From Arenimonas fontis (GTDB lineage: Bacteria > Pseudomonadota > Gammaproteobacteria > Xanthomonadales > Xanthomonadaceae): a stretch of DNA of 64,000 nucleotides. The translations under genes and the position numbers were made by a program. The stretch's first letter is position 1; every line of letters begins with the position of its first letter. Positions 1 through 64,000 of this stretch are shown piece after piece. The DNA is taken from the NCBI RefSeq assembly GCF_008386465.1, contig NZ_VUOD01000001.1, positions 124,001 through 188,000 of the forward strand. The letters are read 5' to 3'. The notes beneath the pieces were generated by a model that saw only the letters and a program-made list of their open reading frames with translations, did not search any database and was not told the origin of the DNA.

Positions 1-23
1 AGCGGATGCAGGCCCGTCCCGAC

Positions 24-1073
24 TCAGCCGCGCGGACGACTCGGGGAGAAGTAACGGAAGACTTCCTCCATCCGTTCCCTTCTGGACAGGGCAGCCGCCA
101 CCACCGCCGGATCGAACTGTTTGCCTGACTGTTCGCGGAGATGGTCGAAGGCGGCCTGAAGCGTCCAGGACGGCCGGTAGGGCCGGTCCGTCGTCAGCGC
201 CTCGAACACCTGGGAGACGGCGACGATTCGTGCGGGCAGCGGAATGTCCTCGCCGGCCAGGCCGTCGGGATAGCCGGTCCCATCCCAGCGTTCGTGGTGA
301 CGGAGCGCTATCGTGGCGCCGACCTGGACGAACTTGCTGCTACTGTCGCTCAGTATCTCGTAGCCAAGACGGGGATACCGACGTACTTCCTTCAGCTCCC
401 GCTCGTCCAACGGCCCGGGTTTCAGCAGAATGGCATCCGAGATGCCGATCTTGCCGATGTCGTGCAGCGGCGCCGCCAGCTCGATCATCTTCACCTCGTC
501 CTCACCCAGGCCAAGCGCCTCGGCGATCAGGGCAGAGTAACGCCCTATCCGTTCCAGATGGCCCGGCGCATTGCCATCCCGGTGGCCCGTGGCCCTGGCA
601 AGGCGATTCAGGATCTCCCGCTCGCGCTCGTCCAACTCGTGCATGCGGGCCAGCAGCTGCCGTTCCAACTCGTGCGCCCGCGACTTCAGGTTCTGCTGCT
701 GCTGGCGCAATGCCAGCAGATTCCGGCAGCGCGAGCGCAGTTCCCGGGGCCGCACGGGCTTGACCAGAAAATCGATGACCCCGGCCTCGAGGGCGGCGTT
801 GCGGATCGGCTCGTCGCCGACGACGGTAATCAGCACGATCGGAACGTCCCGGTGCGACAGCGGCCGGCGGAAGCGGCGGGCGAACTCCAGCCCGTCCAGC
901 TTGGGCATGCGGTAGTCCAGCAGCAGCAGATCGGGCTGGTTGCGCTGCGACCACAACAGGGCCTCGACCGGATCGCCGAAGTCGGTCACCTTCACCTCCG
1001 GGCTGATGTCCTCCAGCAGGTGGCGGAACATGGTCCGCTGCGAGGGCTGATCGTCGACGATGAGGACATTCAT
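24..1073 (-). CDS. rpfG: Response regulator with HD-GYP domain, RpfG-like
   Basis: Two-domain regulator of 349 aa. Residues 1-120 form a receiver domain with the acidic pair D7-D8, phospho-acceptor D53 and K105. A coiled-coil linker rich in Q, E and R (about 123-155) leads to an HD-GYP domain (about 160-335), a family that hydrolyses cyclic di-GMP. H204-D205, H259-H260-E261 and GTGYP (265-269) are present. Two usual metal-ligand positions are changed: the His of the H-P-x-x-G segment is Y233, and the Asp of the A-V-A-D-V-F-D-A-L segment is Q288. It lies downstream of lysS on the same strand, the position of rpfG in Xanthomonas. The start has GGAG six bases upstream. Orthology rests on domain order and synteny; enzymatic activity is uncertain. 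Confidence 0.8.
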   Translation of the reverse strand: MNVLIVDDQPSQRTMFRHLLEDISPEVKVTDFGDPVEALLWSQRNQPDLLLLDYRMPKLDGLEFARRFRRPLSHRDVPIVLITVVGDEPIRNAALEAGVIDFLVKPVRPRELRSRCRNLLALRQQQQNLKSRAHELERQLLARMHELDEREREILNRLARATGHRDGNAPGHLERIGRYSALIAEALGLGEDEVKMIELAAPLHDIGKIGISDAILLKPGPLDERELKEVRRYPRLGYEILSDSSSKFVQVGATIALRHHERWDGTGYPDGLAGEDIPLPARIVAVSQVFEALTTDRPYRPSWTLQAAFDHLREQSGKQFDPAVVAAALSRRERMEEVFRYFSPSRPRG

Positions 1074-1197
1074 GCGGTTCTCCGGCGCGTATGCGCGCAG
1101 CCCCGGGGGGCGGGCTCTGACCCGGAGCCTACCCCTGCTCCGCCTTTACCGGCAAGCGGTTAGCGATGCTTCCTGCCCAAGGCCTGAAGAGGGCGGT

Positions 1198-2712
<1,515 letters not shown>

Positions 2713-2751
2713 GGCGGACTCGCTGGCGGTGCGGCGTGGTCGGGGGATGGC

Positions 2752-3874
2752 TCAGGCGTCGGCGCGCTTGGCGCCGGCATCCAGGCCGGCCTTCAGGCTG
2801 GCCTCGATGAACTCGTCCAGGTCGCCATCGAGCACCTTCTGGGTGTCGCTGCGCTCGACGCCGGTGCGCAGGTCCTTGATCCGGCTCTGGTCGAGCACGT
2901 AGTTGCGGATCTGGCTGCCCCAGCCGATGTCGGACTTGCTGGCTTCCAAGGCATCGCGCTCGGCATTGCGCTTCTGCATTTCCAGCTCGTACAGCTTGGC
3001 CGCCAGCATCTTCATGGCGCGGTCGCGGTTGGCATGCTGACTACGTTCGGTCTGGCAGGCCACCACGATGCCGCTGGGCACGTGGGTGATGCGTACCGCC
3101 GACTCGGTCTTGTTGACGTGCTGGCCGCCGGCGCCGGAGGAACGGTAGACGTCGGTCTTCAGGTCGGCCGGGTTGATCTCGATGTCTATGTCGTCGTCCA
3201 CCTCGGGACTGACGAAAACCGAGGTGAAGCTGGTATGCCGGCGGTTGTCCGAATCGAAAGGAGACTTGCGCACCAGGCGGTGCACGCCCGTTTCGGTCTT
3301 GAGCCAGCCGTAGGCGTATTCGCCCTCGACCCGGAAGGTGGCCGACTTGATGCCGGCGACTTCGCCGCCGCTCACTTCCAGCAGCTCGGTCTTCCAGCCG
3401 CGCGATTCGCACCAGCGCAGGTACATGCGCAGCAGCATCTCGGCCCAGTCCTGGGCCTCGGTGCCGCCGGCGCCGGCCTGGATGTCCACGAAGGCATTGG
3501 CCGAGTCCATCTTGCCGGAGAACATCCGGCGGAACTCCAGCTGGGCGACATCGCGCTCGTAACGGTTGACGTCGGCAGCCACCGCGGCGACGGTGTCCTC
3601 GTCGTTCTCCATTTCCGCCAGCTCGAGCAGCTCACCGGCGCCAGCCAGGTTCTCGGTCAGGCTGCGGATGCCGACCACCACCTTTTCCAGCGCGGAACGC
3701 TCACGACCCAGTGCCTGGGCCCGTTCGGGGTCGTTCCAGACATCAGGGCTCTCCAGCTCCCGGTTCACTTCCTCGAGACGTTCGACCTTGCGGTCGAAGT
3801 CAAAGATACCCCCTGAGCGAATCCAGCCGTTCCCGGAGGTCGGCGATCCGCTGGCGGATGGGATTGAGTTCCAT
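2752..3874 (-). CDS. prfB: Peptide chain release factor 2, programmed +1 frameshift
   Basis: RF2 recognises UGA and UAA stop codons and releases the peptide. Translation starts at the ATG ending at 3874 and reads 24 codons to an in-frame TGA (3802-3800). After a +1 shift it continues for 349 codons, giving about 373 aa, close to the 365 aa of E. coli RF2. The stop-recognition tripeptide SPF (in [11 protein letters not shown]) and the GGQ motif ([13 protein letters not shown]) that enters the peptidyl transferase centre are intact. The gene sits between recJ and lysS. Annotation from the longest single ORF would wrongly start at an internal GTG at 3768. Confidence 0.97.
3799..3814 (-). other. 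RF2 autoregulatory +1 frameshift site
   Basis: On the minus strand the sequence reads AGGGGGTATCTTTGAC: an internal Shine-Dalgarno-like AGGGGG three bases before the slippery CTT codon and an in-frame TGA followed by C. This is the classical prfB recoding signal. Low RF2 lets the ribosome slip +1 at CTT to read GAC, while high RF2 terminates at TGA. Confidence 0.97.
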
Positions 3875-3912
3875 GCTGATCCGCGGTGACGAGTGGCTCG
3901 AAAGGCCGCGAA

Positions 3913-5646
3913 TCATACCATCGGCGCAGGCTCCAGGTGACGCACCCGCAGCTGTACGCCGCGGCGGCCGCCCCAGTCGTCCAGGTCCAGCTCGTAGGCC
4001 AGGCGCAGGCGCCCGGGCGGCCTTTCGCCGGTCCAGCCGCCGAACTGGATGCCGCCCAGCACCGGCCCGCCGTCGGCATGACGCAGGCGCATGCGCAGGT
4101 GGCCGCGACCGACCTCGCGTGCCTCCAGCAGCTCGAACTCGCCCTCGAACACCGGCTCGGGGAAGCCTTGGCCCCAGGGCCCGGCCAGGCGTAAACGCTC
4201 GGCCAGGCCGCGCTCGATCTCCTCCGGCGCCAGCTCGCCGTCGGTCCAGAGCTCGCACAGCCGCTGTTCCTCGCTCAGGCGCCGGCCGACCTCGACACGC
4301 ATGGCCTCGGCGAAGGCCGCCAGCTGCTCCGGCGCCAGGCTCAGGCCCGCGGCCATGGCGTGTCCGCCGAAACGGCCGATCAGGCCGGGATGGCGCGCAT
4401 CCACCGCCGCCAGGGCGTCCCGGATGTGCAGACCGGGAATCGAGCGCGCCGAACCCTTCAGCATTCCTTCGCCTTCTTCCTCGCCGGCGAAGGCGATCAC
4501 CGGCCGATGCCAGCGATCCTTGAGTTTCGAAGCGACCAGGCCGACCACCCCGGCATGCCAGGCCGGGTCGTGCACGCAGACCAGGTCGGGCAGCCCGCCC
4601 TGCCCCTCCACCGTCGCTGCGGCCAGCCGCTCGGCCTGCTCGAGCATCTGCGCCTGCAGTTCGCGTCGCTCGGCGTTGATGCCGTCGAGCATCAGGGCCA
4701 GCTCACGGGCCCGCTCCGGCTCGTCGCACAGCAGGCATTCGATGCCCAGGCTCATGTCGTCCAGCCGGCCGGCGGCGTTCAGGCGTGGCGCCAGGCCGAA
4801 ACCGATGTCGCCGGCGGACAACAGGGCCGGTTCCCGGCCCGCCAGCTCGACCAGGGCCCGCAGGCCGGGCCGGCACCGGCCTTCGCGCAGGCGGCGCAGG
4901 CCCGCCGCCACCAGCAGGCGGTTGTTGTAGTCCAGCGGCACCAGGTCCGCCACCGTACCCACGGCCACCAGGTCCAGCAGTTCTCCCAGGTCCGGTTCCG
5001 GCAGCCGCCGGGCGAAGGCACCGTCCGCGCGCAGCCGCTGACGCAGGGCCAGCAGCAGATAGAACACGACACCCACACCGGCCAGTGCCTTGCTGGGGAA
5101 GGCATCCCCGGGCAGGTTGGGATTGACGATTGCGTCCGCCTCGGGCAGCGAGGAAGCGGGTAAATGATGGTCGCTCACCAGCACCCGCCAGCCTTCGGCC
5201 CGAGCCGCCGCGATGCCGGCGTGGCAGGCGATGCCGCTGTCCACGGTCAGCACCAGATCGGGTCGCAAACGCCGCAGGTCGTCCACCAGTGCCAGCGACA
5301 GGCCGTAGCCGTGCATCAGCCGATGCGGCACGCGGTAGGACACCCGCCGCGCGCCAAGCATACGCAGCCCGCGCACCGCGACAGCGGTGCCAGTGGCGCC
5401 GTCGCAATCGAAATCTCCGACCACGACGATATGCCGGTCCTCGGCAATGGCCGCCCGCAACAGCTCCACCGCCGAAGCCATGCCGCTCAGGCCCTCCGGC
5501 GGCGCCAGGCGCGCCAGCCTCAGTTCGGCGTCCTCGGGCCCAAGGACGCCGCGGGCAGCGCAAACCCGGCGCAGTGCAGGCGGCACCGACGCCGGCCATG
5601 GGCCGGATGCCGGCACCGGCCTGCGACGCAGGCGTAGCCTGTTCAT
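3913..5646 (-). CDS. recJ: Single-stranded-DNA-specific exonuclease RecJ
   Basis: 5'-3' exonuclease acting on single-stranded DNA in recombination and mismatch repair. The 577-aa product shows the DHH phosphoesterase motifs: GDFDCDGATGT (motif I), TVDSGI, the SDHHLP motif and the GFGLAPRLNAAGR segment. The C-terminal DHHA1 part carries FGGHAMAAGLSL. The ATG at 5646 (MNRLRL) is preferred because it overlaps the upstream stop as ATGA; an upstream start at 5673 would add nine residues. It lies between the rpfE-like gene and prfB, the order recalled from Xanthomonas. Confidence 0.96.
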   Translation of the reverse strand: MNRLRLRRRPVPASGPWPASVPPALRRVCAARGVLGPEDAELRLARLAPPEGLSGMASAVELLRAAIAEDRHIVVVGDFDCDGATGTAVAVRGLRMLGARRVSYRVPHRLMHGYGLSLALVDDLRRLRPDLVLTVDSGIACHAGIAAARAEGWRVLVSDHHLPASSLPEADAIVNPNLPGDAFPSKALAGVGVVFYLLLALRQRLRADGAFARRLPEPDLGELLDLVAVGTVADLVPLDYNNRLLVAAGLRRLREGRCRPGLRALVELAGREPALLSAGDIGFGLAPRLNAAGRLDDMSLGIECLLCDEPERARELALMLDGINAERRELQAQMLEQAERLAAATVEGQGGLPDLVCVHDPAWHAGVVGLVASKLKDRWHRPVIAFAGEEEGEGMLKGSARSIPGLHIRDALAAVDARHPGLIGRFGGHAMAAGLSLAPEQLAAFAEAMRVEVGRRLSEEQRLCELWTDGELAPEEIERGLAERLRLAGPWGQGFPEPVFEGEFELLEAREVGRGHLRMRLRHADGGPVLGGIQFGGWTGERPPGRLRLAYELDLDDWGGRRGVQLRVRHLEPAPMV

Positions 5647-6554
5647 GCCAGAGCGGCCTGTCGCCGGCGCCACCAGCGCCAGCCCTGGCCCGGGCGGATC
5701 CGCCAGGCCGCCCCATCGGCGAAGTCCAGGCAGACCTCCGGACTCCGGCCGAGCGCGTCTTCCATCGCCACCGACAGCGCCGCCAGCTCCCGCAGGCCGC
5801 GCAGGTCGATCAGGCTGGCTTGCGGGCCGGCACCGACCGGCAGTTCCGCCAGAGCTGCCAGGGACAGGAGCTCGGACTCGCGGCTCGCCACTCCGGTGTG
5901 CGGGCTACGCACGCGGTCGGGCAGCCGGCCGCCGCCCCAGAACCACAGGCTGTTGGCGACCGGCCGGCCGGCCTCGGCGCGGGCCAGGTTCACCGGGTGG
6001 TTGTGCAGAATCACCTGGGCCTCGTTGAGCAGGGCCCGCCAGCGCCTGCCCTCGGGGCCGTCCGGCAGGTACTCGAACAGGTCGCCGCCGAGCCCGTCCT
6101 CGGGATGAGAGAAGGCCGGAAGGCGCGCTTCGAGCGGAAGCGACAGGTACCAGCGTGAGGGCACGGGCGCGGATATCCGGAAGCCGGCGTCGCCGAACAG
6201 CGGCCGCAAGGGCTGCAGCAAGGCTTCCGCCTCGTCCGCGGAAAGTCCCAGTTCGCCGATCGCCAAGACACGGACACCGGTCATGTCGGGACGCGCACAG
6301 GCCGGATCGGCGCGCAGCCAGGCATGCAGATGGGCATCGTCGGCATCGCGGGCGCGGGTAATGGCAGCCATCGGCCAGCAGCCGCGCGGCAGAAGTTCGA
6401 AGTGGCGTTGCAACTGCGCCACGCCTCCGCTCTGGCGGTCGTCCAGGCGATCACCCCTCCCAAGTCTGCGTGCCAGCGCCGGAGGCAGGGCCTGCCCGGC
6501 GAAACGGGACCGGGGCGGCAGCAGCAGCGTGGTCAGCGCGGGCGCGCCGGACAT
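5643..6554 (-). CDS. rpfE: RpfE-like conserved protein, function unknown
   Basis: A 303-aa, probably cytoplasmic protein with no signal peptide and no evident membrane segment. It resembles a family sometimes labelled phosphoglycerate-mutase-like, without a demonstrated reaction. Recognisable family segments are HNHPVN and the aromatic NSLWFWGGGRLP, followed by a variable C-terminus. Position is informative: it begins 7 bases after the greA stop and overlaps recJ by four bases, matching rpfE in the Xanthomonas rpf region. The symbol rests on that synteny and on motif memory, so the role is not assigned. Confidence 0.7.
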   Translation of the reverse strand: MSGAPALTTLLLPPRSRFAGQALPPALARRLGRGDRLDDRQSGGVAQLQRHFELLPRGCWPMAAITRARDADDAHLHAWLRADPACARPDMTGVRVLAIGELGLSADEAEALLQPLRPLFGDAGFRISAPVPSRWYLSLPLEARLPAFSHPEDGLGGDLFEYLPDGPEGRRWRALLNEAQVILHNHPVNLARAEAGRPVANSLWFWGGGRLPDRVRSPHTGVASRESELLSLAALAELPVGAGPQASLIDLRGLRELAALSVAMEDALGRSPEVCLDFADGAAWRIRPGQGWRWWRRRQAALA

Positions 6555-6561
6555 GTCGGCC

Positions 6562-7034
6562 TCAGGCCACGTAGCGGACGGCGACGATTTCGTAATCGCG
6601 CGGACCAGCGGGTGCCTGGATGGTGACCGTGTCGCCCTCGTGCTTGCCGATCAGCGCCCGCGCCACCGGCGAGGACACCGAGATCAGTCCTTGCTTGATG
6701 TCGGCTTCCAGGTCACCAACGATCTGGTAGGTCACCTCCTCCCCGGTATCGCAGTCCACCAGATCCACGGTCGCCCCGAACACCACCCGGCTGCCGGCGT
6801 TGAGGTGGGCGACGTCGATCAGCTGGGCGTGCGAAAGCACGTATTCCAGCTCCTTGATTCTGCCCTCGACGAATCCCTGCTGCTCGCGGGCGGCATGGTA
6901 CTCGGCATTCTCCTTGAGATCGCCGTGCGCCCTGGCCTCGGCAATGGCATTGATGATCGCCGGCCGCTCGACCGATTTCAGCCGCTCCAGTTCCTCGCGC
7001 AGACGGGCGGCGCCCTTGGTGGTCAGCGGCACCC

Positions 7035-7038
<4 letters not shown>
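6562..7038 (-). CDS. greA: Transcription elongation factor GreA
   Basis: GreA enters the RNA polymerase secondary channel and stimulates cleavage of backtracked transcripts. At 158 aa it has the standard length, with an N-terminal coiled coil whose tip carries the acidic pair in [13 protein letters not shown] and a C-terminal FKBP-like domain ([14 protein letters not shown], then the terminal YEIVAVRY). The start ATG at 7038 overlaps the carB stop as ATGA, so translation is probably coupled. A much longer frame running into carB is spurious. Confidence 0.97.
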
Positions 7039-10277
<3,239 letters not shown>

Positions 10278-10287
10278 GTGCTGCTCG

Positions 10288-12189
10288 TCAGTTGGATTTG
10301 CCGCCGATGTGCTTGTCCAGGAAGGCCTCCATGGCGGTATAGAGCTCGACCTGGTTGTCGTAGTCGTAGAAGCCGTGGCCTTCCTTGTCTTCCACGACGG
10401 TGACCTCAGGCGGACGCCCGGCCTGTTCGAGGTTCTTCTTCAGCAGCCGGTACTGCGACATCGGCACGCGCTCGTCCTTGCCGCCATGCACCAGCATCAC
10501 CGGGATGCGGATCCTGTCCACGTTGAAGGCCGGCGACTGGCGCTGCTGTTCGGCCAGGTCGACCGGCAGCACGCGCTCGAGATAGTTGCGGCCGCTCTCG
10601 CTATCCGGAATGTCACCGTCCTTGAACATCAGCGGCAGACTGTAGACGCCGACGTAACCGATCGTGCAGCGGTACTTGTCCGGATTGCGAACCACCGACT
10701 GCAGGGCGGCATAACCGCCGTAGGAGGCGCCGTAGGTGCAGATGCGGTCCTTGTCGGCGATGCCCCGGGCGATGGCCCAATCCACGGCATCGGTCATGTC
10801 GTCGATCATGGCCGTGCCCCAGTTGCGGTAGCCAGCGCGTTCGAACTCGGAACCGTAGCCGCCGGAGCCGCGGAAGTTGACCTGCAGCACCGCGTAGCCG
10901 CGGTTGGCCAGGAACTGCACCTCCGGATTGAACCCCCACATGTCGCGGGGCCCATGCGGGCCTCCATGCGGGTGCAGGATCATCGGCAGGGGCCCGCCGT
11001 CGCTGTCCGGCGGCAAGGTGATGTACCCGTGAATCGTGCGGCCATCCCGAGCCTTGAACGAGAACGGCTGCATGCTGGCCATCTTCTCCGGGTCGATCCA
11101 GCTCATGGCGGACAACAGGTACTTCGCCTGATTGGTCTTCCGGTCGAACAGGAAGTAGCTGCCGGGATCACGGTCGCTGAAGGTACGCAGCAACACCAGA
11201 CGCCCGTCCTTGCTGATGCCGGCAAAGCTGACCGAGCGATCCGGGAAGGCGTTGATGAGACCGGCGTACACCTTGGACTCGGGGTGATCCTTCTTGACGA
11301 AGTCGTAGGAAGGCAGACCGTCGAAATAGCGGATGGCCAGCAGTTCGGGATTGTCCCCGCTGGACTGCAGGAAGCCCCCGGGCTCCACGTTGGGATTCCG
11401 GCTGAGCGGGGTCTCTTCGCCGGTTTCCGGGTTCACCAGCACCACCGTGGCGGGCTTGCCGCCGCGACTGACCTCGAACACCACCTTGCTCTCGTCGCCG
11501 CCGTCGAAACCGAGCGGGACGCGACGGTCGCCGCCCATCTCATCCCTGTGCACCTGGATCCAGGCATCACCGTCGCGGCGCATGGTGATCAGGTTGTTCT
11601 TCTCATCCTGGCCGACGACGTAACGTGGCTCGCCCTTGGCGTTGACGATGAAGTTGCCAAAGCGTAGCGGCGCCGTGGCCACCGTGGTGACGCGGCCGTC
11701 GTAGACGTCGTACTTGGAAAGGAAGGCCGAATCGATCGACCGCTGCACGAGAATCGTGCGCGGATCGTCCCAGGTCACGTCCACGATCTGGTAGAAGCCC
11801 AGGTTCGGCATGTCGGCGCGCTGGGTGCCGTCCACGTTACTGGCGTACACGTCCGGCGTGCCGACCCTGAAGTCGAATCGACCGAGCTTGCGCGATACGA
11901 ACATGAGGAAGCGCTCGTCGTTCACCCAGAACACGCGTTCGATATGGCGCTTGGCGCCGTAGTCCCACTTCCCCACCAACTTCATGCCGTCAACCTTGAA
12001 GGCCGCCAGGACGGTACGGTCGCCCTGCGGTACCGACACGGTGATGTACTCGCCGGTCGGCGACAGCGACACCGAGGTGAACTCGGGGTCCTTGAAGAAA
12101 TCCCCCACCGGCAAACGTTCCGGTCCGGCCAGGGCCATCTGGGCGGCAAGCGCCGCAAGCAGGAACAGGCTTTGCAACAGTCGCTTCAT
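10288..12189 (-). CDS. Secreted S9-family prolyl-oligopeptidase-like serine peptidase
   Basis: The 633-aa product starts with a Sec-type signal peptide ([21 protein letters not shown]), so it is likely periplasmic or exported. A beta-propeller-like N-terminal region (about 25-380) precedes a C-terminal alpha/beta-hydrolase domain with nucleophile serine in GASYGGYA, the Asp region GGKDERVP and catalytic His in [10 protein letters not shown]. The ATG at 12189 is chosen because GGGGAG lies just upstream and it places the signal peptide at the N-terminus; an upstream in-frame ATG at 12213 is less likely. It sits inside the car operon between carA and carB. Dipeptidyl/acylaminoacyl peptidase activity is typical of the family, but the substrate is unknown. 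Confidence 0.9.
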
Positions 12190-12229
12190 TACGCTCTCCC
12201 CATCTTTCCCCATTGGTGAAAGGCATCCC

Positions 12230-13363
12230 TCAGGCCGTTCGCGCGGCCGACATCATGTCCACGAATCGGTCGAACAGCCCGGCCACGTCATGCGGACCTG
12301 GGCTGGCTTCCGGGTGTCCCTGGAAGCCGAAGGCCGGGGCATCGGTGAGCTCGATGCCCTGGTTGGAACCGTCGAACAGCGAACGGTGGGTAACCCGCAC
12401 GTTCGCCGGCAAGGTCGCCTCGTCCACCGCGAAGCCATGATTCTGGCTGGTGATCATCACCCGCTTGCTGTCCAGATCCTGGACCGGGTGGTTGGCGCCG
12501 TGGTGACCGAACTTCATCTTCACGGTGCGGGCGCCGGCGGCCAGACCCAGCAGCTGGTGCCCCAGGCAGATGCCGAATATGGGCAGCTTCGCCGCCAGGA
12601 ATTCCCGGATGGCGGCGATGGCATAGCCGCAGGGCTCAGGATCACCCGGACCGTTGGACAGGAACACCCCATCCGGCTTCTCGGCCAGAACCTGCGCAGC
12701 CGGGGTCTGCGCCGGCACCACGGTGACGCGGCAGCCGCGCTCGGCCAGCATGCGCAGGATGTTGCGCTTGACGCCGAAGTCGTAGGCCACCACATGGAGG
12801 CGCGGCTCGACGCGGACGAACTCGCCGCTGTCCAGGTCCAGCCGGCCCTCGCTCCAGACATAGCGCTCGCGGGTACTGACTTCCCTGGCCAGGTCCATGC
12901 CCTTGAGCCCCGGGAACTTGCGCGCCGCTTCGATGGCCTGGTCGCGGTCGATGCCGTCGCCGGCCGCCAGGCAGCCGTTCTGGGCACCACGGTCGCGCAG
13001 CAGCCGGGTCAGACGCCTGGTATCCAGGCCGGCGATCGCCACCACCCCGCGTGCGGTCAGCCACTCTGGCAGGCTGGCCTGGCTGCGCCAGTTGCTGGGC
13101 CGGCGCGGCACGTCGCGAACGATCAGGCCCGATGCCCATACCTGGGTCGCCTCGTCGTCTTCGGACGTGCAACCGGTATTGCCGATGTGCGGATACGTCA
13201 GGGTGACCAGCTGCCGCGCATACGACGGGTCGGTGAGGATTTCCTGGTAACCGGTCATGGCGGTGTTGAACACCACCTCGCCGACGCGGAAACCGGGCGC
13301 GCCGACGGAAACGCCCTCGAACACGGTGCCGTCTTCGAGCGCAAGGATTGCGGGTTGGGTCAC
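12230..13363 (-). CDS. carA: Carbamoyl-phosphate synthase small subunit
   Basis: Glutamine amidotransferase subunit that hydrolyses glutamine and channels ammonia to CarB. The 377 aa comprise an N-terminal CPSase domain ([11 protein letters not shown], then [14 protein letters not shown]) and a class I amidotransferase domain with nucleophile Cys in [11 protein letters not shown]. The His and Glu of the triad lie in [10 protein letters not shown]. It is first in the carA - S9 peptidase - carB - greA unit and has a candidate promoter about 100 bases upstream. Confidence 0.98.
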
Positions 13364-13465
13364 GGGCGGTCGCCTTGGGCTGGGGGAACCCGGTTCGCCG
13401 GGTGTGCGGCCGCCCGCGGGCCTGCCGTGAGGCGGTCCGTGCGGGCGGGGTTCAGGCGAGCGGGA

Positions 13466-13494
13466 AGTCTAGCGGCAATCGCCGCCAATGGGAA
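13466..13494 (-). promoter_or_regulatory. Candidate sigma70 promoter for carA
   Basis: On the minus strand TTCCCA (13494-13489) and TAGACT (13471-13466) are separated by 17 bases, each 4/6 to consensus. Transcription would start about 95 bases before carA, leaving a GC-rich leader with a small ACCCGG/CCGGGT hairpin. No arginine or pyrimidine operator was identified. Confidence 0.4.
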
Positions 13495-13524
13495 ACCTTG
13501 ACCAGGCCCTCACCGGCGGCAAGC

Positions 13525-14256
13525 TCAGCGGGCCAGGCCCAGCAGCAGCTCGGCGAAGCGGTAGCTCCCTGGCGGACGGCCGGCCAGCCGGCGGGCGGCC
13601 TCGAGCGCGCCACGGGCGAAGATGTCGCGGCTGCCGGCCCTGTGCGTCAGCTCCAGGCGCTCACCGGGACCGGTGAACTGCACCAGGTGCTCGCCGACGA
13701 TGTCGCCGGCGCGCAGGCTGGAATAGGCCGGTGGCCGGCCCCCGCCCCGCTCCACCGCCGCGCCCAAGGCAAGGGCCGTGCCAGAGGGCGCGTCCTTCTT
13801 GTGCACGTGATGGGACTCGACAATGTCCACATCCCACTCCGGCAGCGCCGCCGCCGCCTGCCGTACCAGCTCCGAGAGCACAGCCACGCCGGCGCTGAAG
13901 TTGGCCGACCACAACACCGGCACCTGCTGTGCCAGCGTGTCCAGGGCCTGCTTCTGCGTCGCGGAAAGGCCGGTAGTGCCGCTGACCAGGCCGGCGCTGC
14001 GGCTGCGGCACAGCGCCACGGCCGAATCGAAGGCCTCCGCCAGGCTGAAATCCAGCATCAGGTCGAAAGCCGGTGCCTCGCCCATGTGCGCGGCCGGGAG
14101 CATGGGCAAGCCGGAAAGTTCGGGCGGCGTCCGGCCGGAGCGGCTGATGCCGGCGACGACGCGCAGATCGCCGTGCTCCGCCGCCAGCCGCAGCAGGGCC
14201 CGGCCCATGCGCCCGCTGGCGCCGTGGATCAGGAGTCGGACGGGTGAGTTCGGCAT
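13525..14256 (-). CDS. dapB: 4-hydroxy-tetrahydrodipicolinate reductase
   Basis: NAD(P)H-dependent step of the lysine/diaminopimelate pathway, feeding peptidoglycan synthesis. The 243 aa start with a Rossmann motif ([12 protein letters not shown]). The DapB signature [15 protein letters not shown] contains the catalytic His and Lys. It is shorter than E. coli DapB (273 aa) but carries the conserved parts. The gene is upstream of carA on the same strand with 161 bases between, and divergent from the cyclase gene. Confidence 0.95.
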
Positions 14257-14331
14257 GCCGGCAAGCTATCGGAATCCGCCGGCCGCTGGCAAACGCTACA
14301 CTGCCGGCAGGCCGCCACTCCGCACCGCTGC

Positions 14332-16167
14332 ATGCCCCGAGCCAAGCACGCGCCGATCCGCCTGCCCCTGCTGGTCCTGGCCCTGGTCGCGCTGGCCCTG
14401 CAGCTCAGCGGTTGGCTGGACAGGCTCGACCATCGCCTGGGCGATCTGCAGCTGCGCTGGCACGCCGCAGGCCGGGAGCCGCCCGCCGACATCGTGGTGG
14501 TGGCGATCGACCAGAAGAGCCTCGAGGATCTGAACGACATCGCCGGCACCTGGCCGTGGCCCCGGGCCATCCACGGCGAGTTGCTCGACGGCCTGGCACG
14601 CTGGCGTCCGAAGGCGGTGGTGTTCGACATCCTGTTCAACGAGGCCGACGCCTTCCGGCCGGACAGCGATGCCGTGCTGCGCGAGATCGCCGCCAGCATG
14701 GACAACCTCTACTTCGCCTCGATGCGCCTTTCCGCCGGCCGGACGGCGCCGCTGGCGGCCCTGCCGCCTTCCTTCGGCGCCGAAGCCGGGCCGGACGCCG
14801 ACCCCGAAGCCGGCGCCACCCTGCTGATGCCCCTGGTGCTGGAGCCGAAGAACTGGCAGGGCGGACTGATCAACTTCGAGGCCGACAGCGACGGCATCGG
14901 CCGGCATGCCCGCCTGTTCCAGCCGGTGGCCGGCTGGCGCCTGCCCGGCCTGGCCGCCGCGGTAGCCCGCGGCAGCGGCACCCCTCTGCCCGAGCTCGAG
15001 CGGGTGCGGATGAACTGGTACGGCCGCCCGCCGCGGACGATCTCCTATGCCGACCTGCTGCACGACCTGGGCACGGACGCGCCCGTGCTGGCGCCGACGC
15101 TGCGCGACAACATCATCCTCGTCGGCGCCACCGCATCCGGCCTGCACGACATGCGGCCCACCCCGCTGGCCGGATTGACCCCGGGCGTCTACGTACTCAC
15201 CACCGCCATCGCCAATCTGCGCGGCGGGGACTGGCTGCGCGACCTGCCGGTGCGCTGGCCCCTGCTTCTGGCCCTGCTGGCCGGCCTGGGGATGGCCTTC
15301 CATCGCCGAGTAAGCCCGGTGCGCTGCGGCCTGACCCTGACGGCGGCCAGCCTGGCGGCGCTGGCAGCCTCGCAACTGGCACTGGACCAACACCTGTATG
15401 CGCCGGTCGGGGCCGCCCTGTCGCTGGCCTGGCTGGGTTTCGGCCTGCTGACGGTGGAATCGCAATGGCTGGAGCGGCGGGAGCGCGAGGCCACGGTCGG
15501 CCTGTTCGGCCGCTTCCTCGACCCGCGGGTGGTGGACAGCCTGGTGCGCAGCGGCGAACTCGACCGCGAGCGCAAGCCCGAGACGCGCGAGATCTCGGTG
15601 CTGTTCTCCGACATCCGCGGTTTCACCACCCTGTCCGAGAACCGCAGCCCCGAAGCGGTGGTGGACCTGCTGAACCGCTACTTCAGCCGCCAGGTGGAAG
15701 TCATCTTCCGGCACGGCGGCACCCTGGACAAGTTCATCGGCGACGCCATCATGGCCTTCTGGAACGCCCCCACCGAGGCGCCCGGCCATGCCCGGCAAGC
15801 GGTGGCGGCGGCGCTGGAGATGACCCAGGTCCTGGACGGGTTCCGGCGCGAGTTGCAGGCCCTGGACCCGGGCCTGGGCGAGTTCGACATCGGCATAGGC
15901 ATCCACAGCGGCCCGGCCGTGGTCGGCTTCCTTGGCAGCGAGGCCCGAATGGAGTACACCGCCATCGGCGATACCGTGAATCTGGCCAGCCGGATCGAGG
16001 GCAGCACCAAGGGGGTGGCCCGGGTACTGGTGTCGGCAGCCACCAAGCTGGCCTGCGAGGCCGCCGGAGGACGTTTCGTCTTCGTCCACCGCGGACAGTT
16101 CCGGGTCAAGGGCAGGGAACGGCCCGTGGACCTGTATGAACCGCAGCGCGAGCCCGCGGCATACTGA
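14332..16167 (+). CDS. CHASE2-domain class III adenylate cyclase, membrane-bound
   Basis: The 611-aa product has an N-terminal membrane anchor (about 10-27), a periplasmic CHASE2 sensor domain (about 35-300) and three membrane segments between about 308 and 376. A cytoplasmic class III cyclase domain follows (about 415-600). The metal aspartates D427 (FSDIRGFT) and D471 ([11 protein letters not shown]), base-contact K467 and the transition-state residues N550 and R554 are all visible. T543 in YTAIGDTVN occupies the position that is Asp in mammalian enzymes, typical of class IIIb adenylate cyclases. It begins a plus-strand unit with the SH3 and M48 genes. The CHASE2 ligand is unknown. Confidence 0.9.
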
Positions 16168-16200
16168 GCGCGGTGGCCGACAAACAGGGAGGACACCATC

Positions 16201-16737
16201 ATGGCGATGCGTAAACGAACATTCCGCCCGGGAACGCTGCCGCTGGCCCTGGGCGTGGTCCTGGCCCTGGCCGTCGCGGCGGCCGGCGCCGAGACAGGCA
16301 CCGTGCTCAAGGCCACCGAATTGCGCGCCGAACCCCAGGCCGGCGCCGACATCCTGGCCAAACTGGCGGCCAAGGACAGCGTCGAGATCACTGCCCGCCA
16401 GGGCGCCTGGGCCGGCGTCACCACCACGGCCGGCCAGTCCGGCTGGGTGCGTATCCTGAACCTGCGCACCGGATCGGGCGAGACCAGCCGTGGCGGCGGC
16501 CAGGCCCTGGCCTCGGTTTTCCGCACCGGCTCCACCAGCGCCGATGCCAGCACCGGCGTGAAGGGGCTGGGTGCCGAGGATCTGCGCCGGGCCAATCCGA
16601 ATGCCGGCGAAGCGGCCCGGCTGGCGCAGTTCGCCGCCGCCCCGGACGAGGCCCGGACGCATGCCGCCGAAGCCGGCCTGGAAGCGCGGCAGGTGGCTTA
16701 CCTCGAGTCGCGCAAGCCGCGCGGGAGGAACCGATGA
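16201..16737 (+). CDS. Exported SH3-domain protein
   Basis: A 178-aa protein with an Arg/Lys-rich N-terminus and a hydrophobic signal segment ending near AAAAGAE (about residue 30), so probably periplasmic. Residues about 32-90 form a bacterial SH3-like domain (TGTVLKATELRAEPQAGADI, then SGWVRILNLR), a fold often used to bind peptidoglycan. The rest is a low-complexity, Ala-rich tail. It starts 33 bases after the cyclase gene and its stop overlaps the M48 start as ATGA, which implies coupled expression with the protease. A start at 16207 is also possible. The function is not assigned. Confidence 0.8.
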   Translation: MAMRKRTFRPGTLPLALGVVLALAVAAAGAETGTVLKATELRAEPQAGADILAKLAAKDSVEITARQGAWAGVTTTAGQSGWVRILNLRTGSGETSRGGGQALASVFRTGSTSADASTGVKGLGAEDLRRANPNAGEAARLAQFAAAPDEARTHAAEAGLEARQVAYLESRKPRGRNR

Positions 16738-17576
16738 ACGCCATGAAAACGCTGACGACCGCCCTGCTGGCCCTGGCCCTGGCCGGCCCGGCCGGCGCTT
16801 TCGGCCGGCTCGGCGAGGCCGGCAAGCTGCTGGACTTCGGCAAGCGTGCCGCCGAGGCCAGCGAGGAGATCTCCGAGCAGGAGGAGATCGAACTGGGCGA
16901 GGGCATTGCCGCGCAACTGCTCGGTGCCGCGCCGCTGGTGGACGACCCTGCCCTGCAGCGTTACGTCAACCGGGTCGGCCTGTGGCTGGCCCTGCAGTCT
17001 GAGCGCCCCAACCTGCCCTGGCGCTTCGGCGTGATGGACAGCGACGACGTCAATGCCTTCGCCCTGCCCGGCGGCATCGTCCTGGTCACCCGTGGTCTGT
17101 ACGAGCGCCTGCGCGACGAATCGGAGCTGGCCGGCGTGCTCGGCCACGAGATTTCGCACGTAGTCGAGAAGGACCAAGTCAAGGCGATCCGGAAGGCCAT
17201 GGGCCGCGAATGGACCGTGGCCCTGGCCGGAGAACTGAGCCAGCGCAGCGACAACGAGCTGACCCGCCGCTTCGGCGAACGCGCCTTCAAGGCCGGCACC
17301 GAAGTGCTGGTCAAGGGCCTGGACAGGCAGGACGAATACGACGCCGATCTTGCCGGCATGGTCCTGGCCGCGCGTGGCGGCTACAACCCCTTCGGCCTGG
17401 TCGGCGTGCTGCACACACTGGACGCCGCCAAGCCGGAAGACCGCAACCTCGCCCTGCTGTTCTCCACCCACCCCAACGCCGCCAGCCGCCTGGAGCGGCT
17501 GGAAGCCAGCGTGGGCACGCTGCTGGACGGCTACGCCGAAAGCGGCGCCACCGGCAGGCTGTACGGGCGGCCCTAG
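16734..17576 (+). CDS. M48-family zinc metalloprotease, exported
   Basis: A 280-aa protein with an N-terminal signal peptide (residues 1-22). The zinc motif is HEISH (H138, E139, H142), preceded by LPGGIVLVTRGLYERL and followed by a third-ligand region DEYDADLAG, the arrangement of Ste24/HtpX/BepA-like peptidases. BepA-type proteases act in periplasmic quality control of outer-membrane proteins; this protein lacks the C-terminal TPR region of BepA. It is translationally coupled to the SH3 protein and converges on dnaJ. Confidence 0.88.
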   Translation: MNAMKTLTTALLALALAGPAGAFGRLGEAGKLLDFGKRAAEASEEISEQEEIELGEGIAAQLLGAAPLVDDPALQRYVNRVGLWLALQSERPNLPWRFGVMDSDDVNAFALPGGIVLVTRGLYERLRDESELAGVLGHEISHVVEKDQVKAIRKAMGREWTVALAGELSQRSDNELTRRFGERAFKAGTEVLVKGLDRQDEYDADLAGMVLAARGGYNPFGLVGVLHTLDAAKPEDRNLALLFSTHPNAASRLERLEASVGTLLDGYAESGATGRLYGRP

Positions 17577-17609
17577 TGGCCCGGACCCGGCGCGATCCGT
17601 GCCGGGCGC

Positions 17610-18737
17610 TCAGGAGGTCATCCGCTCCCAGAATGCCTTCACCCCGTCCAGGAAGCTGCTGGACCGGGGTGAATGCCGGGCGGCCTTGTCGCCCTCGAAG
17701 GTGGCCTCGAACTCCTCCAGCAACTGCCGTTGCCGGGCGGTCAGGTTCACCGGCGTCTCCACCACGACCCGGCACAGCAGGTCGCCGGGGGAATGGCTGC
17801 GCACCGAGCGCACCCCCTTGCCGCGCAGGCGGAACAGTTTGCCGGTCTGGGTTTCCTTGGGGATCTTGATCAACACCTCGCCGTCCAGGGTCGGCACCAC
17901 GATGTCCGCGCCCAGCGCCACCTGGGAGAAGCGGACCGGCACCTCGCAGTACAGGTCGTCGCCGTCACGCTGGAAGATCGGGTGCTCGCGCACCGAAACC
18001 TCGACGTACAGGTCACCGGGCGGCGCGCCGGCCAGGCCGGCCTCGCCCTCGCCTGCCAGGCGGATCCGGTCGCCGGTATCCACGCCTGCCGGAATCTTCA
18101 CTTGCAACACCTTGTCCTCGCGGACCCGGCCGTTGCCGTTGCACTGGCCGCAGGGCTTGCTGACCGTCTGGCCGCGGCCGCCGCAGGCCGGGCAGGTCTG
18201 CTGCACGGCGAAGATGCCGCGCTGCATGCGCACCTGGCCGCGCCCGCCACAGGTGCGGCAAGGGTGCAGCCTGCCATCCTCGGAACCGGTTCCACCGCAG
18301 GGCCCGCAAGCGGCCAGGGTCGGCACTTCGATGCGCTTCTCGGCCCCGAACACGGCCTCCTCGAGGTCGAGTTCGACCACGTAGCGCAGGTCGGCGCCAC
18401 GGCGCGGTCCACCGCGCTGGCGGCCGCCGCCGAAGATGTCGCCGAAAATGTCGCCGAAAATGTCGTTGACGTCGGCAAAGCCGGGACCGGGGCCGTGCCC
18501 GCCCATGCCGTGCTCGAAGGCGGCGTGGCCGTGCTGGTCGTAGATCCGCCGCTTTCCGCCATCGGACAGCACTTCGTAGGCCTCCTTGGCCTCCTTGAAG
18601 CGCCGTTCCGCGTCGGCATCGCCCGGGTTTCGGTCGGGATGGTATTTCTGCGCGGCGCGCCGGTAGGCCTTCTTGATCTCCTCTTCGGAGGCGTTGCGGG
18701 CCACGCCCAGCACTTCGTAGTAGTCGCGCTTGCTCAT
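17610..18737 (-). CDS. dnaJ: Chaperone DnaJ (Hsp40)
   Basis: Co-chaperone that stimulates DnaK ATPase activity and delivers unfolded proteins. The 375 aa show the J domain with the HPD tripeptide ([10 protein letters not shown]) and a Gly-rich linker. Four zinc-finger repeats follow ([32 protein letters not shown]), then the C-terminal substrate-binding domains. It is the last gene of hrcA-grpE-dnaK-dnaJ, separated from dnaK by 107 bases holding two hairpins. Confidence 0.98.
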
Positions 18738-18763
18738 CGAGTCTTCCCGGGCTCGTTCACGCC

Positions 18764-18837
18764 ACTGCCCGCGCCAGGCGACACCTCCGTGCCGCCGGGA
18801 CGCGGGCAGTCACCGCCGCGCGCATCCGGCGCGCGGC
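18764..18837 (-). repeat. Two hairpins in the dnaK-dnaJ gap
   Basis: Just after the dnaK stop there is a perfect 9-bp stem (18815-18823 with 18829-18837, 5-base loop). Further on there is a perfect 10-bp stem (18764-18773 with 18801-18810, 27-base loop). Neither is followed by a T run, so attenuation, RNA processing or transcript stabilisation is more likely than full termination. Confidence 0.6.
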
Positions 18838-18844
18838 CAAGCCT

Positions 18845-20761
18845 TTACTTGTCCTTGTCCTTGACCTCGGTGAACTCGGCGTCCACCACGTCCTCGGCCT
18901 TGCCGCCGGCCTCGCCTGCGGCTTCGTCAGCCGGCCCCCGTTCGGCGGCCGCGGCGGCCGCGTACAGCGACTGGGCGGCCTGCTGCAGGGCCTGGGTCTT
19001 GGCCTCGATCTGGGTCTTGTCGTCGCCCTTCATCGCCGTCTCGAGCTCGGACAGGGCCGACTCGATGGCGGCCAGCTGCTCGCCCGGCACCTTGCTGCCA
19101 TGTTCCTTGACGGCGGTGCGGGTGGCATGGATCAGGCCGTCGGCAGCGTTACGGGCGGCGACCAGCTCGTGGAACTTCCGGTCTTCCTCGCGGTGCGCCT
19201 CGGCATCGGCGACCATGCGCTGGATCTCCTCCTCGCTCAGGCCCGAGCCGGCCTTGATCTCGACCTTCTGCTCCTTCCCGGTCTTCTTGTCCTTGGCCGA
19301 GACATGCAGGATGCCGTTGGCGTCGATGTCGAAGCTGACCTCGATCTGCGGCATGCCGCGCGGCGCCGGCTCGATGCCGGTCAGGTCGAATTTGGCCAGC
19401 GACTTGTTGAAACGGGCCTGTTCGCGTTCGCCCTGCAGCACGTGCACCGTCACCGCCGACTGGTTGTCCTCGGCAGTGGAGAACACCTGCGAGGCCTTGG
19501 TCGGGATCGTGGTGTTCTTCTCGATGATCTTGGTCATCACGCCACCCAAGGTTTCGATACCCAGGCTCAGCGGGGTGACATCCAGCAGCAGCACGTCCTT
19601 GACATCGCCGGCCAGTACACCGCCCTGGATAGCGGCGCCGATGGCGACGGCCTCGTCCGGGTTGACGTCCTTGCGCGGCTCCTTGCCGAAGAACTCGGCC
19701 ACCGCCTGCTGCACCTTCGGCATGCGGGTCTGACCACCGACCAGGATCACCTCGGAGATCTCCGAGGCGCGCAGGCCGGCGTCATTGAGCGCGGTGCGGC
19801 AGGGCTCGATGGTGCGCTTGATCAGGTCGTCCACCAGCGCCTCCAGCTTGGCCCGGGTCAGCTTGATGTTCAGGTGCTTGGGACCGGACGCGTCAGCCGT
19901 GATGTACGGCAGATTGACCTCGGTCTGCTGCGAACTCGACAGCTCGATCTTTGCACGCTCGGCGGCGTCCTTCAGGCGCTGCAGGGCCAGCGGATCCTTG
20001 CGCAGGTCGATGCCCTGCTCCTTCTGGAACTCCTCGACCAGATAGTCGATGACCCGCTTGTCGAAGTCCTCGCCGCCCAGGAAGGTGTCGCCGTTGGTGG
20101 CCAGCACCTCGAACTGCTTCTCGCCGTCCACTTCGGCGATTTCGATGATAGATACGTCGAAGGTGCCGCCACCCAGGTCGTACACGGCCACCTTGCGGTC
20201 GCCTCCCTTCTTGTCCAGGCCGTAGGCCAGCGCGGCCGCGGTCGGCTCGTTGATGATGCGCTTGACCTCCAGGCCGGCAATGCGGCCAGCGTCCTTGGTG
20301 GCCTGACGCTGGCTGTCGTTGAAGTAGGCCGGTACGGTGATGACGGCAGCGGTAACCGGCTCGCCCAGGTAGGCCTCGGCGGTCTTCTTCATCTTCTCCA
20401 GCACTCGGGCCGAGATCTCCGGCGGCGCCATGCGCTTGCCGTCGGCGGTCTGCACCCAGGCGTCGCCGTTGTCATGCTCGACGATGGCATAGGGCACCAG
20501 ATCGAGATCCTTCTTGACCTCGGCGTCGCTGAACTTGCGGCCGATCAGCCGCTTGACCGCGAAGAAAGTGTTTTTGGGATTGGTGACCGCCTGGCGCTTG
20601 GCCGAGGCGCCAACGATCACTTCGCCATCCTTGGTGAAGGCGACGATCGAAGGCGTGGTGCGATCACCCTCGGAGTTCTCGATGACCTTGACATTGCCGC
20701 CCTCCATGATGGCGACACAGCTGTTGGTCGTACCGAGGTCGATGCCGATGATCTTGCCCAT
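18845..20761 (-). CDS. dnaK: Chaperone DnaK (Hsp70)
   Basis: ATP-dependent chaperone of 638 aa. The ATPase domain begins [16 protein letters not shown] and includes [10 protein letters not shown] and the phosphate-2 motif. The substrate-binding domain includes [18 protein letters not shown], and the C-terminal lid ends in an Ala/Glu-rich tail and [15 protein letters not shown], the usual EEVD-like bacterial end. The ATG at 20761 is the start; a longer in-frame extension of 28 residues is not part of the family. Partner genes grpE and dnaJ flank it, and a sigma32-like promoter lies 58-85 bases upstream. Confidence 0.99.
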
Positions 20762-20818
20762 TGCTTGGCTCCGTGATGTCTCGTTTCTGTTGGCGGCCAT
20801 CGGCCGCGGCTGGTCCTG

Positions 20819-20846
20819 ATGTAAGGGCGCCGGACCGGGCTTCAAG
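20819..20846 (-). promoter_or_regulatory. Sigma32-like heat-shock promoter before dnaK
   Basis: On the minus strand a perfect -35 CTTGAA (20846-20841) is followed after 13 bases by CCCTTACAT (20827-20819), close to the heat-shock -10 consensus CCCCATNT. It begins ten bases after the grpE stop and would drive dnaK-dnaJ independently of the upstream part of the operon. Confidence 0.75.
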
Positions 20847-20855
20847 TCCGGCCGC

Positions 20856-21482
20856 TCATTCCGCAGCCACGACTACCATGGCCGGGCGCAGCAAGCGCTC
20901 GTTGAGCACGTAGCCCTTCTGGAACACCTGCACCACGGTGCCCGGGACCGTGCCGGCGGCGGCGGGCACCTGGCTCACGGCCTGATGCCAGGCCGGATCG
21001 AAGGCTTCTCCCGCCGGGTCGATCACGCCCAGGCCATGGTCGGCGCCGACCTTCAGCAACTGCCGCCGGGTGGCCTCGAGGCCGTCCCGCACCGGACCGG
21101 TCTGCTCGCCCAGGGCGGCGAGGCCGGCATCCAGGCTGTCGAACACGGGCAGCAGGTCGGCCAGCAGGCGTTCATTGGCGAAGCGCCGCGCCTGTTCGAT
21201 CTCGCGGCTCAGACGCTTGCGCTGGTTTTCCAGCTCGGCGCGCTCGCGCAGGCTTTCCTCGCGCACGGCGGCCAGGGCAGCGCGCAGTCTTTCCAACTCC
21301 CCGGCCAGTCCGGCTTCGGACGTGTCCAGGGCCTCGACGGCAGTGCCGCCGTCGGCATCGGCCTGACGGGCCGTCCCTGCCACGTTGGTGCCGACGGCGC
21401 CGGTCGGCTCGGCGGTTTCAGGGTTCGCAGGAGTCTGATCGGGCGCGGGTCCGGCGCCCGGTGCCTTGGTGTCGTTGTGCAT
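20856..21482 (-). CDS. grpE: Nucleotide exchange factor GrpE
   Basis: Co-chaperone that releases ADP from DnaK. The 208-aa protein has a disordered N-terminus of about 55 residues, a long coiled-coil dimerisation helix ([20 protein letters not shown]...) and the C-terminal beta domain with [16 protein letters not shown] and [19 protein letters not shown]. It lies between hrcA (42 bases upstream) and dnaK in the standard order. Confidence 0.97.
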
Positions 21483-21524
21483 GATTTTCCGTGCTGGGGC
21501 CCGCCGGCGGCGGGTTCACCCGGC

Positions 21525-22574
21525 TTATGGGGCCTTGGACCCGGGATTCAAGGCGGCGCCGAGCAGATCGGCCGTGGCCTTGACCATGGGGATGACCCGC
21601 TCGTAGGCCATGCGGGTGGGTCCGATCACCCCCAGCACGCCCAGCACCTTGCCCTCGCTGCCATAGGGCGCGGTGACCACTGTGCAACCATCGAGCGGCG
21701 CCAGGCCGGTCTCCTCGCCGATGAACACCCGCACGCCTGGCGCCTGCAGGGTCCGGTCCAGCAATTGCAAAATCTCGCGCTTGCGGGCGAAGACCTCGAA
21801 CAGCTCGCGCAGACGGTCCAGGTCGGACAGGTCCTGCACACCCATCAGCCGGGTCTGGCCGGCCAGCAGCATGTCCTCGGCACTGGCCTGGGCCGAGCCC
21901 AGGGCCTGCTCTGACAGTTCCACCGCCACCGACAGCAGTCGCTCCATCTCGCTGCGGGTTTCGCGCAGCTCCCGCAGCAACTGCGGCCGGACATCGGCCA
22001 GGGGTCGGCCGGCGAAGTGGGCATTGAGGTAGTTGGCGGTGCGTTCCAGTTCCTCGGCGGTGAAGGGCCGGCGCGGCTGGATCACCCGGTTCTGCACCTC
22101 GTTGTCGGCGAACACCAGCACCACCAGCACCCGGCTGTCCTCCAGCGGCAGGAATTCGATGCGCCGGAACGCGAAACGGTCGCGCGAGGGCACGGTGACC
22201 ACGCCCACGAACTGGCTCATGGCCGAAAGCAGTTCGGATGTGTTGGCCAGCAGGGCCTGTGTACCTGCCCCGGCCGGCAGGCTGGCGCGCAGCCGGCTCA
22301 GCTCCTCGTCTTGCAGCGGCTGCACCTGCAGCAGGCTGTCCACGAACACCCGATAGCCCTGGACGGTGGGTACGCGGCCGGCCGAGGTGTGCGGCGCCGC
22401 CACCAGGCCGATCTCCTCTAGGTCGGCCATGATGTTGCGGATGGTGGCCGGGCTGACGTCCAGGCCCGAACGCTTGGCCAGGGTGCGCGAACCCACCGGC
22501 TCCCCGTCCCGGATGTGCTGGGAAATCAGGGTGCGCAGCAGACGACGGGCGCGCGGGTCGAGGCTGGGGCTCAT
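21525..22574 (-). CDS. hrcA: Heat-inducible transcription repressor HrcA
   Basis: Repressor of class I heat-shock genes that normally binds the CIRCE inverted repeat. The 349 aa include the N-terminal winged helix (LDPRARRLLRTLISQHIRDG, then PVGSRTLAKRSGLDVSPATIRN) and the HrcA-specific C-terminal domain with GVVTVPS and VVTAPYGSEGKVLGVLGVIGPTRMAY. The ATG at 22574 (MSPSLDP) fits the family; an upstream in-frame start would add 12 residues. It heads the chaperone operon and is divergent from recN. No CIRCE is visible in the 131-base divergent region. Confidence 0.96.
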   Translation of the reverse strand: MSPSLDPRARRLLRTLISQHIRDGEPVGSRTLAKRSGLDVSPATIRNIMADLEEIGLVAAPHTSAGRVPTVQGYRVFVDSLLQVQPLQDEELSRLRASLPAGAGTQALLANTSELLSAMSQFVGVVTVPSRDRFAFRRIEFLPLEDSRVLVVLVFADNEVQNRVIQPRRPFTAEELERTANYLNAHFAGRPLADVRPQLLRELRETRSEMERLLSVAVELSEQALGSAQASAEDMLLAGQTRLMGVQDLSDLDRLRELFEVFARKREILQLLDRTLQAPGVRVFIGEETGLAPLDGCTVVTAPYGSEGKVLGVLGVIGPTRMAYERVIPMVKATADLLGAALNPGSKAP

Positions 22575-22581
22575 GACGCCA

Positions 22582-22610
22582 TAGATAAGGCCGGGAGGGC
22601 CCCGGTGCAA
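22582..22610 (-). promoter_or_regulatory. Candidate promoter for hrcA
   Basis: On the minus strand TTGCAC (22610-22605) and TATCTA (22587-22582) are 17 bases apart. The same stretch can be read as a weak heat-shock promoter (CTTGCA then CCTTATCT). The -10 is only 7 bases from the hrcA ATG, so the transcript would be leaderless or nearly so. Confidence 0.35.
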
Positions 22611-22705
22611 GCCGGTTTTCCCCTACCCGCAGGCCCGCCGGCGACCGACGGCGCCGCCGACGGGGGCAGCCAAGGCTGGCGCCTTTCAGGCACAATCGCC
22701 CGCCC

Positions 22706-24379
22706 ATGCTCGTCCATCTTTCCCTGCGCGATTTCGCCGTCGTCAGCCGGGCCGAACTGGCCTTCGGGCCGGGCATGACCGTGGTCTCGGGCGAAACCGG
22801 CGCCGGCAAGTCGCTGCTGGTGGATGCCCTGATGTGGCTGACCGGCGCCCGCGCCGATGCAGGCATCGTCCGCCACGGCGCCGAACGTGCCGAGCTGACC
22901 GCCGAATTCCGCCTGGACGACGCCCCCGAGGCCCTGTCCTGGCTGCGCGAGAACGAACTGGACGACGGCGAAGGCTGCCAACTGCGCCGGGTGATCCGTG
23001 CCGACGGCGGTTCGCGCGCCTGGATCAATGGCCGGCCGGCCACCCTGGGCCAGTTGGCGGAGCTTGGCGGCCGCCTGGTCGAGATCCACGGGCAGCACGA
23101 GCACCAGGCCCTGCTCGACCGCGGCCAGCAACTGGCCCTGCTGGACGCCTTCGGCCGGCACGAGGCACTGCTGGCAACCGTACAGGAGGCCGCCCGGCGC
23201 TGGAGCGCGCTGGAACGCGAACGTCAGCAACTGGACCAGGCCGGCGACGTCGCCGATCGGCTGGCCTGGCTGGAGCACCAGTTGGCCGAACTGGACGCCG
23301 AACGGCTCGAAGCCGAGGCCCTGGAGGAACTGGGCGCCGCCCACCGCCGCCAGGCCAATGCCGCCGGCCTGCTGGAAGGCTGCGGCCATGCCCTGGCCAG
23401 GCTGGCCGGGGACGAGGGGCCTTCGGTGGCCCGGCTGCTGCACCAGGTCGCCGCCGACCTGGGCCGGCTGGCCGGCGACGAGCCGCGCCTGGCCGAGGTG
23501 CTGGCGCTGGTGGAATCGGCAGGCATCCAGGTGGCCGAGGCCGCGAGCGGCCTGGAACGCGTGCGCGACGGACTGGACCTGGACCCCGAGCGGCTGCGCG
23601 CACTCGAGGACCGCCTGGCCCGCCTGCACGACCTGGCCCGCAAGCACCGGGTACCCCTGGCTGGCCTGGCGGCCCGCCGCGAGGCGCTGCGGGCCGAACA
23701 CCAGGGCCTGGCCGGTGCCGGCGAACGCGCGGAACACCTGGCCCGGGAGGCGACCGCGGCCATGGCCGACTGGCGCCGGGCCGCCGCTGAACTCGGCAAG
23801 GCCCGACACAAGGCGGCCGAGGCCCTGGGCGCGGCAGTGGCCTCGCTCATGGCCGAACTCGGCATGGCCGGCGGCCGTTTCGAGGTCGCCCTGGAGCCGC
23901 TCGAGGACGGCCGGCCCTCACCCCAGGGCGGCGAGCGCTGCGAGTTCCTGGTCTCGGCCAACCCGGGTCAGCCGCCACGTCCCATGCGCAAGGTCGCTTC
24001 CGGCGGCGAACTGGCCCGGATCAGCCTGGCCATCGAGGTCGCCGCCCTCGGCCTGGACTCGGTGCCGACCATGGTCTTCGACGAGGTGGACACCGGCATC
24101 GGCGGCGCCGTCGCCGAGGTGGTGGGCCAGAAGTTGCGGACACTGGGTGCCGAACGCCAGGTGCTGTGCGTGACCCACCTGCCCCAGGTCGCTGCCCAGG
24201 GCCATCACCACTTCCAGGTCAGCAAGTCGGTGGCCGGCGACAGCACCCACAGCCAGGTCGCGGCCCTGGACGAGGCCGGCCGGATCGAGGAACTGGCGCG
24301 CATGCTCGGCGGCGTGGAGATCACCCGTGAGGTGCGGGCCAATGCGAAACAACTGCTGAGCCGGGCCCGGCGCGGCTGA
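22706..24379 (+). CDS. recN: DNA repair protein RecN
   Basis: SMC-like ATPase that holds broken DNA ends during double-strand-break repair. The 557 aa have an N-terminal Walker A (GETGAGKSLLVDAL), long coiled-coil arms rich in Leu, Ala and Arg, and a C-terminal ABC signature and Walker B (KVASGGELARISLAIE, then TMVFDEVDTGIGG). It is divergent from hrcA and almost abuts fur (5 bases) tail to tail. No LexA box was recognised upstream. Confidence 0.97.
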   Translation: MLVHLSLRDFAVVSRAELAFGPGMTVVSGETGAGKSLLVDALMWLTGARADAGIVRHGAERAELTAEFRLDDAPEALSWLRENELDDGEGCQLRRVIRADGGSRAWINGRPATLGQLAELGGRLVEIHGQHEHQALLDRGQQLALLDAFGRHEALLATVQEAARRWSALERERQQLDQAGDVADRLAWLEHQLAELDAERLEAEALEELGAAHRRQANAAGLLEGCGHALARLAGDEGPSVARLLHQVAADLGRLAGDEPRLAEVLALVESAGIQVAEAASGLERVRDGLDLDPERLRALEDRLARLHDLARKHRVPLAGLAARREALRAEHQGLAGAGERAEHLAREATAAMADWRRAAAELGKARHKAAEALGAAVASLMAELGMAGGRFEVALEPLEDGRPSPQGGERCEFLVSANPGQPPRPMRKVASGGELARISLAIEVAALGLDSVPTMVFDEVDTGIGGAVAEVVGQKLRTLGAERQVLCVTHLPQVAAQGHHHFQVSKSVAGDSTHSQVAALDEAGRIEELARMLGGVEITREVRANAKQLLSRARRG

Positions 24380-24384
24380 ACGCC

Positions 24385-24789
24385 CTACTTGCGCCTCTTG
24401 CGTACGTACAGGACCAGGGAATGGTCCTCGATCTCGTAGCCGTGGCGGGCGGCGATTTCCTGCTGCAGCCGTTCGATCTCGGGACTGGTGAACTCGACCA
24501 CCTTGCCGGTGTCCACGTCCACCATGTGGTCATGGTGCTGGCCGCGGTCGAGCTCGTAGACGGCCTGGCCGCTCTCGAAATGGTGCTTGAGCACCAGACC
24601 GGCAGCCTCGAACTGGGTGAGCACCCGGTAGACGGTGGCCAGGCCGATGTCATCGCCGGCCTCCATCAGCAGGCGGTAGATGTCCTCGGCGGTGAGGTGC
24701 TTGGGGCTGGCGGTTTCCAGCAGCTCGAGGATCCGCATCCGGGGGTGGGTGACCTTGAGGCCGGCCTTGCGCAGGTCCTGGGATTCCAT
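24385..24789 (-). CDS. fur: Ferric uptake regulator Fur
   Basis: Iron-responsive repressor of 134 aa. It has a winged-helix DNA-binding domain (GLKVTHPRMRILELLE, then DIGLATVYRVLTQFEAAGLV) and a C-terminal metal-binding dimerisation domain with HHDHM and HGYEIEDHSLVLYVRKRRK. It lacks the CxxC pair of E. coli Fur (the positions read VDVDTG), as in Pseudomonas-type Fur proteins, so this is not a defect. The ATG at 24789 is preceded by a strong AGGAGG site; a start ten residues upstream is less likely. It is divergent from bamE across 116 bases, the usual fur-bamE arrangement. Confidence 0.96.
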   Translation of the reverse strand: MESQDLRKAGLKVTHPRMRILELLETASPKHLTAEDIYRLLMEAGDDIGLATVYRVLTQFEAAGLVLKHHFESGQAVYELDRGQHHDHMVDVDTGKVVEFTSPEIERLQQEIAARHGYEIEDHSLVLYVRKRRK

Positions 24790-24905
24790 GTCGCCTCCTG
24801 AATGCGCTCCCTGATTCACGTCCCCTCGCCGCCGCCGGCGACGGCGGCCCGTAGTGTATCATCGGGCCGATCGCACCCCGCCCGTTACGACCCGGACCTT
24901 TGCCG

Positions 24906-25289
24906 ATGCGTCTTGCCCTGCCCGTGATCCTCACCGCCGCGCTGGTTTCCGGCTGCGGCCTGGTCTACCGCCAGCCCGTGTTCCAGGGCAACCTGCTGGA
25001 AACGCGCAACGTCGAGCAATTGCAGGTCGGACTGAGCAAGGTGCAGGTGTTCAGCCTGCTGGGATCGCCGCCGCTGGCCGACCCCTTCCACCAATCGCGC
25101 TGGGACTACATCGCCACCGCCCGCCGCGGCCACGGCGACACCGAAATCAAGAACCTCACCCTCTGGTTCGAGGGCGACAGCTTGGTGCGCTGGGAGGGCG
25201 AGTACTTTCCGGAGGCCGACAAGGAACTGGCCGCCGAGATGCGTCGCTTCGGCAACCTGCCGCGCGACAAGGGCAAGCAGCGGCGCTGA
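24906..25289 (+). CDS. bamE: Outer-membrane assembly lipoprotein BamE
   Basis: Small lipoprotein of the BAM complex that inserts beta-barrel proteins into the outer membrane. The 127 aa begin with a lipoprotein signal (LPVILTAALVSGC, lipidated Cys at about 19). The SmpA/OmlA fold follows, with YRQPVFQGN, LQVGLSKVQVFSLLGSPPLADPFH and a C-terminal WYF-rich segment (LWFEGDSLVRWEG). The charged tail ends KQRR. It is divergent from fur and converges on rnfH. Confidence 0.96.
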   Translation: MRLALPVILTAALVSGCGLVYRQPVFQGNLLETRNVEQLQVGLSKVQVFSLLGSPPLADPFHQSRWDYIATARRGHGDTEIKNLTLWFEGDSLVRWEGEYFPEADKELAAEMRRFGNLPRDKGKQRR

Positions 25290-25351
25290 ACGGCGACCGC
25301 CGCCGAACCGGCACGGGAAGGCGCGCCGCCGCGGCAACGCACCTCGCCGGC

Positions 25352-25636
25352 TCAGGCCTGGCCGGCCCGGCGCCGCCGGGCAAGCTTCGGATCGGCCAGC
25401 AGCGGCCGCAGGATCTCGACCCGGTCGCCCGGGTGCAACACCGTGTCCGGCGCGGCCGGACGGCCGAATACAGCCAGCCGCGCGGGGTCCGGGACCAGAC
25501 CGGGAATGTGCCGGCCCGGGTCGGCGGCGGCCAGGGCGTCGGCCACGGTGGCGCCAGTCGGCAAGGCCAACGGGAACCGCCAGCAGCGCGAAGGCAGCGC
25601 GTACACCACTTCCACGCGCATCAGGCCCTCGCTCAT
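25352..25636 (-). CDS. rnfH: RnfH-family ubiquitin-like protein
   Basis: A 94-aa protein of the RnfH/UPF0125 family with the small beta-grasp fold: MRVEVVYALPSRCW, GATVADAL, FGRPAAPDTVLHPGDRVEILRPLLADPKLARRRR. The last motif (ILRPLLADPK-x-x-R-R-x-R) is diagnostic. The role is unclear; the name comes from neighbouring rnf genes in other species. Its start overlaps the ratA stop as ATGA, and ratA-rnfH opposite smpB is conserved in gammaproteobacteria. Confidence 0.93.
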   Translation of the reverse strand: MSEGLMRVEVVYALPSRCWRFPLALPTGATVADALAAADPGRHIPGLVPDPARLAVFGRPAAPDTVLHPGDRVEILRPLLADPKLARRRRAGQA

Positions 25637-26058
25637 GCGCGGTCGGCCTCGCGGCGGAAGTCGTCCACCATCCGGTCGGCCAGGCCCTGAAAGCCCAGGG
25701 CCAGGGCCGAGCCGAGCATCTTGCCGGCCACCTCGAAGTCCAGCTGCAGGCTGACCTTGCAGGCGTCCTCGGCCAGGCTGTGGAAACTCCAGGCGCCGGT
25801 GAACCGCCGGAACGGGCCCTCGACCAGCTCCATGCCGATCCGGATCGGCGCCTCGAGGGTGTTGCGGGTGGTGAAGCTGGTGCGCAGGCCACCCATGCGC
25901 AGGTCCAGCCGCGCCAGCATGTGCGCCTCGCCCTGCTCGAGCACCTGCGAGCCTTCGCACCAGCCGAACCGGACCGGGTAGGACGCCACGTCGTTGACCA
26001 GGTCGTACATGCGCCGGGCCGAATGCCGGACCAGCGCGTGGCGGTGAATGCTCGTCAT
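25633..26058 (-). CDS. ratA: RatA-family START-domain protein (Coq10-like)
   Basis: A 141-aa polyketide-cyclase/START-fold protein: HRHALVRHSARRMYDLVNDVASYP, EAPIRIGMELVEGPFRRFTGAW, then a C-terminal ALALGFQGLADRMVDDFRREA. Homologues are called RatA (proposed ribosome-associated toxin in E. coli) or Coq10-like (ubiquinone binding), and the sequence alone does not choose between them. It is divergent from smpB (66 bases) and translationally coupled to rnfH. The ATG at 26058 is used; a much longer frame upstream overlaps smpB antisense and is not real. Confidence 0.93.
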   Translation of the reverse strand: MTSIHRHALVRHSARRMYDLVNDVASYPVRFGWCEGSQVLEQGEAHMLARLDLRMGGLRTSFTTRNTLEAPIRIGMELVEGPFRRFTGAWSFHSLAEDACKVSLQLDFEVAGKMLGSALALGFQGLADRMVDDFRREADRA

Positions 26059-26124
26059 GGGGCCGAATCCAACCCTCGCCCGGCCGGCCCGCGATGGGCG
26101 ACAATGCCCGCCAAGGAAAGGGAC

Positions 26125-26637
26125 ATGTCCAAGAAGAAAAACAGCGCCAAGGATACCGCAGCCGGCCAGGGCCAGGCCCGCAAGACCATCGCCCTGAACC
26201 GGCAAGCGCGGCATGAGTACCATCTCGAGTCGCGCCACGAGGCCGGCATCGCCCTGCAGGGCTGGGAGCTCAAGGCCATCCGGGCAGGCCGCATGAACCT
26301 GAGCGATGCCTACGCCCTGGTCAAGGACGGCGAAATCTTCCTGCTGGGCGCGCAGATCACCCCGCTGATCCAGGCCTCCACCCACGTGATCGCCGACGAT
26401 CGCCGCACCCGCAAGCTGCTGCTGCACCGGCACGAGATAGACAAGCTGATGGGAAAGGTGCAGCGCGACGGCTACACCCTGATCCCCACCGCCGCCTACT
26501 GGAGCGGCAACAAGGTGAAGCTGGAGTTGGCCCTGGCCAAGGGCAAGCAGGCGCACGACAAGCGCCAGGCCGCCAGGGACCGCGACTGGGAGCGCGACAG
26601 GCAGCGGGTCATGCGCCGGCACAACAGGGACGCCTGA
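26125..26637 (+). CDS. smpB: tmRNA-binding protein SmpB
   Basis: Binds tmRNA and places it in the A site of stalled ribosomes. The 170 aa show the SmpB core (IALNRQARHEYHLESRHEAGIALQGWELKAIR, then DAYALVKDGE and LLLHRHEIDKLMGKVQRDGYTLIP). The basic C-terminal tail (GKQAHDKRQAARDRDWERD) mimics mRNA in the entry channel. The start follows an AAGGAAAGGGAC site. Its RNA partner, ssrA, begins 121 bases downstream on the same strand. Confidence 0.97.
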   Translation: MSKKKNSAKDTAAGQGQARKTIALNRQARHEYHLESRHEAGIALQGWELKAIRAGRMNLSDAYALVKDGEIFLLGAQITPLIQASTHVIADDRRTRKLLLHRHEIDKLMGKVQRDGYTLIPTAAYWSGNKVKLELALAKGKQAHDKRQAARDRDWERDRQRVMRRHNRDA

Positions 26638-26693
26638 GCCGGGCAAGGGACTCAAGGCCGCCACGCCTCCCTGAACGGCGCCGGCGGCCGCGC

Positions 26694-26722
26694 TTGAGCC
26701 CGCCCCGCCCCGCCCCCATAAT
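26694..26722 (+). promoter_or_regulatory. Sigma70 promoter for ssrA
   Basis: TTGAGC (26694-26699) and CATAAT (26717-26722) are separated by 17 bases of almost pure CCGCC repeats. Transcription would start near 26730, leaving about 29 bases of 5' leader for processing to the mature tmRNA end at 26759. Confidence 0.65.
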
Positions 26723-26758
26723 CGCTGCGTCGGTCCAACCGAACGATCTTCACGAACC

Positions 26759-27112
<354 letters not shown>

Positions 27113-27118
27113 ACCGCA

Positions 27119-27148
27119 AGCCCCGGCCCGTCATGGCCGGGGCTTTTT
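27119..27148 (+). terminator. Rho-independent terminator of ssrA
   Basis: Perfect 10-bp stem AGCCCCGGCC / GGCCGGGGCT with a six-base loop, followed by a run of T (27144-27148). It starts six bases after the tmRNA 3' end. Confidence 0.9.
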
Positions 27149-27199
27149 CGTTACGTCGGGGTCGCCAGCGGATCGTCTGCCCCAAGGATAGTGGCCGAT

Positions 27200-27270
27200 C
27201 GGACCGCGCAAGGGCGGTCCGGCTACACGAGTCGGCCGGTACCCGGATGCGGCGGCGAGAGTGCCGCCGC
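27200..27270. repeat. Two strong hairpins between ssrA and the MATE gene
   Basis: CGGACCGC / GCGGTCCG (27200-27207 with 27214-27221) and GCGGCGGC / GCCGCCGC (27249-27256 with 27263-27270) are both perfect 8-bp stems with six-base loops. They lie beyond the 3' end of the minus-strand MATE gene and could terminate or protect its transcript, or be a REP-like element. No second copy was noticed in the window. Nothing else is recognised in this 192-base gap. Confidence 0.55.
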
Positions 27271-27304
27271 CCCATGGGCGGCCGCGCCAGCCTCGCCCGC
27301 GGGC

Positions 27305-28753
27305 TCACACCCGCACCTTCTTCCAGCCGCCGCGGCTGAACAGCCACAGGGTGAACAGGCCGACGGCGGTCTCGGACACGAACACGCCCCAGAACACGCC
27401 GCTGTGCGCCCAGCCCAGCGGCAGGGCCAGGAACCAGCACAGCGGGATCTGGATCAGCCAGAAGAAGACCAGGTTGATCCAGGTAGGCGTCATGGTGTCG
27501 CCGGCGCCGTTGAAAGCCTGCACCGAAACCATCCACCAGCCGTAGACGAACAGCGAGTAGGACAGGATGCGCAACCACTCGCCGCCGATGCCGATCACCT
27601 GCGCCTCGTCGGTGAACAGCCCGATGATCGGGTCGTGCCAGAGGAAGAAACCCAAGGCGATGAGCAGCAGATAGGCCATGTTCATCCAGCCGATCCGCCA
27701 GACCGAGGCCTCGGCGCGACCGGGTTCGTCGGCACCGAGGTTCTGGCCCACCAGGGTGGCGGCGGCATTGGACATGCCCCAGGTCGGCATCATGGTGAAC
27801 ATCATCACCCGGATGGCGATGGTGGCGCCGGCCACCGCCTCGGTGGAGACGCTGGCCAGGATCCGCATCAGGAACACCCAGGCCATCATGGCCACGATCA
27901 TCTGGCCGATGCCGCCCAGCGAGGTGCGGGCGATATTCAGCAGGGTGGCGCCGTGAAGGCGCAGGCTGGAACGCAGCACCCGCAGGTGCTCGCTGCCGCG
28001 CACCAGAATCCACAGTTGCATCAGCACGCCGGCGCCGCGGCCGAGATTGGTGGCGATGGCCGCGCCCTCGATGCCCATGGCCGGAATCGGGCCGAGGCCG
28101 AAGATCAGGATGGGGTCGAGGATGATGTTCAGGGCGTTGGCCAGCCACAGCACCCGCATCGCCACGGCGGCGTCGCCGGCGCCACGGAAAACGGCATTGA
28201 TCACGAACAGCAGCATGATCACGGCATTGCCGCCGAGCATCCACTGCATGTAGCGGTAGCCCTGCTCGATAACCCAGGCATCGCCGCCCATCAACCGCAG
28301 CAGGTCCTTGGCCCAGACGATACCCACCAGCGTCACCGGCAGCGAGATCAGCACCGCCAGCACGATGGCCTGCACAGCCGACAGCGCCGCCTCTTGGCCA
28401 TGCTTTTCACCGACACGGCGGGCGACGATGGCGGTGACCGCCATGGACAGGCCCATGGCCACCGAATACAGCAGGAAAAGGTAGGTCTCGGTCAGGCCGA
28501 CCGTGGCCACGGCCGAAGCGCCGAGTTTGGCCACGAAGAAGATGTCCACCACCGCAAAGGTGGACTCCAGCACCAGCTCCAGCACCATGGGCACGGCCAG
28601 CAGGAAAACGGCCCGACGCAGCGGGATCCTGGTGTAGTCGGCGGCCGTGCCGCGCAAGGCCTGGCGCAGGTCGCTCCAGATCGTATGCCGGGTGGTTTCC
28701 GCGGCGAGCTCGGTCGGTTCCACCGGCTTGGCGGCTTCTTCGGTAACGGACAT
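27305..28753 (-). CDS. MATE-family multidrug/Na+ efflux transporter
   Basis: A 482-aa inner-membrane protein with about 12 hydrophobic segments after a polar N-terminus of some 45 residues. MATE features are the first-helix region RAVFLLAVPMVLELVLESTF, followed by DIFFVAKLGASAVATVGLTE, and the repeat in the second half (TSLGGIGQMIVAMMAWVFLMRI). Family members exchange drugs or organic cations for Na+ or H+. The substrate is not predictable here. The gene converges on ssrA and lies 75 bases downstream of the hydrolase gene on the same strand. Confidence 0.92.
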   Translation of the reverse strand: MSVTEEAAKPVEPTELAAETTRHTIWSDLRQALRGTAADYTRIPLRRAVFLLAVPMVLELVLESTFAVVDIFFVAKLGASAVATVGLTETYLFLLYSVAMGLSMAVTAIVARRVGEKHGQEAALSAVQAIVLAVLISLPVTLVGIVWAKDLLRLMGGDAWVIEQGYRYMQWMLGGNAVIMLLFVINAVFRGAGDAAVAMRVLWLANALNIILDPILIFGLGPIPAMGIEGAAIATNLGRGAGVLMQLWILVRGSEHLRVLRSSLRLHGATLLNIARTSLGGIGQMIVAMMAWVFLMRILASVSTEAVAGATIAIRVMMFTMMPTWGMSNAAATLVGQNLGADEPGRAEASVWRIGWMNMAYLLLIALGFFLWHDPIIGLFTDEAQVIGIGGEWLRILSYSLFVYGWWMVSVQAFNGAGDTMTPTWINLVFFWLIQIPLCWFLALPLGWAHSGVFWGVFVSETAVGLFTLWLFSRGGWKKVRV

Positions 28754-28828
28754 TTGCGCTTCCTTCCGGTCAGGCCAGCGCTACTTCCGGCTGGCCATCC
28801 ATGTTGGAGGGCGGCTGGACCACCGCCA

Positions 28829-29731
28829 TCAATGCTTCTCCCCGGCTTCGTCGAGGAACTGCAGGACCAGGGGCAGGGTCCGCTGCGGGTAACACGAGCC
28901 CGGCAGCGTGGTCAGCTGCTCGCCCAGGTATTCGCCGTGGCCGCCCGGCAGGATCATCAGCCGGCCGCGGGGAAACAGCCGCGCCAGCTCGGCCGCGTGT
29001 TCCGGCGTGACGATGTCGCGATCACCGGCCAGCACCAGCACCGGGGCCTGCACCGCCCGCACCTGCTCGTCGGGCACGTCGCGGAAATGCCGCATGCGCT
29101 CCGCATCGCGGTCGTGCATGCGCCGCAACGCCTCCGGGTCCGGATTGTGCGCCAAGAAGGCCTGCTTCAGGGGGTCGGGCATGTTATCGAGGCTGGCACC
29201 ATCCATGAACGCCCAGAATGCCGCCGGGGCGCCGTCGCGCCGGGTCATGGACGAGGCGAAGACCAGCCGCCGCACCCGCCGCGGATGCCGGATGGCGACC
29301 TGCAGGGCGATGCTGGCGCCATTGCTGAAGCCCATCAGGTCGGCCCGCTCCACCTGCAGGTGCTCCAGCAGCGCCGCCACATCATCCGCCGAAGCCTCGA
29401 AACTGGACGGCCCGTCCCGGAAGGAACTGCGCCCATGCCCTTCCTCGTCCAGGGCGATCACCCGGCGCGTACGCGCCAGCAGCGGCAGCGCCCGTCCCCA
29501 GGTGGTCTCGATGGTCGAGCCGCCGCCGTTGAGCAGAACCAGCGGCATGCCCTCCCGCGGGCCATGGTCCTCGTAGTACAGGTTGACGCCGTTGATCGCC
29601 GCATGACCGGCGTGGACGCGTGTCTCCGCCATTCCTTCCGCTCCAATGCATCGCTCGCCGTCATCGGCCCGGGCGCAGGCGGCCCAGGCCAGCATCGCCA
29701 GCAGGCATACGCCCAGTTCAGGCCGCGCCAT
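28829..29731 (-). CDS. Alpha/beta-hydrolase, probably exported
   Basis: A 300-aa alpha/beta-hydrolase with nucleophile S136 in GFSNGAS, acid in LVLAGDRDIVTPEHA and catalytic His in LPGGHGEYLG; LVLLNGGGST is the oxyanion loop. The N-terminus (LGVCLLAMLAWAACARA) looks like a signal peptide, which favours the start at 29731, overlapping the VOC gene by 14 bases. A start at 29632 with GGAG upstream would give a cytoplasmic form. It belongs to the unit DUF1428 - VOC - hydrolase opposite marR. The substrate is unknown. Confidence 0.85.
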   Translation of the reverse strand: MARPELGVCLLAMLAWAACARADDGERCIGAEGMAETRVHAGHAAINGVNLYYEDHGPREGMPLVLLNGGGSTIETTWGRALPLLARTRRVIALDEEGHGRSSFRDGPSSFEASADDVAALLEHLQVERADLMGFSNGASIALQVAIRHPRRVRRLVFASSMTRRDGAPAAFWAFMDGASLDNMPDPLKQAFLAHNPDPEALRRMHDRDAERMRHFRDVPDEQVRAVQAPVLVLAGDRDIVTPEHAAELARLFPRGRLMILPGGHGEYLGEQLTTLPGSCYPQRTLPLVLQFLDEAGEKH

Positions 29732-30635
29732 CGAAGGCCCGTTGCAGCGCCGCCAGGTCGAACTTCCTCATCTCCAGGAACGCACGGGTGATGCGATCGA
29801 CGCGTTCGCGCTCGCCGCTGCGCATCATCCGGTCGAGCACGGCCGGCACGACCTGCCAGGAGATCCCGAAGCGGTCCTTGCACCAGCCGCACTGCTCGGC
29901 TTCGGGTACGGCCGAAAGCCGGGACCAGTAGCGATCGATTTCCGCCTGATTTTCGCAGCGGACCATGAAGGAAACCGCTTCGTTGAAGCCGAAGCGATGC
30001 TCGCGGCCGCTGTCCATGGCCGCGAACCAGGTATCGCCGAGACGGAAATCGCTGAACATCACCGTGCCCTCGCGCTCAGGCGCCATGCCGGCCGGCCAAC
30101 GCAGCAACTGGCCTTCGCGCGAGCCATCGAACACCGACCGGTAGAAGGCTCCCGCCTCCTCGGCCCTGCCGCAGACCTCGCCGGTGAACAGTAGCGCCGG
30201 CGTCATGAACGGCCTCGGCTCACCCTCCGGGTCGGAAAGGATCAGCTGCCAGGACAGGCCATGGCGGTCCTGTACCCAGCCATAGCGCTTGCTGAACGGA
30301 TAGGCGTCCAAGGGCATCAGCACCTCGCCGCCCTCGCTCAACGCCGCCCAGGCGGCGTCCAGCGAGGCCCGCGCCTGCGGGTCGCGGCCGGGATCGTAGT
30401 TGACGATGAAGGAGATCGCCGGACTGAAGCGGAACAGCGGGCCGGCGGAGATGGCCATGAACGGCTGCCCGCCGAGGCGGAAGCTCACCACCTCGCAATC
30501 GCCCGAGGGCGTGTCGCGGACCTGGCCGATGTGGTCCAGCCCCGATCCGGGAAAGACGGAGCAATAGAACTCCGCCGCTTCCCTCGCCTGGCGGTCGAAC
30601 CACAGGTGCGGGACGATGGTCTTGATCCGGCTCAT
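29718..30635 (-). CDS. Two-domain VOC/PhnB-like protein (glyoxalase superfamily)
   Basis: The 305-aa protein repeats one domain twice: residues about 1-150 (IVPHLWFDRQAREAAEFYCSVFPGS) and about 155-290 (LLFTGEVCGRAEEAGAFYRSVFDGS). Each repeat carries the PhnB-like signature with a conserved aromatic, G-x-x-F-M and W-Q motif (LSWQLILSDP, ISWQVVPAVL). Such proteins are often misnamed demethylubiquinone methyltransferases and are mostly of unknown function. The ATG at 30635 lies two bases beyond the stop of the DUF1428 gene, so the genes are cotranscribed and probably controlled by the divergent MarR protein. Confidence 0.88.
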   Translation of the reverse strand: MSRIKTIVPHLWFDRQAREAAEFYCSVFPGSGLDHIGQVRDTPSGDCEVVSFRLGGQPFMAISAGPLFRFSPAISFIVNYDPGRDPQARASLDAAWAALSEGGEVLMPLDAYPFSKRYGWVQDRHGLSWQLILSDPEGEPRPFMTPALLFTGEVCGRAEEAGAFYRSVFDGSREGQLLRWPAGMAPEREGTVMFSDFRLGDTWFAAMDSGREHRFGFNEAVSFMVRCENQAEIDRYWSRLSAVPEAEQCGWCKDRFGISWQVVPAVLDRMMRSGERERVDRITRAFLEMRKFDLAALQRAFDGAA

Positions 30636-30637
30636 GT

Positions 30638-30991
30638 TCACAGCCCGACGAAGGGAACGAATCCGCCCCAGATCATGCGCTTCGGATCGAAGGGCATGTC
30701 GTTCTCCCATTCCTTGAAGCGCGGGTCGTTCATCACCTTCCGGTTGGCCTCGTCGCGCTTCTCACGCGAGGGGTAGACCACCCAGGAGAACACCACCAGC
30801 TCGTCCTCCTGCAGCTGCACCGCCCGCGGAAACGAGGTCAGCTCGCCGTAGGGCACGTCGTCGGGCAGGCACTCGACGTAGCCGATGGCGCCGTACTCGC
30901 GCCAGACCTGCTCGGCCAGGCGCGCCATCCTCTTGTAATCCTCCACCCTGTCCTTCTTCACCGGCATCAGGAAACCGTCGACGTAGGCCAT
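30638..30991 (-). CDS. DUF1428-family protein (YbaA-like)
   Basis: A 117-aa dimeric-barrel-like protein: YVDGFLMPVKKDRVEDYKRMA near the N-terminus, VVFSWVVYPSREKRDEANRKVM in the middle and DPKRMIWGGFVPFVGL at the end, which together define the DUF1428 family. The biochemical role is unknown. It is the first gene of the minus-strand unit facing marR, and its 5' region contains the palindromic candidate MarR operator. Confidence 0.9.
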   Translation of the reverse strand: MAYVDGFLMPVKKDRVEDYKRMARLAEQVWREYGAIGYVECLPDDVPYGELTSFPRAVQLQEDELVVFSWVVYPSREKRDEANRKVMNDPRFKEWENDMPFDPKRMIWGGFVPFVGL

Positions 30992-31041
30992 GCCGCATCC
31001 CTCCCGTTGTCTTTGCTGTGGACCCTGCCGGTCGGACCGGC

Positions 31042-31070
31042 TGGACTTTTTAAGTTGATATCAACATAAT
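31042..31070. promoter_or_regulatory. marR promoter with palindromic MarR operator
   Basis: The perfect 12-bp palindrome GTTGATATCAAC (31054-31065) lies between a -35 TGGACT (31042-31047) and a -10 CATAAT (31065-31070) spaced 17 bases apart on the plus strand. The promoter would start transcription about at the marR ATG, so the mRNA may be leaderless. The palindrome also sits 62 bases before the divergent DUF1428 start, so one repressor dimer could control both directions. Confidence 0.65.
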
Positions 31071-31077
31071 AAGCCCC

Positions 31078-31575
31078 ATGTCAACACCCGCCTTCCCGCG
31101 CGACAAGACGCTCGAGGTCGCCCAGGCCTGCGTCTGTCTGCACGTGCAACGGGCGGCACGGGCCTTGGCCCGGCATTTCGACGAGGTGTTCCGGCCACTG
31201 GGCCTGACCAACGGCCAGTTCTCCCTGCTGATGTCGCTGAACAGGCCCGAGCCGCCCACCATCGGCCAGTTGGCCCCGTTCCTGGCCATGGATCGCACCA
31301 CCCTGACGGCCCTGGTCAAGCCGCTGGAGCGTCGCGGCCTGATCGAAGTCCTGGCCGATGCCGGCGACCGCCGCAAACGCCGCCTGCGCCTGAGCGGCGA
31401 GGGCCATGCCCTGCTCAGCCGCGCCTACCCGCTCTGGTGCGAGGCCCACGCCGCCCTGGACAGGGCCCTCGGCGACCCCGCCACCCTGCGCTCGCTGCTC
31501 ATGCGCATCGCGCCCATGCCCCTCGCCGACCGACCGCCGCCGGCCGGGCCGGCAGCAAAGGATCAGGCCACGTAG
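31078..31575 (+). CDS. MarR-family transcriptional regulator
   Basis: A 165-aa winged-helix regulator: N-terminal dimerisation helix with LEVAQACVCLHVQRAARALARHF, recognition part FLAMDRTTLTALVKPLERRGL, and wing EVLADAGDRRKRRLRLSGEG (the D-x-R-x-x-R-L pattern of MarR wings). Two Cys (C19, C21 in QACVCLHV) could sense oxidants or electrophiles; that is inference. It is divergent from the DUF1428-VOC-hydrolase genes with a palindromic site between. Its last 13 bases overlap the convergent aldehyde dehydrogenase gene. Confidence 0.92.
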   Translation: MSTPAFPRDKTLEVAQACVCLHVQRAARALARHFDEVFRPLGLTNGQFSLLMSLNRPEPPTIGQLAPFLAMDRTTLTALVKPLERRGLIEVLADAGDRRKRRLRLSGEGHALLSRAYPLWCEAHAALDRALGDPATLRSLLMRIAPMPLADRPPPAGPAAKDQAT

Positions 31576-32921
31576 AGCGTCTTGATGTTGGTGAACTCGT
31601 GGATACCGTGGCCGGCGAGTTCGCGGCCGAAGCCCGAGTTCCGGGTGCCGCCGAACGGCAGGCGGACGTCGCTGCGCACCTGCGCGTTGACGAAACAGGC
31701 GCCGGCCGCGAAGCGCCGGGCAAACGCCTCGCCACGGGCCGGGTCGGCGGTCCAGACGCTGGCGCCGAGGCCGAAGCTGGTGGCGTTGGCGACCTCCATG
31801 GCCTCGTCTTCGTCGCGCACCCGGATCAGGCTTGCCACCGGGCCGAATAGTTCTTCTTCCCAGGCCGGCATGCCCGGAGCCACACCCGCCAACACCGTCG
31901 CCGGGTAGACGGTGTCCTTTTCGCCGGGCTTGCCGCCCAGCAGCAGGCGAGCGCCCCTAGCCAGGCTTTCGCTCACCTGCCGATGCAGGCCATCGCGCAG
32001 GTCGGCCCGAGCCATCGGCGCCAGATTGCTGCCGCGGGCTTCCGGGTCGCCCGGCAGCAGTTTGCCGGCCTCGGCCAGGAACCGCTCGGTGAAGCGCTCG
32101 ACGATGCCCGCCACCAGGATGAAGCGCTTGGCGGCGATGCAGGTCTGGCCGGCGTTGCCGTAACGCGAAGCCACCGCCGCCTTCACCGTCTCGTCCAGGT
32201 CGGCGTCCTCGAGCACGACGAAAGGATCCGAGCCGCCCAGCTCGAGCACGCATTTTTTCAGATGCCGGCCCGCGGTCGCCGCCACCGAACGTCCCGCCCG
32301 CTCGCTGCCGGTCAGGGTGACCGCCTTGATCCGCGGGTCGCCGATCACCGCCGCGGCTTGTTCGTTGTCCATGTGCAACACGCCGAAAACGCCATCCGGC
32401 AGGTCGGCTTCGCGCAGTACCGCGGCGATGGCGTCAGCGCAGCGCGGCACGTTGGTGGCGTGTTTCAGGACGGCGACGTTGCCAGCCATCAAGGTCGGGG
32501 CCAGGAAGCGGAACACCTGCCAGATCGGGAAGTTCCAGGGCATGATCGCCAACACGCAGCCGATCGGCTCGTAGGCGACGTAGCTGCGCCGTGCCTCGGT
32601 GGCGATGTCCTCTTCCCGCAGGTAGCGGGCGGCATTGTCCGCGTAGTAGTCGCAGGCCGCGGCGCACTTCTCCACCTCGGCCAGCGCTTCCTTGTGCAGT
32701 TTGCCCATCTCGGCCGTGACCACGTGCGCCAGCTCGGACTTGCGCTGGCGCAGCCCGGCCGCAACCTTGCGAAGACATGCGCCCCTGGCCTCCAGGCTCA
32801 GGCCCGACCAGACGGGAAAGGCGCGCTCGGCAGCCGCCAGCCTTTCCTCGATCGCTGCCGGGGACATCATCGAGTAGCGATACACCTCTCCGGTCCAGGG
32901 GTTCCGGTTTTCGACGGTCAT
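31563..32921 (-). CDS. sad: Sad-type NAD+-dependent succinate-semialdehyde dehydrogenase
   Basis: A 452-aa aldehyde dehydrogenase closest in memory to E. coli Sad (YneI): AIMPWNFPIWQVFRFLAPTLMAGN, KHATNVPRCADAI, the catalytic Glu in CVLELGGSDPF, catalytic Cys in GQTCIAAKRF, and LRDGLHRQVSESLARGARLLLGG. It should oxidise succinate semialdehyde, the product of GABA transamination, to succinate as the final step of putrescine breakdown. It begins 3 bases after the potI stop, so it closes the puuD-puuA-spuC-potFGHI transcription unit. Other short-chain aldehydes are possible substrates. Confidence 0.88.
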   Translation of the reverse strand: MTVENRNPWTGEVYRYSMMSPAAIEERLAAAERAFPVWSGLSLEARGACLRKVAAGLRQRKSELAHVVTAEMGKLHKEALAEVEKCAAACDYYADNAARYLREEDIATEARRSYVAYEPIGCVLAIMPWNFPIWQVFRFLAPTLMAGNVAVLKHATNVPRCADAIAAVLREADLPDGVFGVLHMDNEQAAAVIGDPRIKAVTLTGSERAGRSVAATAGRHLKKCVLELGGSDPFVVLEDADLDETVKAAVASRYGNAGQTCIAAKRFILVAGIVERFTERFLAEAGKLLPGDPEARGSNLAPMARADLRDGLHRQVSESLARGARLLLGGKPGEKDTVYPATVLAGVAPGMPAWEEELFGPVASLIRVRDEDEAMEVANATSFGLGASVWTADPARGEAFARRFAAGACFVNAQVRSDVRLPFGGTRNSGFGRELAGHGIHEFTNIKTLYVA

Positions 32922-32924
32922 GCC

Positions 32925-33767
32925 TCAACCCTCCTGCAGCGCCAGCTGCATGTCGCGCTGGCGGCGTTTCTCCTCCCGGCTCATCAGCCACCAGCCGATC
33001 AGGGCCGCCAGCATCACCACCAGGATCATCAGGGTCGCCAGGGCGTTGATCTTGGGGCTGACACCCAGGCGCACCGAACTGAACACCTTCATCGGCAATG
33101 TGGTCGAGGCGGGACCGGAAGCAAAACTGGCGATCACCAGGTCGTCAAGGCTGAGGGTGAAGGCCAGCAGCCATCCCGCCACCAGGGCCGGAGCGATGAT
33201 CGGCAAGGTGATGACGAAGAACACCTTGAGCCGGTTCGCGCCAAGATCCATGGCCGCTTCCTCCAGCGAGCGGTCCAGCTCGCCGAGGCGGGAGCTGATC
33301 ACCACCGTCACGTAGGCCATGGTGAAGGTGACGTGGGCGATCCAGATGGTCAGCATCCCGCGCTGCTCGCCGATGCCGATCACCGGCCCCATGGACACGA
33401 ACAGCAGCAGGATGGACAAGCCGGTGATCACCTCCGGCATCACCAGCGGCGCGGTGATCAGGCCGCCGAACAGGGTCTTGCCAGGGAAGTTCCGCATCCT
33501 GGTCATGGCCATGGCCGCCAGCGTGGCCAACACCACCGCGGCGCAGGCGGTCCAGAACGCCACCTGGACACTGACCCACGCCGCCGAGACCAACTGCTTG
33601 TCCTGGAACAACTCGTAGTACCACTTCACGGAAAAGCCCGACCAGACCGTGACCAGGCGCGACTCGTTGAACGAGTAGATCATCAGGCTGAGGATGGGGG
33701 CGTACAGGAAAACGAAGCCCGCGGCCAGCAGCAGTTTGGTCAGGCGTGATGTGCGCGCGCCGCTCAT
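32925..33767 (-). CDS. potI: Polyamine ABC transporter permease PotI
   Basis: A 280-aa inner-membrane permease with six predicted helices. The EAA loop that contacts the ATPase is visible as LEEAAMDLGANRLKVFFVITLPIIAPA. The N-terminus (TSRLTKLLLAAGFVFLYAPI) matches the PotC/PotI half. It partners PotH to form the channel. Its start overlaps the potH stop as ATGA. A longer frame fused to potH sequence is an artefact of reading out of frame. Confidence 0.94.
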   Translation of the reverse strand: MSGARTSRLTKLLLAAGFVFLYAPILSLMIYSFNESRLVTVWSGFSVKWYYELFQDKQLVSAAWVSVQVAFWTACAAVVLATLAAMAMTRMRNFPGKTLFGGLITAPLVMPEVITGLSILLLFVSMGPVIGIGEQRGMLTIWIAHVTFTMAYVTVVISSRLGELDRSLEEAAMDLGANRLKVFFVITLPIIAPALVAGWLLAFTLSLDDLVIASFASGPASTTLPMKVFSSVRLGVSPKINALATLMILVVMLAALIGWWLMSREEKRRQRDMQLALQEG

Positions 33768-34678
33768 GTCAGCCTCGACTCCAGTTCCTTGCTCTGGTAG
33801 CGGTGGAAGATCATGATCGGCACCAGCAGCAGCACCAGCATCACCGTCGCCACCGCCGACGCCACCGGCCAGTCGCGGTTGTTGAAGAACTCCTGCCACA
33901 GCACCCGGCCGATCATCAGCGTGTCCGGTCCGCCGAGCAGTTCGGGGATGACGAACTCGCCCACCACCGGGATCAGCACCAGCATCGAACCGGCGATGAT
34001 GCCGGCCTTGGAAAGCGGCAGGGTGATGGTCAGGAAGGCCTTCCACGGCGGTGCGCCCAGGTCGCTGGCCGCCTCGATCAGCCGATGATCGTGCTTGACC
34101 AGGTTGGCATACAGGGGCAACACCATGAACGGCAGGTAGGCATAGACGATGCCGATGTAGACTGCCACCGGGGTATGCAGGATCGGCAGTGGCTGCTCGA
34201 TCAGGCCCAAGCCCATCAGCGCGTTGTTGATCAAACCATTGTTCTTGAGGATGCCGATCCAGGCGTAGATGCGGATCAGGAACGAGGTCCAGGACGGCAG
34301 GATCACCAGCATCAGGGCGACGTTGCGGCTGGCCGGATCCATCCTGGCGATGCCGTAGGCCAGCGGGTAGCCAACCAGCAGGCACAACACCGTCGAGATC
34401 ACCGCTATCTTGAGCGAGCTCAGATAGGCGTTCAGGTACAGGCTGTCGCGCACCAGGTACAGGTAGTTGCCCAGGTTCAGGCGCAGCTCCAGCAGGTCGC
34501 CCTCCCAGGCCAGCAGCGGCGTGTACGGCGGCTGGGCGATGGCGGCGCTGGCGAAGCTGATCTTCAGGGCGATCAGGAACGGAATGGCGAAGAACAACAG
34601 CATCCACAGGTAGGGCACCGCGATCACCAGCCAGCGCGGTCCAGGCAGACGCTTGCGGATCGAGCGAAGCAGCCTCAT
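33764..34678 (-). CDS. potH: Polyamine ABC transporter permease PotH
   Basis: A 304-aa permease with six hydrophobic segments, an N-terminal RWLVIAVPYLWMLLFFAIPFLIALK and the EAA motif LIEAASDLGAPPWKAFLTITLPLSKAG. It pairs with PotI. Start and stop overlap potG and potI by four bases each, typical of a coupled transporter operon. It resembles the PotB/PotH half of spermidine/putrescine importers. Confidence 0.94.
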   Translation of the reverse strand: MRLLRSIRKRLPGPRWLVIAVPYLWMLLFFAIPFLIALKISFASAAIAQPPYTPLLAWEGDLLELRLNLGNYLYLVRDSLYLNAYLSSLKIAVISTVLCLLVGYPLAYGIARMDPASRNVALMLVILPSWTSFLIRIYAWIGILKNNGLINNALMGLGLIEQPLPILHTPVAVYIGIVYAYLPFMVLPLYANLVKHDHRLIEAASDLGAPPWKAFLTITLPLSKAGIIAGSMLVLIPVVGEFVIPELLGGPDTLMIGRVLWQEFFNNRDWPVASAVATVMLVLLLVPIMIFHRYQSKELESRLT

Positions 34679-35817
34679 GAGGTCAGCACCACGCCTGCCT
34701 CGTCGTCCCAGCTCAGCCAGACCTGGTCGTTCCAGGTGAACTGCTCGCTGGCCCAGCGCCGGCTGTTGATCATGTTAGCCATCAGGCGAATGCCGCTCGG
34801 CAGGCGGACATGGAAGACCGAATGACTGCCGAAATAGGCGATCTCCTCGATCGAACCGCGGGCCTTGTTGTGCGGTTGCGCAGGTTCCTCCTTCGAGACG
34901 TGGATCTTTTCCGGACGCAGCGCCAGCGCCACTTCCTGGCCCTCGAAGCCGGTGACGCCGTGGCCGATGTAGGCCAGGTGCTCCAGCGCCGGCACCCGAA
35001 TGGTGATGAAGTCCTTCTCGTCGTCCTCGATCCGGCCTTCCAGCAGGTTCACCGAGCCGATGAACTCGGCGGTGAAACGGCAGTTGGGTTGCTCGTAAAT
35101 CTCGTCCGGCGTGCCGACCTGGCGGATCCAGCCGGCATCCATGATGGCGATCCGGTGCGCCATGGTCATGGCCTCTTCCTGGTCGTGGGTGACCATCACG
35201 CAGGTCACGCCCAGGCGCTCGATGATGTTGACCAACTCGAGCTGCATCTGCGAGCGCAGCTTCTTGTCCAGGGCACCCATGGGTTCGTCAAGCAACAACA
35301 GCTTCGGCCCCTTGGCCAAGGAGCGGGCAAGGGCCACGCGCTGCTGCTGACCGCCGCTGAGCTGATGCGGCTTGCGCCGGGCGTACTTGCCCATCTGCAC
35401 CAGGGCGAGCATCTCCTCGACTTTCCTGGCCACGTCGGCCTTGGCCATGCCGTCCTGCTTCAGACCGAAGGCGATGTTCTGCTCCACGGTCATGTGCGGG
35501 AACAGGGCATAGGACTGGAACATCATGTTGATCGGCCGCTGGTAGGGCGGCAGACCATCCATTTCCTGGCCATCCAGGACGATCCGCCCCCGGGTCGGCT
35601 TCTCGAAACCGGCCAGACAGCGCAACAGGGTGGACTTGCCGCAGCCGGAGGCGCCCAGCAATGCGAATATCTCGCCCTGCCGAATCTTCAGGCTGACGTC
35701 GTCCACGGCCACGAAGCCGTCGAATTCCTTGCGTACCGCCTCGATGCGCAGGTAATCCTCCGCTCCGAGCCGTTCGTTCTTCGATGCGCCGGCGGCGCCG
35801 TTACCGTTCGATGCCAT
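34675..35817 (-). CDS. potG: Polyamine ABC transporter ATP-binding protein PotG
   Basis: A 380-aa ATPase with Walker A (LLGASGCGKSTLLRCLAGFE), Q-loop MMFQSYALFPHM, signature LSGGQQQRVALARSLAKGPKLLLLDEPMGALD, H-loop VMVTHDQEEAM, and a C-terminal TOBE-like regulatory domain from about residue 290. It energises PotHI-mediated uptake. The ATG at 35817 is chosen because MASNGNG fits the family N-terminus; an in-frame extension upstream is Pro/Arg-rich and unlikely. It follows potF by 55 bases. Confidence 0.95.
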   Translation of the reverse strand: MASNGNGAAGASKNERLGAEDYLRIEAVRKEFDGFVAVDDVSLKIRQGEIFALLGASGCGKSTLLRCLAGFEKPTRGRIVLDGQEMDGLPPYQRPINMMFQSYALFPHMTVEQNIAFGLKQDGMAKADVARKVEEMLALVQMGKYARRKPHQLSGGQQQRVALARSLAKGPKLLLLDEPMGALDKKLRSQMQLELVNIIERLGVTCVMVTHDQEEAMTMAHRIAIMDAGWIRQVGTPDEIYEQPNCRFTAEFIGSVNLLEGRIEDDEKDFITIRVPALEHLAYIGHGVTGFEGQEVALALRPEKIHVSKEEPAQPHNKARGSIEEIAYFGSHSVFHVRLPSGIRLMANMINSRRWASEQFTWNDQVWLSWDDEAGVVLTS

Positions 35818-35872
35818 CTGCTGTCCTGGACGAGGCGGGGCGGGCCGCAGCCCGCCCGGCGCCATGGGTCGG

Positions 35873-37021
35873 TCACTTTCCGGTCTTGATCGCCGTCCAG
35901 TGCCGGTTGAACAGCCGATCGACCTCGGGCGGCAGCACCGCCAGGGTGAACAGCTTGGCCTGCGTCTCCGGATCCGGATAGATGCCCGGGTCGTTCAGCA
36001 CCTCCTCGTCCACCAGCGGCAGCGCCGCGCTGTTGGCGCTGGCGTACATCACGTAGTTCTGGATCCCCGCCATCACGTCCGGGCGCATCAGGTAGTCGAG
36101 GAACAGATAGGCGTTGTCGACGTTCCTGGCGTCCTTGGGGATCGCCAGCATGTCGAACCACATCGGCGCGCCCTCCTTGGGGATGGAGTAGGCCACCTCG
36201 ACCGCCGGCTTGTCCGGGTTGGCCTCAGCCGCCTCGGCGGCGCGGGACTGCGCCTGGATGATGTCGCCGGACCAGCCCACCGCCACGCAGATGTCGCCGT
36301 TGGCCAGGTCGTTGATGAACTGTGAACTGTGGAAATAGGTGATGTGCGGGCGCAGCTCCATGAGCCTGTCGGCGGCCTTCTGTATCACCGCCTCGTCGAA
36401 GCTGTTGGGCTCCTCGCCCAGGTACTGCAGCACCGGCGGGATGATCTCCGACGGCGTGTCGAGGAAGGCAACGCCGCAGGCCTTGAGCTTGGCCAGATTG
36501 GCCGGCTCGAACACCAGCGCCCAGCTGTCAACCGGGGCGTCCTCTCCCAGGATCTCGCGCACCTTCTGCACGTTGTAGCCGATGCCGGTGGTGCCCCAGA
36601 GGTAGGGAATGGAATGGGCGTTGCCGGGGTCGTTGCGGGCCAGCTGGGCAAGCATGGCCGGGTCGAGATTGCCGTAGTTGCTCAGGCGTGACTTGTCCAG
36701 CTCCATGAAGACCCCGGCCTGCACCTGGCGGGCCAGGAAGGTCAGCGACGGCACGACTATGTCGTAGCCGGTGTTGCCGGCCATCAGCTTCGCCTCCAGC
36801 ACTTCGTTGGAGTCGAACACGTCGTAGGTGACCTTGATGCCGGTTTCCTTCTCGAAATTGGCGATGGTGTCCTCGCCGATGTAGTCGGACCAGTTGTAGA
36901 CGTTGAGCACCCTGGACGGTGCGGCCTGGGCACCGGCATCGGCGGCCTGGTCGGCGGGTTCTTCCCGGGCGCATCCGGCGGCGGCCAGGGCAAGCAGCAA
37001 AGCGGACATCCTGAGTTTCAT
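35873..37021 (-). CDS. potF: Polyamine-binding lipoprotein PotF/SpuE-like
   Basis: Substrate receptor of the importer, 382 aa. The signal peptide ends in a lipobox (ALAAAGC, Cys17), so it is anchored to the membrane. The mature protein has the PotF fold, with binding-site residues W44-S45-D46, W250, D253 and D290 visible by comparison with E. coli PotF. W288 stands where PotF and SpuD have Phe and where PotD and SpuE have Trp, a difference linked to spermidine preference. It heads potFGHI, 96 bases after spuC, with a small hairpin in the gap. Confidence 0.93.
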   Translation of the reverse strand: MKLRMSALLLALAAAGCAREEPADQAADAGAQAAPSRVLNVYNWSDYIGEDTIANFEKETGIKVTYDVFDSNEVLEAKLMAGNTGYDIVVPSLTFLARQVQAGVFMELDKSRLSNYGNLDPAMLAQLARNDPGNAHSIPYLWGTTGIGYNVQKVREILGEDAPVDSWALVFEPANLAKLKACGVAFLDTPSEIIPPVLQYLGEEPNSFDEAVIQKAADRLMELRPHITYFHSSQFINDLANGDICVAVGWSGDIIQAQSRAAEAAEANPDKPAVEVAYSIPKEGAPMWFDMLAIPKDARNVDNAYLFLDYLMRPDVMAGIQNYVMYASANSAALPLVDEEVLNDPGIYPDPETQAKLFTLAVLPPEVDRLFNRHWTAIKTGK

Positions 37022-37092
37022 CGGTGTTCCCCCCAAGCGATTGACGTTGAGACGGCTTGCTTCCCGAACTGCATAGTACATACAGGCGCCCA

Positions 37093-37107
37093 CCCCGGCA
37101 GCCGGGG
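37093..37107 (-). repeat. Short hairpin between spuC and potF
   Basis: CCCCGG and CCGGGG (6 bp, 3-base loop) lie just downstream of the spuC stop with no T run. It may partly terminate or stabilise transcripts between the catabolic and transport parts of the unit. The rest of the 96-base gap shows no confident promoter. Confidence 0.4.
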
Positions 37108-37117
37108 CCGGAGCCGG

Positions 37118-38491
37118 TCAACCCACGGCCATGCCCAGCTCCCTCGCCGTCATGTCCAGGGACTTCCAGGCCTTTTCGGCCAGCTCGTCCACCTGCTCCC
37201 GTTCGAGCACCAGCGGCGGCGAAAGCAGCATGGTGTCGTTGGTGGCACGCAGGATCAGGCCGTTGCGCAGGGCGATGTCCCGGCACAGCTGGCCCACCCT
37301 GCCCCGGTCCGGGAAAAACTCCCTTTTCGGCTTGGCCGGCACCAGCTCCAGGGCACCGACCATGCCGGCGATGCGGGCCTCGCCAACAAGCGGGTGTTCG
37401 CCCAGGGCGCGCCAGCGTTCGGCCAGGTAGGGGGCGATCTCCTCGCCGGCGCGGTCGACGATCCGCTCCTGCTCCAGGATACGGATGTTCTCCAGCGCCA
37501 CCGCCGCGCAGACCGGATGCCCCGAATAGGTATAGCCGTGGGCCAACTCGCCGCCCTTGGTGGCCAGCACCTCGGCGACCCGGTCGTTGAACATCACCGC
37601 GCCCAGCGGGATGTAGCCGGAGGTGATGCCCTTGGCCAGGGTCATCACGTCGGGCTGGAAACCGTAGTACTCACTGGCGAACCAGCGGCCGGTGCGGCCG
37701 AAGCCGCAGATCACTTCGTCGGCGACCAGCAGGACGTCGTAACGCCGGCAGATCCGCTCGACCTCCTGCCAGTAGTTGCGCGGCGGAATGTACACGCCGA
37801 TCGCGCCCATGATCGGTTCACCGATGAAGGCGGCCACCCTGTCGGGACCCAGCTCGAGAATCTTGTCCTCCAGGCGCTTGGCGCAGACCCGGCCGTACTC
37901 CTCCTCGGACAGGTCGCCGCCGTCGCCGAACCAGTACGGCGGGTCGATGTGCACGATGCCCGGTATGGGCAGCCCGCCCTGCTTGTGCATGCCCTTCATG
38001 CCGCCCAGGCTGGCGCCGGCGACGGTGGAACCGTGATAGCCGTTGTGCCGGCCGATGAAGATGCTCTTTTCCGGTTTGTCCTGCACCGCCCAGAAGTGCC
38101 GGACCAGACGCAGGATCGTGTCGTTGGCCTCGGAGCCGGAGTTGGTGAAGAAGGCGTGGTCGAGGTCTCCCGGACACAGTTCCGCCAACTTGGTCGCCAG
38201 GTGTACCGTCGGCTCAGTGGTGCAGTGGAAAAAGGTGTTGTAGTAGGCAAGCCGGTCCATCTGCCGCCTTGCCGCCTCGCCCAGCTCCCGGCGGCCGTAG
38301 CCGATGTTCACGCACCACAGGCCGGCAAAGGCATCCAGCAGCTTGTTGCCTTCGGCGTCCCAGACGTAACAGCCCTCGCCGCGCACCAGGATGCGGGTGC
38401 CGCGCCTGGCCAGGGCTGCATTGTCGTTGAACGGATGCAGGTGGTGGGCGGCATCCAGCTGCTGCAGGGTACGGGTGTCTATCGAATCCAT
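37118..38491 (-). CDS. spuC: Putrescine-pyruvate aminotransferase (SpuC-like)
   Basis: A class III PLP-dependent aminotransferase of 457 aa. PLP contacts are FFTNSGSEANDT, GRHNGYHGST, the Asp in LLVADEVICGFGRTGRW and the lysine in LAKGITSGY. The close match to SpuC (LHPFNDNAAL, GLWCVNIGYGR, YYNTFFHCTTEP) suggests it moves the amino group of putrescine to pyruvate, giving 4-aminobutanal and L-alanine. It may instead act on GABA or glutamyl-polyamines. It starts 14 bases after a puuA-type gene. A 903-aa frame extending upstream is an artefact. Confidence 0.88.
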   Translation of the reverse strand: MDSIDTRTLQQLDAAHHLHPFNDNAALARRGTRILVRGEGCYVWDAEGNKLLDAFAGLWCVNIGYGRRELGEAARRQMDRLAYYNTFFHCTTEPTVHLATKLAELCPGDLDHAFFTNSGSEANDTILRLVRHFWAVQDKPEKSIFIGRHNGYHGSTVAGASLGGMKGMHKQGGLPIPGIVHIDPPYWFGDGGDLSEEEYGRVCAKRLEDKILELGPDRVAAFIGEPIMGAIGVYIPPRNYWQEVERICRRYDVLLVADEVICGFGRTGRWFASEYYGFQPDVMTLAKGITSGYIPLGAVMFNDRVAEVLATKGGELAHGYTYSGHPVCAAVALENIRILEQERIVDRAGEEIAPYLAERWRALGEHPLVGEARIAGMVGALELVPAKPKREFFPDRGRVGQLCRDIALRNGLILRATNDTMLLSPPLVLEREQVDELAEKAWKSLDMTARELGMAVG

Positions 38492-38505
38492 GGCCTCTCC
38501 GGTTC

Positions 38506-39891
38506 TCAGACGTTGAGCAGCAGGAACTCGCGCTCCCAGCTGCTGATCACGCGCAGGTAAGTCTCGTGCTCCTTGGTCTTGACCGCCGTGTAGGCGCGCA
38601 CGAAGCGCTCGCCGAGCAGGTCGCGCAGGGGCTTGCAGGCGCGCAGCTCCTCCAGGGCCTGTTCGAGCGAGCGCGGCAGGCCATAGCCCTTGTCGTGGGC
38701 GCTGCCGACCAGGGGCTCGGTCGGCTCGATACGCTCCCTGATGCCCAGGTAGCCGCAGGCAAGGGTTGCCGCCAGGGCCAGGTAGGGGTTGACGTCCGAG
38801 CCGGCGAATCGGCTTTCCACCCGGGTGTTCTCGGCGTCGTCCAGCGGCACCCGCAAGCCACAGGTACGATTGTCGAACCCCCAGTGCACGTTCTTCGGCG
38901 AGACCTCCCCGAAGGCCAGGCGCCGGTAGGAGTTCACGTTCGGCCCGAAAAAGGCCATGGCCGCCGGCACGTATTTCTGCAGGCCGCCGATGTAGTGCAG
39001 GAAGATTTCGCTGTAGCGGCGGTTCTTGCCGCCGGCGAAGACGTTGCGGCCGCTGCCGGCGTCCACCAGGCTCTGGTGGATGTGCATCGAGCTGCCCGGC
39101 TCGTTCTCCATCGGTTTGGCCAGAAAGGTGGCGTAGATGCCGTGCCGCATCGCCGCCTCGCGCATGGTCCGCTTGAACAGGAACACCTGGTCGGCGCGCG
39201 ACAGCGGGTCGGCATGGATGAAATTGACCTCCAGCTGGGCGGCACCGGACTCGTGAACCAGGGTGTCCACGTCCAGCTCCATGGCCTCGCAGTAGTCGTA
39301 CATCAGGTCCAGGATCGGGTCGAATTCGTTGACCGCGTCTATGGAATAGGACTGACGGGCGGTTTCCGGCCTGCCGTTGCGCCCGGCTGGCGGCTGCAGG
39401 GGAAAATCCGGGTCGGTGTTGCGCTGGACGAGGAAGAACTCCAGCTCGGGCGCCATCACCGGCCGCAGGCCGAGGTCCTCGTACAGGCGCAGCACCCGGC
39501 GCAACACATTGCGCGGGGCCAGCTCGTGCGGCCGGCCATCCTTGGTGTAGCAGTCGTGGATGATCTGGGCGGTGGGGTCGGTGGCCCAGGGCACCATCCG
39601 CACCGTCTCCGGATCCGGGCGCAGGGCCATGTCGGAATCGGAGGGGCTGACCAGGTCGTCGTATTCGTCCGGATAGTCGCCGGTGACGGTGGTGGCGAAG
39701 ATGCCTTCCGGAAGGCGGGTGCCGAAGTCGTGGCTGAACTTGGCGGCCGGGATGATCTTGCCGCGGGCGTTGCCGGTGAAGTCCGGCACCAGGCACTCGA
39801 CCTCGGTGATGCGGCGCTCCTTCAACCATCGGAGCAGTGTGCTTTCCTTCTGTTCGGCGCTTGCCGGCGCCGCTCGTTTCCTGCTGGCCAT
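38506..39891 (-). CDS. puuA: Glutamate-polyamine ligase, copy 1 (glutamine synthetase family)
   Basis: A 461-aa glutamine-synthetase-like enzyme. It has the Glu-metal motif MAPELEFFLVQ, GSSMHIHQSL, NSYRRL, the ATP-site segment GFDNRTCGLRVPL, and SRFAGSDVNPYLALAATLA. The family ligates glutamate to an amine, here probably putrescine or spermidine (gamma-glutamylputrescine synthetase). It sits 2 bases downstream of puuD and 14 bases upstream of spuC. The ATG at 39891 (MASRKRA) is used. A second homologue at 40886-42253 suggests divided substrate ranges. Confidence 0.9.
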   Translation of the reverse strand: MASRKRAAPASAEQKESTLLRWLKERRITEVECLVPDFTGNARGKIIPAAKFSHDFGTRLPEGIFATTVTGDYPDEYDDLVSPSDSDMALRPDPETVRMVPWATDPTAQIIHDCYTKDGRPHELAPRNVLRRVLRLYEDLGLRPVMAPELEFFLVQRNTDPDFPLQPPAGRNGRPETARQSYSIDAVNEFDPILDLMYDYCEAMELDVDTLVHESGAAQLEVNFIHADPLSRADQVFLFKRTMREAAMRHGIYATFLAKPMENEPGSSMHIHQSLVDAGSGRNVFAGGKNRRYSEIFLHYIGGLQKYVPAAMAFFGPNVNSYRRLAFGEVSPKNVHWGFDNRTCGLRVPLDDAENTRVESRFAGSDVNPYLALAATLACGYLGIRERIEPTEPLVGSAHDKGYGLPRSLEQALEELRACKPLRDLLGERFVRAYTAVKTKEHETYLRVISSWEREFLLLNV

Positions 39892-39893
39892 GA

Positions 39894-40652
39894 CTAGGGG
39901 TTCCGTTGCTGGGCGCGTTCGCGACAGGCGACCGCGAAGGCCTGGAAGATGCCGAAGTAGAAGGGATTCTCGGTGACCCGCCACTCCGGATGCCATTGCA
40001 CCGCCAGCAGGAATGGCCCGGGATCCTCGAGCCGCACCGCCTCGATCAGCCCGTCGGGCGCCGTGGCCTCCACCACCAGGCCCTTGCCCAGGTCGCGGAT
40101 GCCCTGCCCATGCAGGGAGTTGACCATCACCTCGCGCTGCCCGGCGATGCGCGCCAGCAGCCCGCCCTCGGCCAGCCGCACCGGATGCGAGGGCGCGTAC
40201 TGCACGCCCAGCGGCTCGCGCTTGTCCTCGCGGTGCTCGTCAAAGCCGGAGATCTCGTGGAGCTTCTGGTGCAGGCTGCCGCCCAGGGCCACGTTCACCT
40301 CCTGCAGGCCGCGGCACAGGGCCAGCACCGGCACCTGCTTGCGGATGGCCAGCTTCACCAGGGACAGGGCGTTGGCGTCGCGGGCGGGGTCGTGCTCGTT
40401 GCCTTCCCAGCTCGGCTCGTCGCTGTAGTGGTGCGGCTCGATATTGCTGTAGGCGCCGGTCAGCAGCAGGCCGTCCAGCTCATCCAGCAACTGTTCCAGG
40501 TCCAGGGGCGGATTCAGCGAGGGCAACAACACCGGCAGGCAGCCGGCGCCGTCCACGACGGCGCGTACATACTTCTCGCCCACCGCCTGGAAGGGGTGGG
40601 GTCCGATCTGCTTTCGGTCCGAAGGCAGGCCGACTACCGGGGTCCGACGCAT
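39894..40652 (-). CDS. puuD: Gamma-glutamyl-GABA hydrolase PuuD
   Basis: A 252-aa class I glutamine-amidotransferase-like hydrolase (peptidase C26 family). Catalytic Cys113 lies in LALCRGLQEVN and the His-Glu pair in LLAVQWHPEW; the N-terminal VVGLPSDRKQIG is typical of PuuD. It removes glutamate from gamma-glutamyl-GABA to release GABA (or beta-alanine when the parent amine is spermidine or spermine). It is the first gene of the minus-strand polyamine unit, divergent from the second puuA gene. Confidence 0.92.
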   Translation of the reverse strand: MRRTPVVGLPSDRKQIGPHPFQAVGEKYVRAVVDGAGCLPVLLPSLNPPLDLEQLLDELDGLLLTGAYSNIEPHHYSDEPSWEGNEHDPARDANALSLVKLAIRKQVPVLALCRGLQEVNVALGGSLHQKLHEISGFDEHREDKREPLGVQYAPSHPVRLAEGGLLARIAGQREVMVNSLHGQGIRDLGKGLVVEATAPDGLIEAVRLEDPGPFLLAVQWHPEWRVTENPFYFGIFQAFAVACRERAQQRNP

Positions 40653-40688
40653 AAAGGCCTCGCGGGGAGTCGCCCGACCTTACTCCCG

Positions 40689-40708
40689 GCGTTTGATTTT
40701 ATCAACGC
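40689..40708. promoter_or_regulatory. Near-palindromic operator candidate before puuD
   Basis: GCGTTTGATTTTATCAACGC: arms GCGTT(t)GAT and ATCAACGC match with one extra base and a TTT centre. On the minus strand it contains TTGATA, spaced 17 bases from TAAGGT, a plausible puuD promoter. A polyamine repressor bound here would block that promoter. The remainder of this 233-base divergent region holds the puuA promoter described separately. Confidence 0.45.
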
Positions 40709-40830
40709 ACGTTTGACGTCCCTGAACACCCCGCCGCCCCTCCCTGCCCCTTCGGGCCTGAAAAATGGCCGATTTCGCCAGTTCCGGGCCGCCTGCCCTG
40801 CCCCCGCGCCCGACCCGATGATGAGTATTT

Positions 40831-40858
40831 TTTACAGCCGCAAGGCCAGTGCTAGACT
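40831..40858 (+). promoter_or_regulatory. Sigma70 promoter for the second puuA gene
   Basis: TTTACA (40831-40836) and TAGACT (40853-40858) with 16 bases between, about 30 bases before the ATG at 40886. The GTGCTAG stretch around the -10 recurs at the promoter of the aminotransferase gene at 45821. Confidence 0.55.
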
Positions 40859-40885
40859 CCGGCCAGCCCCGAGGGACCCGCCACC

Positions 40886-42253
40886 ATGACCCAGCTCGCC
40901 CTGCCCGCCGAAGACGCGGCCCTGCTCGACCGCCTGCAGCCCCTGGAGCACGTCGACCTGCTGCTGCCCGACATGAACGGCCTGCTGCGCGGCAAGCGCG
41001 TCACCGGCGACACGCTGGCCAAGGTCTACCGTGACGGCGTCTGCCTGCCGATGTCGCTGATCGCCACCGACATCACCGGCAATACGGTCGAGGAAACCGG
41101 CCTGGGCTACGACATCGGCGACGAGGACCGGATCTGCCGGCCGGTGCCCGGCAGCCTGCGTCCCGTCCCCTGGCAGGAACGGCCCATGGCCCAGCTGCTG
41201 CTGCAGATGGAAGACGGCAAGGGCGGCCTGTTCGCCGCCAACCCGCGCGAAGTGCTCAAGCGCGTGCTGGCCCGCTTCGCCGAACGCGGCCTGACCCCGG
41301 TGGTGGCGGTCGAGCTGGAGTTCTACCTGCTGGACGCCCGGCTCGGTCCCGACGGCCGGCCGCAGACCTCGATCAACCCGCGCACCGGCCAGCGCAACCG
41401 CACCACGCAGGTCTACTACATGGAGGACCTGAACGACTATCAGGCCTTCACCGATGCCGTTTCCGAGGCCTGCCGGCTGCAGGACATTCCGGCCGACACC
41501 GCCGTGGCCGAATACGCGCCCGGCCAGTTCGAGATCAACCTGCGCCACCGCAAGGACGCCCTGCGCGCCTGCGACGACGCCATCATGCTCAAGCGGGTCA
41601 TCAAGGCCGTGGCCGAGCGCCAGGGCATGCTGGCCAGCTTCATGGCCAAGCCCTTCGTGGACCAGGCCGGCAGCGGCGCCCACATCCATGTCAGCCTGCT
41701 GGACGAGGCCGGCAACAATGTCTTCGCCTGCAGCCCGGACGCGCCGGCCGAGACCCTGCGCCGCGCCATCGCCGGCCTGCAGCGCTCCAGCAAGGACTGC
41801 ATGCTGATGTTCGCCCCGCACGCGAACAGCTACCGGCGCTTCGTGCTCAACGCCTTCGTGCCGCTGAACGATGCCTGGGGCTTCAACAACCGCACCGTGG
41901 CCGTGCGCATCCCGCATTCGGACCCGGCCAACCTGCGCATCGAGCACCGCATCGCCGGCGCCGATGCCAACCCCTACCTGGTCACGGCGGCGGTGCTGGC
42001 CGGCATCCTGGACGGCCTGGAGCACCCGGGCGATCCGGGCGCGCCGACGGTCGGCAACGCCTACGAGCAGAGCGAACACCGCGAGCTGTACTGGCGCGAC
42101 ACCATCCGCGACTTCATGGCCAGCGACTTCGTCGCCCGCCACTTCGGCAGCGAGTTCCGCCACATCTACGGCCAGCAGAAGCTGAAGGAAATGCGCAGCT
42201 TCAACACCGAGGTCACCACCCTCGAGATCGACTGGTACCTGCGGCAGGTCTGA
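40886..42253 (+). CDS. puuA: Glutamate-polyamine ligase, copy 2 (glutamine synthetase family)
   Basis: A 455-aa glutamine-synthetase-like ligase: VAVELEFYLLDARLG, SGAHIHVSLLDEAGN, HANSYRRFVLNAF, GFNNRTVAVRIP and IEHRIAGADANPYLVTAAVLAG. It is clearly a paralogue of the minus-strand copy but diverges in the substrate-side segments (TQVYYMEDLND here, QSYSIDAVNEFDP there). Pseudomonas carries several such PauA enzymes with different polyamine preference. It is translationally adjacent to puuB (3-base gap), so it likely supplies the PuuB substrate. Confidence 0.92.
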   Translation: MTQLALPAEDAALLDRLQPLEHVDLLLPDMNGLLRGKRVTGDTLAKVYRDGVCLPMSLIATDITGNTVEETGLGYDIGDEDRICRPVPGSLRPVPWQERPMAQLLLQMEDGKGGLFAANPREVLKRVLARFAERGLTPVVAVELEFYLLDARLGPDGRPQTSINPRTGQRNRTTQVYYMEDLNDYQAFTDAVSEACRLQDIPADTAVAEYAPGQFEINLRHRKDALRACDDAIMLKRVIKAVAERQGMLASFMAKPFVDQAGSGAHIHVSLLDEAGNNVFACSPDAPAETLRRAIAGLQRSSKDCMLMFAPHANSYRRFVLNAFVPLNDAWGFNNRTVAVRIPHSDPANLRIEHRIAGADANPYLVTAAVLAGILDGLEHPGDPGAPTVGNAYEQSEHRELYWRDTIRDFMASDFVARHFGSEFRHIYGQQKLKEMRSFNTEVTTLEIDWYLRQV

Positions 42254-42256
42254 GGC

Positions 42257-43546
42257 ATGGCGCTGCGCAGGCCGGACGAACACGTCGATTCCTGGTATGC
42301 CCGCAGCGCCGTCCCGGCGCCGGAGCGGCCGCGGCTGGAAGGCCGGGTCACGGCCGACGTCGCCATCCTTGGCGGTGGCCTGACCGGCCTGAGCGCCGCC
42401 CTGGAGCTGGCCGAGGCCGGCCTCAGGGTGGTGCTGCTGGAAGCGCGGCGGATCGGCTGGGGCGCCAGCGGCCGCAACGGCGGCCAGGTGATCTTCGGCT
42501 ACAGCTGCGACCAGGCGAAGATCGAGGCCCTGGTGGGGCGCGAGGACGCCAGGCGCATGTTCGACTGGTCCATCGAGGCCGTCGACCTGGTGCGCCAGCG
42601 CATCGCCCGCCATGGCATCGCCGCCGACTGGCGTGACGGCCACGCCCACGTCGCCATCAAGCCGCGGCACATCACCGAGCTCAAGGCCTGGCAGCGCGAC
42701 CTGGAGGAGAACTACGGCTACCCGCTGCAGTGGTGGGACCGCGAGCAGCTGCGCGAGGTGCTGGACAGCCCGCGCTACCTGGGCGGCCTCTACGACCCGC
42801 GCTCGGGCCACCTGCATCCGCTCAACTACACCCTCGGCATTGCCGCCGCCGCCGAGCGTGCCGGCGCCCTGCTCTTCGAGCGGACCGAGGTGACGAAGCT
42901 GGAACGCGGGGCCAAGCCGGTGCTGCGCACCGCCCACGGCGAGGTGCAGGCCGATTTCGTGGTGCTGGCCGGCAATGCCATCGTCCATGGCATCGCGCCG
43001 GAGCTGGACGACAAGATCATGCCGGTGGGCACCTATGTCGGGGCGACGCCGCCGCTGGGCGAGGAACTGGCGCGCCAGCTCATCCGCAACGACATGGCGG
43101 TGGCCGACATCAACTGGGCGCTGGACTATTTCCGCTTCAGCGCCGACCACCGGCTGCTGTTCGGCGGCCGCGCCAGCTATTCCACGCTGCCGCCGCCGAA
43201 CCTGCCGGGGGTGATGATGCGGCGGATGGCGCGGGTGTTCCCGCAGCTCAAGGGGGTGCGTTTCGAGCACATCTGGGGTGGCCTGATCGACATCAGCCGG
43301 AACCGGGCGCCGCATTGGGGGCGGCTCGGGAACAACATCTATTTCGCCCAGGGGTTCAGCGGGCACGGCGTCGCCACCACCGGCCTGGCGGGGCGGGTCA
43401 TCGCCGAGGCCATCCGCGGGCAGGCCGGCCGCCTGGACGCCTTCGCGCGCATCCGCCACCACGACTTCCCCGGCGGCCGCACCTTCCGCACGCCCCTGCT
43501 CGTCGCTGCCATGGCCTGGTACAAGCTGCGCGACGCGCTCTGGTGA
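42257..43546 (+). CDS. puuB: Gamma-glutamylputrescine oxidoreductase PuuB
   Basis: A 429-aa FAD-dependent amine oxidase of the DAO family. The FAD-binding Rossmann motif lies at about 36-60 (VAILGGGLTGLSAALELAEA), followed by the GWGASGRNGGQVIFGY segment, and the C-terminal FAD contact is AQGFSGHGVATTGLAGRV. It oxidises the free amine of gamma-glutamylputrescine to an aldehyde with release of ammonia. It follows puuA directly and converges on puuC, with a perfect hairpin over its stop codon. Confidence 0.92.
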   Translation: MALRRPDEHVDSWYARSAVPAPERPRLEGRVTADVAILGGGLTGLSAALELAEAGLRVVLLEARRIGWGASGRNGGQVIFGYSCDQAKIEALVGREDARRMFDWSIEAVDLVRQRIARHGIAADWRDGHAHVAIKPRHITELKAWQRDLEENYGYPLQWWDREQLREVLDSPRYLGGLYDPRSGHLHPLNYTLGIAAAAERAGALLFERTEVTKLERGAKPVLRTAHGEVQADFVVLAGNAIVHGIAPELDDKIMPVGTYVGATPPLGEELARQLIRNDMAVADINWALDYFRFSADHRLLFGGRASYSTLPPPNLPGVMMRRMARVFPQLKGVRFEHIWGGLIDISRNRAPHWGRLGNNIYFAQGFSGHGVATTGLAGRVIAEAIRGQAGRLDAFARIRHHDFPGGRTFRTPLLVAAMAWYKLRDALW

Positions 43547-43567
43547 GTGCCTGCGCTGCAGGCACTC
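43545..43567. terminator. Hairpin between convergent puuB and puuC
   Basis: Perfect 10-bp stem GAGTGCCTGC / GCAGGCACTC with a 3-base loop, starting in the puuB stop codon. No T run follows on either strand, so it is probably a transcript 3' end stabiliser or a factor-assisted terminator. Confidence 0.55.
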
Positions 43568-43597
43568 CGCCTCCACCGAGGCTGTCGCCCGCAGCGA

Positions 43598-45097
43598 TCA
43601 GCCCAGGTTGATCCAGGTGGCCTTGATTTCGGTGTATTTGTCGAAGGCGTGCAGCGACTTGTCGCGGCCGTTGCCGCTTTGCTTGTAGCCGCCGAAGGGC
43701 GCGGTCATGTCGCCGCCGTCCCAGTAGTTGACCCAGACGCTGCCGGCCCGCAGCTTCCTCGCCACCCGGTGCGCCCGGGAAATGTCCCGCGTGAACAGGC
43801 CGGCGGCCAGGCCGTAGTCGGTGTCGTTGGCGATGCGCAGCGCCTCCTCCTCGGTATCGAAGGCGATCACGCTCAGCACCGGTCCGAAGATCTCCTCGCG
43901 GGCGATCGTGCTGCCGTGCGCCACCTCGTCGAAGATGGTCGGCGCCACGTAGCAGCCGCCGGCCACCGTCTGCAGCCGCTCGCCGCCGATGACCAGGCGC
44001 GCGCCCTCGGCCCGGCCCTTGCCGATGTAGTCGAGCACGCGCGCGGTCTGCGCCTCGTCGACCAGGGCGCCCATCGGCGCCTCCGGGTCGAGCGGATGCC
44101 GCGGCTGCATGCGCTCGCCGAACCTGGCCACCAGCGCCACGAACTCGTCCTTGATCGAACGCTCGACCAGCAGGCGCGAGGCGGCCGTACAGACCTCGCC
44201 CTGGTTGTAGAAGATGCCGCTGGCCGCCGCCTGGGCGGCGCGCTCCAGGTCGGGCGCGTCGGCGAAGACGATGTTCGGGCTCTTGCCGCCGCACTCCAGG
44301 TAGGTGCGCTTCATGTTGGAGCGGCCGGCGCAGGCCAGCAGGTGCTTGCCGACCGCGGTGGAACCGGTGAAGACCAGGCCATCGACGTCCATGTGCAGGG
44401 CCAGCGGCTCGCCGGCCGTCTTGCCAAAGCCCGGCAGCACGTTCAGCACGCCTTCGGGAATGCCAGCCTCGATGGCCAGCGCGGCCAGGCGCAGCGCCGT
44501 CAGCGGCGACTTCTCCGAAGGCTTCAGCACCACCGAATTGCCCATGGCCAGGGCCGGGGCGAGTTTCCACACCGCCATCAGCAGCGGAAAGTTCCAGGGC
44601 ACGATGGCGGCAACCACGCCCAGAGGCTCGCGCGTCACCAGGCCCAGTTCGTCCTGGCCGGTCGGCGCGACCTCGCCGTAAACCTTGTCGATCGCCTCCC
44701 CGGTCCAGGCCAGGCAGCGCACGCTGGCGGCCATGTCCACCTCGAGCGCATCGCCGATCGGCTTGCCCATGTCCAGGGTTTCGAGCAGGGCCAGTTCCTC
44801 GGCGTGGTCCTGCACCAGCCGGGCCAGTTTCACCAGTACCCGCTTGCGGTGTGCCGGCCGGGTGCCCGACCAGCGGCCGTCCTCGAACGCGCGCCGGGCA
44901 GCCGCGACGGCGCGGTCCACGTCCTCGGTGCCGCACTCGGCCACCCGGGTCAGCAGGCGGCCGTCAATCGGGCTGCGGCATTCGAAACTGGCGCCGGAAG
45001 CGGCGTCCACGTAGCGGCCGTCGATGAAGGCCTGGTGCGGGAACTGCAGCCGGCTGGCGAGCTGCTCCCAGTCCTGGCGGGTCCTGGTCATGGTCAT
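43598..45097 (-). CDS. puuC: Gamma-glutamyl-gamma-aminobutyraldehyde dehydrogenase PuuC
   Basis: A 499-aa NAD(P)+ aldehyde dehydrogenase: AAIVPWNFPLLMAVWKLAPALA, catalytic Glu in TYLECGGKSPNIV, catalytic Cys in NQGEVCTAASR, and EIFGPVLSVIAF near the C-terminus. It oxidises the aldehyde made by PuuB to gamma-glutamyl-GABA. A broad aldehyde range is usual in PuuC/KauB enzymes. It lies downstream of the puuR-type regulator on the same strand (42-base gap) and is probably cotranscribed with it. Confidence 0.9.
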   Translation of the reverse strand: MTMTRTRQDWEQLASRLQFPHQAFIDGRYVDAASGASFECRSPIDGRLLTRVAECGTEDVDRAVAAARRAFEDGRWSGTRPAHRKRVLVKLARLVQDHAEELALLETLDMGKPIGDALEVDMAASVRCLAWTGEAIDKVYGEVAPTGQDELGLVTREPLGVVAAIVPWNFPLLMAVWKLAPALAMGNSVVLKPSEKSPLTALRLAALAIEAGIPEGVLNVLPGFGKTAGEPLALHMDVDGLVFTGSTAVGKHLLACAGRSNMKRTYLECGGKSPNIVFADAPDLERAAQAAASGIFYNQGEVCTAASRLLVERSIKDEFVALVARFGERMQPRHPLDPEAPMGALVDEAQTARVLDYIGKGRAEGARLVIGGERLQTVAGGCYVAPTIFDEVAHGSTIAREEIFGPVLSVIAFDTEEEALRIANDTDYGLAAGLFTRDISRAHRVARKLRAGSVWVNYWDGGDMTAPFGGYKQSGNGRDKSLHAFDKYTEIKATWINLG

Positions 45098-45139
45098 GGC
45101 GCGATACTCGTTCGGGGCGGCCGATGGCCGCCGTTGGCA

Positions 45140-45685
45140 TCAGAAGGTGGGCGGGGTGTTGGCGCTGACGATCACCGCCTCGTCGGCACCGACGTTGCGG
45201 AAGCGATGCGGGATCCGGCTCTCGAAGTAATAGGCCTCGCCCGGACCCAGCACACGTACCTGGTCGCCCACCGTCACTTCCACCTGGCCCTTGACGATCA
45301 CCCCGCCCTCCTCGCCGTCGTGGCTGAGCATGGTCTCGCCGGTATCGCTGCCCGGCGGCATCACCTCGCGCAGGATGCACATCTGCCGGTTGCGGCGATG
45401 CTGGCCGACGAGGAAATAGTGGATCTCCTCGTTGCCCAGGTCCGGCTGCTCCTCCTTGGGGTAGAAGGGGCTGTCGCCAGTGTCGGCCAGGTCCAGGGTG
45501 AAGAAATCGGCCAGGGAGATCGGAATGCCATCCAGCACCTTCTTCAGGGAGCTGATCGAGGGGCTGACCTTGTTCTGCTCGATCAGCGAGATGGTGCTGT
45601 TGGTCACCCCGACCCGCTTGGCCAGTTCCCGCTGGCTGAGCCCCTTGCGCTTGCGGACGGCCTGCAACCGACCTCCGATGTCCAC
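45140..45685 (-). CDS. puuR: XRE-cupin polyamine repressor, PuuR/PauR-like
   Basis: A 181-aa regulator with an N-terminal helix-turn-helix (GLSQRELAKRVGVTNSTISLIEQNKVSPSISSLKKVLDG) and a C-terminal cupin (GGVIVKGQVEVTVGDQVRVLGPGEAYYFESRIPHRFRN), the architecture of PuuR. In E. coli PuuR represses puu genes until putrescine is present. The GTG start at 45685 is chosen because CCAGGAG lies six bases upstream; a longer frame from 45724 would cover its own promoter. Repeated GTTG motifs overlap its -10 and the -35 of the divergent gene, which suggests autoregulation. Confidence 0.9.
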   Translation of the reverse strand: MDIGGRLQAVRKRKGLSQRELAKRVGVTNSTISLIEQNKVSPSISSLKKVLDGIPISLADFFTLDLADTGDSPFYPKEEQPDLGNEEIHYFLVGQHRRNRQMCILREVMPPGSDTGETMLSHDGEEGGVIVKGQVEVTVGDQVRVLGPGEAYYFESRIPHRFRNVGADEAVIVSANTPPTF

Positions 45686-45705
45686 GGCATGCTCCTGGTC
45701 ACAGT

Positions 45706-45743
45706 GTTGCCGGATATTTAACACCCGCCCCCAAGGTGGTCAA
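45706..45743 (-). promoter_or_regulatory. puuR promoter with overlapping operator motif
   Basis: On the minus strand TTGACC (45743-45738) and TTAAAT (45721-45716) are 16 bases apart. The plus-strand motif GTTGCCGGATATT (45706-45718) overlaps this -10 and matches 10 of 13 positions with the copy at 45766-45778. Repressor binding would shut off puuR-puuC. Confidence 0.55.
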
Positions 45744-45765
45744 TGAAACCGGACGATGGGCGACC

Positions 45766-45795
45766 GTTGTCAAATATTCTCATCGGTGCTAGCGT
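45766..45795 (+). promoter_or_regulatory. Promoter and operator motif for the BauA-type gene
   Basis: TTGTCA (45767-45772) and TAGCGT (45790-45795) with 17 bases between. The motif GTTGTCAAATATT (45766-45778) covers the -35. It is the second copy of the motif found over the puuR promoter, in the same orientation and 60 bases away. Confidence 0.55.
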
Positions 45796-45820
45796 GCCGC
45801 CGTTCCCCAGGAGACCCGCC

Positions 45821-47167
45821 ATGACCGCCTCCGACCCCGGCTACCCCGCCACCCGGGCGCCCGAGCGTACCGACGCCTACTGGATGCCGTTCACGGCCAA
45901 CCGCCAGTTCAAGAAGGCCCCGCGCCTGCTGGCCAGCGCCGAGGGCATGTACTACCGGGACACCGACGGCCGCGAGGTGCTGGACGGCACCGCCGGCCTG
46001 TGGTGCGTGAACGCCGGCCATGCCCGGCCGCGCATCGTCGAGGCGATCAAGCGCCAGGCCGAGACCCTGGACTACGCGCCCAGTTTCCAGATGGGGCACC
46101 CCCTGCCCTTCCTGCTGGCCGAACGCCTGGCGGACATCGCGCCGGCGCCCCTCAAGCACGTGTTTTTTACCAATTCCGGCTCGGAGTCGGTGGACACCGC
46201 CCTGAAGATCGCCCTTGCCTACCACCGCGCCCGTGGCGAGGGCCAGCGCACCCGGCTGATCGGCCGCGAGAAGGGCTATCACGGCGTCGGCTTCGGCGGC
46301 ATTTCCGTGGGCGGCCTGGCCAACAACCGCAAGTTCTTCGGCGCCCAGCTGCCCGGCGTGGACCATTTGCGCCATACCCTCGACCTGGAACGCAACCGCT
46401 TCAGCCGCGGCCTCCCCAAACACGGCGCAGAGCTGGCCGAGGACCTGGAGCGGCTGGTGCAACTGCACGACGCCAGCACCATCGCCGCGGTCATCGTCGA
46501 GCCGGTGGCCGGCAGCGCGGGCGTGATCCTGCCGCCGGAAGGCTACCTGCAGCGCCTGCGCGAGATCTGCGACCGGCACGGCATCCTGCTGATCTTCGAC
46601 GAAGTGATCACCGGTTTCGGCCGGGTCGGCGAGGCCTTCGCCGCCCAGCGCTTCGGCGTCACCCCGGACATCATCACCACCGCCAAGGGGCTGAGCAACG
46701 GCGCCGCGCCGATGGGCGCGGTACTGGTCTCCGATGCCATCCACGCCGCCTTCATGCAGGGGCCGGAAGAGGTGATCGAGCTGTTCCACGGCTACACCTA
46801 TTCCGGCCATCCCCTGGCCTGCGCGGCCGCCCTCGCCACCCTGGACACCTACCGGGAAGAAGGGCTGTTCAGGAAGGCGATCACCCTGGAACGCTACTGG
46901 GAGGACGCCATCCACTCCCTGCGCGGCCTGCCGCACGTGGCCGACATCCGCAACATCGGCCTGGTCGGCGCCGTCGAACTGGAGTCCCGGCCCGGCGTCC
47001 CGGGCGCCCGCGGCTACGAGGCCTTCGCCCGGGCCTTCCACGAGCACGCCCTGATGGTCCGCTGCACCGGCGACGTGCTGGCGCTGTCGCCGCCCCTGAT
47101 CCTGGACGAGAGCCACATCGACCGGATTTTCGAGCGGCTGGCCGCTACCATACGCGCCACCGCCTGA
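45821..47167 (+). CDS. bauA: Beta-alanine/omega-amino acid-pyruvate aminotransferase (BauA-like)
   Basis: A 448-aa class III aminotransferase with YWMPFTANRQFKK, HVFFTNSGSESVDTALKIA, GREKGYHGVGFGG, LLIFDEVITGFGRVG and the PLP lysine in TTAKGLSNGAAPMG. The segment LHDASTIAAVIVEPVAGSAG is almost identical to Pseudomonas BauA as recalled. It should convert beta-alanine plus pyruvate to malonate semialdehyde plus L-alanine. The ATG at 45821 follows CAGGAG; a longer frame starts inside the promoter. It leads a plus-strand run with ald, an MMSDH gene and an agmatinase gene. Confidence 0.9.
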   Translation: MTASDPGYPATRAPERTDAYWMPFTANRQFKKAPRLLASAEGMYYRDTDGREVLDGTAGLWCVNAGHARPRIVEAIKRQAETLDYAPSFQMGHPLPFLLAERLADIAPAPLKHVFFTNSGSESVDTALKIALAYHRARGEGQRTRLIGREKGYHGVGFGGISVGGLANNRKFFGAQLPGVDHLRHTLDLERNRFSRGLPKHGAELAEDLERLVQLHDASTIAAVIVEPVAGSAGVILPPEGYLQRLREICDRHGILLIFDEVITGFGRVGEAFAAQRFGVTPDIITTAKGLSNGAAPMGAVLVSDAIHAAFMQGPEEVIELFHGYTYSGHPLACAAALATLDTYREEGLFRKAITLERYWEDAIHSLRGLPHVADIRNIGLVGAVELESRPGVPGARGYEAFARAFHEHALMVRCTGDVLALSPPLILDESHIDRIFERLAATIRATA

Positions 47168-47217
47168 CCGGGCGGTTCCCTGCAGAACCAACGACTTTGC
47201 CCCGGGAGGGCAGCTCC

Positions 47218-48333
47218 ATGCTTATCGGCGTACCCAAGGAAATAAAGAACCACGAATACCGCATCGGCCTCACCCCGGCCGGCGCCCGCGAGCTGGTCGG
47301 CCACGGCCACCAGGTGATCGTGCAGCGCGACGGCGGCAGGGCCATCGGCCTGACCGACGAGCTTTACGAAAAGGCCGGCGCGAGCATCGTGGACACGGCC
47401 GAGGAGATCTTTGCCCGCGCCGACATGATCATCAAGGTCAAGGAGCCGCAGCCGGTCGAATGCGCCATGCTCCGTCCCGGCCAGCTGCTGTTCACCTACC
47501 TGCATCTGGCGCCGGATCCGGAACAGACCGCCGGCCTGGTCAAGTCCGGCTGCACCGCCATCGCCTACGAAACGGTCACCGACAAGCGTGGCGGCCTGCC
47601 GCTGCTGGCGCCGATGTCCGAGGTCGCCGGCCGCATGTCCATCCAGGCCGGCGCACACGCCCTGGAAAAGGCCCAGGGCGGCGCCGGCATCCTGCTCGGC
47701 GGCGTACCGGGGGTGAAGCCGGCCAACGTGCTGGTGATCGGCGGCGGCGTGGTCGGCATCAACGCCGCCCGCATGGCCATGGGCATGAATGCCCGCGTCA
47801 CCATCCTCGACCGTTCGCTGGAACGCCTGAAGTACCTCGACGAGCTTTACGGCGACCGCGTCACCACCCTCTATTCCACCGCAGACGCCATCGAGGACTG
47901 CCTGCGTTACGCCGACCTGGTGATCGGCGCGGTGCTGATCCCCGGCGCCGCCGCACCCAAGCTGGTCAGCCGCACGCAACTGGCGCTGATGAAGCCTGGC
48001 TCGGTGCTGGTGGACGTGGCCATCGACCAGGGCGGCTGCTTCGAAACCTCCAGGGCCACCACCCACCAGAACCCGACCTACGAAGTGGACGGCATCATCC
48101 ATTACTGCGTGGCCAACATGCCCGGCGGCGTCGCCCGAACCTCCACCTTCGCGCTGACCAACGCCACCCTGCCCTTCGCGGTTCAGCTGGCCAACAAGGG
48201 CACGCAGGCGCTGCTGGATGACCCGCACCTGCTCAACGGCCTGAACGTGCATGCCGGCAAGGTCACCTACGAGGCGGTGGCCCGTGACCTTGGCTACGAC
48301 TACGTGCCGGCCGCGACCGCGCTCGAGGGCTGA
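47218..48333 (+). CDS. ald: Alanine dehydrogenase
   Basis: Oxidatively deaminates L-alanine to pyruvate, ammonia and NADH. The 371 aa are the standard length. The N-terminus [22 protein letters not shown] carries the catalytic Arg and the KEIK loop; catalytic Lys and His lie in IIKVKEPQP and FTYLHLA; the NAD-binding motif is [20 protein letters not shown]. The GGGAGGG site precedes the ATG at 47218, 50 bases after the BauA-type gene. In context it recycles the L-alanine made by both aminotransferases back to pyruvate. Confidence 0.97.
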
Positions 48334-48381
48334 GCCCTACCAGCCCCGGCGCCGGATCGGGGCCGCGAACCTGGAACCGCC

Positions 48382-49884
48382 ATGACCGACATCCGCCGCA
48401 TCCCGCATTTCATCCAGGGCCGTGAACAGGCGGCGGAAGACGGGCGCTGGGGCGAGGTGTTCGATCCCGCCAGCGGCCGGGTGGCCGGCCGCGTGGCCCT
48501 GGCCTCGGCCGACGAGGTCTCGGCGGCGGTGGCTGCCGCCGAGGCGGCCTTTCCGGCTTGGGCCGAAACCACGCCGCTGAGCCGCGCCCGTGTCCTGTTC
48601 CGGTTCAAGGAGCTGCTGGAACGGCACGCCGACGAGATCGCCGCCGCCATCACCGCCGAGCACGGCAAGGTGCTGGCCGATGCCCGCGGCGAGCTGACCC
48701 GCGGCATCGAGGTGGTCGAATTCGCCTGCGGCGCGCCGCACCTGCTCAAGGGCGAGCACTCGATGAACGTCGGCCGCGAGGTCGATTCCTGGACCGAATA
48801 CGCGCCGCTGGGCGTGGTCGCCGGCATCACGCCGTTCAACTTCCCCTGCATGGTGCCGATGTGGATGTTCCCGGTGGCGCTGGCCTGCGGCAACACCTTC
48901 GTGCTCAAGCCCAGCGAACGCGACCCCGGCCCGACCCTGATCCTGGCCCGGCTGCTGAAGGAGGCCGGCCTGCCCGACGGCGTGTTCAACGTGGTGCACG
49001 GCGACAAGGTGGCAGTGGACGCGCTGCTGGACGACCCGCGGGTGCGGGCGGTCAGCTTCGTCGGCTCGACCCCGATCGCCGAATACATCTATGCCCGCGG
49101 CAGTGCCAACGGAAAGCGCGTACAGGCCCTGGGCGGGGCCAAGAACCACATGGTGATCCTGCCGGACGCCGACCTGGACCAGGCTGCCGGCGCGCTGCTG
49201 GGCGCCGGCTACGGTTCCGCCGGCGAGCGCTGCATGGCGATCTCGGTGGCCGTCTGCGTCGGCGACAAGCTGGCCGATGCGATGGTGGCTCGTCTCAAAC
49301 CCATGGTCGAGGGCCTGCGGATCGGCCCCGGCTGCCAGGGCGATCCGGACATGGGCCCGCTGGTCACCGCCGCCCACCGCGACAAGGTGCGCGCCTACGT
49401 GGACAGCGGTGTGGCCGAGGGCGCGCGCCTGGTCGTGGACGGCCGCGGCCTGAAGGTTCCAGGTGCGCCCGACGGCTTTTTCCTCGGCGGCTGCCTGTTC
49501 GACCACGTGCAGCCGCACATGCGCATCTATCGCGAGGAGATCTTCGGGCCGGTGCTGTGCGTGTTGCGCGTCCCCGATTTCGAGACGGCGCTCAAGCTGG
49601 TCAACGAACACGAGTACGGCAACGGCGCCGCGGTGTTCACCCGTGACGGCGATGCCGCCCGCCAGTTCGCCCACCGGGTCCAGGCCGGCATGGTCGGCAT
49701 CAACGTGCCGATCCCGGTACCGATGGCCTTCCACAGTTTCGGCGGCTGGAAGCGCAGCCTGTTCGGCCCGCTGCACATGCACGGCCCGGACGGCGTGCGC
49801 TTCTACACCCGCCTCAAGACGATCACCGCGCGCTGGCCGACCGGCCTGCGCGACCCCGAGTTCGTGATGCCGACGATGAAATAG
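48382..49884 (+). CDS. mmsA: CoA-acylating (methyl)malonate-semialdehyde dehydrogenase (MmsA/BauC-like)
   Basis: A 500-aa aldehyde dehydrogenase of the MMSDH type: [42 protein letters not shown] in place of the usual Glu-containing ELGGK motif, catalytic Cys in [11 protein letters not shown], and [19 protein letters not shown]. The lack of the general-base Glu and the CoA-dependent deacylation are hallmarks of this class. It would convert malonate semialdehyde from the preceding aminotransferase to acetyl-CoA and CO2; methylmalonate semialdehyde is an alternative substrate. It starts 48 bases after ald. Confidence 0.92.
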
Positions 49885-49967
49885 GCGACGGCGCCACGTC
49901 CGGTGACCCTCGTCCCGGCGATGCCGCAAGGCAGGAACGACGAGCGGACCTTGCGAGGACGCCTGCC

Positions 49968-50933
49968 ATGCCCGAACCGAAGTCGCCCGCCATCCCCGCC
50001 ACCATCGACCTGGCCTTCGCCGCCACCCCGCCTTATGGCACGGTGGCCGAGCCCACCTATTCCGGTGCGCTCAGCTTCCTGCGCCGCCCCTACGGCAAGG
50101 ACCTTTCCGTCGCCGACGTCGCCGTGCTGGGCGTGCCCTTCGACCTGGCCACCACCAACCGGCCCGGCGCGCGTCTGGGCCCGCGGGCCATCCGCGCCGC
50201 CTCGGCCTCGCTGGCCTGGTGCCCGCCCTATGCCTGGGATTTCGACCCGCTGCAGCGGCTGCGGGTACTGGACGCCGGCGACGTGTACTTCGACCCGGGC
50301 CGGCCGGCGGAGGCACCGGAGGCCATCCGCGGCGCCTTCGCCGCGGTGGCGGCGCAGGGTGTGATACCGCTGGCCCTGGGTGGCGACCATTTCATCAGCT
50401 TCCCGATCCTGCAGGCGCTGCAGCCGGTCCATGGGCCGCTGGCCCTGGTGCATTTCGACGCCCATAGCGACACCTGGCGCGACGCAGACGGGCGCGTCGA
50501 CCACGGCACCATGTTCTTCCACGCTGCCCGCCTGGGCCTGGTGGATCCTGCCCGCTCGATCCAGCTGGGCATGCGCACGCACAACGCCGAGACGCATGGC
50601 TTCCGGGTCGTGGATGCCCGGGAACTGCACGCCATTGGCGTGGAGGAAGCCGTCGCCGCCATCCGCGCGCGCGTCGGTGGCAGCAAGTGCTACGTCAGCT
50701 TCGACGTGGACTTCCTGGATCCGGCCTACGCGCCCGGCACCGGCACCCCGGTAGTCGGCGGCTTCAGCACGCACGATGCCCTGCGCCTGGTGCGCGGCCT
50801 CGCCGGCCTGGACATCGTCGGCATGGACGTGGTCGAGGTCAGTCCGCCCTATGATCACGCCGAGATCACCGCCCTGGCTGCCGCGAGTGTCGCCCAGGAG
50901 CTGCTGGCGGCGCTGGCGGCCGGCCGCGGCTGA
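49968..50933 (+). CDS. speB: Agmatinase-family ureohydrolase (SpeB-like)
   Basis: A 321-aa manganese enzyme of the arginase family: LGGDHFISFPIL, VHFDAHSDTWRD and FDVDFLDPAYAPGTGTPVVGG supply the two-metal ligands (His, Asp, His, Asp). The PGTGTPxxGG ending is typical of agmatinase and guanidinobutyrase or guanidinopropionase subtypes. Agmatine would give putrescine and urea, feeding the cluster; 3-guanidinopropionate would give beta-alanine, 4-guanidinobutyrate GABA. The sequence alone does not decide. It follows the MMSDH gene by 83 bases and converges on the glutathione transferase gene. Confidence 0.85.
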   Translation: MPEPKSPAIPATIDLAFAATPPYGTVAEPTYSGALSFLRRPYGKDLSVADVAVLGVPFDLATTNRPGARLGPRAIRAASASLAWCPPYAWDFDPLQRLRVLDAGDVYFDPGRPAEAPEAIRGAFAAVAAQGVIPLALGGDHFISFPILQALQPVHGPLALVHFDAHSDTWRDADGRVDHGTMFFHAARLGLVDPARSIQLGMRTHNAETHGFRVVDARELHAIGVEEAVAAIRARVGGSKCYVSFDVDFLDPAYAPGTGTPVVGGFSTHDALRLVRGLAGLDIVGMDVVEVSPPYDHAEITALAAASVAQELLAALAAGRG

Positions 50934-50982
50934 GGCCAGACCGGGCGCCGACCGGACCGGGCCGGAACCGGGGACGGGCCTC

Positions 50983-51585
50983 TCAGGCCAGGCCTTCGGC
51001 CGCCAGCGCGGCACGAACCGCCGGGCGCTCCGCCACCCGCGCCGAATGCGCGGCCAGTGAGGGCCACTCGCGCAGGTCCATGCCGAAGTGGGCCAGCCAG
51101 CGCAGTACGACGAACTGGTAGATGTCCGCCACACCGTATCGCTGCCCGTGCAGCCAGGTCCTGCCGTTCCAGCTGCGCTCCAGCGTGTCCAGACGAGCCC
51201 GGGCCCGCTCGCCGACCAGTTTGCGCCCCGCCTCGTCCAGGGCTGGGTTGAATAGCAGGCCCAGGCTCTTGTGCAGTTCGGTGCTGACGAAGGCCAGGGC
51301 CGATTGCAGGCGGTAACGCTCGAAGCCGTCACGTGCCGGGGCAAGGCCGGCCGCGGGCTCGAGATCGGCGATGTACTGCAGGATGGCGATGTTCTCGGTC
51401 AGCACACGGCCGTCGTCCAGCTGCAAGGCCGGTACATAACCGAAAGGATTGATGGCCAGGTAGTCCTCGCCCTGCTCGGTTTTCCGGTCGCGTCCGACCC
51501 GGACCAGGTCGAAGGCCAGGCCAGCCTCCCGAAGGGCGATGTGCGGCGCCAGCGAACAGGCGCCAGGCAGATAGTACAGCTTCAT
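50983..51585 (-). CDS. Glutathione S-transferase, beta-class-like
   Basis: A 200-aa protein with the N-terminal thioredoxin-like domain MKLYYLPGACSLAPHIALREAG, where the Cys of ACSLAP is the beta-class glutathione contact. INPFGYVPALQLDDG has the cis-Pro and LTENIAILQYIAD the glutathione-binding SxA-like turn. The C-terminal helical domain ends RPAVRAALAAEGLA. The start at 51585 is preferred over one four codons upstream. It lies 78 bases after msrA on the same strand, consistent with an oxidative-stress group. The substrate is unknown. Confidence 0.93.
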   Translation of the reverse strand: MKLYYLPGACSLAPHIALREAGLAFDLVRVGRDRKTEQGEDYLAINPFGYVPALQLDDGRVLTENIAILQYIADLEPAAGLAPARDGFERYRLQSALAFVSTELHKSLGLLFNPALDEAGRKLVGERARARLDTLERSWNGRTWLHGQRYGVADIYQFVVLRWLAHFGMDLREWPSLAAHSARVAERPAVRAALAAEGLA

Positions 51586-51663
51586 GTCGCGCTCCATGCC
51601 GGGGAAAGCGACAGCCTGCTTGCCCGGTCACGCCGTGCCAAGCCGTGCCGCCGCAACGAAACG

Positions 51664-52293
51664 TTACGCCAGCTTGTCCGGGAAGGTCCTGGCCAGCTTG
51701 TCCAGCTTGGGCCCAGCCACGAACACGATGTAGGGCTGGCCCGGATTCCGCGCCGCGTAATCGTGGTGGTAGGCCTCGGCGACGAAGAAAGCCTGCAGCG
51801 GCTCCAGGGCGGTGACGATGGGCGCGGCGAACACGCCAGCCCGCTCCAGCTGCTCCAGGTAGGCCCGCGCCACCTGCCGCTGCCCCTCGTCGAGGGGAAA
51901 GATCGCCGAGCGGTACTGGGGGCCGACGTCGTTGCCCTGGCGGTCCTTCTGGGTCGGATCGTGCGCCACCGCCAGGAACACCTTCAGCAACTGGCCGTAG
52001 CTGATCCGCTCCGGCCGGTAACGGATGCGGATGGCTTCGGCATGGCCGGTCCGGCCGGAGCAGACCGCCTCGTAGTTGGCGGTGTCGGCGCTGCCGCCGG
52101 CATAACCCGGCAGCACCTCGGTCACGCCCGCCAAGCGGCGGAACACCGCCTCCGTGCACCAGAAACAGCCGCCCGCCAGCACGGCCTCGCCACGGTCGTC
52201 GCCCGGCAGCAGGTCGAAGACCGGGTCGGGCACCTCCGCCGGCGGCACCTTCAGGCCCTGGCCGGGCAGCTCGCAGGAAGGATCGGCCATCAT
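51664..52293 (-). CDS. msrA: Peptide-methionine (S)-S-oxide reductase MsrA
   Basis: Repairs methionine sulfoxide. The 209-aa protein has the active-site motif GGCFWCTEAVF (C43 nucleophile, C46 in the GCFWC subtype), GYAGGSADTANYEAVCSGRTGHAEAI, and HDPTQKDRQGNDVGPQYRSAIF. An N-terminal extension of about 35 residues precedes the core without a clear signal peptide. Its start overlaps the acyltransferase stop as ATGATG. Cytoplasmic thioredoxin-linked activity is expected. Confidence 0.95.
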   Translation of the reverse strand: MMADPSCELPGQGLKVPPAEVPDPVFDLLPGDDRGEAVLAGGCFWCTEAVFRRLAGVTEVLPGYAGGSADTANYEAVCSGRTGHAEAIRIRYRPERISYGQLLKVFLAVAHDPTQKDRQGNDVGPQYRSAIFPLDEGQRQVARAYLEQLERAGVFAAPIVTALEPLQAFFVAEAYHHDYAARNPGQPYIVFVAGPKLDKLARTFPDKLA

Positions 52294-53807
52294 TCCTGCT
52301 CCCTCGCCGCGTCGGTCCGGGCGCCGGCGGCTTCGGCCGCGGCGGCCATGACGTCGGCGGCCATGACGTCGGCGATTAGGCCCTCGGCGTCCTCGGGACG
52401 CAGCTCCCCTTCCCAGCGCGCCATCAGCGCCAGGTAGAGCAGCTTTTCGAACTCCGGTGCGAAGCGGCGGATGACCGCGCCGGGATCCGGCATCAGCCGG
52501 GCGTCGGCGATCAGGCCAAAGTGCACACGGCCGTTGTAGCTGAGGATGGAAATGCCCAGGCCGATGCTGCCGGTCTGCGGCACCCAGAACATCAGGTCGG
52601 AGATCTTCGCGCCGCCCAGGTAGAGCGGCATCTGCGGACCAGGCACGTTGGTGGCCACCGCCGAGGCCTTGCGGCTGAACATCTCCAGGGCAAAGGCCTG
52701 CAGGGCCGGCGGCGCCATGCCCACTGCCGCCAGGGCGCCGAAGGTGGCCACGGCCTGTCGCGACTTGCGCAACACCCGCATGCAGGCGGCGACGCGCTCC
52801 AGCCGCGCCACCGGGTTGGCCTCGCCCACCGGCAAGTCCAGGAACACCAGGCCGAAGTGATTGCCGAGCTGGCGGGCGTGTTCCAGCGGCCGCAGGTTCA
52901 CCGGCACGGTGGCGCGCACGGTGACGCCGTCCAGGCATTCGCCGCGCTCGAGCATGTAGCTGCGCAGGGCACCGCTGACCGAGGCCAGCAGCACGTCGTT
53001 GACCGTGCAGTGCAAGGCCTTGGCCACCGCCTTCACCTCGGCCAGGTCCAGCGGCTCGGCCCAGGCCACCCGCTTGCTGACGCCCAGCCTTCCCTTGAGC
53101 ACGGTTTCAGGATCGTCGGGCAGGGCCAGGGCCAGGCCGATCTCGCGGGCGATGTCGGCGCCCTCCCGCGCCAGCACTGCCGCCAGACCGGGGTCCTGGT
53201 ACATCTCCATGCCCTTGGCCAGCACCTTGTTGCCCAGCGCCATGTAACGACCGATCAGGCCGACGCGCCGCGCGACCGGCGTATGTTCCTTTTTCAGCCA
53301 GCGCCTGGCCAGGCCGGCACGACGCCCCTTTTCCTCCACTTCCGTCAGCGACAACAGCACCTGCACCAGGGCGATGCCGTCGGCATAACAGTGATGGATG
53401 CGGGCGATCAGGGCGGAGCCGCCGTCATAGCGCTCGACCAGGTGGAACTGCCAGAGCGGCTTGGTGGTGTCCAGGGGCGTGGATGCCAGCTGGCTGGTCA
53501 GTCGCTCCAGTTCGCGCTTGCCGCCCCGGCCGGGCAAGGCGGTCAGCCGGATGTGCCAGTCGAGATCGAAATGCTCGTCGTCCTGCCAGTAGGCTCCGGT
53601 CGGGGTGTCCACTGCATTTTGCCGGAAGCGCGGGTAGGCCAGGAACCTGGTTTCGATGAGCTTGCGCAGCGTACGGATGTCCAGCGGCGTTTCGAACATC
53701 ATCACGCCTGTGATCATCATCAGGTTGGTCGGCCGCTCCATGCGCAGCCAGGCCGTGTCCACCCTTGACATCGGCTCCCTGCGAACCCTGCTGCGCGCGT
53801 CGGCCAT
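52290..53807 (-). CDS. Wax ester synthase/diacylglycerol acyltransferase (WS/DGAT)
   Basis: A 505-aa bifunctional acyltransferase of the family that makes wax esters or triacylglycerol from acyl-CoA. The catalytic HHxxxDG motif is at H138-H139...D143-G144 (RIHHCYADGIA). Family signatures MERPTNLMMITGVMMFE, CTVNDVLLASVSGALR, VPVNLRPLE and the C-terminal NVPGPQMPLYLGGAKI are present. The start at 53807 has a perfect AGGAGG upstream; an ATG at 53771 also has GGGAG and would give 493 aa. It lies 47 bases after the photolyase gene and overlaps msrA. Confidence 0.92.
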   Translation of the reverse strand: MADARSRVRREPMSRVDTAWLRMERPTNLMMITGVMMFETPLDIRTLRKLIETRFLAYPRFRQNAVDTPTGAYWQDDEHFDLDWHIRLTALPGRGGKRELERLTSQLASTPLDTTKPLWQFHLVERYDGGSALIARIHHCYADGIALVQVLLSLTEVEEKGRRAGLARRWLKKEHTPVARRVGLIGRYMALGNKVLAKGMEMYQDPGLAAVLAREGADIAREIGLALALPDDPETVLKGRLGVSKRVAWAEPLDLAEVKAVAKALHCTVNDVLLASVSGALRSYMLERGECLDGVTVRATVPVNLRPLEHARQLGNHFGLVFLDLPVGEANPVARLERVAACMRVLRKSRQAVATFGALAAVGMAPPALQAFALEMFSRKASAVATNVPGPQMPLYLGGAKISDLMFWVPQTGSIGLGISILSYNGRVHFGLIADARLMPDPGAVIRRFAPEFEKLLYLALMARWEGELRPEDAEGLIADVMAADVMAAAAEAAGARTDAAREQE

Positions 53808-53854
53808 GTCTGCCCTCCTGCTGCCGGCAGGATGCCGGCGGCGCAGCGCGGGCG

Positions 53855-55300
53855 TCAACGGCGAGACGCCGCCGCGCCGGCACCCGAGTATGCGGCCAGG
53901 GCGGCCTCCCGGCTGGCCTTGAGATCCACGATCGGGCGCAGCGGATAGTCCGGTGCCAGCCGTCGGCACAGCTCGGCATGTTCCCACGGTGCGGCCAAGG
54001 CCTCGTCGGGCAGGCCTGCCAGCTCCGGCAGCCATCGGCGGATGTAGGCACCGCGGGGATCGAATTTGCGCGCCTGCGCCGGCGGGCTGAAGATGCGGAA
54101 GTAGGGCGCAGCGTCGGCGCCCGTACCGGCACTCCACTGCCAACCCTGGCTGTTGTTGGCCAGGTCGGCGTCCACCAGCGTGTTCCAGAACCACTCGGCG
54201 CCATGCCGCCAGTGGTAGCGCAGGTTCTTGGTCAGAAAGCTGGCCGTCACCATGCGTACGCGGTTGTGCATCCAGCCGGTGGCCCAGAGCTCGCGCATGC
54301 CAGCGTCCACCAGGGGTACGCCGGTGCGGCCACGCCGCCAGGCCGCCAGCAATGCCGGATCGGGCTCGGCCCAGGCAAAACGCCGGAAGCGCGGATCCAG
54401 GTTCTCCTGCGCCATGTGCGGGAAATGGAACAGCAGATGGTGGCCGAACTCCCGCCAGCCCAGTTCGCCAAGGAAGTGCTCGACGTCCTGACGAAGCTCT
54501 GCGGGCCATTCGCCGCCGCGCAGGCGCGCCACCACCTGGCGAGGCGAGATCTCGCCGAAATGCAGATGCGGCGACAGCCGCGAGGTGCCGACCCGGTCCG
54601 GCAGGTTGCGCTGCTCCCTATAACCATGCACGGCGCCGTCCAGAAAGGCCTCCAGCAGGTCCTGGGCGCCCGCCTCCCCCGGCGTCCAGAACGACCAGAA
54701 GCCGCGGTCCCAGCGCGGCTGGCCCGGCGGCGGGCGCAGGCCGAGCCCGTCCGCCTCCAGCGAAGCCAGGCCCTCGGGTGGCGCGGGCAGGCGGACCGGC
54801 GCATCTGCCGGCCTCACGTCCACCAAGGTTTGCCTGGCCTTCCTCCAGAAGGGCGTGAACACCCGATAGGGCTCGCCCTGCCCCGTCTTCACCGCCCAGG
54901 GTTCGATCAGCAGCGCGGCGTTGTGGCTCTCCGCGCCCAGGCCGAGCGCCCGCAATGCCCGCTCGACCCGCCGGTCGCGGGCGATGCAGGCCGGCTCGTA
55001 CAGGCGGTTCCAGTAGACGGACACTGCGCCGGTTTCCGCGACCAGCCGTTCCAGCTCGGCCAGGCTGTCGCCGCGGCGCAGGATCAGGCGAGATCCACGG
55101 GCACGCAGATCGGCATCCAGGGCCCGCAAGGAGCGATCGAGCCAGACGCGGCTGGCAGCCCCGGGCTCCCAGGGGGATTCCTCCTCCGGCGCGTGGATGT
55201 AGACCGGCACCGGCGCCAGACCGGCGTCCAATGCGGCCAGGAGCGCCGGGTTGTCGGCCAGGCGCAGGTCGCGCCGGAACCAGACCAAGGCATGTGCCAT
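53855..55300 (-). CDS. phrB: Deoxyribodipyrimidine photolyase
   Basis: Light-driven repair of cyclobutane pyrimidine dimers. The 481-aa protein starts ALVWFRRDLRLADNPALLAAL (antenna-binding Rossmann domain) and has the FAD-binding C-terminal domain: TSRLSPHLHFGEISPRQV, FLGELGWREFGHHLLFHFP, TGVPLVDAGMRELWATGWMHNRVRM and the W-rich WQWSAGTGADAAPYFRIFSP. The terminal segment matches class I CPD photolyases. The ATG at 55300 (MAHALVW) is used; seven more residues are possible upstream. The 173-base gap to alr shows no confident elements. Confidence 0.95.
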   Translation of the reverse strand: MAHALVWFRRDLRLADNPALLAALDAGLAPVPVYIHAPEEESPWEPGAASRVWLDRSLRALDADLRARGSRLILRRGDSLAELERLVAETGAVSVYWNRLYEPACIARDRRVERALRALGLGAESHNAALLIEPWAVKTGQGEPYRVFTPFWRKARQTLVDVRPADAPVRLPAPPEGLASLEADGLGLRPPPGQPRWDRGFWSFWTPGEAGAQDLLEAFLDGAVHGYREQRNLPDRVGTSRLSPHLHFGEISPRQVVARLRGGEWPAELRQDVEHFLGELGWREFGHHLLFHFPHMAQENLDPRFRRFAWAEPDPALLAAWRRGRTGVPLVDAGMRELWATGWMHNRVRMVTASFLTKNLRYHWRHGAEWFWNTLVDADLANNSQGWQWSAGTGADAAPYFRIFSPPAQARKFDPRGAYIRRWLPELAGLPDEALAAPWEHAELCRRLAPDYPLRPIVDLKASREAALAAYSGAGAAASRR

Positions 55301-55473
55301 CGAACGGAGTCCCCGCGACAAAGCCGCAGCCTAGCCCGGCTCACCGTCGCGGAGACGTGAAGTCCGGTGGCGTGCCCGTGCGGATGGCCGCTGGGCGGTT
55401 TTCGTCTGCCGAAGGGACGGCCAAACCGGATGCGCAGGGCACGACACCGGAGCATCCGGGCCGGGGAGTGGCC

Positions 55474-56595
55474 TCAGCCGCCGACGTAGTCGCGCGGGAT
55501 GCGGCCATTGAGCCCGACCAGGATCTCGTAGGGGATGGTGCCGGCGGCCTCGGCCACGTCCTCGCAACGGATCTCCTGATCGCCCTGGCGGCCGATCAAC
55601 ACCACCTCGTCCTCGTTGTAGGCCGTGCCGTCCGGGCCGATGTCCACCATGAACTGGTCCATGCAGATGCGGCCGATGATCGGACGGCGACGACCGCGGA
55701 TCAGCACCTCGCCGCGCGAGGACAGCGACCTTGGGTAACCGTCGCCGTAGCCGATGGGCACGGTCACCACCCGGGTATCGGTCGCCGGCGCCCAGGTCGC
55801 CCCGTAACTGACCGGGTGCCCCGCCGGCACGACCTTGAAGTAGACCACCTGGGAGACCAGCGACATCGCCGGACGCAGCCGCACCGGCGGACGGGCCGCG
55901 GCGTCGGGCAGCACGCCGTAGAGGGCGATGCCCGGCCGGACCATGTCCAGATGGGTGCCCGGGAAATGCAATACGCCGCCGGAGTTGGCCAGGTGCCGCA
56001 CCGGCATGGGTGCGCCGACACGCTCGAAGTGGGCGCAGGCCTCGAGGAAACGCTCCAGTTGCCACGCCGTCATCGGCGAATCCGGGTCGTCAGCACAGGC
56101 CAGGTGCGAGTAGATGCCCTTGAGCCGGCACCAGCGCGAGGCCAGGGCGGCCTCGATGAAGGGGCCGGCGTTGTAGCTGTGCACGCCGATCCGCTCCATG
56201 CCGGTATCCACCTTCAGGTGGATGGTCGCCGGCCGGCCCAGGGCTTCCGCCGCCGCCTCGACCTGGCGCAGCTTGTCCAGGGAAGAAACGGTGATCTCCA
56301 GCCCGTGCCGGATCAGGTCTGCGGCCTGCGGCCCGAAGATGCCGCCCATCACCAGGATCGGCAGGGTGATGCCGGCCTGGCGCAGGGCCACGCCCTCCTC
56401 CAGGAAGGCCACGCCCAGCTGTTCGACGCCCTGGGCCTGCAGGTGCCTCGCCACCGGCACCAGGCCGTGGCCGTAGGCATTGGCCTTGACGATGCCCATC
56501 ACCGGCACGCCGACGTGACCGCGCAGGACCCGCAGGTTGTGGCTCAGCGCGTCGAGGTCGACGCGGATTCGGGTCGGTCGGGCGGTGTCGGCCAT
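55474..56595 (-). CDS. alr: Alanine racemase
   Basis: PLP enzyme interconverting L- and D-alanine for peptidoglycan. The 373 aa include the PLP lysine K37 in GIVKANAYGHGLVPVA, SHLACADDPDSP, the MVRPGIALYG segment, the second catalytic Tyr in HPVSYGATWAP, and IGRICMDQFMVDIG. The gene is 73 bases downstream of dnaB on the same strand, the usual gammaproteobacterial order, and is not obviously linked to the alanine dehydrogenase in the polyamine cluster. Confidence 0.97.
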   Translation of the reverse strand: MADTARPTRIRVDLDALSHNLRVLRGHVGVPVMGIVKANAYGHGLVPVARHLQAQGVEQLGVAFLEEGVALRQAGITLPILVMGGIFGPQAADLIRHGLEITVSSLDKLRQVEAAAEALGRPATIHLKVDTGMERIGVHSYNAGPFIEAALASRWCRLKGIYSHLACADDPDSPMTAWQLERFLEACAHFERVGAPMPVRHLANSGGVLHFPGTHLDMVRPGIALYGVLPDAAARPPVRLRPAMSLVSQVVYFKVVPAGHPVSYGATWAPATDTRVVTVPIGYGDGYPRSLSSRGEVLIRGRRRPIIGRICMDQFMVDIGPDGTAYNEDEVVLIGRQGDQEIRCEDVAEAAGTIPYEILVGLNGRIPRDYVGG

Positions 56596-56668
56596 GGCCA
56601 GAATTGTAGCCGTTCGGTCGTAGCGGAGCCCGGACGAGATGTGGATCCGCGCAGGCGGCCGGCCGCCG

Positions 56669-58105
56669 TTACTCGAAACTGCCGACGCTGTCGCGGGCCA
56701 GGTTGTCGAAGCGGGTGTACTCGCCGAAGAACTTCAGCTTCACGGTGCCCGTCGGACCGTTACGCTGCTTGCCGATGATGACCTCGGCCAGGCCCTTGTC
56801 CGCCGAGTCCTTGTGGTAGTACTCGTCGCGGTAGATGAACATGATGATGTCGGCGTCCTGCTCGATGGCGCCGGATTCGCGCAAGTCGGCCATCACCGGG
56901 CGCTTGTCGGTGCGCGATTCCAGCGAGCGGTTGAGCTGCGACAGGGCGATCACCGGCACGTTCAGCTCCTTGGCCAGGGCCTTGAGTGAACGCGATATCT
57001 CCGAGATCTCGGTGGCGCGGTTTTCCTGGCTGCCAGGCACCTGCATCAGCTGCAGGTAGTCGATGACGATCAGGCCCAGGTCGTGCTCGCGCTTGATGCG
57101 CCGGGCCTTGGCGCGCAGCACTTCGGGCGAGAGGGCGGGCGTATCGTCGATGAATATCCTCACTTCCGACAGCATCTTGATCGCCATGTTCACCCGCGAC
57201 CAGTCCTCGTCCTCGAGCTGCCCGGTGCGCAGACGGGTGGCGTTGACCCGGCCGATCGAACTGATCAGGCGGAAGGCCAGCTGCGAAGCCGACATCTCCA
57301 TCGAGTACACGGCCACCGCCTTCCTGGTCTTGAGCGCACCGTACTCGGCGATGTTGAGGGCCAGGGTGGTCTTGCCCATCGCCGGCCGTGCCGCGAGGAT
57401 GATCAGGTCGGAAGGCTGCAGGCCGGCAGTCATTTCGTCGAGTTCGCCGAACCCGGTCGGCAGGCCGGTAACCGCACCTTGGTTCTCGTAGCGCTCCTGC
57501 AGGATCTGGAAGGCCTCCTTCATCGCCTCGCGCAGCGGCACGAAATCGGCCCGCCCGCGCCGGCCCAGCTCGGCGATCTGGAACACCTTCTGCTCGGCGG
57601 CCGCGAGAATCTCCTGGCTATCGCGTCCGTCGGGCCGGTAGCCGTCGTTGACGATTTCGGTACCGGCCTCGATCAGCTGCCGCAGCACGGCCTTCTCGCG
57701 CACGATCTCGGCGTAGGCCTTGATGTTGGCCGCAGAAGGCGTGGTGCTGGCCAGCTCGACCAGGTAGCCGGTGCCGCCGATCTGTTCGGAAAGCCCGTTC
57801 GCCTCGAACCACTCGCCAAGGGTGACCGCGTCGAAGGGCCTGTTCTTCTCGGCCAGTTCGCGGATCGCCCGGTAGATCAGCCGGTGGTCGCGCCGGTAGA
57901 AATCGTTCTCGGTCAGCAGGTCGCCGACCCGGTCCAGCGAGTCCGGCGACAGCATCAGGCCGCCGATCACGGCCTGCTCGGCCTCGACCGACTGGGGCGG
58001 TACGCGCAGGGCTTCCAGCTTGGCGTCGGTGCGCAGGGCTTCGGAGCGTGAAGGCATGGTCGCCGGGGTCCGTGGCGTGCTGGTCAGGGGAATCGGGTCG
58101 GTCAT
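56669..58105 (-). CDS. dnaB: Replicative DNA helicase DnaB
   Basis: Hexameric 5'-3' helicase of the replication fork, 478 aa. N-terminal collar domain (PPQSVEAEQAVIGGLMLSPDSL), linker helix and RecA-like ATPase with Walker A LAARPAMGKTTLALN, Walker B LGLIVIDYLQLM, the QLNRSLESR and SGAIEQDADIIMFIYRDEYY motifs are all visible. No intein interrupts it. It lies between rplI and alr. Its upstream region has a DnaA-box match and an inverted repeat. Confidence 0.98.
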   Translation of the reverse strand: MTDPIPLTSTPRTPATMPSRSEALRTDAKLEALRVPPQSVEAEQAVIGGLMLSPDSLDRVGDLLTENDFYRRDHRLIYRAIRELAEKNRPFDAVTLGEWFEANGLSEQIGGTGYLVELASTTPSAANIKAYAEIVREKAVLRQLIEAGTEIVNDGYRPDGRDSQEILAAAEQKVFQIAELGRRGRADFVPLREAMKEAFQILQERYENQGAVTGLPTGFGELDEMTAGLQPSDLIILAARPAMGKTTLALNIAEYGALKTRKAVAVYSMEMSASQLAFRLISSIGRVNATRLRTGQLEDEDWSRVNMAIKMLSEVRIFIDDTPALSPEVLRAKARRIKREHDLGLIVIDYLQLMQVPGSQENRATEISEISRSLKALAKELNVPVIALSQLNRSLESRTDKRPVMADLRESGAIEQDADIIMFIYRDEYYHKDSADKGLAEVIIGKQRNGPTGTVKLKFFGEYTRFDNLARDSVGSFE

Positions 58106-58133
58106 CCTAGCGGTCCTCGTCCGGGAGCGTTAG

Positions 58134-58161
58134 GCACAAGCCTGTGCATAACCGGTGCACA
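58134..58161. promoter_or_regulatory. DnaA-box match and inverted repeats upstream of dnaB
   Basis: TTATGCACA on the minus strand (58151-58143) fits the DnaA-box consensus TTATNCACA. The stretch also forms the dyad TGTGCA...TGCACA (58143-58148 and 58156-58161) and a smaller GCACA...TGTGC repeat (58134-58147). It lies 29-56 bases before the dnaB ATG, so DnaA or another dimeric regulator could influence dnaB transcription. Confidence 0.5.
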
Positions 58162-58212
58162 TCTCCGATACCCCACCCCCGTCTCATGGACTGAGACGGA
58201 GCCGGAACGCAG

Positions 58213-58234
58213 ACGGGCGCCCGAAGGCGCCCGT
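58213..58234 (-). terminator. Stem-loop after rplI
   Basis: Perfect 9-bp GC stem ACGGGCGCC / GGCGCCCGT closed by a TTCG tetraloop (minus-strand reading), 27 bases after the rplI stop. The following CTGCGTT is a poor T run, so termination of rpsF-rpsR-rplI may be partial, with readthrough to dnaB. Confidence 0.7.
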
Positions 58235-58260
58235 CCGGAAGGCTTGCCCGACGATGGTGT

Positions 58261-58713
58261 TCAGGCCGCTTCGGCCTCGACCACCACCTTGACCGTGGCT
58301 TCCACGTCGGCATGCAGACGCAGCTCGACCTCGAACTCGCCGGTGCGGCGCAGCGGGCCCTCGCCCAGCACCACCTCGTTCTTCTCCAGCGGCAGTCCCG
58401 CTTCGGTGAACGCCTCGGCGATGTCGCGCGGGCCCACTGAACCGAACAGCTTGCCCTCGGTGGAGGCCAGCGCCCTGATGGTCACGCTGGCCCCGTCGAG
58501 CTTGGCCTTGCGGGCCTCGGCCTCGGCCAGCAGGGCATTGGCCTTGGCCTCGTACTCGGCGCGCCTGGCCTCGAAGGCGGCCACGTTTTCAGGGGTCGCC
58601 GGCACGGCCTTGCCGTAGGGGATCAGGTAGTTGCGGCCGTAGCCGGGCTTGACCTTGACCTTGTCGCCCAGGCCGCCCAGGTTGACCACCTTCTGCAGGA
58701 GGATCAGTTCCAT
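58261..58713 (-). CDS. rplI: 50S ribosomal protein L9
   Basis: A 150-aa large-subunit protein. The N-terminal rRNA-binding domain [36 protein letters not shown] is diagnostic. A long connecting helix rich in Ala, Glu and Lys (about 40-75) and a C-terminal domain ([16 protein letters not shown]) follow. It is last in rpsF-rpsR-rplI, with 62 bases between rpsR and rplI. Confidence 0.99.
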
Positions 58714-58775
58714 TTCTCAAACTCCGTAACGTTAGCGAGGCGCGCGGCCCCGCAACTTGTGGCTGTCCGTCAGGA

Positions 58776-59006
58776 TCAGTTCTGGTGGTTGTCCGTGTAC
58801 GGGATCAGGGCCAGTTCGCGCGCCCGCTTGATGGCGGTGGCCAGCTGGCGCTGGTACTTGGACTTGGTGCCGGTGATGCGGCTCGGCACGATCTTGCCGT
58901 TCTCGGTCAGGTACTGGCGCAGGGTGTTGAGATCCTTGTAGTCGATCTCCTTGACGCCCTCGGCGGTGAACTTGCAGAACTTGCGGCGGCGAAAGAACTT
59001 GCTCAT
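58776..59006 (-). CDS. rpsR: 30S ribosomal protein S18
   Basis: A 76-aa small-subunit protein with the invariant start [24 protein letters not shown], then [39 protein letters not shown]. It binds as a complex with S6, encoded 20 bases upstream. The single Cys is in the usual place. Confidence 0.99.
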
Positions 59007-59026
59007 GGTCGTCTCCGGTCTCGGGC

Positions 59027-59416
59027 TCAGGCGACGTCGGCGCTGTCGCCGGCGCCTTCCTCGTCTTCACGGCGGGGGCGGCGCTCGCCCTTCTCGTCCT
59101 TGCTCTTCATGATCGGCGACTGCTCGGTCACGGCCTCCTTGCGAGCGATGACCATGTGGCGCAGCACCGCGTCGTTGAAGCGGAAGCCGTCGACCAGCTC
59201 GTTGAGGACCTTCTGGCCGCACTCTATGTTCATGAGCACGTAGTGGGCCTTGACCAGGTTGTCGATGGCGTAGGCCAGCTGGCGCCGGCCCCAGTCCTCG
59301 AGGCGGTGGATCCTGCCGCCGTCGGCCTCGATCAGCGCCTTGTAGCGCTCGATCATGGCCGGAACCTGCTCGCTCTGGTCCGGGTGGACCATGAAAACGA
59401 TTTCGTAGTGACGCAT
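59027..59416 (-). CDS. rpsF: 30S ribosomal protein S6
   Basis: A 129-aa protein: [57 protein letters not shown], and a charged C-terminal tail ([26 protein letters not shown]) typical of proteobacterial S6, the site of glutamate addition by RimK in some species. The ATG at 59416 follows AAGGAAAAACC; the upstream in-frame extension belongs to the leader. It heads the S6-S18-L9 operon. Confidence 0.98.
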
Positions 59417-59535
59417 GGTTTTTCCTTGTGGATGCGGCCGCGAAACGGCCGGGACAGCCCCCGGCGCGCGGCCGTGGAGCAAGGCTCTCCCCGAGGGGAG
59501 CCGCGCATTCTCGCTGAAATCAGGGGTTTGCGCAA
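59417..59535 (-). promoter_or_regulatory. rpsF promoter and structured leader
   Basis: On the minus strand TTGCGC (59535-59530) and GAGAAT (59512-59507) are 17 bases apart. The leader of about 85 bases folds into a GGCTCCCC...GGGGAGAGCC hairpin and a second hairpin with GGCCG-TTTCG-CGGCC just before the ribosome-binding site. Some bacteria regulate this operon by an S6:S18-binding leader RNA; that is only a possibility here. Confidence 0.5.
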
Positions 59536-59638
59536 GGCGGCGGTCGGTGCCCGCCCCCGGACACGGGACCGCCCGCCGGCCCGGCTGGCATCGGCCGCCG
59601 GCGCCGTCCCGCTTCCCGCCGGACGGGCGGGACCGTCC

Positions 59639-59977
59639 TTAGACCGCCGACGGGTCCGTGGTGAAGGACTCCCCGCAGCCGCACTCGGCGGCCACCCGCG
59701 GATTGCGGAAGACGAACTGCTGGTTCAGCCCCTGGCTGACGAAGTCGATCACCGTGCCGTCCACCTGGGGCAGGCTGGCGGCATCCACCCGCACCGCGAC
59801 CCCGTCGGTCTCGAACACGCTGTCGTCCGGGCCGGCCGCCGTCGCGATGTCCACCACGTAGGCGAAACCCGAGCACCCGGACTTGCGCACCCCGAAGCGC
59901 AGGCCGATGCCGCCCGGCGTCTCGGCCAGGTAGCGGCGGACGCGCTCGGCGGCGGCAGGAGTCAGGGTGACGGCCAT
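59639..59977 (-). CDS. iscA: Iron-sulfur cluster assembly/insertion protein, IscA-type
   Basis: A 112-aa A-type carrier. The three conserved cysteines are C35 in GVRKSGCSGFAYVVD and the two in ECGCGESF near the C-terminus, which hold iron or a cluster for transfer. The sequence aligns best with IscA, but SufA and ErpA are close relatives and no isc genes adjoin it. The ATG at 59977 follows GGAGGTTCCCC. It is divergent from asnS. A GTCCCGC/GCGGGAC hairpin after the stop (59606-59633) could end the transcript. Confidence 0.9.
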   Translation of the reverse strand: MAVTLTPAAAERVRRYLAETPGGIGLRFGVRKSGCSGFAYVVDIATAAGPDDSVFETDGVAVRVDAASLPQVDGTVIDFVSQGLNQQFVFRNPRVAAECGCGESFTTDPSAV

Positions 59978-60095
59978 GGGGAACCTCCGGAATGCTGCCC
60001 GGCAAGTATAGCCACGCTGCCTGAACCGGCGGCTTGCGGGTATCCTTGCGCTCTTCCTTCGCCAGATGGGCCCGCGGGGCCGGGGATTCAAGAAG

Positions 60096-61496
<1,401 letters not shown>

Positions 61497-61499
61497 ACC

Positions 61500-61796
61500 A
61501 TGCAGACCGGTCCGGGTTCGCTGCTGATCTTTCTGATGCTGGGCCTGACGGGTTCGGCCGGACCGGCGCATTTCGGCTTCCGGGTGCTGGCCCACCGCCT
61601 GCAGCTGGACCGCCGTCTGCCCTTCGCGCCCGGCACCGAAGACGGCGGCCTGGCCTATTCCTGGTGGCTGATGCGCTGGGGCCACGCCGGAGTGGCCGAC
61701 GCCGGCCTGCGCTCGCTGGGCAATATCGTCGCGGTCAGCGGCTGGCTGTGTCTGGCCGGCGCGCTGGGCGTGCTGGTACTGATACTCCTGCAGTGA
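61500..61796 (+). CDS. Small membrane protein, function unknown
   Basis: A 98-aa protein, not recognised. It has one hydrophobic segment near the N-terminus (LLIFLMLGLTGSAG), a polar middle with His, Arg and acidic residues (about 28-70), and a strong membrane helix at the C-terminus (SGWLCLAGALGVLVLILLQ). Both ends probably lie in the membrane. It starts 3 bases after the asnS stop and is followed by another unknown gene after 10 bases, so it is likely cotranscribed with them. Confidence 0.65.
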   Translation: MQTGPGSLLIFLMLGLTGSAGPAHFGFRVLAHRLQLDRRLPFAPGTEDGGLAYSWWLMRWGHAGVADAGLRSLGNIVAVSGWLCLAGALGVLVLILLQ

Positions 61797-61806
61797 GGAC
61801 TTCGGA

Positions 61807-62130
61807 ATGAGCGGCGCCGACGACAGGGTCCAATGGTGGCTGGCCTCGCTGCCGCGCATGCTGGTCTGGGCCCGGCTGCGGGTGCTCGACAGCGGCGTGG
61901 CCGAAGTGCTGGACTGCGACGGTCGCACCAGCGTCTACGAAAGCGAGGACATCGCCCGGGCCGCGCTGATGGACGCGGAGTTCCGCGCCCTGGACGGCAT
62001 GGACGAAGAGGACGCCGCCGCCTGGGGCCTGGACCTGGACGAGCTGGAGCCTCCGCGGGGCGAGGACGAGGAGGCCCTGCGCGAGCAGATGACCCGGCCG
62101 GTGAAGAACCCGCTGACCGGGCGCGACTGA
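61807..62130 (+). CDS. Small acidic protein, function unknown
   Basis: A 107-aa cytoplasmic protein, not recognised. The N-terminal half (VQWWLASLPRMLVWARLRVLDSG, then VLDCDGRTSVYESEDIARAALMDAEF) looks folded. The C-terminal half is very acidic (MDEEDAAAWGLDLDELEPPRGEDEEALREQ), ending MTRPVKNPLTGRD. GGACTTCGGA precedes the start. Its stop codon is followed immediately by the ATG of the PaiB-like gene, so the two are translationally linked. Confidence 0.7.
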   Translation: MSGADDRVQWWLASLPRMLVWARLRVLDSGVAEVLDCDGRTSVYESEDIARAALMDAEFRALDGMDEEDAAAWGLDLDELEPPRGEDEEALREQMTRPVKNPLTGRD

Positions 62131-62766
62131 ATGTTCACGCCGCGCCACTTCGCCGAAACCGATCTGACCGGGCTCGACGCGCTGATCGCGCGCGACGCTT
62201 TCGTGACCCTGGTGACGGTGGCCGACGGCAGCCCCGCTGTCAGCCACCTGCCGGTGCTGTACCGGCGCGAGGGCGAATCGGTGAGCCTGCGCGGCCACTG
62301 GTCGCGGGCCAACCCGCAGTCGCGCCACGCCGGGCCGGCCCTGGCCATCGTGCACGGCCCGCACGCCTATGTCTCTCCGGGCTGGTATCCGGACAAGGCC
62401 GAACGGGCACGGGTGCCGACCTGGAACTACGCCGTGGCGCACCTGCATGGCGAGCTGGAACCCAGCACCGACCCCACCTTCCTGGCGGCGGTGGTCGCCG
62501 GGCTGGGCGAATGCCACGAGGAGGCGGTCGGCGGCGACTGGCGCTTCAATCCGGACGACCAGCGCGAAACGGCGCAGCTCAGGGGCATCGTCGGCTTCGT
62601 CCTGCACGTTCGCCGGGTGGAACTGAGCTTCAAGCTCAACCAGAATCACCCGGATGCCAACATGCGCAGTGTCGCCGACGCGCTGGCCGGCAGCAGCCGG
62701 GAGGCCGACCGGGAGATAGCCGCACTGATGCGGGAGCGGCTGGCACGGCGCGAACGGGGAGACTGA
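62131..62766 (+). CDS. PaiB-like FMN-binding split-barrel protein
   Basis: A 211-aa protein of the PaiB family, annotated as FMN-binding negative transcriptional regulators: HLPVLYRREG, LRGHWSRANPQ, IVHGPHAYVSPGWYPDK, VPTWNYAVAHLHG, and a C-terminal SFKLNQNHPDANMRSVADAL. In Bacillus the pai genes relate to sporulation and protease control, and the partner PaiA is a polyamine acetyltransferase; no PaiA is seen here. No helix-turn-helix is visible, so a redox or haem/flavin-binding role is as likely as regulation. Confidence 0.88.
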   Translation: MFTPRHFAETDLTGLDALIARDAFVTLVTVADGSPAVSHLPVLYRREGESVSLRGHWSRANPQSRHAGPALAIVHGPHAYVSPGWYPDKAERARVPTWNYAVAHLHGELEPSTDPTFLAAVVAGLGECHEEAVGGDWRFNPDDQRETAQLRGIVGFVLHVRRVELSFKLNQNHPDANMRSVADALAGSSREADREIAALMRERLARRERGD

Positions 62767-62770
62767 GTCC

Positions 62771-63559
62771 ATGGAGCTGAACCTCAAGGGCCGCCACGCC
62801 CTGGTCTGCGGTGCCTCCGAAGGCATCGGCCGCGCCGCCGCCGAAGCCCTGGCCGGGCTGGGCGCCGACGTCACCGTGCTGGCGCGCCGGGCCGAGGTAC
62901 TGGCCGAAGTGGCAGCCGCCCTGCCGCGCGTGCATGCCGGCCAGCGGCACGGCCACGTCGCCGCCGACAGCAGCGACGGCGATGGCCTGCGCGCCGCGGT
63001 TTCGGCCCTGGTGGTCGGGCGGCCGGTGCAGATCCTGGTCAACAACACCGCCGGCCCGCCCGGCGGCAGTGCGCACGAGGCCGAGCCCGAGCGCTACGTC
63101 GAGGTGTTCCGCCAGCACCTGGTGGCCAACCAGATCCTGGTGCAGGCGGTATTGGCCGGCATGAAGGCGGCCGGCTGGGGTCGCATCGTCAACGTGATCT
63201 CGACCTCGGTGAAGGAACCGATCGCCAACCTGGGCGTGTCCAACACCGTTCGCGGTGCCGTCGCCGCCTGGGCCAAGACCCTGGCCAGCGAGCTGGGGCC
63301 GCACGGCATCACCGTCAACAACGTGCTGCCCGGCTACACCCGTACCCGCCGGCTCGAGCAGATCCTGGCCGAACGCGCCGCCGCCACCGGCCGGTCGCCC
63401 GAGGCGATCGCCCAGGCCATGCTGGCGACGGTGCCGGCCGGACGTTTCGCCGAAGCCGCCGAGGTGGCCGCCGCCATCGCCTTCCTGGCCTCGCCCGCCG
63501 CCGCCTACGTCAACGGCATCAACCTGCCGGTGGACGGCGGCCGGACCCGTTCGCTCTGA
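62771..63559 (+). CDS. Atypical short-chain dehydrogenase/reductase
   Basis: A 262-aa SDR with the cofactor motif GASEGIGRAAAEAL (14-27), the NNTAG segment (91-95) and catalytic Ser near residue 144 (VISTS). The usual catalytic YxxxK is replaced by S157-N-T-V-R161 before GAVAAWAKTLASELG. The C-terminal VNGINLPVDGGRTRSL is normal. The Tyr-to-Ser and Lys-to-Arg changes define an SDR subgroup and leave the reaction uncertain. It lies 4 bases after the PaiB-like gene. Confidence 0.88.
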   Translation: MELNLKGRHALVCGASEGIGRAAAEALAGLGADVTVLARRAEVLAEVAAALPRVHAGQRHGHVAADSSDGDGLRAAVSALVVGRPVQILVNNTAGPPGGSAHEAEPERYVEVFRQHLVANQILVQAVLAGMKAAGWGRIVNVISTSVKEPIANLGVSNTVRGAVAAWAKTLASELGPHGITVNNVLPGYTRTRRLEQILAERAAATGRSPEAIAQAMLATVPAGRFAEAAEVAAAIAFLASPAAAYVNGINLPVDGGRTRSL

Positions 63560-63569
63560 GTCTCCGGGG

Positions 63570-63857
63570 ATGGAAGACCAGCGTTTCTCCACCCGTGTCC
63601 CCTATGCCGCCCGGGTCGTCGTCGTGCGTGGCGGTGACGCCTGGCTGGGCGAGGTCGTGGACCTGTCCGAGGGCGGCTGCGGCCTGTTCCGGCCGGAGGC
63701 ATGCACGCTCGATGTCGCGGACATCGTCCAGCTGATCTTCTTCGATGAGCCTGGCCGGGCCGTCCTGGTGCCGGCCCGGGTCGCGCGCGTCCAGGACGGC
63801 CTGCTCGGCTTCGAATACCACGAGCCCCAGCAGGTGCCGCCGGTCCTCAAGGGCTGA
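63570..63857 (+). CDS. PilZ-domain cyclic-di-GMP receptor protein
   Basis: A 95-aa single-domain protein. The c-di-GMP-binding signature is complete: R5-x-x-x-R9 (QRFSTRV) and D31-x-S33-x-x-G36 (VVDLSEGGCGLF). The remainder forms the beta-barrel (VQLIFFDEPGRAVLVPARVARV). Stand-alone PilZ proteins relay c-di-GMP to motility, pili or polysaccharide systems; the partner here is unknown. It starts 10 bases after the SDR gene and closes the asnS-led string. Confidence 0.88.
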   Translation: MEDQRFSTRVPYAARVVVVRGGDAWLGEVVDLSEGGCGLFRPEACTLDVADIVQLIFFDEPGRAVLVPARVARVQDGLLGFEYHEPQQVPPVLKG

Positions 63858-63966
63858 CGCGTAGCGTTTCCACGCCAGCCACGGATCGCCGCGGAACCGG
63901 CACCGGCACGGCAGACCGCGAACCCGACCTGTCCGTACGGGCGGCGCGACGGGTAAGCTTGGCGGC

Positions 63967-64000
63967 ATGTTCCTGCGGCTCTCCCAGCTGATCGGCGGCC
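63967..64000 (+). CDS. Possible gene start cut by the window edge
   Basis: An ATG at 63967 opens a frame reading MFLRLSQLIGG that runs off the window. No strong ribosome-binding site is seen, and too little is present to identify it. The 109 bases before it show nothing recognisable. Confidence 0.25.
   Translation, partial: MFLRLSQLIGG

Follow-up and report, generated by a model that had tools for sequence, protein, structure and literature searches.

The 64,000-nucleotide stretch of the Arenimonas fontis genome analysed here (the window) contains, at positions 31563-50933, a well-supported polyamine-catabolic cluster, which we read, with a probability of roughly three in four, as a single polyamine-utilisation regulon composed of two adjoining modules and repressed by its own XRE-cupin protein. 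The case for joint regulation goes beyond neighbourhood, because it draws on an operator-like motif located before both modules. Each part of the system is known from Pseudomonas; what appears new is that a beta-alanine module is attached, that both modules seem to answer to one switch, and that the enzyme normally responsible for the GABA step seems to be missing. A search of titles and abstract openings, with the subscription literature mostly outside its reach, revealed no published account of such a joined regulon in Xanthomonadaceae. This compact regulon would place polyamine uptake, glutamylation and beta-alanine disposal under one predicted operator. It predicts the operator sequence, its positions in dozens of genomes and a transaminase replacing GabT, and it would allow weakly annotated genes (two divergent GS-like ligases and a PuuB-like oxidase) to be assigned by regulon.

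Profile searches with NCBIfam, with scores in bits compared to curated equivalog cut-offs, and with Pfam recovered all of the gene types that the sequence-only reading had named for this block. Its coordinates were correct, with the alanine dehydrogenase starting at 47218. The genes are as follows:

31563-32921, minus strand: Sad-type succinate-semialdehyde dehydrogenase (PRK13968, 502 bits, under the cut-off of 855)
32925-33767, minus strand: PotI-type permease (PRK10592, 391 bits, under the cut-off of 476)
33764-34678, minus strand: PotH-type permease (PRK10683, 467 bits, under the cut-off of 489)
34675-35865, minus strand: PotG-type ATPase (PRK11607, 541 bits, under the cut-off of 613)
35873-37093, minus strand: PotF-type periplasmic receptor (PRK10682, 527 bits, under the cut-off of 636)
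37118-38491, minus strand: SpuC-type class III transaminase (PRK07480, 754 bits, above the cut-off of 510)
38506-39891, minus strand: GS-like ligase 1, in the SpuB/PauA2 position (GlnA, 255 bits, cut-off 429; GGputSyn, 207 bits, cut-off 650)
39894-40652, minus strand: PuuD/SpuA-type gamma-glutamyl-GABA hydrolase (PRK11366, 221 bits, under the cut-off of 266; Peptidase_C26, 245 bits)
40886-42253, plus strand: GS-like ligase 2, in the SpuI/PauA1 position (type III GS, 219 bits, cut-off 470; GGputSyn, 195 bits, cut-off 650)
42257-43546, plus strand: PuuB-like FAD oxidoreductase of the DAO family (PF01266, 249 bits)
43598-45097, minus strand: PuuC/KauB-type aldehyde dehydrogenase (PRK09847, 681 bits, under the cut-off of 850)
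45140-45724, minus strand: XRE-cupin regulator of the PuuR/PauR type (HTH_3 and Cupin_2)
45743-47167, plus strand: AptA/BauA-type omega-amino acid (beta-alanine):pyruvate transaminase (NF052567, 742 bits, above the cut-off of 500)
47218-48333, plus strand: alanine dehydrogenase (TIGR00518, 529 bits, above the cut-off of 392)
48382-49884, plus strand: CoA-acylating (methyl)malonate-semialdehyde dehydrogenase, MMSDH (TIGR01722, 697 bits, above the cut-off of 449)
49968-50933, plus strand: agmatinase-family ureohydrolase (PRK02190, 406 bits, cut-off 302; TIGR01230, 220 bits, cut-off 174; both above)

Since Sad, the Pot proteins, PuuD and PuuC scored under their equivalog cut-offs, they are named by top match and context; the PotG-type ATPase did exceed the cut-off of the broader model TIGR01187 (417 bits against 356). 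The PuuB model gave no match to the PuuB-like protein, for which the top NCBIfam model was pipecolate oxidase AmaA (187 bits, cut-off 600), and NCBIfam at 1e-40 gave none for the XRE-cupin regulator. The real start of the PotF-type receptor probably lies downstream of the GTG at its 37093 end, and the likely real start of aptA, judged from the sequence, is 45821.

In the proposed pathway, PotFGHI of the first, spu-type module would import putrescine and probably spermidine, the two GS-like ligases would cap the imported polyamines with glutamate, the PuuB-like enzyme would oxidise the amine and PuuC/KauB, from the second module, the aldehyde, and PuuD would release GABA or beta-alanine. In the second module, AptA would turn beta-alanine into malonate semialdehyde, which MMSDH would convert to acetyl-CoA, while alanine from the pyruvate-dependent transaminases would return to pyruvate via alanine dehydrogenase, freeing ammonia. 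The SpuC-type enzyme (or AptA) would convert GABA to succinate semialdehyde and Sad would take this on to succinate, and the agmatinase would feed agmatine in as putrescine. The PuuR-type protein is predicted to repress both modules through the shared operator-like motif. We infer PuuR binding to the motif, the inducer, the substrates of all the enzymes and how spermidine is converted to beta-alanine.

No GabT/PuuE-type gene was found in the genome with TIGR00700 (E <= 1e-120) or in a PF00202 search, which identified BioA, HemL, an ArgD-like protein, AptA and the SpuC-type enzyme as its class III transaminases. The GABA step therefore probably falls to the SpuC-type enzyme or to AptA, and alanine dehydrogenase would regenerate the pyruvate. 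At the same threshold TIGR00700 was present in just 3 of 149 family genomes, so that 45 of the 48 ligase-2 carriers were without GabT/PuuE; that all three GabT genomes carry ligase 2 weighs against the proposed pathway. It is close to an even chance that cluster-bearing Xanthomonadaceae as a group practise a GabT-free, pyruvate-driven polyamine catabolism, in which SpuC- and AptA-type transaminases would pass all amino groups to pyruvate, alanine dehydrogenase would regenerate the pyruvate and one PuuR-type repressor would govern both modules even when they lie apart. A tie between GabT absence and the joined cluster outside the family was dropped for want of genomes (GabT in 0 of 3 joined genomes, G387, G409 and G164, versus 9 of 16 others).

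The absence of GabT/PuuE also leaves unproven the earlier claim that the block holds both putrescine routes, because the SpuC-type enzyme may serve the glutamylation route as its GABA:pyruvate transaminase. That both routes do run in parallel, with SpuC converting putrescine to 4-aminobutanal, the KauB-like PuuC converting this to GABA, glutamylation proceeding alongside and GABA being taken by AptA or the ArgD-like enzyme, is a real possibility, with the odds somewhat against it. The gene occupies the operon position of P. aeruginosa spuC, described as a putrescine-pyruvate aminotransferase (PMC9397018, PMC10606097), and its solved relatives include putrescine aminotransferase 6gwi and polyamine:pyruvate transaminase 9j4z. 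Furthermore, the top solved relatives of PuuC were 5iuu (720 bits) and KauB (6b4r, 714 bits), and KauB is described as oxidising gamma-aminobutyraldehyde (PMC9397018). However, without GabT/PuuE the handling of GABA must fall to another class III enzyme, and the operon of SpuC also contains Sad, which acts next; in the out-of-family locus L146, Sad directly follows SpuC without Pot genes between. These points are not decisive.

The two GS-like ligases are the weakest assignments. The GlnA and type III GS models scored slightly above the polyamine model, and both ligases failed the gamma-glutamylputrescine synthetase cut-off (207 and 195 against 650 bits). Alignment with the genome's own GlnA showed that both keep the catalytic landmarks and lack its FDGSS and LYDL segments, which we take to be the ammonium-site and adenylylation segments. 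Both thus have a GS catalytic core with a changed ammonium-site region and, on sequence grounds, are probably gamma-glutamyl-amine ligases. The families to which these GS-like ligases and omega-transaminases belong are promiscuous, the ligase scores lie far under the cut-off, and PauA1-PauA7 of P. aeruginosa each seem differently specific in the account given in PMC9397018; all three points would suit a cluster acting primarily on other amines, such as agmatine, cadaverine or short omega-amino compounds, with polyamines secondary. We consider this unlikely, as the PotF-type receptor, PuuD and the spu-type gene order indicate putrescine and spermidine.

The closest solved relative of the receptor was PotF (1a99, 471 bits). 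The receptor carries Trp where PotF has F276, an exchange for which approximately threefold higher spermidine affinity is described in PotF (PMC8666671), but it does not resemble PotD at other positions linked to spermidine preference (Thr at S87 and A182, Leu at L348). The window encodes a single receptor, and two were found in 15 of 70 loci for which the PotF position was scored. The top solved relative of AptA was beta-alanine:pyruvate transaminase 4b98 (478 bits). The ureohydrolase scored 308 bits to agmatinase 4dz4 and 221 bits to guanidinobutyrase/guanidinopropionase, and the idea that it is a guanidinopropionase supplying AptA with beta-alanine was dropped because solved agmatinases score higher. 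We also dropped the agmatinase as the sole biosynthetic source of putrescine, which is not needed because the genome also encodes SpeA and an agmatine deiminase of the AguA type.

Returning to the regulon, we identified four candidate operators of the transcription units, three of them strong and the fourth, at puuR, weak:

40688-40706, minus strand: operator-like site of the puuD-to-sad operon, its core among the three exact genome-wide matches
40820-40838, plus strand: operator-like site of ligase 2-puuB, from the motif scan
45766-45784, minus strand: operator-like site of aptA-ald-mmsdh-agm, from the motif scan
45706-45724, plus strand: weak operator-like site of puuR, scoring 5.6 when the window was scanned and overlapping the annotated puuR start

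The real start of puuR is probably downstream of the annotated one. By eye, a stretch resembling the weak site was also seen in relatives.

The 16-bp motif has exactly three matches in the 2.63-Mb genome, all at the two divergent promoter regions of the cluster, and the reversed-control pattern has none in the whole genome; within the window, three matches were observed against 0.02 expected with one mismatch allowed, although the pattern was drafted partly from sites later found, so that counts at those sites are not independent. When a de novo model was built only from aptA promoters (23 of 26), both ligase-promoter sites scored well, as third and fourth in the 64 kb, and the aptA-site matrix placed a palindrome at a MarR promoter (31047) second within the window. 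The corresponding search restricted to the ligase promoters (68 of 76, near-duplicates removed) recovered the puuD-side site only and not the aptA site. The notion that the motif is merely a sigma-70 promoter was rejected, because its sequence stays constant while its phase to the promoter shifts: a -35-like box, placed by eye, overlaps the site at its right end in the ligase-2 promoter and at its left end in the aptA promoter.

To evaluate conservation, we surveyed 149 family genomes, 48 of which carry ligase 2 and 101 do not. The motif was located within 400 bp upstream of ligase 2 in 38 of the 48 carriers; 10 had no exact match there, and 5 had no match at all. An additional site elsewhere was present in 39 of the 48 carriers, and any site in 12 of the 101 non-carriers. 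In total there were 103 motif matches, compared to 17 for the reversed control, assessed by eye, in 15 genomes. Nineteen of 20 inspected further sites were at the aptA or aptA/puuR promoter, the 20 being hand-picked from 58 and mostly aptA-like, with at least nine of the remaining carrier sites looking unrelated. In several of these cases the modules were separated by 20-100 kb or lay on other contigs.

The divergent ligase pair with the PuuB-like oxidase (shared intergenic region here 40653-40885) was kept in 77 of 80 related loci, and 24 of 49 full-length related loci held PuuR and AptA within approximately 10 kb. The same was true of three loci from other families, so the grouping, for which a survey of relatives had been proposed, is not peculiar to Arenimonas fontis. 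The exact motif pattern was not found in the out-of-family loci; family-trained matrices nevertheless placed their two top matches in the expected intergenic regions of L146 (both matrices), L147 (the aptA-site matrix, the ligase matrix also scoring 19.3 at an unrelated place) and L150 (the ligase-promoter matrix, the aptA-site matrix putting an unrelated place first). That the two modules adjoin by chance or genome compaction and are regulated independently, as might be argued from the 25 of 49 full-length loci in which they are not within 10 kb and often have other genes between them, is very improbable, since the same motif precedes both even far apart or on different contigs, and does so in the three other-family loci too.

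Comparison with known systems placed the first module close to spuABCDEFGH-spuI of P. aeruginosa. PuuD, ligase, SpuC, receptor, ATPase and two permeases run in one direction, the second ligase is divergent and one operator region lies between the divergent operons, with the gene-by-gene Pseudomonas order coming in part from papers. PA numbers are tabulated in PMC9397018. The divergent P. aeruginosa locus comprises uptake, PuuD, SpuC and both ligases (Lu 2002, cited in PMC9397018), so the earlier statement that Pseudomonas keeps these functions in separate loci is only partly right, as it fails for the left half of the block; the beta-alanine module is joined to that half here. PauR is described as repressing pauA1 and spuABCDEFGH via one site, with putrescine derepressing (PMC7901475); our regulator belongs to the same XRE-cupin repressor family, is encoded nearby and is predicted to repress likewise. 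Unlike the spu locus, the block has one receptor instead of SpuD and SpuE, includes Sad and PuuB-like genes, and adjoins PuuC/KauB, regulator and beta-alanine genes.

The second module resembles P. aeruginosa bauRABCD in its BauA-type transaminase and MMSDH-type (CoA-acylating) dehydrogenase. However, the P. aeruginosa beta-alanine locus has its own LysR-type regulator, BauR, whereas here an XRE-cupin gene stands beside the module, alanine dehydrogenase and agmatinase are in the operon and the operator-like motif is common to the polyamine-uptake module. The E. coli puu cluster (puuP, puuA, puuD, puuR, puuC, puuB, puuE) has the glutamylation route in common with the block, including genes of the PuuA, PuuB, PuuC, PuuD and PuuR types, but ABC uptake genes, two ligases and the beta-alanine branch are found here, in a genome without a PuuE/GabT-type gene. 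P. putida spu1 differs in that P. putida has gabT paralogues, and the accessible part of its description mentions no beta-alanine module.

The possibility that relatives have a further conserved polyamine gene between PuuB and PuuC was considered and dropped, as the gap genes vary: among 29 gap-measured loci, those inspected by eye (L034, L035 and L055) contained ArsR/SRPBCC, MFS and ferredoxin-reductase-like proteins.

Profile matches recovered, within 31563-50933 of the window (G000:C1:124001-188000 of the source genome; G+C 68.7%; assembly of 2.63 Mb in 32 contigs, 99.97% complete), every gene type listed by the sequence-only reading, several names resting on matches below the curated cut-off of the naming model. 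The cluster is real and coherent and its chemistry mostly known; what is new is the joining of its modules in what is probably one co-operated regulon with a GabT-free end, the GabT-free reading applying to genomes that carry the cluster, not to the whole family Xanthomonadaceae. Two divergent promoter regions arrange the genes:

40653-40885, divergent promoter region 1: leftwards, the puuD-to-sad operon; rightwards, ligase 2 and puuB
near 45725-45820, divergent promoter region 2 (puuR/aptA): leftwards, puuR and puuC; rightwards, aptA, ald, mmsdh and agmatinase

The puuB and puuC genes converge, 51 bp apart, and ligase 2 is 83% identical to its counterparts in Arenimonas terrae and A. malthae. 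A GstA-type glutathione transferase gene (50983-51597) is convergent with the agmatinase gene.

The left module has the same layout as P. aeruginosa spuABCDEFGH with divergent spuI (pauA1), the Pseudomonas side being taken from papers: the spuABCDEFGH-spuI locus is named in the title of Lu 2002, as cited in PMC9397018, and PMC7901475 describes a single PauR site common to pauA1 and the spuABCDEFGH operon. The claim that these functions occupy separate loci in Pseudomonas therefore stands for the beta-alanine and Sad/PuuB/PuuC parts and falls for the left module, which repeats a layout that is one locus there; the contrast is limited accordingly.

Among the best 80 of 109 related loci, 77 kept ligase 1 with divergent ligase 2 and a PuuB-like gene. 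Both puuR and aptA also lay within about 10 kb in 24 of 49 full-flank loci and did not in the other 25; among these are every full-flank locus whose title names Xanthomonas and also L042 and L058, whose titles name Arenimonas. All 16 genes occurred in one locus (L038), 15 in six and 14 in ten, counts lowered in many cases by the ends of the fetched stretches; nearby modules were often separated by other genes (26 bp to 5.4 kb, 29 loci). A class-wide search gave a match at 1e-100 in 21 of 321 genomes, 19 of them outside the family; 20 of 22 out-of-family matches were fetched, from 18 genomes and several on short contigs, and three loci (L146, L147, L150) had both modules linked. In L147, a carbon-nitrogen hydrolase gene (4926-5855) follows puuC. 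In a Xanthomonas arboricola locus (L088:13-4368), the PotF gene is followed by a same-strand HlyD-MFS-OEP efflux set in the place held by PotG/H/I in the window.

Alignment of the relatives' promoters revealed a recurrent imperfect, AT-rich palindrome. The relatives' aptA promoters supplied 26 sites, 9 of them distinct, for a matrix that exceeded a score of 8 in 58 of the 76 ligase-promoter regions versus 7% of base-shuffled ones. A ligase-promoter matrix, trained on relatives with the window excluded but seeded from the aptA matrix, placed its top three sites in the 64-kb window at 40820 (27.5), 40688 (24.4) and 45766 (24.3), the next scoring 11.5. De novo search of aptA promoters alone recovered the ligase-promoter sites as third and fourth best in the window, outscored by the aptA site and by a palindrome in a MarR promoter; from ligase promoters alone it recovered its own strongest site and not the aptA site. 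A MarR-type gene occupies 31078-31575, and the AT-rich palindrome immediately upstream of it, at 31047-31072 (GTTGATATCAAC core), is probably the operator of this MarR-type regulator itself; the scan for polyamine operators picks it up as well.

The pattern GWTGADWAWHHYWDAC was composed from sites in both the window and related loci. With one mismatch allowed, it matched three places in the window against an expectation of 0.02. The same three were its only occurrences in the whole genome, where a control pattern had no match. Across 149 family genomes it gave 103 matches, and a reversed control gave 17 in 15 genomes (counted by eye). Ligase 2 carriers, defined by matches of at least 641 bits, numbered 48, six further genomes having ligase-1-like matches only. 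The motif lay within 400 bp upstream of ligase 2 in 38 of the 48, a further site was present in 39, and five had no match at all; 12 of 101 genomes lacking ligase 2 had one site each. Fifty-eight sites lay elsewhere than upstream of ligase 2. Twenty of them were hand-picked for fetching, mostly for resembling the aptA site, and 19 lay at an aptA or aptA/puuR promoter, the sole exception coming from a genome without ligase 2 (G098). Several of the 19 were on another contig than ligase 2 or 20-100 kb away; the shared motif is therefore not merely a product of adjacency. At least nine of the 27 unfetched carrier sites (G056, G060, G063, G100, G118, G139) differ in sequence and may be background. 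Near-alike matches occurred in three same-genus genomes without a ligase-2 orthologue (G098:C2:270275, G071:C138:13286, G124:C11:143842), and the locus fetched from them (L141) had no cluster genes nearby.

The most independent test of a shared operator is the matrix scan of four of the 20 fetched out-of-family loci. The two best matches fell in the two expected intergenic regions with both matrices in L146, with the aptA matrix in L147 and with the ligase matrix in L150, the other matrix giving a less clean result in the latter two. In L149, where no aptA module was seen, the best match of both matrices lay between puuD and ligase 2. The exact pattern GWTGADWAWHHYWDAC was found in none of the 20 loci.

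The gene between the modules, puuR, encodes an XRE-cupin protein. According to PMC7901475, such proteins of P. aeruginosa repress adjoining genes, palindromic motifs are published for PsdR, PauR and ErfA, and PauR takes part in putrescine derepression. We infer that PuuR of the window binds the operator-like motif.

Pfam search revealed five class III transaminases in the genome (BioA, HemL, ArgD-like, AptA and SpuC type). The genome has no GabT/PuuE-type gene; such a gene was present in three of 149 family genomes (G056, G084, G110), all ligase 2 carriers. Since the source genome lacks one, GABA, if formed, is most likely converted by the SpuC- or AptA-type enzyme. A pyruvate-alanine loop would then be closed by alanine dehydrogenase, which belongs to the same probable regulon. 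The only ArgD-like transaminase found (L118; G000:C32:63590-64798) is unusually divergent for an acetylornithine transaminase (TIGR00707, 126-127 bits against a cut-off of 410). The genome encodes SpeA, RocF and an AguA-type enzyme, and a search of it for the urease alpha subunit found none; agmatinase is therefore predicted to yield additional putrescine along with free urea.

Aligned with the genome's own GlnA, both ligases retain the glutamine synthetase (GS) catalytic landmarks and lack its FDGSS and LYDL segments, as glutamyl-amine ligases would be expected to. The nearest solved structures were KauB-type entries for the aldehyde dehydrogenase (puuC) and beta-alanine:pyruvate transaminase for AptA. 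The PotF-like receptor carries a Trp in place of PotF F276, a change that in PotF raised spermidine affinity and lowered putrescine affinity about threefold (PMC8666671). Because its distal residues remain non-PotD-like despite this Trp, mixed specificity is a fair prediction from sequence. Tandem PotF-type receptor pairs occurred in loci L062, L065, L067, L068, L072-L074, L077-L079, L086, L089, L095, L109 and L149; in each of the last five, the two receptors differ at the F276 position (Phe in one, Trp in the other), which is reminiscent of a SpuD/SpuE pair.
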